NCBI GenBank assembly: GCA_019418305.1
Contig: DYCA01000003.1
Span: 48,396-95,151, forward strand
Origin: Clostridiales bacterium
Lineage (GTDB): Bacteria; Bacillota; Clostridia; Oscillospirales; Butyricicoccaceae
Length of the DNA stretch: 46,756 bases
Direction: 5' to 3'
The notes beneath the pieces are model-generated. The model searched no databases and was not told the origin of the DNA. It saw nothing but the letters and a program-made list of their open reading frames with translations. Made by a program: the position numbers and the translations under genes. Positions 1-46,756 of the stretch are shown piece after piece. Numbering within the stretch: the stretch's first letter is position 1; every line of letters begins with the position of its first letter.

Positions 1-371
1 GTGTCAAAGTTAACCGAAACCGTGTCGCCGTCGTCAATGCCATTAGCCGCCGCCTCGCACTCCAAAATCGGCAGGCCGATATTGATGGCGTTGCGGTAGA
101 AGATACGCGCAAACGATGCGGCGATGACGCAGGAAACACCGTTTTCCTTGAGCACCAGCGGCGCATGCTCACGCGACGAGCCGCAGCCGAAGTTACGCGT
201 CGCCACGACGATGTCGCCCGGCTGCATCTTTTTGACAAACTCTGCGTCGATGTCCTCCATCGCGTGCGTCGCCAGTTCCTTGGGGTCTGCAATATTTAAG
301 TAACGTGCGGGAATAATAACGTCGGTATCAACGTTATCCCCATATTTGAAAACTCTGCCTTTTGCGTTCAT
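1..371 (-). CDS. leuD: 3-isopropylmalate dehydratase small subunit (partial, 3' end outside window)
   Basis: This is the small subunit of isopropylmalate isomerase, which with LeuC interconverts 2- and 3-isopropylmalate in leucine synthesis in the cytoplasm. The minus-strand reading from the ATG at 369-371 gives a LeuD N-terminus: a [15 protein letters not shown] segment, then [12 protein letters not shown], the conserved substrate-recognition loop of the swivel domain, then [17 protein letters not shown]. About 123 codons are present and the gene runs off the left edge; full-length family members are about 160-200 aa. The start is supported by a purine-rich AGGGAGGAAA ribosome site just upstream. 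It follows leuC by 16 bp, so the two subunits are almost certainly co-transcribed and translated together. Confidence 0.95.
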
Positions 372-387
372 TGTGCTGTTTCCTCCC

Positions 388-1650
388 TTACTTCAGGTCG
401 TCAGGCGCGCAGATATAGCCCGCAACAGCACTTGCCGCCGCGACCGCCGGGCTCGCCAGATAGATTTCCGAGGTAATATGGCCCATACGGCCGACAAAGT
501 TGCGGTTTGTGGTCGAAACCGACTTTTCGCCGTGCGCCAGAATACCCATATGACCGCCCAGACACGGGCCGCAGGTCGGAGTGGAAACGATAGCGCCCGC
601 CTGAATGAAGATCTTGGCAAGGCCTTCCTCGATGCACTGGAGATAAACCTCCTGCGTAGCGGGGATAATGATGGTGCGCACGTTCGGATTGACATGACGG
701 CCCTTGAGAATCTCGGCTGCAACGCGCATATCGTCGATGCGGCCGTTAGTGCACGAACCAATGACCGACTGCTGGATCTCGATATGCCCCAGCTCGTCAA
801 TCGTCTTGGTGTTTTCCGGCAGATGCGGGCAGGCAATCGTCGGACGAAGCGCGGACAGGTCAATCTCAATAACCTGCTCATACTCCGCGTCCGCATCCGC
901 CTCGAATACCGTGATATCGCGGTTTACGCGCCCCTTGATGTACGCCATGGTCTTGTCGTCCACCGGGAAAATGCCGTTTTTCGCGCCCGCTTCTATCGCC
1001 ATGTTGCAGATGGTGAAGCGGTCGTCCATCGACAGGGAGGAAACGCCCTCGCCGACAAACTCCATAGACTTGTACAGCGCGCCGTCCACGCCAATTTGAC
1101 CGATGATATGCAGGATGACATCCTTGCCAGACACCCACGGGCTGAGTTTACCGGTCAGCACAAACTTGATGGCGCTGGGCACCTTGAACCACGCCTTGCC
1201 CGTTGCCATACCGGCGGCAAGGTCGGTCGAGCCGACGCCGGTCGAGAACGCGCCGAGCGCACCATAGGTGCAGGTGTGGCTGTCCGCGCCGATAATCAAC
1301 TCACCCGGAGCGGTCAGACCTTTTTCGGGCAGCAGCGCATGCTCGATACCCATGCTGCCGACATCAAAGAAGTTAACAATGCCGTGCTTTTTGGAAAATT
1401 CACGGCAAGTCAGGCACTGCTCAGCGGATTTGATATCCTTATTCGGTGCAAAATGGTCCATGACGAGCGCGATTTTGGTGTTATCGAACACTTTATCAAA
1501 ACCCGCCTTTTCCATCTCACGAATCGCAACCGGACCGGTGATATCGTTGGCGAGCGTCAAATCGACATTCGCCTCAATCAGCTGTCCGGCGCAAACGCTG
1601 TCCAGCCCCGCGTGTTTTGCGAGGATTTTTTGCGTCATTGTCATACCCAT
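388..1650 (-). CDS. leuC: 3-isopropylmalate dehydratase large subunit
   Basis: This is the catalytic [4Fe-4S] subunit of isopropylmalate isomerase (aconitase family), acting in the cytoplasm after LeuA in the leucine pathway. The 420-aa protein has the iron-sulfur ligand motifs SCTNG (about residue 299) and CGPCLGG (about 360), plus [11 protein letters not shown] near residue 120. It is the shorter Clostridia/archaeal-type LeuC of about 420 aa rather than the 465-aa enterobacterial type. It lies 21 bp downstream of leuA and 16 bp upstream of leuD on the same strand, so it should be controlled by the T-box leader ahead of leuA. No damage is seen. Confidence 0.97.
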
Positions 1651-1671
1651 AACGGTTGTTTCCTCCTGCTC

Positions 1672-3180
1672 TCAGTCAATGAAATACTTGTTGATGCCGT
1701 TGATGTAGGCCTTGATAGATGCCTCGATAACGTCGGTCGATACGCCGCGGCCGGTGACAATCTCGCTGCCGTCGATGCTGATCTTGGCGATCGCTTCCGC
1801 CTGCGCGTCCTCGCCGTCGGTCATAGAGCGCAGCGTGTAATCCTCCAGCTCCACATCCTTGTCGACAATCTTATTGATAGCGCGGAATGCGGCGTTGATC
1901 GGGCCGTCGGAAACCGCAGCGCGCTCGAACGTCTCGTCACCCTTCTTAACACGGATAACCGCCGTCGAGGTGATGGTGTTGCCGGAATTGATGACAAAGC
2001 GGTCAAGCGTATAGCGCTCCTCGCCGGAAACCGGCACCGCACCGACCAGTGCTTCCAGATCGCGGTCCTTGATGACCTTTTTCTTGTCGGCCAGCGCCTT
2101 GAACTTCTCAAAGGTCTTGTCGAGTTTTTCCTTATCCAGCGTATAGCCCAGCTCGCGCAGGCGCTCTTCAAACGCATGACGGCCGGAGTGCTTGCCCAGT
2201 ACAATGGCATTCTTCGGAATGCCGACCGATTCGGGCGTCATAATCTCATAGGTTTCCTTGTTGGCCATTACGCCGTGCTGATGAATGCCTGCCTCATGTG
2301 CAAAGGCATTGGCACCGACAATCGGCTTGGTGGGCGCGACCGAAACACCGGTGATCGTCTGAATCATGCGACTTGCGCGATAGATCTGATGGGTGTCGAT
2401 GTTGCACTGCACGCCAAACAGATCCTTGCGGGTGTTGAGCGCCATGACGCACTCTTCCATCGAAGCGTTGCCCGCGCGCTCACCGATGCCGTTTATCGTG
2501 CATTCGATCTGATTGATACCGGCTTCCACACCGGCCAGCGAGTTGGCTACCGCCATGCCGAGGTCGTTGTGCATATGACAGGAGAGAATGACGTTCTCGA
2601 TGCCCTCGGTGTGCTCACGCAGATAGCGAATGCGGGCCGCATACTCTTCGGGAACCATATAACCAACTGTGTCCGGAATATTCAGCGTCGTTGCACCAGC
2701 CTTGATAGCAGTCTCAAACACGCGGCACAGGAAGTCCATATCCGAGCGGCAGGCGTCCTCGGCAGAGAATTCAATGTCCTCGCAGTACTTCTTGGCGTAT
2801 GCCACATTGTGTGCCACCGATTCAATAACCTCATCAGGCGTCATCTTGAGCTTGTATTCCATGTGCACCGGTGAAGTGGCAAGGAAGGTATGGATACGGG
2901 CAGAGTCCGCACGGCGGATGGCATTCCAAGCCGCATCAATATCCTTTTCCACGCAGCGCGCCAGCGAGCAGATTGTCGAGCCGTGCACATTGTCCGCAAT
3001 CGCCGCAATTGCCGCTGCGTCGCCGGGCGAGGAGGCCGCGAAACCCGCTTCAATAATATCTACCTTCAAAGCTTCCAGCTGCTTGGCAACCTCGATTTTT
3101 TCGTTCAGGTTCATGCTGCAGCCGGGAGACTGCTCACCGTCACGCAGCGTCGTGTCAAAAATTCGGATGGTTCTTGCCAT
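1672..3180 (-). CDS. leuA: 2-isopropylmalate synthase
   Basis: It condenses acetyl-CoA with 2-oxoisovalerate, the committed step of leucine synthesis. The N-terminal HMGL-like TIM barrel shows RIFDTTLRDGEQSPGCSM (metal-binding Asp, catalytic Arg), LSCHMHNDLGMA (HxH metal ligands) and GIGERAGNASMEE. The C-terminal part (about residues 360-500) is the LeuA allosteric domain that usually binds leucine. I chose the ATG at 3178-3180 (502 aa, starting MARTIRIF) because a GTGAGGA ribosome site precedes it. An upstream ATG would add 14 unrelated residues lying inside the leader. It is the first gene of a leuA-leuC-leuD run, and a T-box leader and strong promoter lie directly upstream. Confidence 0.97.
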   Translation of the reverse strand: MARTIRIFDTTLRDGEQSPGCSMNLNEKIEVAKQLEALKVDIIEAGFAASSPGDAAAIAAIADNVHGSTICSLARCVEKDIDAAWNAIRRADSARIHTFLATSPVHMEYKLKMTPDEVIESVAHNVAYAKKYCEDIEFSAEDACRSDMDFLCRVFETAIKAGATTLNIPDTVGYMVPEEYAARIRYLREHTEGIENVILSCHMHNDLGMAVANSLAGVEAGINQIECTINGIGERAGNASMEECVMALNTRKDLFGVQCNIDTHQIYRASRMIQTITGVSVAPTKPIVGANAFAHEAGIHQHGVMANKETYEIMTPESVGIPKNAIVLGKHSGRHAFEERLRELGYTLDKEKLDKTFEKFKALADKKKVIKDRDLEALVGAVPVSGEERYTLDRFVINSGNTITSTAVIRVKKGDETFERAAVSDGPINAAFRAINKIVDKDVELEDYTLRSMTDGEDAQAEAIAKISIDGSEIVTGRGVSTDVIEASIKAYINGINKYFID

Positions 3181-3220
3181 GTTCTTGTCCTCACTTTCTT
3201 GTCTTTGGTTGTACAGGGAC

Positions 3221-3493
3221 AAAAAAAGCTTCGTCCCTTAATCAAAATTAAGAGACGAAGCATAACTCCGCGGTACCACTCTTGTTGCCGCACAAAATAC
3301 GGCCACTCAGTGCGCATCAAACAATACGCCGCCCCTGTAACGGTGGGCATCCGTTCCCTCCTACCGGCCGGACGGCTTTCAGCGGACCGCTCCCGGGCGA
3401 GTTTCATCGTTTCCTGACGCTGTCTTACACCGACCGACAGCTCTCTGCGGACAGGAGTGCGATTACTTTACCCGTTCATCACCTTTTGCAATA
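3221..3493 (-). promoter_or_regulatory. T-box riboswitch leader of the leu operon (probably tRNA-Leu)
   Basis: Read on the minus strand, the conserved T-box sequence AGAGTGGTACCGCGGA is present at 3267-3282. It is followed by a perfect terminator stem (GCTTCGTCTCTTAA pairing with TTAAGGGACGAAGC) and seven Ts at 3221-3261. The T-box and terminator segments overlap as expected for antiterminator/terminator switching. Upstream, roughly 3330-3490, is a structured Stem I region. A CTC triplet at 3399-3401, within GATGAAACTCGCC, is the likely specifier codon for leucine. The T-box call is solid; the specifier assignment is inferred from position and from the leuACD genes downstream. Uncharged tRNA-Leu would permit readthrough into leuA. 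Confidence 0.93.
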
Positions 3494-3500
3494 TGTTATT

Positions 3501-3529
3501 ATATTAGCTTTTGGCTGCGCGGTTGTCAA
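3501..3529 (-). promoter_or_regulatory. sigma-A promoter of the leu operon
   Basis: On the minus strand, TTGACA (3524-3529) and TAATAT (3501-3506) are separated by 17 bp. A start near 3493 puts the whole T-box leader in the transcript. It is a near-consensus vegetative promoter, consistent with control by attenuation rather than at initiation. Confidence 0.85.
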
Positions 3530-3565
3530 GGGGTATTTTAATTTTTTCCTTCCCAAGCTGTCGAC

Positions 3566-3594
3566 TTGCGAAGATTGCAGCAATCTGGTATAGT
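3566..3594 (+). promoter_or_regulatory. sigma-A-like promoter of the symporter operon
   Basis: TTGCGA (3566-3571) and TATAGT (3589-3594) are spaced by 17 bp, 37 bp ahead of the GTG start of the symporter gene. It is divergent from the leu promoter, with about 36 bp between the two -35 boxes. Confidence 0.65.
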
Positions 3595-3630
3595 AATAGC
3601 TATACTGCAAAAAAAGAGGAGCAAAAATAC

Positions 3631-4827
3631 GTGAAACAACTGGGATTGCTTATTCGTTTGATTGTCGGCATCATCGCCGGTACACTGATCGGCCTGTGCG
3701 GCGGCTGGTTCGGCATTGCAGACTCCACTGCATTTATTGCCGTCGTGCGCTTATTTGCCACGTTTACGTCGCTGTTCTCCACCTTCCTGTCCTTTATGAT
3801 TCCACTGATCATCCTCTCGTTTATCACAGTGGGCATGGCAGAGCTGGGCAAGAAGGCCAATCGGCTGTTTGGCATTACGCTGCTGCTGGCATATGGCACT
3901 ACGGTTATTTCCGGTTTTCTCACCTTTCTTATCGGCAAGGCAGTGCTGCCTGCGATTATTCAGCCCATTACAGGCGATGTGCTGGAAAGCAACGCCTTCC
4001 AGCCCTTTTTCACCATTGAGATTCAGCCGATCTTCGGCGTGATGACCGCTCTGGTGCTTTCATTTGTGCTTGGCATCGGCATGGCAAACCTGCGCGGTTC
4101 CTCCCTGCTGGACGTGTGCCGCGACCTGCAGCGAATTGTTTCCGGTGTACTCAAGCGCATCATCATCCCGCTGATTCCGGTCCACATTGCGGGTCTGTTC
4201 TGTAATATCGCCGCAGAAGGCCGCCTGTTTGCCACCATTAAGATGTTTGCCTCCCTGTACGGCATCATTATTGTGCTGCAGCTGCTGTATATCTTCTCGC
4301 AGTTCGGACTGGCCAGCGTGGTCTGCCGCAAAAACCATTTCAAGAGCATGAAAAATGTTGTGCCCGCCTATTTTACCGCACTGGGCACACAGTCTTCCGC
4401 CTCCACGATTCCGGTAGCGCTGGGCTGTGCCTATAACAACAATGTCAATGAGGATGTCGCGGATTTTGTTGTGCCGCTTTGCGCAACCATCAACTTAAAC
4501 GGCGACACCATCTGTCTGGTACTCGGTTCGATGGGCATTATGATTGCCAGCGGCCTGACGCCCACCCTTGCCATGTTTGCCCCCTTTATTATGATGCTCG
4601 GCGTGACGATGGTTGCCGCACCGGGCGTACCCGGCGGCGGCGTGATGGCGGCGCTCGGCCTCATCACCTCCATGCTCGGTTTTACCGATCCCATGCAGCA
4701 GCTGATCATTGCACTGCACTTCTCACAGGATAGCTTCGGCACAGCGACCAATGTAACGGGCGACCAGGCGATTGCACTGATCGTCGACCGGATTGATCGC
4801 ACAGACAGCGAGAAAACTGCTTACTGA
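3631..4827 (+). CDS. dicarboxylate/amino acid:cation symporter (DAACS/SDF family)
   Basis: It is a membrane carrier that probably moves a dicarboxylate or amino acid with Na+ or H+. The 398-aa protein is almost entirely hydrophobic helices and carries the family's signature re-entrant elements. These are a serine-rich TQSSASTIP loop (about residue 255), CATINLNGDT (equivalent of the NMDGT cation site) and a final NVTGDQAIALIVDR helix that binds the substrate amino group in GltPh-like carriers. The start is the GTG at 3631, behind AGAGGAG; an upstream in-frame start would overlap the promoter. It is the first gene of a plus-strand run with the PAP2 and flippase genes. The substrate cannot be read from sequence; glutamate/aspartate, serine/threonine or a dicarboxylate are all possible. 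Confidence 0.88.
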   Translation: MKQLGLLIRLIVGIIAGTLIGLCGGWFGIADSTAFIAVVRLFATFTSLFSTFLSFMIPLIILSFITVGMAELGKKANRLFGITLLLAYGTTVISGFLTFLIGKAVLPAIIQPITGDVLESNAFQPFFTIEIQPIFGVMTALVLSFVLGIGMANLRGSSLLDVCRDLQRIVSGVLKRIIIPLIPVHIAGLFCNIAAEGRLFATIKMFASLYGIIIVLQLLYIFSQFGLASVVCRKNHFKSMKNVVPAYFTALGTQSSASTIPVALGCAYNNNVNEDVADFVVPLCATINLNGDTICLVLGSMGIMIASGLTPTLAMFAPFIMMLGVTMVAAPGVPGGGVMAALGLITSMLGFTDPMQQLIIALHFSQDSFGTATNVTGDQAIALIVDRIDRTDSEKTAY

Positions 4828-4849
4828 TTGACAGAAAGGAGCGCCTGCC

Positions 4850-5422
4850 TTGGAGGTACTGCTTGACATCATCCGATCGTTTGACTTTGATATTCTGTAT
4901 GAAATTTCCACGCATCTGCGCGGCGGCATTTCCGATACATTCTGGAAATTCTTTTCGCTGATTGGCAATGCCGGCGCTGTTTGGATTGTGCTGGCCATTG
5001 CCTTGCTATGCTTTCGCAAAACGCGGCGTGCGGGTGCGGCAATGCTGGTGGCACTGCTCATCGGCGTGCTCATCGGCAATGTGTGGCTCAAGGAATGGAT
5101 CATGCGTCCCCGTCCTTTTGTGACGCATCCGGAACTGACCGCTCTGCTTGATCCGGGCGACCAATGGTCCTTCCCATCCGGTCATACCCTGTCCTCTTTT
5201 GCAGCGGCGACAGCCTTGTGCTTTTTCCACCGCAAATCCGGTGCGCTTGCCTACATTCTGGCGGCGCTGATTGCTTTCTCCCGGCTCTATGCCAGCGTGC
5301 ACTACCCGACGGATGTACTGGCCGGTGTGCTGCTGGGTATTCTGTGCGGTCTTGTCGGTGCATGGCTGACCGATCGCATCACAGACCGCATTCATACCAT
5401 CCGGCTGAGAAAGGGTGCCTGA
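4850..5422 (+). CDS. PAP2-family membrane phosphatase
   Basis: This is an integral membrane phosphatase of the type-2 phosphatidic acid phosphatase superfamily; bacterial members act on undecaprenyl pyrophosphate, phosphatidylglycerol phosphate or similar lipids at the outer membrane face. The 190-aa protein shows the tripartite motif: KEWIMRPRP (about residue 82), PSGH (about 109) and SRLYASVHYPTD (about 143), with the nucleophilic His in the last. Four to six hydrophobic helices surround it. The start is a TTG at 4850 behind AAAGGAG. It ends exactly where the flippase gene begins, suggesting translational coupling. Next to a polysaccharide flippase, recycling of undecaprenyl pyrophosphate is the most likely job, but that is inference. 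Confidence 0.88.
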   Translation: MEVLLDIIRSFDFDILYEISTHLRGGISDTFWKFFSLIGNAGAVWIVLAIALLCFRKTRRAGAAMLVALLIGVLIGNVWLKEWIMRPRPFVTHPELTALLDPGDQWSFPSGHTLSSFAAATALCFFHRKSGALAYILAALIAFSRLYASVHYPTDVLAGVLLGILCGLVGAWLTDRITDRIHTIRLRKGA

Positions 5423-6841
5423 ATGAATCAGTATAAGCGGCTTTTAAGCAACACCTTTATCTTTGCAATCGGCACGTTCAGTTCCAAAATCCTTGTCATC
5501 CTCATGCTGCGCTTCTATACCGGCATGATGACTACGGATGAGATGGGCGTTGCCGATTTGATTGTCAAGACCACCAGCATCCTGTATCCGGTCGTTTCGC
5601 TTTCCATCGGACAGGCGATTATCCGCTACGGTCTGGAGCGCCGCCGCCGCAAGAGCGACGTGTTCACCATCGGTCTGGCAACCATTCTGTGCGGCTTTAT
5701 CATTTCGTTGCCGTTCCACCCGCTGCTCGGCCTGATCCACTACAATACCTCGACCGGCGCAACCGGTTCCCTTCTGGAATACCAGTGGCTCATCTATCTG
5801 TATGTGCTGACCTCCTGCACGCAAAACGCCTGCAGCCAGTTCATCCGGGCGCTGGGCTATGTGCGGCTGTACGCTGTTGACGGTATTTTCCGTACCTTTG
5901 TCACCATCCTGCTGAACATTCTGTATCTGACGGTATTCAAATGGAATATCTTTGGCTATGTGTTCTCCATTATCTGCGCGGACGCACTTTCCACAGTCTG
6001 CCTGTTTCTGTTGGCAAGCCTGTGGAAGTATATCCGGCTGCGCAAACCCAACTTCTATTTGTGGCGCAGTATGCTGGCCTACTCGCTGCCGCTTGTGCCG
6101 GATGCGATTCTGGTCTATATCATCGGCTTTTCCGATCAGGCATTTCTCGCGGCCATGCAGGATACCTCGGTCAGCGCGATTTATTCCATCGCCTATCGCG
6201 TTCCGACGCTGATCGCGCTGGTTGCCTCAATTTTCGTCGATGCGTGGCAGATTTCCATTGTCAACAACAACTCACGCGAGGAACAAATTCAGTTCTTCTC
6301 CAACGTCGGCAACACGTACAGCTCCATTGTGTTCATTATTGCATCGGGCGGCATTTTGTGCGCCAAGCTCGCCATCACTGTGCTGGCCGTTCCCAGCTAC
6401 TATATCGGCTGGACATTCATCCCCGTGCTGGCGGTCGGCGCAGGCTTTAACTGCCTGTCAAGTTTCCAGAAGAGTGTATACCTGCTGGAAAAACGCACGA
6501 TTCCTTCGTTCCTGTCCACTGCTTTTTCTGCGGTCGTCAACATCACACTCAACGCGCTGCTTATCCCGCGCTACGGCGGCATGGGCGCGGCGACGGCAAC
6601 GCTCATCAGCTATGTCGTCTTGTTCTTGTACCGTGCGGTGGACAGCCGCCGCTTCATGCCGGTGCGCTGGAATAAAAAACGGCTGGGCATCACTGTGTTT
6701 CTTCTGTGTGTGCAGGGTGCTTTGATGCTGCTGGAACCGCCTCTTTGGCTGCTGTGGCAGCTGCTGCTGTTCTTTGTTGTGTTCCTGCTTAACTGCCGCG
6801 AACTGCTGGTCGGTGTCAAAAAACTGCTGCACCGCGCATAA
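5423..6841 (+). CDS. polysaccharide flippase (MOP/Wzx-type, PST family)
   Basis: This is a membrane exporter of lipid-linked oligosaccharide in the multidrug/oligosaccharidyl-lipid/polysaccharide (MOP) superfamily. The 472-aa protein has about 12-14 hydrophobic segments and the N-terminal TFIFAIGTFSSKILVILMLR stretch typical of Wzx-like proteins. GAATATLISYVVLFLYR near residue 390 is the repeated MOP helix signature. The ATG abuts the stop of the PAP2 gene (no intergenic bases). A strong bidirectional terminator follows. The cargo (teichoic acid, capsule or another glycan) cannot be told; no glycosyltransferases lie nearby, so this is an orphan flippase. SpoVB/MurJ-like proteins belong to the same superfamily and are the main alternative. 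Confidence 0.85.
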   Translation: MNQYKRLLSNTFIFAIGTFSSKILVILMLRFYTGMMTTDEMGVADLIVKTTSILYPVVSLSIGQAIIRYGLERRRRKSDVFTIGLATILCGFIISLPFHPLLGLIHYNTSTGATGSLLEYQWLIYLYVLTSCTQNACSQFIRALGYVRLYAVDGIFRTFVTILLNILYLTVFKWNIFGYVFSIICADALSTVCLFLLASLWKYIRLRKPNFYLWRSMLAYSLPLVPDAILVYIIGFSDQAFLAAMQDTSVSAIYSIAYRVPTLIALVASIFVDAWQISIVNNNSREEQIQFFSNVGNTYSSIVFIIASGGILCAKLAITVLAVPSYYIGWTFIPVLAVGAGFNCLSSFQKSVYLLEKRTIPSFLSTAFSAVVNITLNALLIPRYGGMGAATATLISYVVLFLYRAVDSRRFMPVRWNKKRLGITVFLLCVQGALMLLEPPLWLLWQLLLFFVVFLLNCRELLVGVKKLLHRA

Positions 6842-6861
6842 ACAATCTCACACAAAAAGAA

Positions 6862-6892
6862 AACGCCGGACTTTCGTCCGGCGTTATTTTTT
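6862..6892. terminator. bidirectional intrinsic terminator between flippase and Rrf2 gene
   Basis: The stem AACGCCGGAC/GTCCGGCGTT with a TTTC loop is followed by ATTTTTTC on the plus strand. On the minus strand it is followed by TTTTCTTTTT. It therefore serves both convergent genes and touches the Rrf2 stop codon. Confidence 0.9.
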
Positions 6893-7320
6893 CAAATGGA
6901 AAAATCCAACGCTTTGCCGCGGTTAACCAATTCCTCCAGCGTAACCGAATCCACATACTGATTGACCACATCGTACAAGCCGCGCCAAAAGTCCAGTGTT
7001 ATGCATTCCTGCGCGCGCGTGCACTCAACCGGATCATGTTCCAGACACGCCACCGGCACCAGAGCGCCTTCTGTAATGCGTAAAATATCCCCCACGGTAT
7101 ATTCCGACGGATGCCGCGCCAATTGGTATCCGCCCTGTGCGCCGCGCGTGGATGTCACAAAACCAGCGCGTGACAACTGAACGACAATCTGTTCCAGATA
7201 TTTGGCCGATATTTCCTGCCTTTTGGAAATATCCCGCAACGGGATGTAGCCGGCAGCATCATGCTGTGCCAGATCGATCATCAGACGAAGCGCATATCTT
7301 CCCTTTGTCGAAATCTTCAT
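6892..7320 (-). CDS. Rrf2/IscR-family transcriptional regulator
   Basis: This is a winged-helix DNA-binding regulator of the Rrf2 family, whose members sense Fe-S status, cysteine/sulfide or nitric oxide. The 142-aa protein opens with MKISTKGRYALRLMIDLA, the family's first helix, then ISAKYLEQIVVQLSRAGFV (recognition helix) and the GAQGGYQLAR wing. Three cysteines (CLEHDPVECTRAQEC, about residues 92-106) match the cluster-binding triad of IscR-type members, so an Fe-S cluster is plausible. I chose the ATG at 7318-7320 because AAAGGGG sits at proper distance; two more upstream starts would overlap that ribosome site. No isc/suf or cysteine genes are adjacent, so its target is unknown. Confidence 0.9.
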   Translation of the reverse strand: MKISTKGRYALRLMIDLAQHDAAGYIPLRDISKRQEISAKYLEQIVVQLSRAGFVTSTRGAQGGYQLARHPSEYTVGDILRITEGALVPVACLEHDPVECTRAQECITLDFWRGLYDVVNQYVDSVTLEELVNRGKALDFSI

Positions 7321-7382
7321 ATGCATACCCCTTTGCAACATTATTCCTCAAAAAGCCGCCACTTTCCTGCATCCGCCGCATA

Positions 7383-9950
7383 TTATTCCTGCTGCAGACG
7401 CGCAATCACATCTGCAATATGCTGGCTGGCCTGCTCCACTTCCCATTTCAGTTCTGTGGCGGAAATGCGCTCCGCACCGTGTCCCAGGATAATCATCTGC
7501 TCCATGCCATCCGATGTGGCAACGCGCACACGGTGCTTGCGGGAGAGGTCGTAGGATGCCTGTTCAATATACATGTCCGCCGTTTCCGCCTCTTTGGTGT
7601 AAACAATATGCAGACCATGCCGTTTTTCAATAGACCCCATTCCCCCTTTGACTTTGTATGCGTCAAACACCACAATCAAATGGCACTTGCGCACACTTTG
7701 ATAATTACTCAATACGTTAATCAGCGCTTCGCGCGCCGCATTGATATCCGCAGCTGCCATGCTGCGCAATTCGTCCCATGCAAAAATAATATTGTACCCA
7801 TCAACCAGTAGATAATCATCCGCGCGGATGCGGGTAACATACAGCTGCTCGATTGTCTCCGCCTTTTTGCGGCTCTGCCGAAAGGCTTCAAAGCCGCGGT
7901 CGCGAATCGGACCATAGGTACGCTCAAACAGAGCGCGCAGCTCTTTATCGTCATCCAAGCCGGATGACGCCGCCGCACGGCGCACCGGCTGAAGCGTCGG
8001 CTCTTCTTCCTCCGGCTGCAAACACACACCTGCATCCATATGCGCATGTGCGCGCACCTCGTCCCACTTGACGACATAGCCCGCGCCATGCGAACAAAAC
8101 ACGGAATCCGGGGAATTTTCGGTATCGTGCTCCGGCTGATAGCCGCTCTGCTCAATCACCTGCGCGGCATTATGGCAAGGCGCATAGCCATCCGCCGTGC
8201 ACACCAGCCGTCCGCATCCCTTGGTATAGGCCGCCACCTCGGTCCAATAATTGCGCATCGTGGAAACCGGCGCCGTGCCGGTCAGCAGCACGCCATCCTC
8301 CTGCGGCTCGGGCGGTTCAAATGTGCCTTCCATACGCTGAATATCGTTCATTGCACGGCCCACGCATTCTTCTGGCAGCGTCAATTCAAATGCGTAATAC
8401 GGTTCAAGCAGTACGCTTTCCGCCTGCATCAGACCGTTGCGTACCGCGCGATAGGTCGCCTCGCGGAAATCACCGCCCTCGGTATGCTTGACATGCGCGC
8501 GGCCGGTCAGCAGCGTGATTTTCATATCGGTAATCGGCGCACCGGTCAGCACGCCAACATGCGTTTTCTCTGCCAGATGCGTCAAAATCAAACGCTGCCA
8601 GTTGATGTCCAGCGTATCGGCCGGACAGGCCGTAGAAAACTGCAAGCCGCTGCCGCGCTCACCCGGCTCCAGCAGCAGATGCACCTCCGCATAATGGCGC
8701 AGCGGCTCAAAGTGTCCGATGCCGACCGTGGGTGTAGTGATAGTCTCTTTATAGACGATACTGCCTTCGTCAAATGTGACCGCCACGCCAAAACGTTCCG
8801 CAATTACGCGGGTCAGAATTTCCAGCTGCACCTCACCCATGAGCTGCAAATGAATCTCACCCAAACGCTCATTCCAGACTACGCGCAGCTGCGGGTCCTC
8901 TTCTTCCAACTGACGCAGATTCCTCAGCATAGTATGTGCGTCATACATATCCGGAAACTGCACCCGATAGCCCAATACCGGTTCGAGTACCGGCGGCAGC
9001 GCACCTGCCGCACTGCCCAATCCCATGCCGGGCCTCGTGTGGGTCAGGCCGGTTACCGCACAGACCATACCGCATTCCGCCCGCTCGACCGATTGAAATT
9101 TTTCGCCTGAATACACCCGAATCTGGTTGACCTTTTCCTGCCAGCCGCCGTCTTCTTCGCCGGACAGCAACGCACGCACTGCAAGCGTGCCGCCGGTGAT
9201 TTTGAGATGCGACAGACGGTTGCCCTGTCCGTCGCGTGTGATTTTGAACACCTGCGCACCGAAGGTGCTGTCATACTGCGGCTGCTGCGTATAACGCTCC
9301 AGGCCGTCAAGCAGCGCTTCCACGCCTTCCAGCCGCAGCGCGGAGCCGAAATAACACGGGAACACCTTGCGGGCGCGAATCAGAGAAGCGATTTCCTCCT
9401 GTTCCACGCAGCCTGTTTCCAGATACCGTTCGAGCATTGCCTCGTCGCACACGGCGATTTCCTCCGCCATGGTATCCTGCTGGTCAAAAGCAATACATCC
9501 ATCCCCCAGACGTTTTTTCAGTTCCGCCATACGCGCTGCACGCGCGTCCGGATGGATGTCCATTTTATTGATAAAAAGAAAGGTCGGCACATGATGCCGC
9601 TCGAGCAGCCGCCACAGCGTCTGCGTATGCGCCTGCACACCGTCCGTCCCGCTGACCACCAGAATTGCGTAGTCCAGCACCTGCAGCGTGCGCTCCATTT
9701 CCGCAGAAAAATCCACGTGCCCCGGCGTGTCCAGCAGCGTCACCGCAGCCGTCGGCAGCGACAACTCGGCCTGTTTGGAAAAAACCGTGATGCCCCGTTC
9801 CCGCTAAATCGCAAACGTATCAAAAAAGGCATTTTGATGGTCTACCCGCCCCAGTTTTTTCACTGCGCCCGTCAGATACAGCAGCGCCTCAGACAGCGTT
9901 GTTTTCCCCGCATCCACATGTGCCAGAATACCGATGACAAATCGTTTCAT
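7383..9950 (-). pseudogene. EF-G/TetM-like ribosomal GTPase fused to a NYN (YacP-type) domain, interrupted by in-frame TAG
   Basis: The intact reading would be 855 codons. The N-terminus is a translational GTPase: AHVDAGKTT (P-loop, residues 10-18), RERGIT (G2), DTPGHVDF (G3) and FINKMD (G4). EF-G-like domains II-V follow, ending near GAGYVVKW, as in TetM/TetO-type ribosomal protection proteins. The last 170 residues are a separate NYN nuclease-like domain (YLLVDGYNIIFAWDE, VVFDAYK, ETADMYIE, VATSDG). Codon 49 is TAG (9804-9806), exactly where the family has Glu or Gln before RERGIT. The promoter, ribosome site, ATG at 9948-9950 and all later codons look intact. Restart at a downstream TTG (9764) would lose the P-loop. 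This is therefore a recent nonsense allele, a suppressed codon, or a sequence error. The family alone is not evidence of tetracycline resistance. Confidence 0.85.
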
Positions 9951-9979
9951 AATTTCCTTCTCGTTGATTGATTTATAAT

Positions 9980-10008
9980 ATTATATCAAAAAAGTAGTTA
10001 AAGCACAA
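9980..10008 (-). promoter_or_regulatory. sigma-A promoter of the GTPase-NYN gene
   Basis: On the minus strand, TTGTGC (10003-10008) and TATAAT (9980-9985) are 17 bp apart, 30 bp ahead of the ATG. It is intact although the gene carries an amber codon. Confidence 0.75.
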
Positions 10009-10118
10009 GACATTCCAACAGCTGCATCCACATAACAATTTTTCCTTTTAAAAAGGCATTATTGAAATTTTTGCACATAATTTACGCAGCATTTTCCTCG
10101 AAGAACAGCAATTTCATC

Positions 10119-10150
10119 TCATATTGCGGTTTTTTGCGCACAAAATACTA
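10119..10150 (+). promoter_or_regulatory. possible sporulation (sigma-G-like) promoter of the split SASP gene
   Basis: AATACTA (10144-10150) resembles the sigma-G -10 consensus CATACTA, and TCATA (10119-10123) could be the -35. The 20-bp spacing is longer than usual, so this is weak. SASP genes of this class are normally read by sigma-G in the forespore. I saw no good sigma-A promoter in 10009-10196. Confidence 0.3.
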
Positions 10151-10196
10151 TCAGCAAAACCCCAAAAACAAAATCAAACAAAAGGAGAGAAAAAAC

Positions 10197-10310
10197 ATGA
10201 CTAACACGAAGAATGGTTCTAATCAGGGTATGGTTCCGGAAGCACGCGCTGCAATGGATCGCTTTAAGATGGAGGCGGCAGCCGACCTTGCTGTCTCTTC
10301 TCCATCTTAA
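10197..10310 (+). pseudogene. 5' part of an alpha/beta-type small acid-soluble spore protein gene, split by the element
   Basis: A good ribosome site (AAAGGAG, 10181-10187) precedes ATG 10197. The first 29 codons end in PEARAAMDRFKMEAAA, the conserved N-terminal helix of alpha/beta SASPs, which coat and protect spore DNA. From codon 30 the frame enters the inserted element, gains eight foreign codons and stops (TAA 10308-10310), giving a 37-aa truncated product without the second DNA-binding helix. The missing half, starting with GVNLKQGYNGDLTSRQ, lies 16.4 kb away at 26655-26783 in the same orientation. Joining them at GA gives a 71-aa SASP with no gap or frameshift. Confidence 0.95.
10284..10309 (+). 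repeat. left attachment junction (attL): GA core plus left attP arm
   Basis: The core dinucleotide GA is at 10284-10285. The 24 bases inward (10286-10309, ending CCATCTTA) match the inverted copy at 26631-26654 at 17 of 24 positions, including an unbroken CCATCTTA at the far end. To the left is SASP coding sequence (attB half). Two-base GA cores are known for the TnpX/TndX group of serine recombinases. Confidence 0.85.
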
Positions 10311-10347
10311 TCCATCTAACCACACTACATACCGGCTCACACCCCCT

Positions 10348-10386
10348 AAACGGCCGCCCCCTACTTTTACGGGAGACGGCCGTTTT
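10348..10386 (+). terminator. probable intrinsic terminator inside the element's left end
   Basis: The stem AAACGGCCG/CGGCCGTTT with a 20-base loop is followed by TTTTCTG. It would stop transcripts entering from the split SASP gene. In the reverse direction it lies just past the stop of the minus-strand remnant, but with a poorer T-run. Confidence 0.6.
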
Positions 10387-10420
10387 CTGTTCCCATGCTA
10401 TTTTTATAGAGACGCAACGT

Positions 10421-10627
10421 TTATTCTTCCGCACGCACGCAGACAATATAGCTTTCACCATTCTCCAGATTGCAGTTGGTGGTGTTTCCCGGAAAAATTT
10501 TCACATCCACCGAACAAGTTGTACCCTCACGGATGGATTCTTCGCTCGGTGTCTACTCCACGGATACTTTACAGTCCCATCCAATACCGTCTCCGTCCGG
10601 ACTGTTTGTGTATTGTAGCAGAATTTG
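10421..10627 (-). pseudogene. remnant of an unrecognised minus-strand protein gene
   Basis: The minus strand reads a protein-like segment containing YTNSPDGDGIGWDCKVSVE, an in-frame TAG (10553-10555), then TPSEESIREGTTCSVDVK, a GNTTNCNLENGESYIV stretch and a TAA at 10421-10423. The composition (polar, alternating beta-like, Cys and Asn rich) looks like the end of a secreted or beta-sandwich protein, but I do not recognise a family. There is no ATG or ribosome site, and upstream sequence is taken by the response-regulator promoter. It is probably a decayed gene end trapped at the element's left end. It could also be chance open frame. Confidence 0.4.
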
Positions 10628-10629
10628 TT

Positions 10630-10658
10630 TTGCGGAATGGGGAGAAATTTGGTATAAT
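10630..10658 (+). promoter_or_regulatory. sigma-A promoter of the two-component system
   Basis: TTGCGG (10630-10635) and TATAAT (10653-10658) are 17 bp apart, with a TGG extension before the -10 box, 55 bp ahead of the response-regulator start. Confidence 0.75.
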
Positions 10659-10712
10659 ACTGCACATCAGAATTCCAAATACCGCCTTGGCGAGGAAAGG
10701 ACGGGGACTGCT

Positions 10713-11993
10713 ATGGCTAAATCATTATACTCGGTGATTGTCGCAGACGATGAGGATGAATTAAGGGAAGCAGTATGTACCATGATTCCCTGGGAGGAGT
10801 ACGGTTTCCGTCTAGTGGGGAGCGCCAGCAATGGACTGGATGCTCTGCAGATGGTGGAGGAATGTGAGCCTGACCTGCTGCTCACCGATATCCGGATGCC
10901 CTTCATTTCAGGCATTGAGCTTGCCCGACAGGTGCGCGAAATTCGACCTGCCACCAATATTGCTTTTCTCAGCGGTTATGACGATTTTGAATACGCCAAA
11001 CAGGCAATTCAATATAACATCATCAGCTACATGCTCAAGCCTTTGACCATGGAGGGGTTGAGTAAGGAGCTGCAAAATATCCGGCAGAAGATTGACACCC
11101 AGTTCGCCATGTTCCGGCAATCCTCCCCCAATCCCAGCGGACTGGACCTGCAGACTGCAATGCTGATGCCTCTGGTACTGGATGACTACGCTGAGCCGGA
11201 TGGTGAGCCGCGGGCGAAGGCTTATGCACGGCAGTGCGGCCTGCTGCGGGATATGGAGGATCGGCCCCACTATATTGTGATGGTATCCACCCTGCTGGAA
11301 GCAGACGGAGGCAACTGCACGCCCCCCTCCTTTGTCGCGTCTGTCAATCGACTGGCAACAAAATACCTGCGCGGCGCGCATTTTTTTGCTTCCGGCAAAG
11401 TGATTTCCGTGCTGCTGGGCAATCCATCTGATTTTGACAAATATCTTCACATCCTGGCGGACGAAATCCCTCAAATGGCTGATCGTGTGCTGGGCAAATG
11501 CTGCCGCATCGGCATCAGCCGCACAACACGGAATTTGACCGCCCTCCACGACGCGTATCGGGAGGCAATGGAGGCTCTTCGTCAGGGCGACCGCATGGAA
11601 AGCGGCGCACAGTTCATCAGCGACCTGTCTCCGTCCGTCAAGGGGGGCGAACTGCTGTGCAAGCGGGCCATGGAGGCACTCAACCAGCACTACATGGATG
11701 CCGACCTTTCTCTGGTATCGCTCAGCGGGATGCTGACCGTCAGCCCCAATCATCTTTCCACCTGCATCAAAAAATATGCCGGCGAAACCTTCATCAACAT
11801 TCTCATCCGCAAGCGGATGGAAGCCGCCCGCGAACTGCTGATATCCTCCCCACTCAAGATTCAGGAGATTGCCCAGCGGTGCGGCTATACCGACCAGCAC
11901 TACTTCAGCTACTGCTTTAAAAAATACTGCGGCGAATCCCCCAGCACAATGCGCCGCAGGCTGGATCGGGAAAAGGCAGGTGAGCAGCCGTGA
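10713..11993 (+). CDS. YesN-type response regulator (receiver + AraC-type DNA-binding domain)
   Basis: This is a cytoplasmic transcription factor. The 426-aa protein starts with a receiver domain: acidic pocket ADDEDE (residues 11-16), phospho-acceptor Asp59 in LLLTDIRMP, and Lys109 in MLKPL. A middle linker of about 200 residues follows, then a C-terminal AraC/XylS double helix-turn-helix (about 325-420: LSLVSLSGMLTVSPNHLST, IQEIAQRCGYTDQHYFSYCF). The start at ATG 10713 has an AAAGGA ribosome site upstream. The kinase gene overlaps its end by 4 bp (GTGA), so the two are a cognate pair. Position and cargo imply that it activates the mglBAC operon in response to galactose; direct repeats upstream of mglB are candidate binding sites. 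Confidence 0.93.
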   Translation: MAKSLYSVIVADDEDELREAVCTMIPWEEYGFRLVGSASNGLDALQMVEECEPDLLLTDIRMPFISGIELARQVREIRPATNIAFLSGYDDFEYAKQAIQYNIISYMLKPLTMEGLSKELQNIRQKIDTQFAMFRQSSPNPSGLDLQTAMLMPLVLDDYAEPDGEPRAKAYARQCGLLRDMEDRPHYIVMVSTLLEADGGNCTPPSFVASVNRLATKYLRGAHFFASGKVISVLLGNPSDFDKYLHILADEIPQMADRVLGKCCRIGISRTTRNLTALHDAYREAMEALRQGDRMESGAQFISDLSPSVKGGELLCKRAMEALNQHYMDADLSLVSLSGMLTVSPNHLSTCIKKYAGETFINILIRKRMEAARELLISSPLKIQEIAQRCGYTDQHYFSYCFKKYCGESPSTMRRRLDREKAGEQP

Positions 11994-13708
11994 AGGACGG
12001 CGTTTCCCGCACAGGGCTGCGCATTACCACCATTCTGGTCTCCATGGTGCTGGGCGTGGTGGCAGTCATCCTGTGCAGCAGCATTCTTCTTTTTCTCAAC
12101 CGCTACCGCAGCGCCATGGTGCAGAGCGCCCTTACCAGCAGCGACCAGGCGGTTTCACAGGTTTCCAACACGGTCGGCAACTATCTGCAAAGCATGGAGC
12201 AGGCCATGTCTCTGGTGGAATGGTCCCTGCTGGAAAGCGCCGACAACCGAAACCAGCTTCTGGATGCCTTTCTGACCTTCCGCCCGGATGTGGTAGCGGT
12301 GACAAGCTACTCACCTTCCGGTAAGATGCTGGACTGCTGGTGTCTTGATCGAGAGCCTCGCGAAGTCATTTATCAAAACCTTTCCTTCAATCTGGACCGT
12401 GCACGCGCCTCAGGCGGCGCCTATATGACCGCCCCTCACGTGGAAAGTATTTTCGAAGGCTATTATCCCTGGGTGGTGACCATGACCGTGCCGCTGGAGT
12501 CAGGCAACCAGACGGCCTGGGTATCGCTCGACCTGAGCTTTTCCAGCATCTCCACCTACATCAACAACGTCAGCATCGGCCAGCGCGGCTACTGCTTTCT
12601 CATGGACAAAGAAGGCAACATCGTTTACCATCCCCAGCAGCAGCTGCTGTACGCGGGGCTGAAATCGGAGGACACCACCTCTCTGTCCGCCTTAGCAGAC
12701 GGCGCCTATGTCAATGATACCGTGATTTATTCCGTCACCAGCGTGGCGGATAGCGACTGGCGCATCGTGGGCGTCAGTTATGTGGATGAGATGGTCAACC
12801 GCAGCTTCCGGGAAATGATTCGTCTCTCCCTTGCACTGGGCGTGGTGATGCTCGCAGCAGCGGTGTTGACAAGCTTTCTCCTCTCCCGGCTGCTGGCCCG
12901 CCCGCTCCGCGGTCTGGCCGACGCCATGGAGAGTTTTGAAACCGATGCAGACCACTTTACCTATCTGCCTGTAGGCGGCACCCGTGAGGTGCAGGAGTTA
13001 TCCAGCTCCTTCGAGCATATGGTACTGCGTATCCAGCGTCTGATGACCACTGTGCGAGAGGAGGAAATCAACCTTCGCAAAACCGAGTTGAAAGCGCTGC
13101 AGGCGCAAATCAACCCTCACTTTTTATACAACACGCTGGATTCCATCGCATGGATGTGCGAGCAGGGCCGCAATGACGACGCGGTAAAAATGATTCATGC
13201 TCTGGCCAGGCTGTTTCGCATCAGCATCAGCAAAGGACATGAGCTCATCCCCATTGCCAAAGAAATCGAGCATGCGGAAAGCTATCTTCAAATCCAGAAA
13301 TACCGCTATAAAAACCAGTTTACCTATGAATTCGATGTGGACCCTGCGTGTCTGAACTATTACTGCAACAAGATAACCCTCCAGCCCATTATCGAAAACG
13401 CCATCAACCATGGCCTTGACCTACGGGTGGATGAGGGCCGCATTACCGTGCAGGTGCGACAGGACGGAGAGGACATTGTATTCGACGTCCGCGACAACGG
13501 CGTAGGCATGAGCGACGAGCTGATTCAGTCCATTTTACAGCGCGGACCGGAGGACCGCACCGGCATCGGCATTCGAAATGTCAACGACCGGCTGCAAATC
13601 TATTTTGGCAAGCAGTATGGCCTGCATATCAGCAGCGAGCCGGATGTGGGAACCTGTGTGGAAATTCGCATGCCTAAGATACAGGAGGGAGATTATGAGA
13701 CGAAATAG
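11990..13708 (+). CDS. YesM-type membrane sensor histidine kinase
   Basis: The 572-aa protein starts at GTG 11990 inside the stop region of the regulator gene. Layout: TM1 (about 11-33), extracytoplasmic dCache-like sensor (about 38-272), TM2 (about 277-300), HAMP (about 300-350), His_kinase domain with LQAQINPHFLYNTLDSIAWM (phospho-acceptor His377), and an HATPase domain with NHGLD, VRDNGVGM and GIGIRNVNDRL. It is the LytS/YesM subfamily, which pairs with AraC-type regulators. The sugar-binding lipoprotein gene starts inside its last codons (14-bp overlap), so the sensor probably reads sugar through that protein, as described for XylFII-LytS in Clostridium. The gene ends in TAG, a stop not used by any chromosomal gene in this window. 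Confidence 0.93.
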   Translation: MKDGVSRTGLRITTILVSMVLGVVAVILCSSILLFLNRYRSAMVQSALTSSDQAVSQVSNTVGNYLQSMEQAMSLVEWSLLESADNRNQLLDAFLTFRPDVVAVTSYSPSGKMLDCWCLDREPREVIYQNLSFNLDRARASGGAYMTAPHVESIFEGYYPWVVTMTVPLESGNQTAWVSLDLSFSSISTYINNVSIGQRGYCFLMDKEGNIVYHPQQQLLYAGLKSEDTTSLSALADGAYVNDTVIYSVTSVADSDWRIVGVSYVDEMVNRSFREMIRLSLALGVVMLAAAVLTSFLLSRLLARPLRGLADAMESFETDADHFTYLPVGGTREVQELSSSFEHMVLRIQRLMTTVREEEINLRKTELKALQAQINPHFLYNTLDSIAWMCEQGRNDDAVKMIHALARLFRISISKGHELIPIAKEIEHAESYLQIQKYRYKNQFTYEFDVDPACLNYYCNKITLQPIIENAINHGLDLRVDEGRITVQVRQDGEDIVFDVRDNGVGMSDELIQSILQRGPEDRTGIGIRNVNDRLQIYFGKQYGLHISSEPDVGTCVEIRMPKIQEGDYETK

Positions 13709-14666
13709 ATGGGGCTCTGTATGGGCAGCTATGCTTTGCGTACTGCTGTGCGGCTGCTCCACCAGCACCGACTACTCCCGACAGCACACGGTAGCGCTGG
13801 TGGCCAAGTCCACGCAGACAGAGTTCTGGCTGTCTGTTTTTGCCGGAGCGGAGGCTGCCGCCACAGAATACAATCTCAAGCTCACCATCATTGGCCCGAA
13901 CACCGAAGAGGATTACGAAACACAGAATCAAATGGTGTCCGATGCGGTAAACGAAGGGGCGGAAGCCATCGTATTTTCTGCCATTGACTACGAAAACAAC
14001 GCTGCTGCAATTGATGCTGCCGCCCAAAACGGCGTCAAAATCGTAGCCATTGACAGTAACGTGGATTCCGAAGCAGTGAGCACCTATATCGGCACCGATA
14101 ACTACGCCGCCGGACAGATGGCGGCGCAGGCAGCGCTTGAACGGGTAAAAACCCCGCTGAGGGTCGGCATCGTCAATTATGACATCAGCAGCGCGAACGG
14201 TCAGGAGCGCGAACGGGGTGCGGTAGATACTTTTGCCGCCAGCGACCGGGCCGAGGTCGTCAGCGTTATCAACACACTGGCGGAGGCGGGCCACGCCAAA
14301 ATGGACACCATCGCTCTGCTGACAACCCACCCGGAAATCAATGTGCTGCTCGCCTTCAATGAGCCTACCAGCGTGGGCGCAGCACAGGCAGTAGAACAGA
14401 TGGGGCTTTCCGAAACGGTTTTTCTGGTGGGCTTTGACTCCAACGTAGCCACCGTGGACGGCCTGCAGGAAGGCTCGGTTGATGCCCTTATTGTGCAGAA
14501 CCCTTATGCCATGGGCTATCTGGGTGTGGAAAGCGCCTATAAGCTGCTCGCCGGGCAAGCCGGCGGTATGGAACGCATCGTGGACACCTCGACTCAGATT
14601 GTGGACCGGAACAACCTTTTTGATGTAGACAGTCAAAAGGCTCTGTTCGCTTTTGACAGCCGCTGA
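13695..14666 (+). CDS. sugar-binding lipoprotein, probable co-sensor of the two-component system
   Basis: This is a periplasmic-binding-protein fold of the ribose/galactose type (Peripla_BP_4), 323 aa, exported and lipid-anchored. The N-terminus MRRNRWGSVWAAM is followed by a lipobox ending at Cys21. The mature part opens HTVALVAKSTQTEFW and has family marks such as AIVFSAIDYE, GVKIVAIDSNVDS and YIGTDNYAAGQ. The ATG at 13695 (GGAGGG upstream) overlaps the kinase stop by 14 bp. Because it is coupled to the kinase and separated from the transporter by its own terminal region and the mgl promoter, I infer a sensing rather than a transport role. MglB supplies the transport function. Its ligand (galactose, glucose or methyl-galactoside) is not readable from sequence. 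Confidence 0.85.
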   Translation: MRRNRWGSVWAAMLCVLLCGCSTSTDYSRQHTVALVAKSTQTEFWLSVFAGAEAAATEYNLKLTIIGPNTEEDYETQNQMVSDAVNEGAEAIVFSAIDYENNAAAIDAAAQNGVKIVAIDSNVDSEAVSTYIGTDNYAAGQMAAQAALERVKTPLRVGIVNYDISSANGQERERGAVDTFAASDRAEVVSVINTLAEAGHAKMDTIALLTTHPEINVLLAFNEPTSVGAAQAVEQMGLSETVFLVGFDSNVATVDGLQEGSVDALIVQNPYAMGYLGVESAYKLLAGQAGGMERIVDTSTQIVDRNNLFDVDSQKALFAFDSR

Positions 14667-14697
14667 ATTGTGAAATATGCACAATTTAAAGATTTAA

Positions 14698-14731
14698 AAA
14701 TTTCATTTTATAATAAATTTCAATGAAATTT
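14698..14731 (+). repeat. AT-rich direct and inverted repeats upstream of mglB, candidate regulator sites
   Basis: AAATTTCA occurs at 14698-14705 and again at 14715-14722, 17 bp apart in the same orientation. In addition, AAATTTCATT (14698-14707) and AATGAAATTT (14722-14731) form a perfect 10-bp inverted repeat. The block lies 26-59 bp upstream of the -35 box of the mgl promoter, a normal place for AraC-type activator sites. A weak hairpin ending the lipoprotein transcript is the alternative reading. Confidence 0.45.
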
Positions 14732-14756
14732 ACCCCTTCTTCGGTGATTTTTTACC

Positions 14757-14785
14757 TTGTTTTTCCGTATTGTTTCCCATACAAT
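14757..14785 (+). promoter_or_regulatory. promoter of the mgl-gal operon
   Basis: TTGTTT (14757-14762) and TACAAT (14780-14785) are spaced by 17 bp, 67 bp ahead of mglB. The imperfect -35 and the AT-rich repeats just upstream fit an activated promoter. Confidence 0.65.
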
Positions 14786-14852
14786 GAAAACAAGCAGGAA
14801 GGAACTTCTGAAGAATATCCCTTCCAACTAAAAGGAGAAAAGGAGAATCATT

Positions 14853-16136
14853 ATGAAGAAAAAGGTACTCGCGCTTACCCTGGCTGCTGCGATGATGGCC
14901 AGCATGGCGGCTTGCTCTTCGGGCGGCAACAATTCGGATACGACGCAGAACAACAGCGGTACGGAAGCAGCAGAAGTTGCCAACAAGGATAAGCCCTTAG
15001 TATGGTTCAACCGTCAGCCCTCCAACAGCTCCACCGGCGAGTTGGATATGACCGCTCTGAACTTCAACGAAAACACTTACTACGTAGGCTTTGACGCTAA
15101 CCAGGGCGCTGAGCTGCAGGGCACCATGATTCTGGACTACGTAAAGGCTAACATTGACACCATCGACCGCAACGGCGACGGCATCATCGGCTATGTACTC
15201 GCTATCGGCGATATCGGCCACAACGACTCCATCGCCCGTACCCGCGGTGTCCGCGCGGCTCTCGGCACTGCCGTTGAAGCCAACGGCGCTATCAACAGCG
15301 ACCCCGTAGGCAGCAATGCAGACGGCTCCGCTACCGCTGTTAAGGACGGCTCTCTGGAAGTCAACGGCAAGACCTACATTGTCCGTGAGCTGGCTTCTCA
15401 GGAAATGAAGAACTCCGCTGGTGCAACTTGGGATGCTGCTACCGCCGGCAACGCGATCGGCACCTGGGCTTCCTCTTTCGGTGACCAGATCGATATCGTA
15501 GCTTCTAACAACGACGGCATGGGCATGTCCATGTTCAACGCTTGGTCCAAGGCCAACAATGTTCCGACCTTCGGTTATGACGCTAACGCTGACGCGGTTG
15601 CAGCCATCGCAGAAGGCTACGGCGGCACCATCAGCCAGCATGCTGACGTTCAGGCTTACCTGACCCTCCGCGTACTGCGCAACGCACTGGACGGCGTGGA
15701 TATCGACACCGGTATCGGCACTGAGGATGACGCCGGCAACGTGCTGAGCGACGACGTTTACTACTACGACGAGTCCGCTCGCTCCTACTACGCTCTGAAC
15801 GTAGCAGTTACCAAGGACAACTACACCGACTTCACCGACTCCACCAAGGTTTACGCGCCGGTCAGCAATCAGCTGGATGCTTCCGCTCATCCGGAAAAGA
15901 GCGTATGGCTGAACATTTACAACGCTGCTGATAACTTCCTCAGCGCTACTTACCAGCCGCTGCTGCAGAACTATGACGACCTGCTCAACCTGAAGGTAGA
16001 GTACATCGGCGGCGACGGCCAGACCGAGGCCAACATCACCAACCGTCTGAGCAACCCGAGCGCGTACGATGCTTTCGCCATCAACATGGTTAAGACCGAC
16101 AACGCAGCTTCCTACACTGCTCTGCTGAATCAGTAA
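14853..16136 (+). CDS. mglB: galactose/methyl-galactoside ABC transporter, substrate-binding lipoprotein
   Basis: It is the extracellular galactose/glucose receptor of the Mgl importer. The 427-aa protein has a lipoprotein signal (lipobox MAAC, Cys21), then a Gly/Asn/Ser linker, then the MglB fold. DRNGDG (about residue 107) resembles the calcium-binding loop region of this family. NNDGMGMSM (about 219) and FGYDANADAVAAI (about 241) line the sugar cleft and hinge. It is about 100 residues longer than enterobacterial MglB, as is usual in Clostridia, with an insert around residues 100-180. The ATG at 14853 has AAAAGGAG upstream. The gene is followed by a nested hairpin before mglA, which may keep the mglB message more abundant than the rest. 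Confidence 0.92.
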   Translation: MKKKVLALTLAAAMMASMAACSSGGNNSDTTQNNSGTEAAEVANKDKPLVWFNRQPSNSSTGELDMTALNFNENTYYVGFDANQGAELQGTMILDYVKANIDTIDRNGDGIIGYVLAIGDIGHNDSIARTRGVRAALGTAVEANGAINSDPVGSNADGSATAVKDGSLEVNGKTYIVRELASQEMKNSAGATWDAATAGNAIGTWASSFGDQIDIVASNNDGMGMSMFNAWSKANNVPTFGYDANADAVAAIAEGYGGTISQHADVQAYLTLRVLRNALDGVDIDTGIGTEDDAGNVLSDDVYYYDESARSYYALNVAVTKDNYTDFTDSTKVYAPVSNQLDASAHPEKSVWLNIYNAADNFLSATYQPLLQNYDDLLNLKVEYIGGDGQTEANITNRLSNPSAYDAFAINMVKTDNAASYTALLNQ

Positions 16137-16185
16137 TTCGGATTCGAACACTTTTCAAGCGAAACAATAGGTAACAAGCCAATGT

Positions 16186-16256
16186 GATTGGGGAGAAGGA
16201 ATTCTCCGTCTTAGGAGAAGCGATTCTCCATACGGAAGAATACCTTCTCCCCAATC
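16186..16256 (+). repeat. nested hairpin in the mglB-mglA intercistronic region
   Basis: A perfect 14-bp outer stem (GATTGGGGAGAAGG at 16186-16199 with its complement at 16243-16256) encloses an inner hairpin GGAGAA-GCGA-TTCTCC (16214-16229). A partial middle pairing (TCCGT/ACGGA) also lies inside. There is no T-run after it, so it is not a classical terminator. It looks like an RNA-stabilising or processing structure. The enterobacterial mglB-mglA gap is also known to hold such an element (REP), but this one is unrelated in sequence. Confidence 0.75.
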
Positions 16257-16334
16257 CTGTTTTTCCAAGGAAACCGGAGCGGATCGCTTGGGTCCGCCCA
16301 ATCTGGCAATATTGCATAAACGGGAGTAACGAGA

Positions 16335-17843
16335 ATGACAGATGCAAAAAACGATATTGTCCTGTCAATCCGCGGCATGAGTAAATCCTTTGGCCGTAAC
16401 CGAGTGCTCGATCACATCAATCTGGATGTCAAGCGCGGAACGGTCATGGGACTGATGGGCGAAAACGGCGCCGGCAAGTCCACGATGATGAAGTGCCTGT
16501 TCGGCACCTATCAGAAGGACGAAGGAAAGATCTTTTTGAACGGCAAGGAGATCAGCTTCTCCGGCCCTAAGGACGCCCTGGAGAACGGAATCGCCATGGT
16601 GCATCAGGAACTCAACCAATGTCTGGAACGCAACGTGATCGACAACCTGTTTCTGGGCCGGTACCCCACCAATTCCGTGGGCATGGTCGACGAAGGCAGG
16701 ATGAAAAAGAAAGCTTCGGAACTGTTCCGCAAGCTGGGTATGACGGTCAACCTGACCCAACCTATGCGGAACATGTCCGTTTCCCAACGACAGATGTGCG
16801 AAATCGCCAAAGCAATTTCCTACAACTCGCAGGTGATTGTTCTGGATGAACCCACCTCCTCCCTCACGGTGCAGGAGGTAGATAAACTCTTTGAAATGAT
16901 GCGGATGCTGAAGGAGCAAGGCATTGCTCTCATCTATATCTCGCATAAAATGGATGAAATCTTTGAAATTTGTGACGAGATTTCCGTACTTCGCGACGGC
17001 AATCTGGTCATGACCAAACCCTCGCAGGACACCAACATGAACGAGCTTATCACCGCCATGGTAGGCCGCTCTCTGGAGAGCCGCTTCCCCCCGGTCAACA
17101 ACACACCGGGAGACACGATTTTGTCGGTGCAGCACCTCTCCACCAAGTACGCGCCCCATCTTCAGGATATATCCTTTGATGTAAGGGAAGGCGAGATTTT
17201 CGGCTTGTACGGTCTGGTGGGCGCCGGGCGCACCGAGCTGCTGGAAACGATTTTCGGTGTTCGGACACGCGTTGCCGGTCGTGTCTATTTCAAGAACCGT
17301 CTGATGAATTTCAGCAGCGCCAGAGAGGCAATCGAGCACGGCTTCGCCATGATTACCGAGGAGCGCAAGGCCAACGGACTGTTCCTCAAGTGTGACCTCA
17401 CCTTTAACACAACCATTGCAAATCTGAATCAGTACAAGAGCGGCCTTGCCTTGTCTGATGCACAGATGGTAAAAGCCACCAACAAGGAAATCAAGATCAT
17501 GCATACCAAATGCATGGGCCCCGACGATATGATTTCCAGCCTGTCCGGCGGCAACCAGCAAAAGGTCATCTTCGGCAAGTGGCTGGAACGGGAACCTCAA
17601 GTCTTTATGATGGACGAACCCACTCGAGGCATCGACGTGGGTGCCAAATATGAGATTTACGAGCTGATCATCAATATGGCCAAGCGCGGCAAGACTATCA
17701 TCGTCGTCTCTTCCGAAATGCCCGAGATCCTCGGCATCACCAACCGTATCGGCGTTATGTCCAACGGACATCTCTCCGGCATTGTCAACACCAAAGAGAC
17801 CGATCAGGAAGAGCTTTTGCGGCTTAGCGCAAAATACCTGTAG
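16335..17843 (+). CDS. mglA: galactose/methyl-galactoside ABC transporter, ATP-binding protein
   Basis: It is the energising subunit, two fused ABC domains on one 502-aa chain at the inner membrane face. Domain 1 has a Walker A GENGAGKST (residues 42-50), the signature-like MSVSQRQMCEIAKA and Walker B VIVLDEPTS. Domain 2 has the degenerate GLVGAGRTE in place of Walker A, the signature LSGGNQQK and FMMDEPTRGIDVG. That asymmetry is normal for ribose/galactose importers. The ATG at 16335 is preceded by GGGAG. The gene ends in tandem TAG TAG, 15 bp before mglC. Order B-A-C matches the classical mgl operon. Confidence 0.95.
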   Translation: MTDAKNDIVLSIRGMSKSFGRNRVLDHINLDVKRGTVMGLMGENGAGKSTMMKCLFGTYQKDEGKIFLNGKEISFSGPKDALENGIAMVHQELNQCLERNVIDNLFLGRYPTNSVGMVDEGRMKKKASELFRKLGMTVNLTQPMRNMSVSQRQMCEIAKAISYNSQVIVLDEPTSSLTVQEVDKLFEMMRMLKEQGIALIYISHKMDEIFEICDEISVLRDGNLVMTKPSQDTNMNELITAMVGRSLESRFPPVNNTPGDTILSVQHLSTKYAPHLQDISFDVREGEIFGLYGLVGAGRTELLETIFGVRTRVAGRVYFKNRLMNFSSAREAIEHGFAMITEERKANGLFLKCDLTFNTTIANLNQYKSGLALSDAQMVKATNKEIKIMHTKCMGPDDMISSLSGGNQQKVIFGKWLEREPQVFMMDEPTRGIDVGAKYEIYELIINMAKRGKTIIVVSSEMPEILGITNRIGVMSNGHLSGIVNTKETDQEELLRLSAKYL

Positions 17844-17858
17844 TAGGAGAAATCGCTT

Positions 17859-19514
17859 ATGGCATCAACAAGTACAAAAATTCTTACGGCTGAGCAGGAA
17901 GCGCAGCTTCGCCAGCCCATCGACGAATATGTCGGCAAAATTCAAGATCAGATCAATGACCTGCGCGAGGACGGCACCGATAAGGTGATCGAAATCCAAA
18001 GCGCCATCGACAGCCTGAAGCGCGATAAAATCTACACCGCTCAGGAGAAAGAAGCCCGTATTCGGGAACTTCAGTCAGAGCTGGAGAAGGCCAAAGCGGT
18101 CGAAAATCGAAATAAAGATACAATCGCCAAGCTGATTAGCGACGCAGAGAATTACTTAAAGGCCCATTTCAATACGGACTACTATCAGGCGGTCATTGCA
18201 AGCTGCAAGGACGAAAAGGTGCTTGCTGAGGAAAAATACCGCGCAACGGTCGCCAAACTCAATCAAGAGCATCAGAGCACAATGTCCAAGCTCAGTGATG
18301 CCCATGAAATCAAGGATGAAAAGTACGTTCACAAAAACCGGCTCTTTGACGCCAAAATGCAGCGGGCTAAGAACCTGCAGGAGGTGAAGGACCGGCAGCA
18401 CGCCGCCTTTGAACACAAGTTCCACCTCATTGACCTGCTGCGCATGTCCAAATTCTCGTTCGGTGAATCCATGTCGCAGCGGTGGGAGAACTACAAGTAC
18501 ACATTCAACCGTCGTGACTTCCTGCTGAAAAACGGTCTGTATATCGCCATCATCATTATCTTCATCGCCCTGTGTATCATCACCCCGCTGGTGAAGAACG
18601 TACAGCTGTTGACGGTAAACAACGTGCTGAACATTCTCCAGCAGGCTTCACCCAGAATGTTCCTGGCTTTGGGCGTAGCGGGCCTGATTCTGCTGGCCGG
18701 TACCGACCTGTCCATCGGCCGTATGGTCGGTATGGGCATGACGGCGGCAACCATCGTCATGCATCAGGGCATCAACACCGGCTCCGTGTTCGGTCATATC
18801 TTTGACTTTACCAGCCTGCCGGCCATTGCCCGTGTTCTTCTGGCGCTGGTCGTGTGCATCGTGCTTTGCACCGTGTTCACCACAATCGCCGGTTTCTTTA
18901 CGGCGAAGTTCAAAATGCATCCCTTCATTTCCACCATGGCGAACATGCTGGTTATCTTCGGTCTGGTCACCTATTCTACCAAGGGTGTGTCCTTCGGTGC
19001 GATTGACCCGACCATCCCCAACATGATCATCCCCCGCATCAACAACTTCCCCACCATCATTCTGTGGGCGGTTGCAGCGGTAGTCATCGTGTGGTTCATC
19101 TGGAACAAGACCACTTTCGGCAAGAATCTCTACGCTGTCGGCGGCAACCCGGAATCCGCCGCCGTGTCCGGTATCTCCGTATTCTGGGTCACTGTAGGCG
19201 CATTCGTCATGGCCGGTATCCTGTATGGCTTCGGCGCTTGGCTGGAATGCATCCGTATGGTTGGCTCTGGTTCCGCGGCTTACGGTCAAGGCTGGGAAAT
19301 GGACGCCATCGCAGCCTGCGTAGTAGGCGGTATCTCGTTCACCGGTGGTATCGGCAAGATCTCCGGTGTCGTTGTGGGCGTATTCATCTTTACTGCCCTG
19401 ACTTACTCGCTCACCACGCTGGGTATTGACACCAACCTGCAGTTCGTATTCTCCGGCATCATCATTCTGGTAGCCGTTATGCTGGACTGCCTGAAGTATG
19501 TACAGAAAAAGTAA
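17859..19514 (+). CDS. mglC: galactose/methyl-galactoside ABC transporter, permease with long N-terminal coiled-coil extension
   Basis: It is the membrane channel of the Mgl importer. Residues from about 225 to 551 form a normal BPD_transp_2 permease with multiple hydrophobic helices (GLYIAIIIIFIALCII, GLILLAGTDLSIGRMVGMGM, IWNKTTFGKNLYAVGGNPESA). The latter two are family signatures. Ahead of it is an unusual cytoplasmic, highly charged region of about 200 residues rich in E, K, Q and A in heptad-like patterns (RELQSELEKAKAVENRNKD, VAKLNQEHQSTMSKLSDAHE), predicted coiled coil. The single ATG at 17859 has TAGGAG at correct spacing, so the extension is really part of the protein. Ordinary MglC is about 330-340 aa. 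The role of the extension is unknown. Confidence 0.93.
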   Translation: MASTSTKILTAEQEAQLRQPIDEYVGKIQDQINDLREDGTDKVIEIQSAIDSLKRDKIYTAQEKEARIRELQSELEKAKAVENRNKDTIAKLISDAENYLKAHFNTDYYQAVIASCKDEKVLAEEKYRATVAKLNQEHQSTMSKLSDAHEIKDEKYVHKNRLFDAKMQRAKNLQEVKDRQHAAFEHKFHLIDLLRMSKFSFGESMSQRWENYKYTFNRRDFLLKNGLYIAIIIIFIALCIITPLVKNVQLLTVNNVLNILQQASPRMFLALGVAGLILLAGTDLSIGRMVGMGMTAATIVMHQGINTGSVFGHIFDFTSLPAIARVLLALVVCIVLCTVFTTIAGFFTAKFKMHPFISTMANMLVIFGLVTYSTKGVSFGAIDPTIPNMIIPRINNFPTIILWAVAAVVIVWFIWNKTTFGKNLYAVGGNPESAAVSGISVFWVTVGAFVMAGILYGFGAWLECIRMVGSGSAAYGQGWEMDAIAACVVGGISFTGGIGKISGVVVGVFIFTALTYSLTTLGIDTNLQFVFSGIIILVAVMLDCLKYVQKK

Positions 19515-19536
19515 GCAATCCATCTGATAAAAGCGA

Positions 19537-19586
19537 AAAGCCGCTGCAAGGCAACTATAAAGGTCCCGCCTGCTTGCAGCGGCTTT
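19537..19586 (+). repeat. stable hairpin between mglC and galK
   Basis: AAAGCCGCTGCAAG (19537-19550) pairs perfectly with CTTGCAGCGGCTTT (19573-19586) over 14 bp. Only TTTCTG follows, so termination would be partial. It could cap the mgl message while letting some polymerase continue into galK. Confidence 0.6.
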
Positions 19587-19588
19587 CT

Positions 19589-19617
19589 GTTACACTTACT
19601 GAAAAAAGATGTATACT
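19589..19617 (+). promoter_or_regulatory. possible internal promoter before galK
   Basis: GTTACA (19589-19594) and TATACT (19612-19617) are separated by 17 bp, 54 bp ahead of the galK ATG. The -35 match is modest, so galKETM may also depend on readthrough from mgl. Confidence 0.4.
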
Positions 19618-19671
19618 GTTTTTTGAAAGCAGCGCCTCGGTCTGCCGAGGCCAAAAGGAGTGAATACAACC

Positions 19672-20958
19672 ATGCAAAAATTAGGCGATGTACGCCGTGC
19701 ACTGGATGCCGGAGAGCTAAACGAGCCGCTGTCTCAACTGTTGTATGATGATCTGGCAGCCGCCCGACAGCGTATAGCAAAATTACTGGATGAATTTCAG
19801 AAAACCTTTGGCATCGGAGACGACGCAGCCGTAGCTCTGTGCTCCGCCCCCGGCCGCACAGAGATTGGCGGCAACCATACCGACCATCAGCACGGCCGTG
19901 TTCTGGCCGGTGCGGTCGATTTGGACTTTTTGGCATGTGCCAGCCCGAACGGCACCAACACCATCCGTTTCCAGTCCGAGGGCTGGCCGATGGTAGAGGT
20001 CGTGCTGGATACACTCGACCCCAAGGAGGAAGAAAAAGAAAGCACCGCAGCACTGGTGCGCGGTATGGCGGCTCAGGCCGCACAGAAGGGCTATACCGTA
20101 GCCGGTTTTGATGTGTATGCCACATCCAACGTGCTGCCCGGCTCCGGCCTGTCCTCCTCTGCGGCATGTGAGGTTCTGTTGGGCGTGATTGAGAATCATC
20201 TGTTCTGCGAGGGCAAACTCGACCCGGTAACGATTGCCCAGATGGGTCAGAAGGCCGAAAATGTGTATTTCGGCAAGCCCTGCGGACTGATGGATCAGAC
20301 TGCTTCCTCGGTTGGAGGCGCTGTAACCATCGACTTTGCCGATCCTGCTGCTCCGGTTGTTCGGGCGCTGAAGGTGGATTTGGACAGCCTTGGTTATGCC
20401 TTGTGCATCATCGACTGCGGTGCGGACCACGCCGATCTGACAGACGAATACGCCGCAGTCCCCAGAGAAATGAAAACTGTTGCTGCTTTCTTCGGCAAGG
20501 AGGTGCTGCGCGAGGTGAAGGAAGCCGACGTACTCGGCAATCTGCCCGCGCTGCGCAAAGCGGTGGGAGACCGTGCTGTACTTCGCGCGCTGCATTTTCT
20601 GGCCGACAACGAGCGGGTAGCCAAGCAGGCGGACGCACTGGCCAATGGCGATATGGACAGCTTCCTTGCACTGGTCAACGAATCCGGCCATTCCTCCTGG
20701 GAACAGCTGCAGGACATCACCCCGGCCGGTGCTGTACAGGAACAGTCCATGGCAGTTGCGCTCACGGTGGCACAGCGCGCGCTGAACGGCCGCGGTGCCT
20801 GCCGCGTACACGGCGGCGGCTTTGCCGGAACCATTCAGGCTTTTGTCCCGCTGGACATTCTCGAGGCGTTCCGCAGTGAGATCGAAGGCGCGCTGGGTGC
20901 CGGCTGCTGTCACGTGCTGCGGATTCGACCGGTTGGCGGCACGGTTCTCTGGTCCTAA
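19672..20958 (+). CDS. galK: galactokinase
   Basis: It phosphorylates alpha-galactose at C1 with ATP, the entry to the Leloir pathway, in the cytoplasm. The 428-aa GHMP kinase shows the galactokinase signature APGRTEIGGNHTDHQHG (about residue 58), the ATP-binding PGSGLSSSAACE (about 157) and MDQTASSVGG (about 207). The C-terminal GHMP motif GRGACRVHGGGFAG is near residue 372. I start at ATG 19672 because AAAAGGAG lies 11 bp upstream; an in-frame GTG at 19660 would overlap that site. It has about 50 extra N-terminal residues before the signature, as in several Clostridia galactokinases. It is first in the galK-galE-galT-galM run. Confidence 0.96.
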   Translation: MQKLGDVRRALDAGELNEPLSQLLYDDLAAARQRIAKLLDEFQKTFGIGDDAAVALCSAPGRTEIGGNHTDHQHGRVLAGAVDLDFLACASPNGTNTIRFQSEGWPMVEVVLDTLDPKEEEKESTAALVRGMAAQAAQKGYTVAGFDVYATSNVLPGSGLSSSAACEVLLGVIENHLFCEGKLDPVTIAQMGQKAENVYFGKPCGLMDQTASSVGGAVTIDFADPAAPVVRALKVDLDSLGYALCIIDCGADHADLTDEYAAVPREMKTVAAFFGKEVLREVKEADVLGNLPALRKAVGDRAVLRALHFLADNERVAKQADALANGDMDSFLALVNESGHSSWEQLQDITPAGAVQEQSMAVALTVAQRALNGRGACRVHGGGFAGTIQAFVPLDILEAFRSEIEGALGAGCCHVLRIRPVGGTVLWS

Positions 20959-20999
20959 ATAATACAACTGCTTTGATGTGAAAGGAGCGCATCTGTAAC

Positions 21000-21992
21000 A
21001 TGGCAATTTTAGTGCTGGGCGGAGCCGGTTATATCGGATCCCATACCGTATATGAGCTGATTGACGCAGGCCGGGAGGTTGTGGTAGCCGACAATCTGCA
21101 AACCGGTTTCCGTGCTGCGGTTCATCCGAAAGCAAAATTCTATGAGCTGGATATTCGAGACAAGAAAGCGCTCGATACCCTGTTTGAGGCCGAGAAAATT
21201 GACGGCGTTATCCATTTCGCCGCCTCCTCTCAGGTTGGAGAATCCATGTCTGACCCGCTGAAGTATTACGACAACAATCTCCACGGCACCATGGTGCTTC
21301 TCCAGTCCATGGTGGCGCACGGCATCGACAAAATTGTTTTCTCCTCCACCGCCGCAACCTACGGCGAGCCGGAGCGTGTGCCGATTCTGGAGGACGACCC
21401 CACCTGCCCCACCAACTGCTACGGCCAGACCAAGCTGGATATGGAGCACATGATGGGCTGGGTATCCCGGGCGCATGGTCTGAAGTATGTGGCGCTGCGG
21501 TATTTCAACGCCTGCGGCGCGCATGCCTCCGGTCAAATTGGCGAGGCACATAATCCGGAAACCCATCTGATTCCACTTATCCTACAAGTACCCTTGGGCC
21601 AGCGTGAGATGATCAGCGTGTTCGGTGACGATTACCCGACCAAGGACGGCACCTGTATTCGTGACTACATCCATGTCACCGACCTTGCACAGGCTCACAT
21701 TCTGGCGCTGGATTACCTGATGAACAGCGGCGAAAACAACGTATTCAATCTGGGCAACGGTGTAGGCTTCTCTGTCAAGGAAGTCATCGATGTGGCCCGT
21801 GAAGTCACCGGCCATCCGATTCCCGCCAAAATGGCCCCCCGTCGAGCCGGCGATCCGGCGCAGCTCATCGCCTCCTCGGAAAAGGCCGTCAAAGTGCTGG
21901 GCTGGAAGCCCGAATACAATGACCTGTCCACCATTGTGGCCTCCGCCTGGACCTGGCACAAGAGCCACCCCCATGGCTATACGGAGGGTTGA
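21000..21992 (+). CDS. galE: UDP-glucose 4-epimerase
   Basis: It interconverts UDP-galactose and UDP-glucose, regenerating the UDP-sugar used by GalT. The 330-aa extended short-chain dehydrogenase has the NAD motif GGAGYIGSH (residues 7-15), the SSTAATYGEP segment (active Ser/Thr 116-117) and the catalytic YxxxK at Tyr141/Lys145 (CYGQTKLD). RYFNACGAH lies near 170. The ATG at 21000 has a strong AAAGGAG site. It follows galK by 41 bp and its stop lies 2 bp before the galT ATG, so translation is coupled. Confidence 0.97.
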   Translation: MAILVLGGAGYIGSHTVYELIDAGREVVVADNLQTGFRAAVHPKAKFYELDIRDKKALDTLFEAEKIDGVIHFAASSQVGESMSDPLKYYDNNLHGTMVLLQSMVAHGIDKIVFSSTAATYGEPERVPILEDDPTCPTNCYGQTKLDMEHMMGWVSRAHGLKYVALRYFNACGAHASGQIGEAHNPETHLIPLILQVPLGQREMISVFGDDYPTKDGTCIRDYIHVTDLAQAHILALDYLMNSGENNVFNLGNGVGFSVKEVIDVAREVTGHPIPAKMAPRRAGDPAQLIASSEKAVKVLGWKPEYNDLSTIVASAWTWHKSHPHGYTEG

Positions 21993-21994
21993 GC

Positions 21995-23491
21995 ATGGAA
22001 CGTGACACAGCCATTACCATGCTGGTGACCTATGCACTGCGCAAAGGTCTTATCCAGCCCTGTGAGAAAACCTGGGCGACAAACGCTCTGCTGGGAGTAC
22101 TTAAACTGGACAGTTACACGCCCCCTGAGACAGAAATGCCGGAGGACATTGACCTTCCTACCGTGCTCGACGCCCTCATGGATGACGCCCATGCGCGGGG
22201 CGTTTTGGAGGAAAACTCCATCGTATACCGTGATCTGTTTGACACCGCGCTAATGGGCGTGCTCACCCCCCGTCCTGCACAGGTCATCGACACATTCCAG
22301 TCTCTGCGTCAGGAAAGTCCGCAAAAAGCGACCGATTGGTATTACCGCTTCAGTCAGGATACCAACTATATCCGCCGCGACCGCATCGCAAAGGACGTGC
22401 AGTGGAAGGCTCCCACCGACTACGGTGAGCTGGACATCACCATCAACCTGTCCAAGCCGGAAAAGGATCCCAAGGCCATTGCCGCGGCCCGTAACATGCC
22501 TGCTTCAGCCTATCCTCGCTGTCTGCTGTGCGCGGAAAACGAGGGATATGCCGGCAGAGTCAATCACCCCGCTCGACAGAACCATCGCATCGTTCCCATT
22601 ACCATCAACGATTCGCCATGGTTTTTGCAATACTCTCCCTATGTGTATTACAATGAGCACTGCATCTGCTTCAATGCGGTTCACACCCCGATGAAAATCG
22701 ACCGGGCGTGCTTTGCCAAGCTGCTGGACTTTGTGGGGCAGTTCCCGCATTATTTCGTAGGCTCTAACGCCGATCTGCCCATTGTAGGCGGCTCTATTCT
22801 GGCGCATGACCATTTTCAGGGCGGACGGTACACCTTCGCCATGGAGAAAGCGCCGATAGAGACCCCCTTCACCTTCCCCGGCTATGAGGACGTGCAGGCA
22901 GGCATCGTCAAATGGCCGATGTCGGTCATTCGCATCACCGCCTGTGAGCCCCAGCGGCTGATTGACTTGGCCGACCGCATCCTGACCTTGTGGCGCGGCT
23001 ACACCGACGAGAGCGCGGTCATCTATGCGGAAACAGACGGTGAACCGCACAACACCATCACCCCCATTGCCCGCCGTCGCGGCAGCGACTACGAGCTGGA
23101 TCTGGTGCTGCGCAACAACCTCACCACCCCCGAGCATCCCTTGGGGCTGTATCATCCACACGCAGAACTCCACCACATCAAGAAAGAGAATATCGGCCTT
23201 ATCGAAGTGATGGGGCTGGCTGTCCTCCCCGCCCGTCTCAAAACCGAGCTGGCTGCTGTAGCACAGAAACTGGTCTCCGGTGATGACTTGGAGGCCGACC
23301 CCCTCACCGCTTCCCACGCCAGCTGGGCCATGGGCTTCCGGGACAAATATCAGCTCACCGCAAACAATGCGCTGGACGCGGTATATAAGGAGACTGGTTT
23401 AGTCTTTGCCAAGGTACTGGAGCATGCCGGCGTATATGCCCGCACGCCCGAAGGCAAAGAAGCCTTCCTTCGTTTCTTAAGGCAGGTGTAA
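21995..23491 (+). CDS. galT: galactose-1-phosphate uridylyltransferase (class II, Firmicutes type)
   Basis: It transfers UMP from UDP-glucose to galactose-1-phosphate. The 498-aa protein is the long Gram-positive class II GalT. It carries NHPARQNHRIVPITI and DSPWFLQYSPYVYYNEHC, with the catalytic histidine triad-like motif His271-Asp-His273-Phe-Gln275 (AHDHFQGG). The C-terminal domain (FHAP-like LYHPHAELHHIKKENIGLIEV) follows. I chose ATG 21995 because GGAGGG sits at the right distance; a TTG six bases earlier overlaps galE and is less likely. The gene runs into galM with 3 bases between stop and start. Confidence 0.95.
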   Translation: MERDTAITMLVTYALRKGLIQPCEKTWATNALLGVLKLDSYTPPETEMPEDIDLPTVLDALMDDAHARGVLEENSIVYRDLFDTALMGVLTPRPAQVIDTFQSLRQESPQKATDWYYRFSQDTNYIRRDRIAKDVQWKAPTDYGELDITINLSKPEKDPKAIAAARNMPASAYPRCLLCAENEGYAGRVNHPARQNHRIVPITINDSPWFLQYSPYVYYNEHCICFNAVHTPMKIDRACFAKLLDFVGQFPHYFVGSNADLPIVGGSILAHDHFQGGRYTFAMEKAPIETPFTFPGYEDVQAGIVKWPMSVIRITACEPQRLIDLADRILTLWRGYTDESAVIYAETDGEPHNTITPIARRRGSDYELDLVLRNNLTTPEHPLGLYHPHAELHHIKKENIGLIEVMGLAVLPARLKTELAAVAQKLVSGDDLEADPLTASHASWAMGFRDKYQLTANNALDAVYKETGLVFAKVLEHAGVYARTPEGKEAFLRFLRQV

Positions 23492-23494
23492 GAT

Positions 23495-24532
23495 ATGACA
23501 GAATTCATGCGGCAGCCCTTCGGCGTAACCGCTGACGGACAGGCTGTGGAACAATGGACTATGCGCGCGGGCCAGTATGTCGCTCAGGTGCTTACCTGCG
23601 GCGGCGTGCTGCGCTCCTTTACCGTCCCTTCTCCCGACGGCAGCCGGGACATTGTGCTGGGATATAACAGCTTGGCCGAGTATGAGGCGCAGGACAAATA
23701 TTTGGGGGCATTAGTCGGGCGCGTGGCCAATCGTATTGGCGGCGCAGCCTTCGACCTGAACGGCGTCCACTACCCGTTGGCTGCCAACAACGGCCCCAAC
23801 TGTCTCCATGGAGGTTCTCGCGGTTTTGACCGGGCGGTGTGGAAGGCGCAGGTTGAAAACAGCACCTTAGTGCTCACCCATATCAGTCCGGCGGGAGAAG
23901 AGGGTTTCCCAGGTACACTGGAAGTAAAGGTGACCTACTCCCTCACCGTTGACGGCGTACTCTCGTTGGATTATCAGGCAAAAAGCGATGCCGATACCCT
24001 ATGCAACCTGACCAACCACAGCTATTTCAATCTGCTGGGACACGCCTATGGCTCACTGGAGGGGCAGCAGGTCGAAATCCGGGCAGATGCTATCACCGAA
24101 ACCGATGCCGACAGCACCCCTACCGGCGTCCTGCTGCCGGTGGAAGGAACTCCTTTCGATTTACGTTCTCCTCGAGACTTTCTGCAGGGACTGGCGATGG
24201 AACATCCTCAGCTGACGCTGGGCAACGGATACGACCACAATTTTGTGCTGCGCACCGAACCGGTCTCCCCGCTGGAACCGGTTGCATGGGTCACCGGCGG
24301 CGGTCTGTGTCTGGAGTGCTGCACCACCCAGCCCGGTTTGCAGCTCTACACAGCCAACTATCTGGACGGCAGCCCCGGCAAAGAAGGCGCCAGCTACGGA
24401 CCGCGCTCGGCATTCTGTCTGGAAACCCAGGCTTGGCCGGACGCCATCCACCATCCGAATTTTCCCTCTGTCGTGCTTCTGGCAGGAGAAACGTATCACC
24501 ATACCACGACTTACCGCGTAACCATGACCTGA
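23495..24532 (+). CDS. galM: aldose 1-epimerase (mutarotase)
   Basis: It converts beta- to alpha-galactose, the form GalK accepts. The 345-aa beta-sandwich protein has the conserved NRIGGAAFDLNG, the PNCLHGG motif (first active His about residue 108) and NHSYFNLLGH with catalytic His175. GNGYDHNFVL and GLQLYTANYLDG lie near the C-terminus, and the general base Glu lies in FCLETQAWPDAIHHPNFPS. The ATG at 23495 follows galT by 3 bp. A strong terminator follows, ending the galactose cargo. Confidence 0.95.
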   Translation: MTEFMRQPFGVTADGQAVEQWTMRAGQYVAQVLTCGGVLRSFTVPSPDGSRDIVLGYNSLAEYEAQDKYLGALVGRVANRIGGAAFDLNGVHYPLAANNGPNCLHGGSRGFDRAVWKAQVENSTLVLTHISPAGEEGFPGTLEVKVTYSLTVDGVLSLDYQAKSDADTLCNLTNHSYFNLLGHAYGSLEGQQVEIRADAITETDADSTPTGVLLPVEGTPFDLRSPRDFLQGLAMEHPQLTLGNGYDHNFVLRTEPVSPLEPVAWVTGGGLCLECCTTQPGLQLYTANYLDGSPGKEGASYGPRSAFCLETQAWPDAIHHPNFPSVVLLAGETYHHTTTYRVTMT

Positions 24533-24560
24533 TTGCATCAAGAGCAATCAGGTAACAACA

Positions 24561-24611
24561 ACAAACCGGGATACTGCAACATATTATGTTGCGGTGTCCC
24601 GGTTGTTTTTT
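24561..24611 (+). terminator. intrinsic terminator after galM
   Basis: The long stem ACAA(A)CCGGGA...GCAACA pairs with TGTTGC...TCCCGGTTGT around the loop TATTA, with one bulged A. It is followed by a seven-base T tract. It insulates the recombinase region from the galactose operon. Confidence 0.93.
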
Positions 24612-24696
24612 ATGCTCCTTACGATGTATCGCTCGATTTAAAAAGGAATAAAAATGTGCTTTATGACGCAAATTACCACAAAAAGGAGGTACTTTT

Positions 24697-24897
24697 ATGA
24701 ACACCACAACGCATACGGCCTATGGAATTCTCCCCGTCACTGCACGGGGAACACAGACCTGCATCGGTGCGGGCACATTTGTCGTCAGCCGGCAATTTGT
24801 TGGCAGCGTCCCGGCCTGTGACTTGCTTCGACAGCGCATGCAGCAAACCGCACACACAACATCATCCATTGACGAGCGAATCGGCACTGCGGTATAA
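24697..24897 (+). CDS. small 66-aa protein, possibly TnpW-like, encoded beside the recombinase
   Basis: A near-perfect ribosome site (AAAAGGAGGT) sits six bases before the ATG, so this is very probably a real gene. The product, 66 aa, has no membrane segment. Its centre, IGAGTFVVSRQFVGSVPACDLLRQ, loosely recalls the small TnpW family (a short strand pattern followed by a helix with L/R spacing) that lies just upstream of tnpX in Tn4451-type elements. The similarity is by eye and weak. Position and size also fit a recombination directionality factor, which large serine recombinases need for excision. The recombinase promoter lies inside its last codons, and no clear promoter of its own is seen in 24612-24696. 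Confidence 0.6.
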   Translation: MNTTTHTAYGILPVTARGTQTCIGAGTFVVSRQFVGSVPACDLLRQRMQQTAHTTSSIDERIGTAV

Positions 24898-24898
24898 T
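24869..24898 (+). promoter_or_regulatory. strong sigma-A promoter of the recombinase gene
   Basis: TTGACG (24869-24874) and TATAAT (24893-24898) are spaced by 18 bp and are located in the end of the small ORF. The predicted transcript starts near 24905, only about 30 bases before the recombinase ATG. Confidence 0.8.
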
Positions 24899-24909
24899 CG
24901 ACTGGTGAG

Positions 24910-24944
24910 CCGGTTCTGAAAGGAGCATATCATATGAGAACCGG
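24910..24944 (+). promoter_or_regulatory. inverted repeat enclosing the recombinase ribosome site and start codon
   Basis: CCGGTTCT (24910-24917) and AGAACCGG (24937-24944) are exact complements. The 19 bases between them contain the AAAGGAG site (24919-24925) and the ATG (24934-24936). In RNA this would be a 5'-end hairpin holding the ribosome site in its loop. In DNA it could be an operator just downstream of the promoter. Either would limit recombinase synthesis. Confidence 0.6.
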
Positions 24945-26607
24945 TAATTTAAAACTTGTTTTTGCCTATCTTCGTCTTTCCAATGAGGAAGCACGAAGCG
25001 GCGAATCCTCCAGTATTGCAAACCAGAGACAGATGATTCAGGACTATTGCCAACGCCACAACATCACACTTGTGCGGGAATTTGTGGATGACGGCTATTC
25101 CGGCGGCAATTTTGACCGTCCAGCGTTTCAGAACATGCTGCAGCAGCTGCATGACGGCAAGGCCAACATGGTTATCACCAAGGATCTATCCCGTCTGGGG
25201 CGCGATATGCGCGAATCCAGTTACTATGCCGAGCAATTCTTTCCGGAGCACGGCATCCGCTATCTGACCATTGCGGACAACTTCGACACCGCTCACGAAA
25301 ACGTCATGGCACCGTTCCAATTCGCCATGAACGAAGTCTATCTGCGGGACGGCTCACGCAAGGTCAAGGACGTGCTGCGCAGCAAGCGGGAAAACGGACA
25401 GTACTGTGCCTGCCCACCCTATGGCTACCGCAAAGACCCTGCGGATAAAAATCGTCTTACTCCCGATGCGCAGACTGCCCCCATCGTGCAGCGCATTTTC
25501 GAACGAGCGGCCGCCGGAGATTCCTCGCGCAAAATTGCGCTCGACTTGAATGCGGACGGCGTCATCCCGCCGCTCAAATACCGCGTACTGTTCCGCGATG
25601 ATTTCAGTCCGGAGGGCGCGGCGCGCGCCTCTGATCTGTGGAACTACACCACAGTCAAGCGTATCCTGAAAAACCCGGTCTACCTCGGGCATACCATGCT
25701 CGGCAAAAGCCGCAAGGTCAGTGTCAAATCCAAAAAGAAGGTCGCAGTTCCCCAAAGCGAGTGGGCGGTCACACGTGACACGCACCCTCCCCTGATTGCT
25801 TCGCTGCTTTACGAGCAGGCACAGCGCAATCTGGGACGAGGGCGGCGCACCGCTCTCGCTCAGGATACTGTCCGAAAAAGCATCTTTTCGGGCATTGTAT
25901 TCTGTGCGCGGTGCGGTCATTCCCTCTGCTCCTGCGGTACGGTGTACAAGGGAGAACGGGAAAAGTACTGGTACCTGTCCTGCACCCATCAGCGCGGTGA
26001 CATTGCCAATCGCTGCGATGGCGTGCGCATCAAGTATGCCGACCTTATCGAAGTCGTGCGGCAGGATTTGAACACCCTGCTCGCACTGACCGATGCGCAA
26101 GCCGAGGCACTCGCCCGTGCGGCAGTCAAAAAAGAGCAATGCGCAAGTGAATATGCCGCACGGCAAGCCCGCTTGCAACAGGCACAGGCCCGCCTGCTGA
26201 CGATCGATAAAATTGTCACCAAGCTGTATACGGACAATGCCGAAGGTCGTTTAGACGATAACCGACTGACCCGCATGGTCGAAGCACTCGAACAGGAATC
26301 CGCCTCTCATCAGGCCGTCATCGCAGAGTTGTCGCATGCACTTCCAGGGCAGGAGGACACCGAAGAACGCTATCAACGTTTCTTTTTGCTGGCCAAACAG
26401 TGCAGCCACATTGACACACTTGACCGTGAAACGCTGCTCACCTTTATCGATCGCATCGAAGTCGGACCCAAGCAATTCGAAAACGGACTGCGCAAGGCGA
26501 CCCACCGCAACACTCCCTACCGTCAGGATATCCGCATCTTCTATCGTTTTATCGGTGAAATCAACATGGAAAACGAGCTGGAGTTGGAACAATCCTGCAA
26601 CTTCTGA
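24934..26607 (+). CDS. large serine recombinase (TnpX/TndX type), integrase/excisionase of the element
   Basis: It catalyses site-specific insertion and excision via a phosphoserine link at a 2-bp core. The 557-aa protein has the resolvase domain (about 8-155: AYLRLSNEE with nucleophile Ser16, DDGYSGGNFDRPAF, TKDLSRLGRD). The Recombinase domain follows (about 170-290: YGYRKDP, WNYTTVKRILKNPVYLG). Next are a zinc-ribbon (CARCGHSLCSC...CTHQRG...C, about 328-363), a coiled coil and a C-terminal segment (LTFIDRIEVGPKQ). The length is close to TndX of Tn5397 and shorter than TnpX. The ATG at 24934 has AAAGGAG at 8 bp. It lies at the extreme right end of the element, 23 bp from the attP arm, and by context it acts on the GA-core sites at 10284 and 26655. 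Confidence 0.95.
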   Translation: MRTGNLKLVFAYLRLSNEEARSGESSSIANQRQMIQDYCQRHNITLVREFVDDGYSGGNFDRPAFQNMLQQLHDGKANMVITKDLSRLGRDMRESSYYAEQFFPEHGIRYLTIADNFDTAHENVMAPFQFAMNEVYLRDGSRKVKDVLRSKRENGQYCACPPYGYRKDPADKNRLTPDAQTAPIVQRIFERAAAGDSSRKIALDLNADGVIPPLKYRVLFRDDFSPEGAARASDLWNYTTVKRILKNPVYLGHTMLGKSRKVSVKSKKKVAVPQSEWAVTRDTHPPLIASLLYEQAQRNLGRGRRTALAQDTVRKSIFSGIVFCARCGHSLCSCGTVYKGEREKYWYLSCTHQRGDIANRCDGVRIKYADLIEVVRQDLNTLLALTDAQAEALARAAVKKEQCASEYAARQARLQQAQARLLTIDKIVTKLYTDNAEGRLDDNRLTRMVEALEQESASHQAVIAELSHALPGQEDTEERYQRFFLLAKQCSHIDTLDRETLLTFIDRIEVGPKQFENGLRKATHRNTPYRQDIRIFYRFIGEINMENELELEQSCNF

Positions 26608-26630
26608 ATTAGCTTGTCCACACAACGTTT

Positions 26631-26656
26631 TAAGATGGTACAGGTACACCAAAGGA
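26631..26656 (+). repeat. right attachment junction (attR): right attP arm plus GA core
   Basis: The 24-base arm 26631-26654 (starting TAAGATGG) precedes the GA core 26655-26656. Its complement matches the left arm 10286-10309 at 17 of 24 positions, with no gap, so the reconstructed attP is a 50-bp imperfect palindrome centred on GA. From GA onward the sequence is SASP coding. The junction happens to create an AAAGGAGGT that looks like a ribosome site. Confidence 0.85.
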
Positions 26657-26783
26657 GGTCGGCGTCAACCTGAAGCAGGGCTATAACGGCGATCTGACTT
26701 CCCGTCAGGCCGGCTCGATCGGTGGTCAGATGGTCAAGAAGATGATTGAATCCTACGAGCAGAACCTGGCTAGCCAGGGCTGA
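26655..26783 (+). pseudogene. 3' part of the split alpha/beta-type SASP gene
   Basis: Starting with the GAG made by the core, the frame reads EVGVNLKQGYNGDLTSRQ, then AGSIGGQMVKKMIESYEQ, then NLASQG and TGA. This is the conserved C-terminal two-thirds of alpha/beta SASPs. It lacks a start codon and is the continuation of codons 1-29 at 10197-10283. In the restored protein, residues 30-31 (E-V) correspond to the site where the germination protease GPR normally cuts SASPs. No substitution or frameshift has accumulated, so the insertion is recent or the gene is still under selection. Confidence 0.95.
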
Positions 26784-26795
26784 TCTGAGGCAATA

Positions 26796-26843
26796 GAGAG
26801 CGCGCGGCTTCCGAAATTTCGGAAACCGCGCGCTTCTCTTTTT
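26796..26843 (+). terminator. intrinsic terminator of the SASP gene
   Basis: The long GC-rich stem AGCGCGCGG(c)TTCCGAAA/TTTCGGAAACCGCGCGCT is followed by TCTCTTTTT. It lies 13 bp after the SASP stop and is intact. Confidence 0.93.
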
Positions 26844-26949
26844 CTCGCGCTATTTTATACGACAGTATGCCATATCAGCGTATTGGCTTAGTTCAAAACA
26901 TAAATTTTGCAGTATGCACAGCGAAATTGGTTGCCTCTGTTCCGGTCAT

Positions 26950-27090
26950 ATGGAATGTATCTATCGGCGCAAACCGGCTAGCTTTGCCCAAGCCAACGAG
27001 ATAATTGACCGATACATTTATTTTTACAACCATGAGCGTATCCAATACAAAACAGGAGTGGCGCTGCTGACGCTGCGCCACTCCGTTTAA
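26950..27090 (+). pseudogene. C-terminal remnant of an IS3-family transposase (OrfB)
   Basis: The frame reads MECIYRRKPASFAQANEI, then IDRYIYFYNHERIQYKTG, then VALLTLRHSV and TAA. This matches the C-terminus of IS3/IS150-group OrfB (rve domain end, with the conserved YNHERIQ). The catalytic DDE part and OrfA are absent, and the upstream in-frame sequence is not transposase-like. No terminal repeats are recognised. The rest of the 422-bp gap between SASP and ptsI (26844-26949 and 27091-27205) shows nothing I can name. This is an old scar unrelated to the serine-recombinase element. Confidence 0.8.
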
Positions 27091-27205
27091 AACTTAACAA
27101 ATTCCTACTCAGAGCTTTTTGTACTGTCTGCATAAACTGAAGCTTGTTCATAAGGTGAACGCGCTTTGTTTCGCTTTTATGTGATGCAGCACATCGCAAT
27201 TTTGC

Positions 27206-28918
27206 TCAACCGCGCCACGCGGCAAAAATCTGCTCCGCATCGGTCGCGCTCGGCGCTGCCACCAGCTTATCCGCCAGCTCCTTGCACTCCGCATACGAAT
27301 GCGCCGCCAGATCGGCCTTCGCTGCCAGCATTGCAGAAGCGGACATGGACAAGTTGGTTACACCAAGACCGCAGAGCACCGGCGCCATGCCCGGCGTACC
27401 GGCCATCTCGCCGCACACGCCAACTTCGATGCCATTCTCATTGGCTGCCTTAGCCGTCATTGCAATCAGGCGCAGCACACCCGGATGCAGCGGACGGTAC
27501 AGATAGGAAATCTTCTCATTGATGCGGTCCACTGCGCAGGAATACTGAATCAGGTCATTCGTACCGATCGAGAAGAAATCGACCTCCTTGGCCAACATAT
27601 CCGCGCAGACAGCAGCCACCGGAATCTCCACCATGATACCGACCTTGACATCCGGATTATGCTCCACACCCTCGGCTGCCAGCAAATCCTTTGCCTGACG
27701 GAGAATCTGCTTGGCATTGCGGATTTCCTCAATCGAAGAGATCATCGGGAACATGATGCGTAAATCACCATACTTTGCCGCACGCAGCAGTGCCCGCAAC
27801 TGGGTCAGGAACAAATCCGTCTTGTTCAAGCAGATACGGATTGCACGGTAACCGAGGAAGGGATTCTGCTCCTTCTCAAGCTCGAGCGCAGGCACTTCCT
27901 TATCGCCGCCGATATCCAGCGTACGGATAATGACCGGCTTGCCCGCCATGGTTTCGCACGCCTTCTTATATGCCTCAAACTGCTCTTCCTCGCTCGGGAG
28001 GTCATCGCGGTCCATAAACAGGAATTCGGAACGGAACAGACCGACGCCTTCACCGCCCAGCTCCGCCACGCGGACTGCATCGTCCGGCGTACCAATATTG
28101 CCTTCAACCACAATGCGGCGGCCATCGCTCGTTGCACCTTGACGATCCTTAAACTTGGCCAGCATCGCCTTGCGCTCGTCCTCCGCCTTTTTCTTCTCTG
28201 CAAACTGCGCCAGTGTTTCCTCATCCGGGTTGACCACGACTTCGCCTGCCACGCCGTCAAGCAGCAAATCGGAACCGTCCTCAATACCGTCTACCTTATC
28301 GCCTGCGCCTGCAATAGCCGGAATACCCATCGAGCGCGCCATAATCGCGGAATGGCTGGTGCGGCCGCCGATGCGGGTAATAAATCCGACAACCGGCTTG
28401 GAGCCGATCTTCGCCGTGTCAGACGGAGTCAGATCGTTGGCAATGATAATGCACGGTTCGGTAATCGAATCAATTGCATTGTCTGCAATGCCCTTGAGAT
28501 TTTTGAGCACGCGCTTGGAAATGTCTCCGATATCCGCCGCACGCGCCTGCATGTATTCGTCATCCATCGCGCGGAACATCGCCTGAAAATTCTCGCAATT
28601 GACAAAGCAGGCATACTCCGCGCACACCTTTTCCTCTTCCACCAGATTGGTCATACCCTCAATGAAGTCCGGATCGTCCAGCATGAGCAGATGCGCATAA
28701 AAAATTTCCGCTTCTGCCGCACCGATGTTTTTCTCCGCTTCATCGCGCAGTGCCTCAATCTGCTTTTTCGCATTTGCCACAGCATCGGTCACACGTTTCT
28801 GCTCGGCCGCAACATCCGTGATGCTGTCTTTGACGACCGTCAGATCCTCCTCCTTGATGACCAAGGCCTTGGCATGTGCAAGCCCCTCCGAAACGCCGAT
28901 CGCTTTAAACTTGACCAT
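27206..28918 (-). CDS. ptsI: PTS enzyme I (phosphoenolpyruvate-protein phosphotransferase)
   Basis: This is the first enzyme of the sugar phosphotransferase system: it takes phosphate from PEP on a histidine and hands it to HPr, in the cytoplasm. The 570-aa protein has an N-terminal HPr-binding helical part and the phospho-histidine loop GGRTSHSAIMARSMGIPA (His189). The PEP-binding barrel shows FRSEFLFMDRD, RTLDIGGDK, MVEIPVA and the active Cys region VGVCGEMAG. I start at ATG 28918 (MVKFKAIG), preceded by AGGAGG at 7 bp; a longer frame adds 19 residues lying in the promoter leader. No ptsH or enzyme II genes are nearby. The gene has its own near-consensus promoter. Confidence 0.96.
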   Translation of the reverse strand: MVKFKAIGVSEGLAHAKALVIKEEDLTVVKDSITDVAAEQKRVTDAVANAKKQIEALRDEAEKNIGAAEAEIFYAHLLMLDDPDFIEGMTNLVEEEKVCAEYACFVNCENFQAMFRAMDDEYMQARAADIGDISKRVLKNLKGIADNAIDSITEPCIIIANDLTPSDTAKIGSKPVVGFITRIGGRTSHSAIMARSMGIPAIAGAGDKVDGIEDGSDLLLDGVAGEVVVNPDEETLAQFAEKKKAEDERKAMLAKFKDRQGATSDGRRIVVEGNIGTPDDAVRVAELGGEGVGLFRSEFLFMDRDDLPSEEEQFEAYKKACETMAGKPVIIRTLDIGGDKEVPALELEKEQNPFLGYRAIRICLNKTDLFLTQLRALLRAAKYGDLRIMFPMISSIEEIRNAKQILRQAKDLLAAEGVEHNPDVKVGIMVEIPVAAVCADMLAKEVDFFSIGTNDLIQYSCAVDRINEKISYLYRPLHPGVLRLIAMTAKAANENGIEVGVCGEMAGTPGMAPVLCGLGVTNLSMSASAMLAAKADLAAHSYAECKELADKLVAAPSATDAEQIFAAWRG

Positions 28919-28980
28919 AGCCGTATCCTCCTGTTTTCTTGTATTTCTTATACAAAAACCATATTCATTTTTCAAATTAC

Positions 28981-29009
28981 ATTGTATAATATTTACGCTC
29001 TTTCGTCAA
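28981..29009 (-). promoter_or_regulatory. sigma-A promoter of ptsI
   Basis: On the minus strand, TTGACG (29004-29009) and TACAAT (28981-28986) are 17 bp apart, about 63 bp ahead of the ptsI start. Confidence 0.85.
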
Positions 29010-29054
29010 GTGTACAGGACATTTTTCCGAAAACTTGCAAGAATTGAAAAAAAA

Positions 29055-29085
29055 TTGTACCGAACCGCCTGTTTTCTGCTATACT
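29055..29085 (+). promoter_or_regulatory. probable promoter of the DUF1015 gene
   Basis: TTGTAC (29055-29060) and TATACT (29080-29085) are 19 bp apart, 43 bp ahead of the start codon, divergent from the ptsI promoter. The spacing is slightly long. Confidence 0.55.
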
Positions 29086-29128
29086 TATACCATTCCACAT
29101 ATGATCTTCTACAGGAGGAATGACAACC

Positions 29129-30439
29129 ATGGCAAACCGCTGCACTCATATTCCCGAAATTATGCTGCCCCGCGAGGGTACGGATCTTTCCAAATGGGCG
29201 GTCATCGCCTGCGACCAATATACTTCTCAACCCGAATACTGGGCCGAGACCGACCGCACAGTTGGCGATGCACCTTCCACGCTGCGTCTGACACTGCCCG
29301 AAGTCTATCTGGAGCAGAACGATGTTGCCGAGCGCACCGAGAAAATCCACAGCACCATGCATCGTTACATAGAGGACGGCACGCTGCGCACGCTGCCCGC
29401 AGGCGTCATCCTGACCGAGCGTTGGTCAGGCGGCAGCTGCCCGCGCCGCGGCATCGTTCTGGCAGTCGATCTGGAAGCCTATGAATACACCCCCGGTTCG
29501 GCCTCGCTTATCCGTCCGACCGAAAAAACCGTGGTGGAACGCATCCCGCCGCGCCTCAAGGTTCGTCAAGGTGCGTGTATAGAGCTGCCGCATATCATGA
29601 TCCTGATTGACGACCCGGATCGCAAAATCATCGAACCACTGTTTGACCAGACCGCAAAGCTGGAAAAGGTGTACGACACCGACCTGATGCAGAACGGCGG
29701 CCACATTACCGGTTGGTTCATCCCGAAGGGCGCACAGACCGATGCCATCGAAGCAGGACTGGAAGCCCTATGCGACCGCGAGACCTTCAACCATAAATAC
29801 GGCTGCACCGACGCACAGGCTCTGCTGCCCTATGCCGTAGGCGACGGCAACCACTCGATGGCGACCGCCAAGGCCTACTGGGAGGAAGTCAAGACCGGGC
29901 TGTCCGCCGAGGAGCAGGAAAACCACCCCGCGCGTTTCGTGCTGGTCGAGGTGGTCAACATCCATGACGAAAGCCTGATCATTGAGCCGATTCACCGCAT
30001 CCTGTTCGGTGTAGATGCCAATGAACTGCTGAATGGCCTGACCGCATTCTATGAAGCACAGGGCTGCAAGGCCTATGTTGCGGACGAAGCGCCCGCCGAT
30101 ACCACGGCCCATATTTTCCCGTTCTGTGCAGCAGAAAAGACCGGTGTGCTTGTCGTCGAAAACCCCAAGTGGTCCATCCCGGTTGCCACCATGCAGACCG
30201 CGCTCGACGCTTATCTGGAAACGCATTCGTCCACGCGCATTGACTATATCCACGGTACGGATGTGGTGTGCAATCTGGCCGAAAAGTCCGGCAATCTGGG
30301 CTTTATCCTGCCGGATATCGCCAAGAATGACCTGTTCCGCGGCGTTGTCTTTGACGGCGTGCTGCCGCGTAAGACCTTCTCCATGGGTGAAGCGCATGAA
30401 AAACGCTACTATATGGAAGCTAAGCCAATCGTCAAATAA
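29129..30439 (+). CDS. DUF1015 family protein
   Basis: The 436-aa cytoplasmic protein matches the DUF1015 family, common in Clostridia and often near serine/one-carbon genes. Visible marks are ACDQYTSQPEYW near the N-terminus, LRLTLPEVYLEQ, and GDGNHSMATAKAYWE (about residue 235), the most conserved motif of the family (xDGxHxxxTA). HTIFxF-like and YIHGTDVV segments lie near the C-terminus. There is no signal peptide or membrane segment. I prefer ATG 29129 to the ATG at 29120 because AGGAGG (29113-29118) would touch the earlier one. The biochemical role is not established. It stands alone between its promoter and a terminator. Confidence 0.85.
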   Translation: MANRCTHIPEIMLPREGTDLSKWAVIACDQYTSQPEYWAETDRTVGDAPSTLRLTLPEVYLEQNDVAERTEKIHSTMHRYIEDGTLRTLPAGVILTERWSGGSCPRRGIVLAVDLEAYEYTPGSASLIRPTEKTVVERIPPRLKVRQGACIELPHIMILIDDPDRKIIEPLFDQTAKLEKVYDTDLMQNGGHITGWFIPKGAQTDAIEAGLEALCDRETFNHKYGCTDAQALLPYAVGDGNHSMATAKAYWEEVKTGLSAEEQENHPARFVLVEVVNIHDESLIIEPIHRILFGVDANELLNGLTAFYEAQGCKAYVADEAPADTTAHIFPFCAAEKTGVLVVENPKWSIPVATMQTALDAYLETHSSTRIDYIHGTDVVCNLAEKSGNLGFILPDIAKNDLFRGVVFDGVLPRKTFSMGEAHEKRYYMEAKPIVK

Positions 30440-31025
30440 TATCCTGTTCATTATCGGACGCAGCCACACCGGCTGCGTCCTTTTTTGTCCAGTCGAGCGT
30501 CGCCTCGTCCCCTTTCACCTGGCACAGCACAAACGCAGGCGCAAGTCCAAACGGACGGTTCGGCGCAAACAGGCAATGCAAGCGAATTCCCTCCTGTATG
30601 CGTTCCGCATGCACCGCGCCGCTGTCCAGCAGCGCGTCCAGCACCGCATCGCCTGTCCGCAGCGGCGGCTTTCCATGGTCCGGGGTCTGCAATATTTCGT
30701 CTTGCGGAGACTGCTCCGTCTGCGGCACTGCATCGGCTTTTTGCCGGGGACGCTCGGCCAGATAGAACGCCATGGGCGGCCTTTCTATACAGCCTTCTGC
30801 CTTAAGTGTCTCTTTGGACAGATGCCGCCGCAGCCGTAGTCTGCCGTCTTCCGGCGCGGGCAGCCCGACCAGCAGCGGCTCGTCTTCGGTTTCCCCGTAG
30901 CAGCGCAGCAGCGGTGGCGCACCAGATGGAATTTCACAATCCACCTCAATCTGCGCACCGTATGCATCCGGCTCCCACAAAAGCCAGCCCACCGGTTTTC
31001 CTTCATATTCCACCGCCGTCCGCAT
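30432..31025 (-). CDS. uncharacterised 197-aa protein
   Basis: I do not recognise a family. The ORF has a strong ribosome site (GAGGAGGTG, 6 bp before the ATG at 31023-31025). The N-terminal half (about 1-95) looks like a beta-rich domain (GKPVGWLLWEPDAYGAQIEVD, RLRLRRHLS). An acidic/Pro linker (about 95-125) follows, then a second small domain (LHCLFAPNRPFGLAPAFVLCQ). It is soluble, with no signal peptide. Its 3' end contains the terminator of the convergent DUF1015 gene and overlaps that gene's stop by 8 bp. A terminator also lies just upstream of its ribosome site, so it must be expressed by readthrough from mazF or from a promoter I could not find. Confidence 0.75.
   Translation of the reverse strand: MRTAVEYEGKPVGWLLWEPDAYGAQIEVDCEIPSGAPPLLRCYGETEDEPLLVGLPAPEDGRLRLRRHLSKETLKAEGCIERPPMAFYLAERPRQKADAVPQTEQSPQDEILQTPDHGKPPLRTGDAVLDALLDSGAVHAERIQEGIRLHCLFAPNRPFGLAPAFVLCQVKGDEATLDWTKKDAAGVAASDNEQDII
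30456..30486 (+). terminator. intrinsic terminator of the DUF1015 gene, inside the opposite-strand coding sequence
   Basis: A perfect 10-bp stem GGACGCAGCC/GGCTGCGTCC with loop ACACC is followed by TTTTTTG. It lies wholly within the last codons of the convergent 197-aa gene. Confidence 0.93.
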
Positions 31026-31039
31026 TGCCGCACCTCCTC

Positions 31040-31077
31040 AAAAAAAACGCGTACCCTGCTTACAGGATACGCGTTTT
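31040..31077 (-). terminator. intrinsic terminator after mazF
   Basis: On the minus strand, AAAACGCGTATCCTG-TAAG-CAGGGTACGCGTTTT is followed by a run of Ts. The T-run ends next to the GAGGAGG ribosome site of the 197-aa gene, so the same hairpin could tune readthrough into that gene. Confidence 0.9.
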
Positions 31078-31094
31078 GCTTTGCTGATATGCCC

Positions 31095-31457
31095 TCAACC
31101 CTGTACAGAGCCAAGACCAAAGCTGACCGCCAGCGCTTCGTCCACATGACGCATCGCTTTCTCATCCAACGATCCCATTTTCTCGCGCAGCCGCCGCTTA
31201 TCCAGCGTGCGGATTTGCTCCGTCAGGATAATGGAATCTTTGGTCAGGCCGTAATTGGGAGCGCCGAGCGTTATATGCGTCGGCATTTTGGCCTTATTGA
31301 TCTGCGATGTAATGGCGGCGGCGATCACGGTCGGGCTGTAACGATTGCCCACATTGTTCTGTACGATCAGCACCGGGCGGATACCGCCCTGCTCACTGCC
31401 GACCACCGGGCTGAGATCGGCATAGTAAATATCTCCCCGTTTGATGCTGGTATCCAC
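31095..31457 (-). CDS. MazF/PemK-family endoribonuclease toxin (NdoA-like)
   Basis: This is a small mRNA interferase of the CcdB/MazF fold. The 120-aa protein shows the family signature [20 protein letters not shown] (active-site loop), RPVLIVQN and the VIAAAITSQ strand. The final [14 protein letters not shown] helix is typical of the B. subtilis NdoA (EndoA) type. It starts with GTG at 31455-31457 behind GGAG. It follows alr on the same strand, the usual Bacillota order alr-mazE-mazF, but no mazE-like antitoxin ORF is seen in the 152-bp gap. The antitoxin is either elsewhere or lost. No frameshift or missing catalytic Arg/Thr is obvious. Confidence 0.9.
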
Positions 31458-31478
31458 GTTGGTTCACACTCCGATGAA

Positions 31479-31507
31479 ATAGATTTGCGGTTTGTCCGCA
31501 AACCTAT
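31479..31507 (-). repeat. inverted repeat upstream of mazF
   Basis: ATAG-TTTGCGG and CCGCAAA-CTAT arms (with one inserted base on each side) flank an ACAAA loop, 22 bp before the mazF start. It may be an operator or an mRNA hairpin; there is no T-run, so it is not a terminator. Confidence 0.45.
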
Positions 31508-31609
31508 TTTCCCCGCGCTGCGAAAAAATATAACAGATGTCTGCCAATTCACCCAGACACGGGCAGGAATTTCTTCCCGCTTCATCCTATGCAGTGTGCT
31601 GCCCAATCG

Positions 31610-32731
31610 TCAACCAATATAAAACCGCGGCACACGGCTGCTTGCCGCACAGATAACCTCATAGGAAATGGTACCTGCAGCCTCAGCGGTGTCCTCTGCC
31701 GTCCAGACCTCCGGCCCGAACACGGTTACCTCGTCACCGCGGCGCACTTCCACACCGTCCGGCACACGCACCATGCACATATCCATACAAATACGGCCGA
31801 GTACGGGCGCCTTTTGTCCGCCCAGCACCACATGCGCTTTGCCTGATCCTGCGCGCAGGAAACCGTCGGCATAACCGATGGAAACCACCGCTACCCGAGT
31901 CGGCTCGTCCGTTTCATAGGTGCGGCCATAACTGACCGTCGTATGTGCCGGAATATCGCGCACCTGCACCACGCGCGCCTTGACCGTCATCGCCGGCCGC
32001 AAATCCAACACCGGCGGCACAGAAGCATCCGGACGACAGCCATACAGGATGATGCCCGCGCGCGTCATTGTACAGTGCATCCGCTCATAGCTCTGAATTG
32101 CGCCGCTGTTGGCACAATGCCGCAGCGGAAGATCCAACCCCTGCGCATTCAAATCATTGCACACATCCGCAAAGCGCTGGTACTGCAATTCGGTATATGC
32201 TTCGCCCTCCGGCACATCCGAAACTGCGAAATGCGTAAAAATACCCTCGGACACCAGACCTGGCAGCGCGGCACAGGACGCAATCCGCTGAACGGTCCGC
32301 TCCCGCTCCCACGCCGGAAAGCCCAGACGGGTCATGCCAGTGTCCAGCTTATAGTGGACGGTCAGTTTCTCTCCCGTACGCTCCGCGGCATCGCTCAGCA
32401 GCTGTGCGGTTTCCTCGTCATACACAGGTGCAGTGATGTGCTGGCGTGCAATGGTGTCCATATCCGCTTCATCCACATAGCCCAAAATCAGAATGGGCTT
32501 TGTAATTCCGTTTTCACGCAGCTCAACCGCTTCCGGCACGGTCGCGGCAGCGAAATACGGCGCGCCCATCGCTTGCAAGCGCTGTGCAACCGGCACGGCG
32601 CCATGGCCATATGCATCTGCCTTGACCACGCACAGCACAGGCGCTTTCGCCTGCTGACAAATCACACGGTAATTGTGTTCAATCGCACCCAAATCCACTT
32701 CAGCCCAGGTGCGGTGTTTACTCGGCTTCAT
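31610..32731 (-). CDS. alr: alanine racemase
   Basis: It is the PLP enzyme converting L- to D-alanine for peptidoglycan. The 373-aa protein (from ATG 32731) has the PLP-lysine motif VVKADAYGHGA near the N-terminus and THFAVSD in the barrel. The C-terminal domain carries the catalytic tyrosine region TTVSYGRTYE and GRICMDMCMVRVP. An upstream ATG at 32743 would add MNNN. I prefer 32731 because GGGGATGA lies 8 bp ahead, but both are possible. It sits between a lipoprotein gene and mazF in a minus-strand unit that begins with nnrD. Confidence 0.95.
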   Translation of the reverse strand: MKPSKHRTWAEVDLGAIEHNYRVICQQAKAPVLCVVKADAYGHGAVPVAQRLQAMGAPYFAAATVPEAVELRENGITKPILILGYVDEADMDTIARQHITAPVYDEETAQLLSDAAERTGEKLTVHYKLDTGMTRLGFPAWERERTVQRIASCAALPGLVSEGIFTHFAVSDVPEGEAYTELQYQRFADVCNDLNAQGLDLPLRHCANSGAIQSYERMHCTMTRAGIILYGCRPDASVPPVLDLRPAMTVKARVVQVRDIPAHTTVSYGRTYETDEPTRVAVVSIGYADGFLRAGSGKAHVVLGGQKAPVLGRICMDMCMVRVPDGVEVRRGDEVTVFGPEVWTAEDTAEAAGTISYEVICAASSRVPRFYIG

Positions 32732-32751
32732 ATTGTTATTCATCCCCAGAT

Positions 32752-33330
32752 TTATGTTTCCCGGTAAGACATCACCTGAATTTGCAGCACCCGTTCGCCG
32801 TCCGCATACAATTCGGCACAGACCGGTTGATACCCCTGTTTAGTGAGCCATACCTGCTTTTCGACCTTCCCATCATCGCCGTCCTGCTTGTAGCGCAGTA
32901 CCAGCAGCTCCACACCGCTCGTTTTTTCCGTCCAAACCTGTGCCGGTTCTGCGCGGCGCAGATCGTCCAACAGACAGAACAGTGCATCCGCAGGTGTTAG
33001 TCCCGTGCGCTGCGGCATAGCGTCATCCAATGCGAGGCCGTCGTACTGCAAAACAAAAGAAGCACTGTCCGTACCCGCGATGGTACCGCCGATGCCGGCA
33101 AGACTTTCGGGCGCAGTGATGGTGAAAGTGTCGTTATCTTCCTTATTATAAACGTAATCTACTTCATATTCCAGTACCGATTGCTCCAGATCGGATAAAA
33201 TTTTCAAATGCGCTTCAAATCCAGCCAATTCCTCAAAATGTGTGCGTACGGTTGATCCGTCCGCTGCCGTATCGCCGCCGCAGCCGGACAACACCGCCAG
33301 CAGCATGGCTATGCAAAGAAACCGTTTCAG
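32752..33330 (-). CDS. lipoprotein with apparent CTG start
   Basis: This is an exported lipoprotein of unknown function, about 192 aa. Read from a CTG at 33328-33330 the N-terminus is a classic lipoprotein signal: LKRFLCIAMLLAVLSGCGG, with charged KR, a hydrophobic core and lipobox LSGC. The first ATG (33306) would leave only eight residues before the Cys and no positive charge, too short to be a signal. GGGAGTGG lies six bases before the CTG and overlaps the end of nnrD, so start by coupling is plausible. The mature part is LolA/DUF4367-like in feel (YEVDYVYNKEDNDTFTITAP, FVLQYDGLALDD, VELLVLRY), resembling germination/outer-membrane lipoprotein-sorting folds, but I cannot assign a family firmly. 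Confidence 0.75.
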   Translation of the reverse strand: MKRFLCIAMLLAVLSGCGGDTAADGSTVRTHFEELAGFEAHLKILSDLEQSVLEYEVDYVYNKEDNDTFTITAPESLAGIGGTIAGTDSASFVLQYDGLALDDAMPQRTGLTPADALFCLLDDLRRAEPAQVWTEKTSGVELLVLRYKQDGDDGKVEKQVWLTKQGYQPVCAELYADGERVLQIQVMSYRET

Positions 33331-33331
33331 G

Positions 33332-34210
33332 TTACCACTCCCTTGTATTGTACCGTTTGAGCAGTTCGGGCAGGTATTGCAGCATATCTCCCGGTGTCAT
33401 GCCGTATTCGCTCAGCCAGTTTGCCGCCAAATCCCCCGCGCGGCCATGCAGCCACGCAGCGGCACAGGCCGCCTGCACCGGCGAAATCCCTTCCCCGCAT
33501 AGTGACACCAGCATGCCCGCCAGCACATCGCCACTTCCGCCCTTCGCCATGCCGGGATTGCCGGAATGGTTGCGGTACATCCTACCGTCCGGTGCAAAAA
33601 TGCGTGTGCGATGACCCTTATAGAGCAAAATACAGCGATTTTCCTGCGCAAACCCGGACAAACTCTCCGTATCCGGCTGTTTGATGCCGCTCAGTCGTTC
33701 GAACTCGGCTGCATGCGGCGTGAGCACAACCGGCTGCGCCGTCTGCTGTAATACATCTTTATGCGCGGAAAGCGCATTTATGCCGTCCGCATCCAAAACG
33801 ACCGGACATTTTGCACCTTGCAGCAGCGCACATACAATCTCCGTCACCGCATCCGATCGTCCCAGACCACATCCAATGAGTACTGCATCCGCCCGCGCAG
33901 CCAAAGCAGTCAACACAGGCAATGCTTCGCGCGACAGCATGCCGTCCGTCCCGCATGGCATCGGCCGCACAACCGGTTCGTTCAATTTGACCGCAAGCAC
34001 CGGCCATGCCTTTTCGGGCGTTGCCAGCGTCACCACGCCACTGCCCATGCGCACCGCACCCTGTGCAGCAAAATACGCCGCACCCGTATAGCCCGCAGAA
34101 CCACATACGCACAACACACGCCCAAAGGCATTTTTATCCGCATCCGGTTTCCTTCGCGGCAAAATCCCATCCACATATGCCTGATCAATCTCAATAAATG
34201 CTTCTGCCAT
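33332..34210 (-). CDS. nnrD: ADP/ATP-dependent NAD(P)H-hydrate dehydratase
   Basis: It repairs damaged (hydrated) NADH and NADPH. The 292-aa protein is the stand-alone carbohydrate-kinase-like C-terminal domain of the YjeF/Nnr family. It shows GRVLCVCGSAGYTGAAYFAA, VVLDADGINAL, VVLTPHAAEFERL and the nucleotide loop NPGMAKGGSGDVLAGM. The epimerase half (NnrE) is absent here. The start is ATG 34210 (MAEAFIEI) behind AGGAGC; the frame stays open 14 codons further up but without a ribosome site. It heads a minus-strand unit with the lipoprotein (next gene 1 bp away), alr and mazF, and has its own promoter. Confidence 0.93.
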   Translation of the reverse strand: MAEAFIEIDQAYVDGILPRRKPDADKNAFGRVLCVCGSAGYTGAAYFAAQGAVRMGSGVVTLATPEKAWPVLAVKLNEPVVRPMPCGTDGMLSREALPVLTALAARADAVLIGCGLGRSDAVTEIVCALLQGAKCPVVLDADGINALSAHKDVLQQTAQPVVLTPHAAEFERLSGIKQPDTESLSGFAQENRCILLYKGHRTRIFAPDGRMYRNHSGNPGMAKGGSGDVLAGMLVSLCGEGISPVQAACAAAWLHGRAGDLAANWLSEYGMTPGDMLQYLPELLKRYNTREW

Positions 34211-34247
34211 ATTGCATCCGCTCCTGTTATTGCATTTTTCTGCATCC

Positions 34248-34277
34248 AGCATAGCACCATGCCTTATTCTGCGTCAA
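34248..34277 (-). promoter_or_regulatory. promoter of the nnrD-alr unit
   Basis: On the minus strand, TTGACG (34272-34277) and TATGCT (34248-34253) are separated by 18 bp, 37 bp ahead of the nnrD ATG. Confidence 0.7.
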
Positions 34278-34355
34278 GCACAGCGCAGTATTTTGCCGCC
34301 CCCTGTGTCCCGTTCCGGTATCCGACGGAATACAATGAACCGAGGAGGTGATTTT

Positions 34356-34928
34356 TTGCCCATCCGTATTTTTATTGACCCGGGACACAACCCGACCGGT
34401 CCGAACACTGGCGCGGAAGGCAACGGCCTGCGCGAGCAGGACGTGAACTATGCTGTCAGCATGTACCTTGCCGACCTGCTGCGCGCCGACCCGCGCTTTG
34501 CCGTTCGGCTGAGCCGCAACAGCCCGACCGAAATCCTCGGTACGAGCAACGCGACCAGCCTTGCCATGCGTGTCAACATGGCCAACAGCTGGCCTGCGGA
34601 TTACTTCATCAGCATCCACTGCAATTCCAACGTCAACCCTGCCATCAACGGCACCGAGGTTTACGTTTATCAGCAGAACACCCAGCCCTACTGGCTGGCG
34701 CAGCATGTGCTGCAAGGTATTGTCAATCGTGTCGGCACCAAGGACAACGGCGTGCGGCTCAATCCCAGCCTGTATGTGCTGCGCCGCACCCGAATGCCCG
34801 CTATTCTGGTCGAACTGGCCTATCTGAGTAACGAAGCGGATGCCCAAAAGCTCGAGAATGACCCCTACGGCTTCGCACAAGGTATCTATAACGGTATGCT
34901 CAGCTACTTCGGCTTCAGCCCGCTGTAA
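34356..34928 (+). CDS. N-acetylmuramoyl-L-alanine amidase (Amidase_3), no signal peptide
   Basis: It cleaves the bond between muramic acid and the stem peptide. The 190-aa protein is just an Amidase_3 catalytic domain: IFIDPGHNPT (first zinc His), NGLREQDVN (zinc Glu), FISIHCNSN (second zinc His) and ILVELAYLSN (catalytic Glu). I start at TTG 34356 because a textbook GAGGAGGTGA lies five bases ahead; an ATG at 34335 would contain that site. There is no signal peptide and no cell-wall-binding repeat. This is like CwlC-type amidases made in the sporulating mother cell that lyse it from within; that role is inferred. It is convergent with the SDR gene. Confidence 0.9.
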   Translation: MPIRIFIDPGHNPTGPNTGAEGNGLREQDVNYAVSMYLADLLRADPRFAVRLSRNSPTEILGTSNATSLAMRVNMANSWPADYFISIHCNSNVNPAINGTEVYVYQQNTQPYWLAQHVLQGIVNRVGTKDNGVRLNPSLYVLRRTRMPAILVELAYLSNEADAQKLENDPYGFAQGIYNGMLSYFGFSPL

Positions 34929-34930
34929 TC

Positions 34931-34966
34931 AAAAAAGGTCTTGCCCCAAAGCAAGACCTTTTTTCT
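34931..34966. terminator. bidirectional terminator between amidase and SDR genes
   Basis: A symmetrical AAAAAAGGTCTTGC/GCAAGACCTTTTTT stem with loop CCCAAA serves both convergent genes. Confidence 0.93.
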
Positions 34967-34987
34967 GTGTACCAACTTATCCGACAA

Positions 34988-35701
34988 TCAGAATCCGCCG
35001 GTCACACCAAGCACCTGCCCGGTGATAAACGAAGCACGCTCCGAGCAAAAATACAGCACGCTCTGCGCCACCTCATCCGCAGTGCCGATTCGACCAAGCG
35101 GCGTTTCCGCCGCCAGCCCGCGCAGGGTTTCACCGCTGTGCATCGCATTCATATCCGTGTCGATTACGCCGGGGGCCACGCAGTTGACCCGGATGCCGCT
35201 CGGCCCGAGTTCCTGCGCTAACGACTTAGTCAGCCCAATCAGCGCCGCCTTGCTCGCCGCATAATGGCTTTCGCAGGATGCGCCCATCTGTCCCCAAATA
35301 GACGAAATGGTCACGATGCTGCCATGCTTTCGGTGCAGCAGGTCGGGCAGCGCGGCGCGAATGGTGCGCACTGCTCCCAGCAGGTTGACATCCAGCATGT
35401 GCAGCCAATCCTCATCCGTGATGTCCTGAAACAATTTCTGCTCCGCAATGCCTGCATTGCACACCACGGCATCCGGCGCACCGAAATGACCGCGCACCTC
35501 TCCAAACGCACGGCTGACCGCCTTATCGTCATGCAGATCGGCACACAACGCCAACGCACCGGTTTGCTCCGCCAGCGCGCCGGCTACCTCCCGGCTGACT
35601 CGATAGGTAAACGCAACCTGCCAGCCGGCCGCGGCAAAGGCACGCACACACGCCGCGCCGATACCGCGCGATCCTCCTGTAATAAAAACTGTCTGCGCCA
35701 T
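34988..35701 (-). CDS. SDR-family reductase (FabG-like)
   Basis: This is a classical short-chain dehydrogenase/reductase of 237 aa, NAD(P)-dependent. It has the cofactor motif TGGSRGIG (residues 8-15), CNAGI (about 86), the catalytic Ser in TISSIWG (about 136) and YAASK (about 151). The C-terminal APGVIDTDM and FITGQVLGVTGG are also typical. It could be a 3-oxoacyl-ACP reductase paralogue. The B. subtilis YmfI type (5-aminopentanone reductase for elongation factor P) is an equally good candidate in a non-fatty-acid context like this. Its ATG overlaps the pfkA stop (TGATG), so it is translated from the dnaE-pfkA message. A terminator follows. Confidence 0.85.
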   Translation of the reverse strand: MAQTVFITGGSRGIGAACVRAFAAAGWQVAFTYRVSREVAGALAEQTGALALCADLHDDKAVSRAFGEVRGHFGAPDAVVCNAGIAEQKLFQDITDEDWLHMLDVNLLGAVRTIRAALPDLLHRKHGSIVTISSIWGQMGASCESHYAASKAALIGLTKSLAQELGPSGIRVNCVAPGVIDTDMNAMHSGETLRGLAAETPLGRIGTADEVAQSVLYFCSERASFITGQVLGVTGGF

Positions 35702-36675
35702 CAGATTGCAACCGTCTGCTGCGCTTCAAACAGGCACTGATTCAAATCCTTATCGCGGGACAGGCCCTCTTCAATATCCAAATCAGTAACCTGATTATTA
35801 TCAAACACCACCACACGATTGGTCTTGCCTTCCATCAGCGCACGCACAGCCGCATAGCCCATGCGGGTTGCCATAACGCGGTCCTGTGCGCTCGGGGAGC
35901 CGCCGCGCTGGATATGGCCCAGAATAGTCACGCGGGTGTCGATACCCGTCGCCTCATGAATGTGGTCAGCAACCTCCTGCGCAGAGCCATAGCCCTCCGC
36001 TACGATGATGATGTGGTGATTGCGGCCCTTGATGCGACCGACACGCATTTTTTCCACGATATCGATGTCAAAATCCAGTTTGCGCTCAGGCAGGCAGATC
36101 GCTGTTGCGCCAACCGCGCAGCCAACATGCAGTGCCAGATGACCTGCGCGGCGTCCCATTACCTCGACAACAGAGCAACGTTCATGCGACTGCATGGTAT
36201 CGCGCAGCTTGTCGATGCATTCAATTGCAGTATTGCATGCTGTATCAAAGCCAATGGTGTAATCCGTGCATACGATATCATTGTCAATCGTACCGGGCAC
36301 GCCGATGCACGGCACGCCCTTGCGGGAAAGTGCCTGCGCGCCACGGAAGGTACCGTCACCGCCGCAGCAAATCAGGCCGTCGATGCCGAGATATTTGCAG
36401 GTGTCCGCCGCCTTTTGCAGCCCCTCCTCGGTCATCATCTCCTTGCAGCGCGCGGTATACAGCATCGTGCCGCCGCGACGGATGATGCCGTCGACACTGC
36501 GCGCCCCCATCTCAATGATATCACCGTTGATAAGACCGCTGTAACCACGGCGAATGCCAAGCACGGAAATATCATTTGCGGATGCGGTTCGAACGACCGC
36601 GCGAATCAATGCATTCATACCGGGGGCGTCGCCGCCGCTGGTGAGTACGCCAATTCTACGAATCTGCTTGTCCAT
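35701..36675 (-). CDS. pfkA: ATP-dependent 6-phosphofructokinase
   Basis: It phosphorylates fructose-6-phosphate in glycolysis. The 324-aa bacterial PFK has the ATP loop TSGGDAPGMN (12-21) and GGDGTFRGA (105-113); the Gly after Asp marks the ATP rather than PPi type. The catalytic PGTIDNDI has Asp131. EVMGRRAGHLAL and GHIQRGGSPSAQDR provide substrate and effector arginines. The start ATG 36675 has GGGAGG. It lies 37 bp after dnaE, a common Bacillota arrangement, and overlaps the SDR start. Confidence 0.97.
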   Translation of the reverse strand: MDKQIRRIGVLTSGGDAPGMNALIRAVVRTASANDISVLGIRRGYSGLINGDIIEMGARSVDGIIRRGGTMLYTARCKEMMTEEGLQKAADTCKYLGIDGLICCGGDGTFRGAQALSRKGVPCIGVPGTIDNDIVCTDYTIGFDTACNTAIECIDKLRDTMQSHERCSVVEVMGRRAGHLALHVGCAVGATAICLPERKLDFDIDIVEKMRVGRIKGRNHHIIIVAEGYGSAQEVADHIHEATGIDTRVTILGHIQRGGSPSAQDRVMATRMGYAAVRALMEGKTNRVVVFDNNQVTDLDIEEGLSRDKDLNQCLFEAQQTVAI

Positions 36676-36712
36676 AATGAGCCTCCCTGTATCGGTGCTG
36701 ATAATTTTTATT

Positions 36713-39700
36713 TTAATTCATTATAACATTTTCTTCCCCTAAGAGAAAGCGTAATTTTTCCAAAAGTGGAACATCCGGTCTACACCAGTATCGTCGAGCC
36801 GCAAGTGTCTTCTTTTTGGTATCCGTCGGGTACAAATATACCGGTGTATCGCCCGACTGCGTAACCAGAACCGCTTTGATCTGCGGCCATTCATCGCTCT
36901 GCATGCTGGAAATACGCAAATAGAGCTTTTGCGGTGCCATACGCGCTGCTTGCGCATCGGTATAAACCGACTGCTGCGGATGCTCACGCGCCTGCATACT
37001 GCTGACTGCCGCTTGGGTCAACGGCTGCGCTTCGTTTAGAAGAATCTTGGGCGCCTCATCCTCACGTGCATCAATTTTACCGGTCAGCAGCACCGCGCTG
37101 TCTTCGGTCAGATACGCGCCGCATTGCTGCAGCGATCGCGGAAACACAACCAGTTCAATAGCCGCCGACTCGTCCTCCACCGTTACATATGCCATCATCG
37201 AGCCGTTTTTCGTGGATTTGAGCCGTACCGCCGTGATAACGCACGCCAAATGAACGGTCATACCATCTTTATACTGCGGCTGTGCACTCTCGCCGGACAA
37301 GTCATCAATAATCTGCCGGACCGAGGCCGCCTGCGCCTGTCTCGCCAAATCACGGTATTCGTCCATCGGATGTCCGGACAGGTACAGTCCGGTTGTTTCC
37401 TTTTCCATCGCAAGCAATTCCCGCTTGGAAACCTCCGGAATATCCGGCAAGGCTATCTGTGTATCCTGCACCGCATCGTTGCCCATACCGAACAGATCCA
37501 TCTGCCCTTCGATATTCTTTTTGCGGCTCTGCGCAATCGCATCTACCACCGCGCCCACAATCTGAATCAGCTGACTGCGGCGGTAGCCCATCGAGTCAAA
37601 TGCACCCGCTTTAATGAGACTTTCAAGCGCGCGGCGGTTCAGTTCGCGGTCGTACATGCGCTCACAGAACTCCTGAAACGAAGAAAACAGTCCGCCCGTC
37701 TCACGTTCTGCCACCAGCTGCTTCATGAACGAACGGCCCACGCCCTTGACAGCGGCAAGGCCAAAACGAATATCGCGCCCGGAAACCGAAAATCCATCAA
37801 ACGACTCGTTGACATCGGGCGGCAGCACGGAAATGCCCATTTCGCGCGCAGCCTGAATATATTCGGAAATCTTGTCCGAAGAATCAAGCACACTGGTTAG
37901 CAGCGCTGCCATATATTCACGCGGATAATGACATTTGAGATATGCCGTGCGGAAAGAAACCACCGCATAGCACACCGCATGCGCCTTGTTAAAAGCGTAG
38001 TTGGCAAAATCCATGATTTCATCAAACAGGCTTGCCGCAACAGCTTCCGGCACACCGCGCTTCACTGCACCGTCAATGCCGAGTTCCTCGTTACCGTGGA
38101 TGAAGTTGACGCGTTCCTTTTCCAGCTCCTTCATCTTTTTCTTGCTCATCGCACGGCGCACCATGTCCGCCTTGCCGAGCGAGTAGCCTGCCAGCGACTG
38201 AAACACCTGCATGACCTGTTCCTGATAAATCATGCAGCCATAAGTGACGCTCAAAATCGGCTCGAGCAGAGGATGCTTATATGTCACCTTTTCCGGATGG
38301 TGGCGGCACTCAATATAGCGCGGGATGGACTGCATCGGCCCCGGCCGGTATAGCGCCACAACCGCAGTGATGTCCTCGATGGACTGCGGCTGCAGGCCGG
38401 TAACGACATTGGTGATGCCCGCGCTTTCGAGCTGGAATACGCCCATCGTCGAGCCACGGCCCAGCATTTCATAGGTGGCCTTATCGCTCATGTCCACCTT
38501 TTCGATATTGAAATCCGGAACATGGCGACGAATCATCTTTTCTGCATCTGCAATCACCGTCAGGTTGCGCAGACCAAGAAAGTCCATTTTGAGCAGGCCC
38601 AGCTCTTCGAGCGTGGTCATGGTAAACTGCGTGACCATCTGCTCGTCGTTGCGCGCCAGCGGCACATAGGTGTCGACCGGGTCCTTGGTGATAACCACAC
38701 CCGCCGCATGCGTGGACGCATGGCGCGGCATACCTTCGAGCGCGCGCGCCGTGTCAATCAGTTCGCGTACCTGCGGTTTCTCGTCGTACATTTTTTTCAG
38801 TTCCGGATTGACCGAGAGCGCTTTATCAATCGTAATGTGCAGCTCATTGGGCACCTGTTTGGCGACCACATCAACCTCATTATACGGGATGTTGAGCGCA
38901 CGGCCCACGTCACGGATGGCACCGCGCGCCGCCATCGTACCGAAGGTGACGATCTGCGCGACGCGGTCCTTCCCGTACTTATTGGTGACGTATTCAATGA
39001 CCTCAGGACGGCGCACATAGCAGAAGTCCACGTCGATATCCGGCATGGACACGCGCTCCGGATTCAAAAATCTCTCGAAATAGAGCGAATAATGGATAGG
39101 ATCAAGGTCGGTAATGCCCAGACAGTAGGACACGATCGACCCTGCCGCCGAGCCGCGCCCCGGCCCGACCGGAATACCCTGCCGCTTAGCATATCCGATG
39201 AAGTCGGAAACAATCAGAAAGTAATCGACAAAGCCCATCTTGGCAATCATGTCGATCTCATACTGCAAGCGCGCCCGCACTGTACCGTCATCCTTCGGGT
39301 AGCGCACGGCAAAGCCCTCATCGCATAGCTTTTGCAGGTACTGCAGGGCGGTATACCCTTCCGGCACATCAAATTCCGGCAGGTGATATTTGCCGAACTC
39401 AAATTCGACCTGACACCGCTCGGCAATTTTGACCGTATTGGCAAGTGCTTCAGGATGATTCGGGAACAATGCGGCCATCTCGTCCGCATCTTTGATGTAG
39501 AATTCCTCAGTCTCAAACTTCATGCGCGTGGGGTCGTCCACGGTTTTACCCATCTGAATGGACATGAGGACATCCTGAATGCGCGCGTCTTTTTTGGTCA
39601 GATAATGTGCGTCATTGGTTGCAACCAAACCGATATTCAGCTCGTCGGCCAACTGGAACAGTCCCTCGTTGACCTTCTTCTGCACGTCGATGCCGTGGTC

Positions 39701-40228
39701 CTGCACTTCCAGATAGAAATGGTCGCGGTCAAAGATTTCCAAAAATTGCTCGCACAGCTCATACGCGCCATCCATATCCCCCTCGGCCAACGCACGGGGA
39801 ATAACACCCGCAAGACAGGCGGACAGGCAAATCAAGCCCTCACTGTGCTGCCGCAGCAGCTCCATATCGATGCGCGGCTTCATATAGAAACCCTCAGAAA
39901 ATCCGAGTGACACCATATGGATGAGATTGCGATAACCGGTCATATTTTCGCACAACAAAATCAGGTGGCTGTGCCACTCACCGTTCATATAGCTGCGGTC
40001 AAACCGGGAATGCGGTGCAAGATATACCTCGCATCCAATGACCGGATGCACGCCTTTGGCCTTGCACGCGCGGTAAAAGTCGATTACACCGTACATCACG
40101 CCGTGATCGGTCAGCGCGCACGCAGTCTGGCCCAAGGCCGCCACACGGTCCACCAAACCCTCGATACGGCATGCGCCGTCCAGCAGGCTGTATTCACTAT
40201 GCACATGCAAATGCGCAAACGGTACCAT
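36713..40228 (-). CDS. dnaE: DNA polymerase III subunit alpha (DnaE)
   Basis: It is a replicative C-family polymerase; in Bacillota DnaE extends primers on the lagging strand beside PolC. The 1171-aa protein has the N-terminal PHP domain (HLHVHSEYSLLDG, residues 6-18; ALTDHG) and the polymerase palm with GPGRGSAAGS and MPDIDVDF (Asp397, 399, 401). Fingers are followed by a tandem helix-hairpin-helix and an OB fold (about 995-1080: VHLACVITAVRLKSTKNG). The length is normal. The ATG follows the whiA stop directly, with AAAGGAGG inside the end of whiA, so translation is coupled. Confidence 0.97.
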   Translation of the reverse strand: MVPFAHLHVHSEYSLLDGACRIEGLVDRVAALGQTACALTDHGVMYGVIDFYRACKAKGVHPVIGCEVYLAPHSRFDRSYMNGEWHSHLILLCENMTGYRNLIHMVSLGFSEGFYMKPRIDMELLRQHSEGLICLSACLAGVIPRALAEGDMDGAYELCEQFLEIFDRDHFYLEVQDHGIDVQKKVNEGLFQLADELNIGLVATNDAHYLTKKDARIQDVLMSIQMGKTVDDPTRMKFETEEFYIKDADEMAALFPNHPEALANTVKIAERCQVEFEFGKYHLPEFDVPEGYTALQYLQKLCDEGFAVRYPKDDGTVRARLQYEIDMIAKMGFVDYFLIVSDFIGYAKRQGIPVGPGRGSAAGSIVSYCLGITDLDPIHYSLYFERFLNPERVSMPDIDVDFCYVRRPEVIEYVTNKYGKDRVAQIVTFGTMAARGAIRDVGRALNIPYNEVDVVAKQVPNELHITIDKALSVNPELKKMYDEKPQVRELIDTARALEGMPRHASTHAAGVVITKDPVDTYVPLARNDEQMVTQFTMTTLEELGLLKMDFLGLRNLTVIADAEKMIRRHVPDFNIEKVDMSDKATYEMLGRGSTMGVFQLESAGITNVVTGLQPQSIEDITAVVALYRPGPMQSIPRYIECRHHPEKVTYKHPLLEPILSVTYGCMIYQEQVMQVFQSLAGYSLGKADMVRRAMSKKKMKELEKERVNFIHGNEELGIDGAVKRGVPEAVAASLFDEIMDFANYAFNKAHAVCYAVVSFRTAYLKCHYPREYMAALLTSVLDSSDKISEYIQAAREMGISVLPPDVNESFDGFSVSGRDIRFGLAAVKGVGRSFMKQLVAERETGGLFSSFQEFCERMYDRELNRRALESLIKAGAFDSMGYRRSQLIQIVGAVVDAIAQSRKKNIEGQMDLFGMGNDAVQDTQIALPDIPEVSKRELLAMEKETTGLYLSGHPMDEYRDLARQAQAASVRQIIDDLSGESAQPQYKDGMTVHLACVITAVRLKSTKNGSMMAYVTVEDESAAIELVVFPRSLQQCGAYLTEDSAVLLTGKIDAREDEAPKILLNEAQPLTQAAVSSMQAREHPQQSVYTDAQAARMAPQKLYLRISSMQSDEWPQIKAVLVTQSGDTPVYLYPTDTKKKTLAARRYWCRPDVPLLEKLRFLLGEENVIMN

Positions 40229-41122
40229 TTAGTCCTCCTTTGACGCAAACTCAGTAATTTTTTTCAATCGATGGCTCAATCCCGGCTTGGAAATCGGCGG
40301 CTCGAACCGCTGCGCCAGTTCTGCCAGCGTATCGGTCGGATACGCCAACCGTAAGCGAACGGTCTCGCGCAGATTCTCCGGAAATGCCTTCTCGCCGCGC
40401 GTATCGAGCACGGCACGAATGGCCGCAATCTGCCGCGCGGCAGCATCCGCAGTCTTGACCAGATTGGCTGTTTCGCAGTTGACCTGCCGGTTGATTGTAT
40501 TGCGCAGGTTTTTCTCTACCTTGGCCTCCATCAGCGCCATTGCCGCATGCGGCGCGCCAATGCGAGTCAGAAAATCCTCTACACTCGCACTGTCTTTAAA
40601 ATACAGCAGGCATGTGCCGCCCCGCCGTGCGAGCTTGGGAGACAGGCCCAAATCCAGCAGCAGGCTGGTCTCCTCTCCGGCAAGGCTTTGATGCCCGCTT
40701 TTCAGTTCCAGATGACTCTTTTTCTCCGGTCCTGCCACCGTGCCCGCCATCAGAAATGCACCGCGCAAAAAAGACGCTAAGCAGCACTCCTCTTCCAACT
40801 CGTTGCGATTAAGATGATAGGTTACATGGCTTTTCCGGTCATACCCCAGCGCATCAAAAATCCGACCAATCTGCGTCGATTGGTCGATCACAATCTGATA
40901 TTTTCTGCCCTGTCGCTGCGGCTCACACACGACAAAAAACGCGCGCTGCAGCAAGGCCTGCAAGCGACGCGCAACCACGGCGTTTTCTGTAGACAGACGG
41001 ATCTCCCTATGGGAGAAAACCGTTGCATGCAGCAATGCGCCATAGGCCTCCGCCCGCGTGCAGCATGCACGCTGCATCGACACACGGCACAGCTCATTTT
41101 TTACTTCAGTTGAAAAGGACAT
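40229..41122 (-). CDS. whiA: DNA-binding protein WhiA
   Basis: It is a conserved Gram-positive protein linked to cell division and, in actinobacteria, sporulation control. The 297-aa protein has the N-terminal degenerate LAGLIDADG-like part (MSFSTEVKNELCR; LASFLRGAFLMAGTV) and a C-terminal helix-turn-helix (YPTDTLAELAQRFEPPISKPGLSHRLKKI). It lies 23 bp downstream of rapZ and directly upstream of dnaE. The gluconeogenesis factor gene yvcK/glmR that usually sits between rapZ and whiA in Bacillota is missing here. Confidence 0.95.
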   Translation of the reverse strand: MSFSTEVKNELCRVSMQRACCTRAEAYGALLHATVFSHREIRLSTENAVVARRLQALLQRAFFVVCEPQRQGRKYQIVIDQSTQIGRIFDALGYDRKSHVTYHLNRNELEEECCLASFLRGAFLMAGTVAGPEKKSHLELKSGHQSLAGEETSLLLDLGLSPKLARRGGTCLLYFKDSASVEDFLTRIGAPHAAMALMEAKVEKNLRNTINRQVNCETANLVKTADAAARQIAAIRAVLDTRGEKAFPENLRETVRLRLAYPTDTLAELAQRFEPPISKPGLSHRLKKITEFASKED

Positions 41123-41145
41123 TTCTGCTCCCTGTTTTTCTCTTT

Positions 41146-42003
41146 TTATCTCTGATAATCGCGGTGCATGGTGACCACACCGTAATCATGACCACGCAGA
41201 TGCTTGCTGAGCGCCTCAGCAATGGCGACCGAACGATGCTTGCCGCCCGTGCATCCAATGCCGATGATGACGTTGGACTTACCCTCCGCCATATAACGCG
41301 GCAGCAGAAAATCAATCAGACTGGTCAGATGCCCCATCAGCGCATCCGCCGTACCGCCTTGGAATACATAATCACGTACGTCCGGGTCGGTGCCGTTTTT
41401 CTCACGAAGGCTCATCTCGTAATACGGGTTTGGCAGAAACCGCACGTCAAACACCAAATCGGACTCCGGCGGAATACCGTATTTGAAACCAAACGACTGC
41501 ACGATCACCTCGAACGCGCCGCTGCCTTCCGTACCGGAGAACAAGGCAAGCAGGCGTTCACGCAGCCCGGCAGCGGACAAGCCGGTCGTATCGACCACGA
41601 AATCCGCTCTGTTGCGGAGTGCTGCCAGCATATTGCGCTCTTTTTCGATCGCTGCGGTCATGGATATGCCCTTTTCCATCAGCGGATGCTTGCGGCGCGT
41701 CTCCTTGAAGCGCCGGATAAGCGTCGGCGTATCCGTATCCAGAAACAGGATGCGATAATCACAGCCCATGGTTTTGATCGAATCAAGGGAATCAAACAGC
41801 TGCTGAAAGTCCCCGCCCGCACGCACATCAGTAACCAGTGCGACCCGCTCGTACCGCTCGGTTGCGGCGAGGCAGATCTCCGCAAAGCGCGGAATCAGCG
41901 CAATCGGCAGATTATCCACGCAGTAATAGCCCAAATCCTCAAACGTGGCAACCGCGCGGCTCTTTCCTGCGCCCGACATGCCCGAAACAATTAAAAAATA
42001 CAT
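41146..42003 (-). CDS. rapZ: RapZ/YvcJ-family nucleotide-binding protein
   Basis: It is a P-loop protein that in enterobacteria guides RNase E to the small RNA GlmZ; the Bacillota relative YvcJ has GTPase/ATPase activity with a less clear role (competence, sRNA). The 285-aa protein has Walker A GMSGAGKS (residues 8-15), Walker B-like RILFLDTDT and VVDTTGLSAAGLRERL. Its C-terminal domain holds GIGCTGGKHRSVAIAE. The upstream ribosome site is weak (GGGGGTTGG), suggesting coupling to murB 31 bp before it. Confidence 0.95.
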   Translation of the reverse strand: MYFLIVSGMSGAGKSRAVATFEDLGYYCVDNLPIALIPRFAEICLAATERYERVALVTDVRAGGDFQQLFDSLDSIKTMGCDYRILFLDTDTPTLIRRFKETRRKHPLMEKGISMTAAIEKERNMLAALRNRADFVVDTTGLSAAGLRERLLALFSGTEGSGAFEVIVQSFGFKYGIPPESDLVFDVRFLPNPYYEMSLREKNGTDPDVRDYVFQGGTADALMGHLTSLIDFLLPRYMAEGKSNVIIGIGCTGGKHRSVAIAEALSKHLRGHDYGVVTMHRDYQR

Positions 42004-42034
42004 TTATGCCAACCCCCTTGTTCGGCAACACGCT

Positions 42035-42949
42035 TTAGCGAACGATGCGCACCTCGCATTCCAGCTCCACGCCGAACTGCTCGCGCACACGCTGCTGCAC
42101 TAGTTCAATCAGACGAAGCATTTCGTCGCAAGTCGCACCGCCGCGATTGATTAAAAATCCCGCGTGCTTTTCTGAAACCTGCGCCGCGCCGACTGAAACA
42201 CCCTTAAGGCCCGCGTCCTCAATCAGCCTTCCGGCAAAATATCCCTCCGGCCGCTTGAAGGTCGAACCGGCAGACGGGAAATTAAGCGGCTGCTTATCTC
42301 GCCGGCGCTGTGCAAAATCATTCATCTTATCCAAAATCGCCGCCGGCTCACCCGGTTGCAGCCGCATGGTCGTGCGGACAACCGTCCAATCCGGATGCGC
42401 GCGGAACGCACTGTTACGATAACCGAAGCAATGCTCTTCACCCGTAAGCGTGTGCAGGTTTCCCTCACCATCCAAGTATTCGGTTTTTTCCACAATCCCT
42501 TGCATCTGTCCGTCATACGCCCCGGCGTTCATAAACACCGCGCCGCCTACACTGCCCGGAATACCGCCGGAAAACTCCGCGCCGGTCAGTCCTGCGCGCT
42601 GTGCGCGTCGGGCCACGCGGCCAAGCAGTGCACCCGCCTGCGCCACCAGCGTGTTGTCATCGCCCGTGCGTACATCATCCAGCTCGGTCATGCAAATGAC
42701 CGCTCCACGGTAACCCGCGTCCGCAACCAACATATTCGATCCATTGCCCAACAACAGCAGCGGCACGCCGCAGTTCCGAATCACCTTAAGCGCTTCCGAC
42801 AGTTGTTCCGACGTTTTTGGCGTGACAAACAGATCGGCAGGCCCGCCGATGGCAAATGTCGTATGGCGGCTCATCGGCTCTGCCTCCGCTATCTCTATAT
42901 CCGGAACGGCAGCGCACAGTGCTGCCTTGCATGCATTGATATTTTCCAT
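42035..42949 (-). CDS. murB: UDP-N-acetylenolpyruvoylglucosamine reductase
   Basis: This FAD enzyme makes UDP-MurNAc in peptidoglycan synthesis. The 304-aa type II MurB shows MSRHTTFAIGGPADLFVTP, LLLGNGSNMLV (FAD pocket), GIPGSVGGAVFMNAGAYDG, FGYRNSAFR (Tyr) and FPSAGSTFKRPEG (catalytic Ser). I chose the ATG at 42947-42949 because GGAGG lies five bases ahead; the ATG at 42961 overlaps it. An open frame extends much further up but has no ribosome site. The gene has its own promoter 115 bp upstream and starts the murB-rapZ-whiA-dnaE-pfkA-SDR run. Confidence 0.96.
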   Translation of the reverse strand: MENINACKAALCAAVPDIEIAEAEPMSRHTTFAIGGPADLFVTPKTSEQLSEALKVIRNCGVPLLLLGNGSNMLVADAGYRGAVICMTELDDVRTGDDNTLVAQAGALLGRVARRAQRAGLTGAEFSGGIPGSVGGAVFMNAGAYDGQMQGIVEKTEYLDGEGNLHTLTGEEHCFGYRNSAFRAHPDWTVVRTTMRLQPGEPAAILDKMNDFAQRRRDKQPLNFPSAGSTFKRPEGYFAGRLIEDAGLKGVSVGAAQVSEKHAGFLINRGGATCDEMLRLIELVQQRVREQFGVELECEVRIVR

Positions 42950-43064
42950 ATAATCCTCCATTGCTATTAACCGGTAAGTATACACAGTGAGCCGCAGCGG
43001 CAGGCCGATGCGATTCTTCCGCATCCGCGCCGCACAGCAGCAGTATTGTTCCATGTTCGCAAGT

Positions 43065-43093
43065 ATTATACCAAATACGGACGCAAAGTGCAA
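43065..43093 (-). promoter_or_regulatory. promoter of the murB-rapZ-whiA-dnaE-pfkA unit
   Basis: On the minus strand, TTGCAC (43088-43093) and TATAAT (43065-43070) are 17 bp apart, with a TGG extension before the -10 box. The -35 box lies 4 bp from the terminator of the preceding gene. Confidence 0.8.
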
Positions 43094-43097
43094 ATCA

Positions 43098-43123
43098 AAG
43101 GCACCCCGAAGGGTGCCTTTTTT
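43098..43123 (-). terminator. intrinsic terminator after the small lipoprotein gene
   Basis: On the minus strand, AAAAAAGGCACCC-TTCG-GGGTGCCTTTGATTT forms a tetraloop hairpin with a short T-rich tail. Confidence 0.85.
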
Positions 43124-43143
43124 GATTTCCTATTTTATGGATT

Positions 43144-43659
43144 TTACGAACCGCTTGCTTCCTGCAGCATGCTGGCGCCTTCCGCCATATCGGTCATGGC
43201 AGCTTCCAGCTGCTCGCTCATCTTCGTGGTCAGCTCAGACAGCTTGGTCTGGTCGGTTTCTTCCGTCATTGCAGCAACGGTATCAATGAACTCGATCAGA
43301 GACTGGCAGCCGGACTGGAGCTTTGCATGCGCATCCGCATAAGCTTCCGGGGGAGTGATGGCAATGAAATCATTCAGCGAAGTCTTCATAGCCTCCAGCA
43401 CTTCCTTGGCCGATTCCGGATCGGTGACGGCCGTGCTGGCGCTGTTCTGGATCTCGCTCATCTCTGTGCTCAGATCCTCAACCGCCTGCTGGTACTCTTC
43501 CTCAGTCAGAGCAGCCGATGCAGCTTCACCGGTTTCGCCGGTCTCACCGCTGTTCTCACCGTTACCAGCATTGTTTCCGCCGCCGCAAGCCGCCAGGGAA
43601 AATGCCAGTGCCGCTGCGAGCAGTGCAGCCAACAAACGCTTCGTCATATTTTTCTTCAT
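43144..43659 (-). CDS. small alpha-helical lipoprotein of unknown function
   Basis: The 171-aa exported protein has a lipoprotein signal (MKKNMTKRLLAALLAAALAF, lipobox LAAC, Cys25). A low-complexity Gly/Asn/Glu/Thr linker (about 26-50) and a helical, acidic domain (51-165) with regular Glu/Met/Leu spacing follow. I do not recognise a family; PPEAYADAHAKLQSGCQSL resembles motifs in other small Clostridia lipoproteins. It has its own strong promoter and terminator, so it is an independent transcription unit. AAGGAGAG precedes the ATG. Confidence 0.85.
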   Translation of the reverse strand: MKKNMTKRLLAALLAAALAFSLAACGGGNNAGNGENSGETGETGEAASAALTEEEYQQAVEDLSTEMSEIQNSASTAVTDPESAKEVLEAMKTSLNDFIAITPPEAYADAHAKLQSGCQSLIEFIDTVAAMTEETDQTKLSELTTKMSEQLEAAMTDMAEGASMLQEASGS

Positions 43660-43707
43660 ACTGTGTCTCTCCTTACCCTTACTTGTTTTTTCAAGACTGT
43701 ATTAAGC

Positions 43708-43736
43708 ATTATAAAGGAAGAGAGCAAAATTGTAAA
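43708..43736 (-). promoter_or_regulatory. sigma-A promoter of the small lipoprotein gene
   Basis: On the minus strand, TTTACA (43731-43736) and TATAAT (43708-43713) are spaced by 17 bp, 48 bp ahead of the start codon. Confidence 0.85.
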
Positions 43737-43801
43737 GTCATATTTTGACAGTAGGCATGCAAACTTATTAGGAAATTCCTGTGCATTTTACCTATTAAGT
43801 C

Positions 43802-44815
43802 TCAGTGCACCCAAACTTCCTCATGCTCACCGCGCCGCGGACGACCCAACAGCAGGCGGCTTGCTTCGGTGGCAGGCAGACCGTTATACAGCACCTCATA
43901 CATTGCTTCCGTAATCGGCATGGAAACGCCCTGCTGTTTTGCCAGATGGTAGCCCGCCTCGGTTGCATAATACCCTTCCACGGTCGCGCCGACCTCCTGC
44001 ATGGCCTCCTGCACGGTCTTTCCCTTGCCAATCAGGATACCTGCACGACGGTTGCGCGAATGCATCGAGCAGCAGGTTACAATCAGGTCGCCCACGCCGG
44101 ATAAGCCCGCAAACGTCTCCTGTCGCGCGCCCAGCTGGACGCCCAGCCGCGCAATCTCGGTCAAGCCGCGCGTCATAAAGGCCGCCTTGGAGTTATCGCC
44201 CATGCCAAGGCCGTCCGCGATGCCCGCGCCCAGCGCAATGATATTCTTAAACGCGCCGCCGAGCTCACAGCCGATAATATCCGCCGAGGTATAAACGCGG
44301 AAATAGCTTTCGTTCATGAATGCCGCCTGCGTCAGTTCCGCTGCGGCGCGGCTTTCCGATGCAGCCACAATAGCGGTGGGAACGCCGCGTGATACCTCCT
44401 CCGCATGGGTCGGGCCGGTCAGCGCAACGACCGGGTTATTGCCATGCATCGCGCGGTCAATCGTCTGTGAAAAGCGACAGTAGCCATGCTTGGCATCCAG
44501 TCCCTTGCCGACGTTGACAATCACCGTACCCGCCGGAACGATGTCCGCCAGCTGCTCTGCCGTGGACGCGACCGCAAACGACGGCACCGCCATCACAATA
44601 AGATCAGCCTTTGCCGCGCCCGACATATCGGTGGTAATCGCAATGCCCTCCGGAATTTTAACGCCCGGCAGCAGTTTTTCATTGGCGCGGTCGCGCAGCA
44701 ACAGGTCGCACTCCTCCTGCAAATAGGTCCACGAGGTTACCTCATGGCCGTTGTCATGCAGCAGCAGTGCCAGCGCAATACCCCAGCCACCGGTACCAAG
44801 TACAAAAACCTTCAT
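43802..44815 (-). CDS. gpsA: glycerol-3-phosphate dehydrogenase [NAD(P)+]
   Basis: It makes sn-glycerol-3-phosphate from dihydroxyacetone phosphate for phospholipids. The 337-aa protein has the N-terminal NAD(P) motif VLGTGGWGIALA (residues 5-16), VNVGKGLDAKHG, ALTGPTHAEEV and the C-terminal catalytic region GGAFKNIIALGAGIADGL (Lys) with GLSGVGDLIVTCCSMHSRNRR. Its ATG overlaps the plsY stop by 4 bp, pairing the enzyme that makes G3P with the acyltransferase that uses it. The ribosome site GGAGAGGAG lies inside the end of plsY. Confidence 0.97.
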   Translation of the reverse strand: MKVFVLGTGGWGIALALLLHDNGHEVTSWTYLQEECDLLLRDRANEKLLPGVKIPEGIAITTDMSGAAKADLIVMAVPSFAVASTAEQLADIVPAGTVIVNVGKGLDAKHGYCRFSQTIDRAMHGNNPVVALTGPTHAEEVSRGVPTAIVAASESRAAAELTQAAFMNESYFRVYTSADIIGCELGGAFKNIIALGAGIADGLGMGDNSKAAFMTRGLTEIARLGVQLGARQETFAGLSGVGDLIVTCCSMHSRNRRAGILIGKGKTVQEAMQEVGATVEGYYATEAGYHLAKQQGVSMPITEAMYEVLYNGLPATEASRLLLGRPRRGEHEEVWVH

Positions 44816-45456
44816 TTTCCGTTCTCCTCTCCGTTACGATCGGACTGTTCAATGGTTTTCTTGCTCTTGAAGGAAAACTTGTTTTCCTCGCCGCGTAAAA
44901 TGCGCGCGATATTCGAGCGATGCATGAAAATCACCGCCACCGCCATGCCGAACGCCATCGCAATCAGCACGGGATCGTCGTAAAATACAAAGGTGGTGAT
45001 GGGAAAGCTGATAGCACCCAGAATCGATCCGAGGGAAATCCAGCGTGTCAGCGCCACCGCAATAAAAAACAGTACAAATGCAATCAGGAAAATGCGCCAG
45101 TCGAACAACAGCAGCATTACCGCACCGACCAGCACGCCCTTGCCGCCGCGAAAGCCGAAATACAGCGGAAACATATGCCCCAGAATGACAAAGATACCCG
45201 CTACCAGCTTACCAACCGGTCCGGCCAGCATAGCGCCAATCGAAACTGCGGCCGCGCCCTTGGCAATATCGCCCAGCAGAACAAACAGTGTCTTGCCCGC
45301 GCCCATTGTGCGGTAAGAGTTAGTCAGCCCTGCGTTGCCGCTGCCGTATTCCCGGATATCCTTCCCCAGCGTGACCTTACTGACAATGATTGCAAAACTC
45401 AGCGAGCCGAGCAGGTAAGCACACACCGCAATGATAGCAAAATGCGTAAGTGTCAT
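44812..45456 (-). CDS. plsY: acyl-phosphate:glycerol-3-phosphate acyltransferase
   Basis: This integral membrane enzyme acylates G3P from acyl-phosphate, the first step of phospholipid synthesis. The 214-aa protein has about five hydrophobic helices and the three PlsY motifs: YGSGNAGLTNSYRTMG (37-52), GHMFPLYFGFRGGKGV (about 92-108) and a third loop around RWISLGSI. A hydrophilic tail of about 28 residues (FSFKSKKTIEQSDRNGEENGK) extends past the usual end. It lies between der and gpsA, a frequent Bacillota order. Confidence 0.96.
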   Translation of the reverse strand: MTLTHFAIIAVCAYLLGSLSFAIIVSKVTLGKDIREYGSGNAGLTNSYRTMGAGKTLFVLLGDIAKGAAAVSIGAMLAGPVGKLVAGIFVILGHMFPLYFGFRGGKGVLVGAVMLLLFDWRIFLIAFVLFFIAVALTRWISLGSILGAISFPITTFVFYDDPVLIAMAFGMAVAVIFMHRSNIARILRGEENKFSFKSKKTIEQSDRNGEENGK

Positions 45457-45495
45457 ATGGTTTTCCCCCAGTTTCAGAAATATCAGCTGCGCTCA

Positions 45496-46756
45496 TTATC
45501 CCTTCTTATCGCTGCGCTCCCGGATTACCATGCGCACCGGCGTGCCGGTCAGTCCGAACACCTCACGAATCTGATTTTCCAGATAGCGCTGATAGGAAAA
45601 ATGGAACAGCCGTGCATCGTTGCAGAAGCAAACAAAGGTCGGCGGGCAGGTAGATGCCTGCGTCATATAGAAAATACGCAGACGGCGACCCTTATCGGTC
45701 GGCGGCTGCACGCGGGCAGTCGCCTCAGCCAGAATCGAGTTGAGTCGACCGGTCGGGATGCGCATGTGGTTCTGCTCGTAAACCTCGTGAATCAGGCCGA
45801 ACAGCTTGTCGACACGCTGGCCGGTCTGCGCTGAGATGAACAGCACAGGCGCATACGGCATATAGGCAAGGCCCTCTCGCACGCGCAGCGTATATTCCTT
45901 CATGGTTGAGCCGTCTTTTTCAACCAAATCCCATTTGTTGACGACGATAATGCACGCCTTACCCGCATTATGCGCCTCGCCCGCGACCTTGGTGTCCTGC
46001 TCGGTCACGCCCTCGGTCGCATCAATCATGATGACACATACGTCCGCGCGCTCGACCGCAAGCAGCGAACGCATCACCGAGTATTTCTCAATCTTTTCAT
46101 CTACCTTGCTCTTCTTGCGAATGCCCGCAGTATCGATGAAAGTGAACTTTCCATGCGCATTGTCGACATCCGCGTCCACGCTGTCGCGCGTGGTACCGGC
46201 CATATTGGACACAATGACGCGCTCCTCGCCCAGCACACGGTTGAGCAGGCTGGATTTACCGACGTTCGGCTTGCCGATGAGCGCAACGCGAATGCGCTCC
46301 TCATCCTCGCCATTCTCGTCTTCGGGCGGGAAATGCTCATATGCCGCGTCCAGCAGCTCGCCCATTCCATAGCCGTGCAGTGCGGAAATACCGTACGGCT
46401 CACCCAAGCCAAGATTATAAAACTCATAAAACTCCGGCTCAGGCTGACCCGGCTTATCACATTTGTTGACTGCCAGAACAATCGGCTTGCCCGAGCGCAG
46501 CAGCATGGCCGCCACATCCTGATCAGCCGCAGTAATACCAGTGCGCAAGTCGGTGATAAAAATAATCACATCCGCATGTGAGATAGCCGTTTCTGCCTGA
46601 AAACGCATAAACTGCAAAATCTCGTTGTCGTTATTCGGCTCAATGCCGCCGGTATCGATAATGGTAAAATCACGGCCGCGCCAGTCGCTCTCGGCATACA
46701 GGCGGTCGCGCGTTACGCCGGGCGTGTCCTCCACGATCGACAGGCGTTTGCCCGCC
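45496..46756 (-). CDS. der: ribosome biogenesis GTPase Der (partial, 5' end outside window)
   Basis: It is an essential double GTPase for 50S subunit assembly. The frame is open to the right edge, so the first P-loop is outside. Visible are AGKRLSIVEDTPGVTRDR (G2 of domain 1), IIDTGGI (G3), NKCD (G4) and a complete second domain (GKPNVGKSSLLN, DTAGIRKKSKV, NKWD). The C-terminal KH-like domain ends IREVFGLTGTPVRMVIRERSDKKG. About 420 of the usual 440 residues are present. It is followed by plsY after 39 bp on the same strand. Confidence 0.96.
   Translation of the reverse strand, partial: AGKRLSIVEDTPGVTRDRLYAESDWRGRDFTIIDTGGIEPNNDNEILQFMRFQAETAISHADVIIFITDLRTGITAADQDVAAMLLRSGKPIVLAVNKCDKPGQPEPEFYEFYNLGLGEPYGISALHGYGMGELLDAAYEHFPPEDENGEDEERIRVALIGKPNVGKSSLLNRVLGEERVIVSNMAGTTRDSVDADVDNAHGKFTFIDTAGIRKKSKVDEKIEKYSVMRSLLAVERADVCVIMIDATEGVTEQDTKVAGEAHNAGKACIIVVNKWDLVEKDGSTMKEYTLRVREGLAYMPYAPVLFISAQTGQRVDKLFGLIHEVYEQNHMRIPTGRLNSILAEATARVQPPTDKGRRLRIFYMTQASTCPPTFVCFCNDARLFHFSYQRYLENQIREVFGLTGTPVRMVIRERSDKKG

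Follow-up and report, generated by a model that had tools for sequence, protein, structure and literature searches.

A serine-recombinase element with a predicted galactose regulon splits a spore-protein gene in a relative of Agathobaculum

Structure of the element and its cargo

The window, i.e., the whole stretch of DNA analyzed (46,756 nucleotides), comes from a genome closest to Agathobaculum and contains an alpha/beta SASP gene of 71 codons that is cut in two by a 16,371-bp element (Table 1). The reading frame of the left half continues into the element as far as a stop at position 10310. When joined, the two halves, which lie on the same strand 16.4 kb apart, encode a 71-amino-acid SASP that shares 100% identity with the unsplit protein found in a relative (G009). 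The split described in the first-pass annotation is therefore upheld by coordinates, domain match, and joined reading. The large serine recombinase that it placed at the right end is likewise confirmed; all four Pfam domains of this 557-amino-acid protein (PF00239, PF07508, PF13408, and PF14287) score above their cut-offs, the domain set of a large serine integrase. That a TnpX/TndX-type large serine recombinase bounds the insertion is thus supported.

Table 1. Features of the SASP locus and the inserted element in the window
Feature	Position	Strand	Basis or remark
SASP codons 1-29, 5' half of split gene	10197..10283	+	PF00269, 29.6 bits (cut-off, 22)
TTTAAGATGG, zinc-domain motif predicted in attB arm (bacterial half-site); 11 bp to GA core	10263..10272	+	5-bp rule (PMC3783163)
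attL crossover dinucleotide GA	10284..10285	+	Sequence comparison
CCATCTTAA, inverted motif copy at attL within the element; 16 bp to GA	10302..10310	+	Sequence comparison
CTACATACCGGCTCACA, left-end motif	10325..10341	+	In 9/9 elements with left end seen; one substitution in G005
Terminator-like hairpin	10348..10388	+	By eye
Predicted housekeeping promoter of galactose operon, TTGCGG-17-TATAAT	10630..10658	+	Presumed consensus
Response regulator, AraC-type DNA-binding domain	10713..11993	+	Pfam-type domain search
Histidine kinase (dCache, HAMP, His_kinase, HATPase_c)	11990..13708	+	Domain search
Sugar-binding lipoprotein, predicted sensor partner	13698..14666	+	PF13407, on longer ORF 13578-14666
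MglB-like binding protein	14853..16136	+	NF011924, under cut-off
MglA-like ATPase	16335..17843	+	Best NF008215, under cut-off
MglC-like permease	17859..19514	+	PF02653
Galactokinase GalK	19660..20958	+	PF10509 over cut-off; NCBIfam scores under cut-offs
UDP-glucose 4-epimerase GalE	21000..21992	+	TIGR01179 over cut-off
GalT uridylyltransferase	21989..23491	+	TIGR01239 over cut-off
Aldose 1-epimerase GalM	23495..24532	+	NF008277 over cut-off; TIGR02636 under its cut-off
66-aa ORF, weak candidate directionality factor	24697..24897	+	No Pfam match
Predicted housekeeping promoter of recombinase, TTGACG-18-TATAAT	24869..24898	+	Hexamers and spacing identical in 9/9 elements; presumed consensus
Large serine recombinase (Resolvase, Recombinase, Zn ribbon, DUF4368), 557 aa	24934..26607	+	Pfam; best solved-structure match TnpX
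TTAAGATGG, attR motif within the element; 16 bp to GA	26630..26638	+	Sequence comparison
attR crossover dinucleotide GA	26655..26656	+	Sequence comparison
SASP codons 30-71, 3' half	26655..26783	+	Sequence; joined reading

The region between the two att sites holds a predicted galactose regulon that is complete for sensing, uptake, and the Leloir pathway, and the regulator, kinase, lipoprotein, mgl, and gal genes reported in the first-pass annotation were all found there on the plus strand. Because GalE, GalT, and GalM each exceed one curated NCBIfam cut-off, and MglB, MglA, and GalK, named by best family match, have NCBIfam scores below the curated cut-offs, galactose is regarded as a well-supported but inferred substrate of the cargo. 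Among the large plus-strand genes of the element, all of which are assigned to other families, no mobilization, conjugation, or other transfer gene was recognized. A hairpin similar to that near the left end (AAACGG...CCGTTT) is present in all five galactose-bearing elements identified, and its sequence is absent from the elements of G005, G011, and G018.

Both promoters in Table 1 were predicted from what we take to be the housekeeping consensus. The promoter of the recombinase coincides with the conserved 3' end of the 66-aa ORF. This ORF is frameshifted in G005 and is not the longest frame in G008; as its conserved 3' end overlaps a consensus-like promoter and its frame is broken in G005, it is not claimed as a directionality factor, and no convincing one was found in the element.

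Attachment sites and crossover

The GA dinucleotide occurs once at each end of the element, which sets its length. The attP site is an inverted repeat, with 17 to 22 of 30 positions matching in the eight elements for which both ends were seen. Its motif lies 16 bp from the GA core, and that of the target (attB) lies 11 bp away, i.e., 5 bp nearer. In large serine integrases the zinc-domain motif is 5 bp farther from the core in attP than in attB (PMC3783163), and the same offset is clear here in both attP arms and in the left attB arm and weak in the right attB arm. From these sequence features, insertion by the element's own recombinase is likely, and the reaction would be a crossover at GA. 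Six matches to the attP pattern in viral contigs were attributed to chance, as the flanking motif was absent.

Occupied and empty sites among relatives

The comparison set comprised 19 relative genomes, most of them metagenome assembled. Nine carry an intact SASP gene, bearing out the expectation of empty sites; eight carry the same recombinase (83 to 90% identity) at the same SASP codon, and two are of other kinds. All eight of these recombinases abut SASP codon 30, as do eight of nine more distant ones (51 to 68%), and SASP was found at none of 22 loci of weaker recombinases (flanks of up to 1.5 kb on each side). At three loci (L014, L009, and L012), the empty site was found with both flanking genes in place. 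The insertion is not a chance juxtaposition, for eight related genomes share the junction between recombinase and SASP, and nine of the 19 have an unbroken site. Elements at the SASP site in G018, G011, and G005 hold other cargo. A conserved family of predicted integrases docks at one codon of a spore-protein gene and carries interchangeable cargo.

Possible selection on the split SASP gene

The reading that we consider probable is that an att-bounded 16.4-kb element with a predicted galactose regulon splits SASP, having been inserted at GA by its own recombinase, that the cargo was captured by the already resident element, and that the element still excises at times. Among the five species whose galactose cluster lies inside the SASP element (window and G001 to G004), the split gene shows 0 to 2 nonsynonymous and 2 to 12 synonymous differences over about 161 and 46 sites, so that silent divergence is itself low. 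A neutrality test on a rough set of independent contrasts gave a P value of about 1e-8, which would be conclusive for selection on the split gene only with an insertion older than the separation of the species. Intact SASP genes of other species (36 pairs) are likewise conserved, with corresponding differences of 1 to 11.5 and 11 to 30.5. Inspection by eye found the upstream and terminator sequences of the split gene to be retained. As its halves change almost only silently, recurrent excision that rejoins them is suggested; had the insertions been recent and repeated in each species, the conservation would predate the split and be uninformative on excision. The circular form that the first-pass annotation proposed to look for did not appear, neither a circle nor a rejoined attP being found in the 19 assemblies.

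That an old element instead broke SASP in lineages no longer sporulating, with no restoration of the gene, seems to us unlikely. In eight genomes, the only SASP gene found is broken; the sigma-G gene was found only in pieces in 17 of the 19 genomes, and SpoIVA was not found in G002 to G005, four of the seven nearest genomes, which may reflect incomplete assemblies or lost sporulation. Against such decay stand the near-silent change in the split halves with their retained upstream and terminator sequences and the similarly silent change in the sigG pieces (for example, 22 silent and no amino acid changes between the N pieces of G001 and G003; the row G005-G004 of the C half, misaligned by one residue, was omitted from the comparison). 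Moreover, SpoIVA is present in G001, G008, G011, and G018, all of which have a split SASP.

Going by its family, SASP is a forespore protein. The sspC gene is under SigG (PMC8270828). Since SASP is a forespore gene, unlike the mother-cell cases, excision there would pass to the spore, and a return step would be needed. It is conceivable, if doubtful, that the element is a reversible germ-line intervening element that leaves SASP in the forming spore, so that the DNA-protecting protein is made again, rides along in the spore as a circle, and is reinserted by a constitutively expressed integrase after germination. If so, one locus would serve by turns as metabolic island and as spore gene, and programmed gene splitting would reach beyond the terminal mother cell into a forespore genome that is inherited. 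If SASP is restored in spores, we know of no earlier forespore case, none being among the literature matches listed, and a testable question arises, namely, how an element of this kind would persist within the genome of the spore itself.

Age and mobility of the galactose cluster

Outside the five species, the galactose cluster was found elsewhere in G017, beside an intact SASP gene, and in G005 and G008 on contigs with other neighbors, unjoined to element ends, so that its place there is not closed. No recombinase was among the matches listed for these galactose-cluster contigs. The elements of G005 and G008 are themselves not closed, and that of G005 could in principle contain the galactose genes. 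The cargo, which the first-pass annotation proposed to look for at other loci, was never seen att bounded there: no second copy with matching ends turned up in a search of the 19 genomes, whether at a different site or in some unrelated host.

Among the five species, the silent-site divergence of the cargo (0.27 to 1.06) spans that of the flanks and of the species marker W36713, recognized by eye and taken to be DnaE (0.41 to 0.74). In the sensor-gene tree, the five clusters form one clade, and placing G017 with the window and G002 was rejected (AU test, P = 0.0025); in the transport and Leloir gene trees, G017 and G005 are mixed among the five species with low support. Because silent divergence resembles that of chromosomal genes and the sensor genes form one clade, the cargo of these species looks resident and old, not freshly moved, and the cluster was probably captured once in the SASP element. 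We infer that the element came first and the cargo later, since G018, G011, G005, and G008 have the element family at the SASP site, and the cluster lies elsewhere (G017) or on separate contigs (G005 and G008). G017 was not accepted as a proven excision: it falls within the galactose-element species in the species tree, but a sister placement was not rejected (AU test, P = 0.159), so that it may always have lacked the element.

The recombinase has a dN/dS of about 0.06 to 0.08 against its five nearest relatives. Its tree weakly places G005 nearer the window than G001 and G003, and a single clean phylogeny was not obtained, species order being neither supported nor rejected (AU test, P = 0.073). 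Viral contigs gave no match to it, and its relatives in phage and plasmid collections were all remote (the best, at 50.8%, lay in an unannotated fecal phage contig; TndX, about 32%), which lends no support to an origin from a phage or a plasmid.

A still-mobile galactose island, passing from cell to cell and converting its recipient in one step, appears improbable. It would account for a complete regulon between intact att sites, an intact and constrained recombinase, the empty sites, and the near relative G014, which lacks both a recombinase of the 83 to 90% type and the galactose cluster. However, no second att-bounded copy was found in the 19 genomes and no transfer gene was recognized, the cargo diverges as the chromosome does, and the sensor-gene clade fits one event; the mobile island of the first-pass annotation is not borne out on these grounds. 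Furthermore, 12 relatives do not have the cluster, and in seven of these a different GalT is present, with galK, galE, and galT grouped in the four of the seven whose loci were examined (G009, G012, G014, and G018). Such relatives need not be nonusers, which leaves the proposed one-step conversion to galactose use unproven.

An artifact of assembly or binning, or chance juxtaposition through chromosomal rearrangement, is very improbable: most relatives are metagenome assembled, the G005 element ends lie on two contigs, and in G008 the genes upstream of the recombinase look chromosomal and no left element end was found, but identical junctions that follow serine-integrase geometry recur across many independent assemblies, including one 3.2-Mb contig of G018, and this recurrence refutes it as a full explanation.

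Proposed working and comparison with known systems

Under the favored reading of an old, resident, att-bounded element, the recombinase would have inserted the element into SASP by crossover at the GA core, and the resident element would later have captured the galactose genes. Read from a conserved housekeeping-type promoter, the recombinase alone would favor integration; with a putative directionality factor added, it would remove the element, and this would be of most use in cells that will shortly need SASP. A predicted promoter and a two-component sensor of its own would let the galactose operon work independently of the spore gene in the integrated state.

Tn4451/Tn4453 (TnpX) and Tn5397 (TndX) likewise have a large serine recombinase at one end, and Tn5397 has a central GA dinucleotide in its target (PMC4430133), the core dinucleotide found here. 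The best solved-structure match of the window recombinase is TnpX (N-terminal domain), and it is about 32% identical to TndX. Unlike Tn4451 and Tn5397, the element has no recognized mobilization or conjugation gene and no resistance gene, and it combines one fixed SASP target codon with metabolic cargo. Tn6104, within Tn6103 of C. difficile, is Tn4453 related and carries nonresistance genes, among them those for a two-component system and an ABC transporter; it is nested in a conjugative transposon, and the passages describing it mention no sugar-utilization set (PMC4430133).

The skin (sigK), SPbeta (spsM), and gin (gerE) elements are likewise serine-recombinase elements that interrupt sporulation genes, and gin, which is not a phage, lies in a gene of 225 bp (PMC5595907). 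Excision of these elements has been proven experimentally, and the accounts place the sigK and gerE cases in the mother-cell program. In contrast, SASP acts in the forespore, so that a host gene acting in the terminal mother cell is probably not a shared feature; excision is proposed from sequence, and the cargo is a sugar regulon.

A GalNAc and galactose region is found in a gut species that we take to be Faecalibacterium prausnitzii. This sugar cluster varies between gut strains and was termed likely mobile, in a main text that does not use the words recombinase or integrase, and the passages describing it mention no spore-gene target (PMC10808065). The element in the window unites spore-gene-splitting serine-integrase elements with the (semi-)mobile sugar-use genes of gut Firmicutes, topics usually kept separate, and its single docking codon with exchangeable cargo offers a defined site at which cargo change can be watched.

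An element with galactose-type cargo in a SASP gene

The first-pass annotation proposed that a serine-recombinase element with galactose-type cargo splits a gene for a SASP (spore-DNA-protection protein), and the reading frame bears this out, giving way to foreign sequence after codon 29 and resuming beyond the element. GalE, GalT, and GalM each passed a curated NCBIfam cut-off. The NCBIfam matches of MglA, MglB, and GalK ranked first in their class, yet under the cut-offs, so galactose is the presumed sugar. No relaxase or conjugation gene was recognized among the genes between the SASP halves in the window.

Features of the window and pieces of the sigG gene
Feature	Position	Strand	Remarks
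T-box leader	3248-3488	-	125 bits
SASP gene, start	10197
SASP gene, resumption	26655
Element cores	10284-10285 and 26655-26656		GA; element of 16,371 bp
Cargo, in order		+	response regulator, histidine kinase, sugar-binding lipoprotein, MglB/A/C-like transport proteins, GalK, GalE, GalT, GalM
Large serine recombinase		+	557 aa; last gene of element
SigG pieces, G018	C2:296939-297232 and C2:408910-409398		~112 kb apart

The left-flank protein of the window has 94 to 95% identity in four loci (L001 to L004) recorded as Agathobaculum. Genomes of 19 of the 80 loci, chosen by at least 70% identity at this protein, were searched (G001 to G019). An orthologous recombinase (83 to 90% identity) was found in eight; in all eight, its end lies directly before SASP codon 30, with ptsI next in seven. 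Empty sites, which the first-pass annotation suggested seeking, do exist: the 71-codon SASP gene is intact in 9 of the 19 genomes, and three empty sites (L014, L009, and L012) have both window flanks. One alpha/beta SASP gene was found in each of the 19 genomes, either intact or broken; in G010 only the left half, joined to the element's left end, is present. The SASP gene of G007 (L150) is cut at codon 60, and a junction near this codon was also seen in two further genomes (L183 in G055 and L208 in G369), with similar foreign sequence beyond it in all three, a hint that this small gene is also the target of another element family.

Recombinase specificity and attachment sites

A wider search covered 87 genomes from the family and a sample of 394 from the order, with only the top candidates per genome scored; it identified nine further recombinases with 51 to 68% identity, eight of which adjoin the same SASP codon (the exception is L182). 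Weaker recombinases (31 to 38% identity among the matches listed) had no SASP gene in the flanking sequence covered (1.5 kb or less on each side) at any of 22 loci. PMC10083194 describes recombinases with DUF4368 as typical of multi-targeting enzymes; the SASP-site branch looks site-specific. The predicted recombinase promoter, TTGACG-18-TATAAT, has identical hexamers and spacing in all nine elements compared. Genes upstream of two distant SASP-site recombinases, L219 (G223) and L217 (G102), appear defense-like by eye (reverse transcriptase, helicase, and an AbiE-like pair).

When the element ends are read across the circle, attP of the window is an inverted repeat around GA: TTAAGATGG, 16 bp, GA, 16 bp, CCATCTTAA. 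One-base variants of this motif occur in G002, G003, and G011, and where both ends are available (eight elements) the repeat arms match at 17 to 22 of 30 positions (chance expectation, ~7.5). On the left side of attB, the empty SASP site, TTTAAGATGG lies 11 bp from GA, 5 bp nearer than in attP; this agrees with the 5-bp motif offset between attP and attB described for serine integrases (PMC3783163), and the right attB arm matches weakly. A GA core is shared with Tn5397, for which it is reported as fixed in B. subtilis (PMC4430133).

Cargo variation and history of the galactose genes

The galactose cluster lies inside the SASP-site element in the window and G001 to G004 (the five). Core-to-core lengths are 16.4 kb in the window, 16.3 kb in G002, and 16.1 kb in G004, with 23.1 kb in G001 and 23.2 kb in G003, where a transporter and a peptidase were recognized by eye as extra cargo; a large repeat-bearing protein was read at the left of the G001 element, and G003 has an equal-sized gap. 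The 19.7-kb element of G018 (L147, L148) has a type I restriction system together with Rep-like and FtsK-type proteins, and the 4.1-kb element of G011 carries a HipA-like protein (under the Pfam cut-off). By eye, the G018 restriction system has several specificity-type genes with a tyrosine-recombinase-like open reading frame between them. The G005 ends are on two contigs: the right end has alaS and a MATE transporter, and the left end has a VanX-like dipeptidase, a kinase, and an ABC transporter; alaS, encoding alanyl-tRNA synthetase, is one MATE gene upstream of the recombinase (L143). This element may include an essential-type gene, or the region may be rearranged. The sequence preceding the recombinase in G008 is chromosomal-looking, and a search for the element's left end did not find it.

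The cluster's MglB was found in 7 of the 19 genomes, at the SASP site in G001 to G004 and on other contigs in G005, G008, and G017, where the cluster neighbors are unlike one another. The intact SASP gene of G017 places its cluster certainly elsewhere; a location elsewhere is only likely for G005 and G008, in which cluster and element are not joined to each other (the G005 cluster contig stops in galK). Silent divergence between the window and G001 to G004 is 0.27 to 1.06 for cargo genes, 0.41 to 0.74 for the flanks and DnaE, and higher, 0.64 to 1.46, for the recombinase. Trees of the regulator, kinase, and lipoprotein unite the five SASP-site clusters to the exclusion of G017, and grouping G017 with the window and G002 was rejected in these data (P = 0.0025); the five as a clade were not rejected by chromosome data (P = 0.159). 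For transport and Leloir genes, tree support is low, and G017 and G005 fall among the five. The simplest reading, short of proof, would be that an element already resident in the common ancestor of the five captured the galactose genes once, with vertical descent thereafter.

Apparent selection on split forespore genes

Among the five, the SASP halves show 0 to 2 amino-acid-changing differences over about 161 sites and 2 to 12 silent ones over about 46, with no amino acid changes in the N halves. Under neutrality, amino-acid-changing differences would be ~3.5 times commoner than silent ones, and 17 changes (a rough count of independent ones), at most two of them amino-acid-changing, have a P near 1e-8. 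As 36 pairs of intact SASP genes gave 1 to 11.5 amino-acid-changing and 11 to 30.5 silent changes, the split genes show no more relaxation than intact ones. Upstream and terminator sequences are retained, judged by eye. An insertion of the age implied by the cargo tree would require the split gene to be rejoined at times; this argument falls if insertions are recent and repeated, in which case the recombinase must be active.

SpoIVA was found in 15 of the 19 genomes searched and not in G002 to G005. G016 has an uninterrupted SigG, and that of G013 is complete to codon 238; elsewhere (17 genomes) it was found in pieces only, broken near codon 95, with both pieces in 15 genomes and a single one in each of G008 and G019. 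A 458-aa serine recombinase adjoins the C piece in all three genomes read (G014, G018, and G017; sigG loci include L226, L227, and L230). Nearly all changes in the pieces are silent in most pairs compared, with 19 and 22 silent and no amino acid changes in two pairs of N pieces, and both pieces look to be under strong purifying selection; SigG is possibly a split or rearranging sigma factor. Since SASP and SigG pieces change nearly only silently, split forespore genes still seem to be under selection in this Agathobaculum-like genus. SigG similarity also ends near codons 238 to 246 in G001 (L231), G003, G007, and G013 (L229), a possible second site in the gene.

Among the matches listed from the open-access literature, there was no report of SASP as a target of a serine-recombinase element, of forespore-gene splitting, or of galactose cargo on such elements. 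The SASP element resembles those described for sigK, spsM, and gerE (PMC5595907), in which a sporulation gene is likewise split by a serine-recombinase element.
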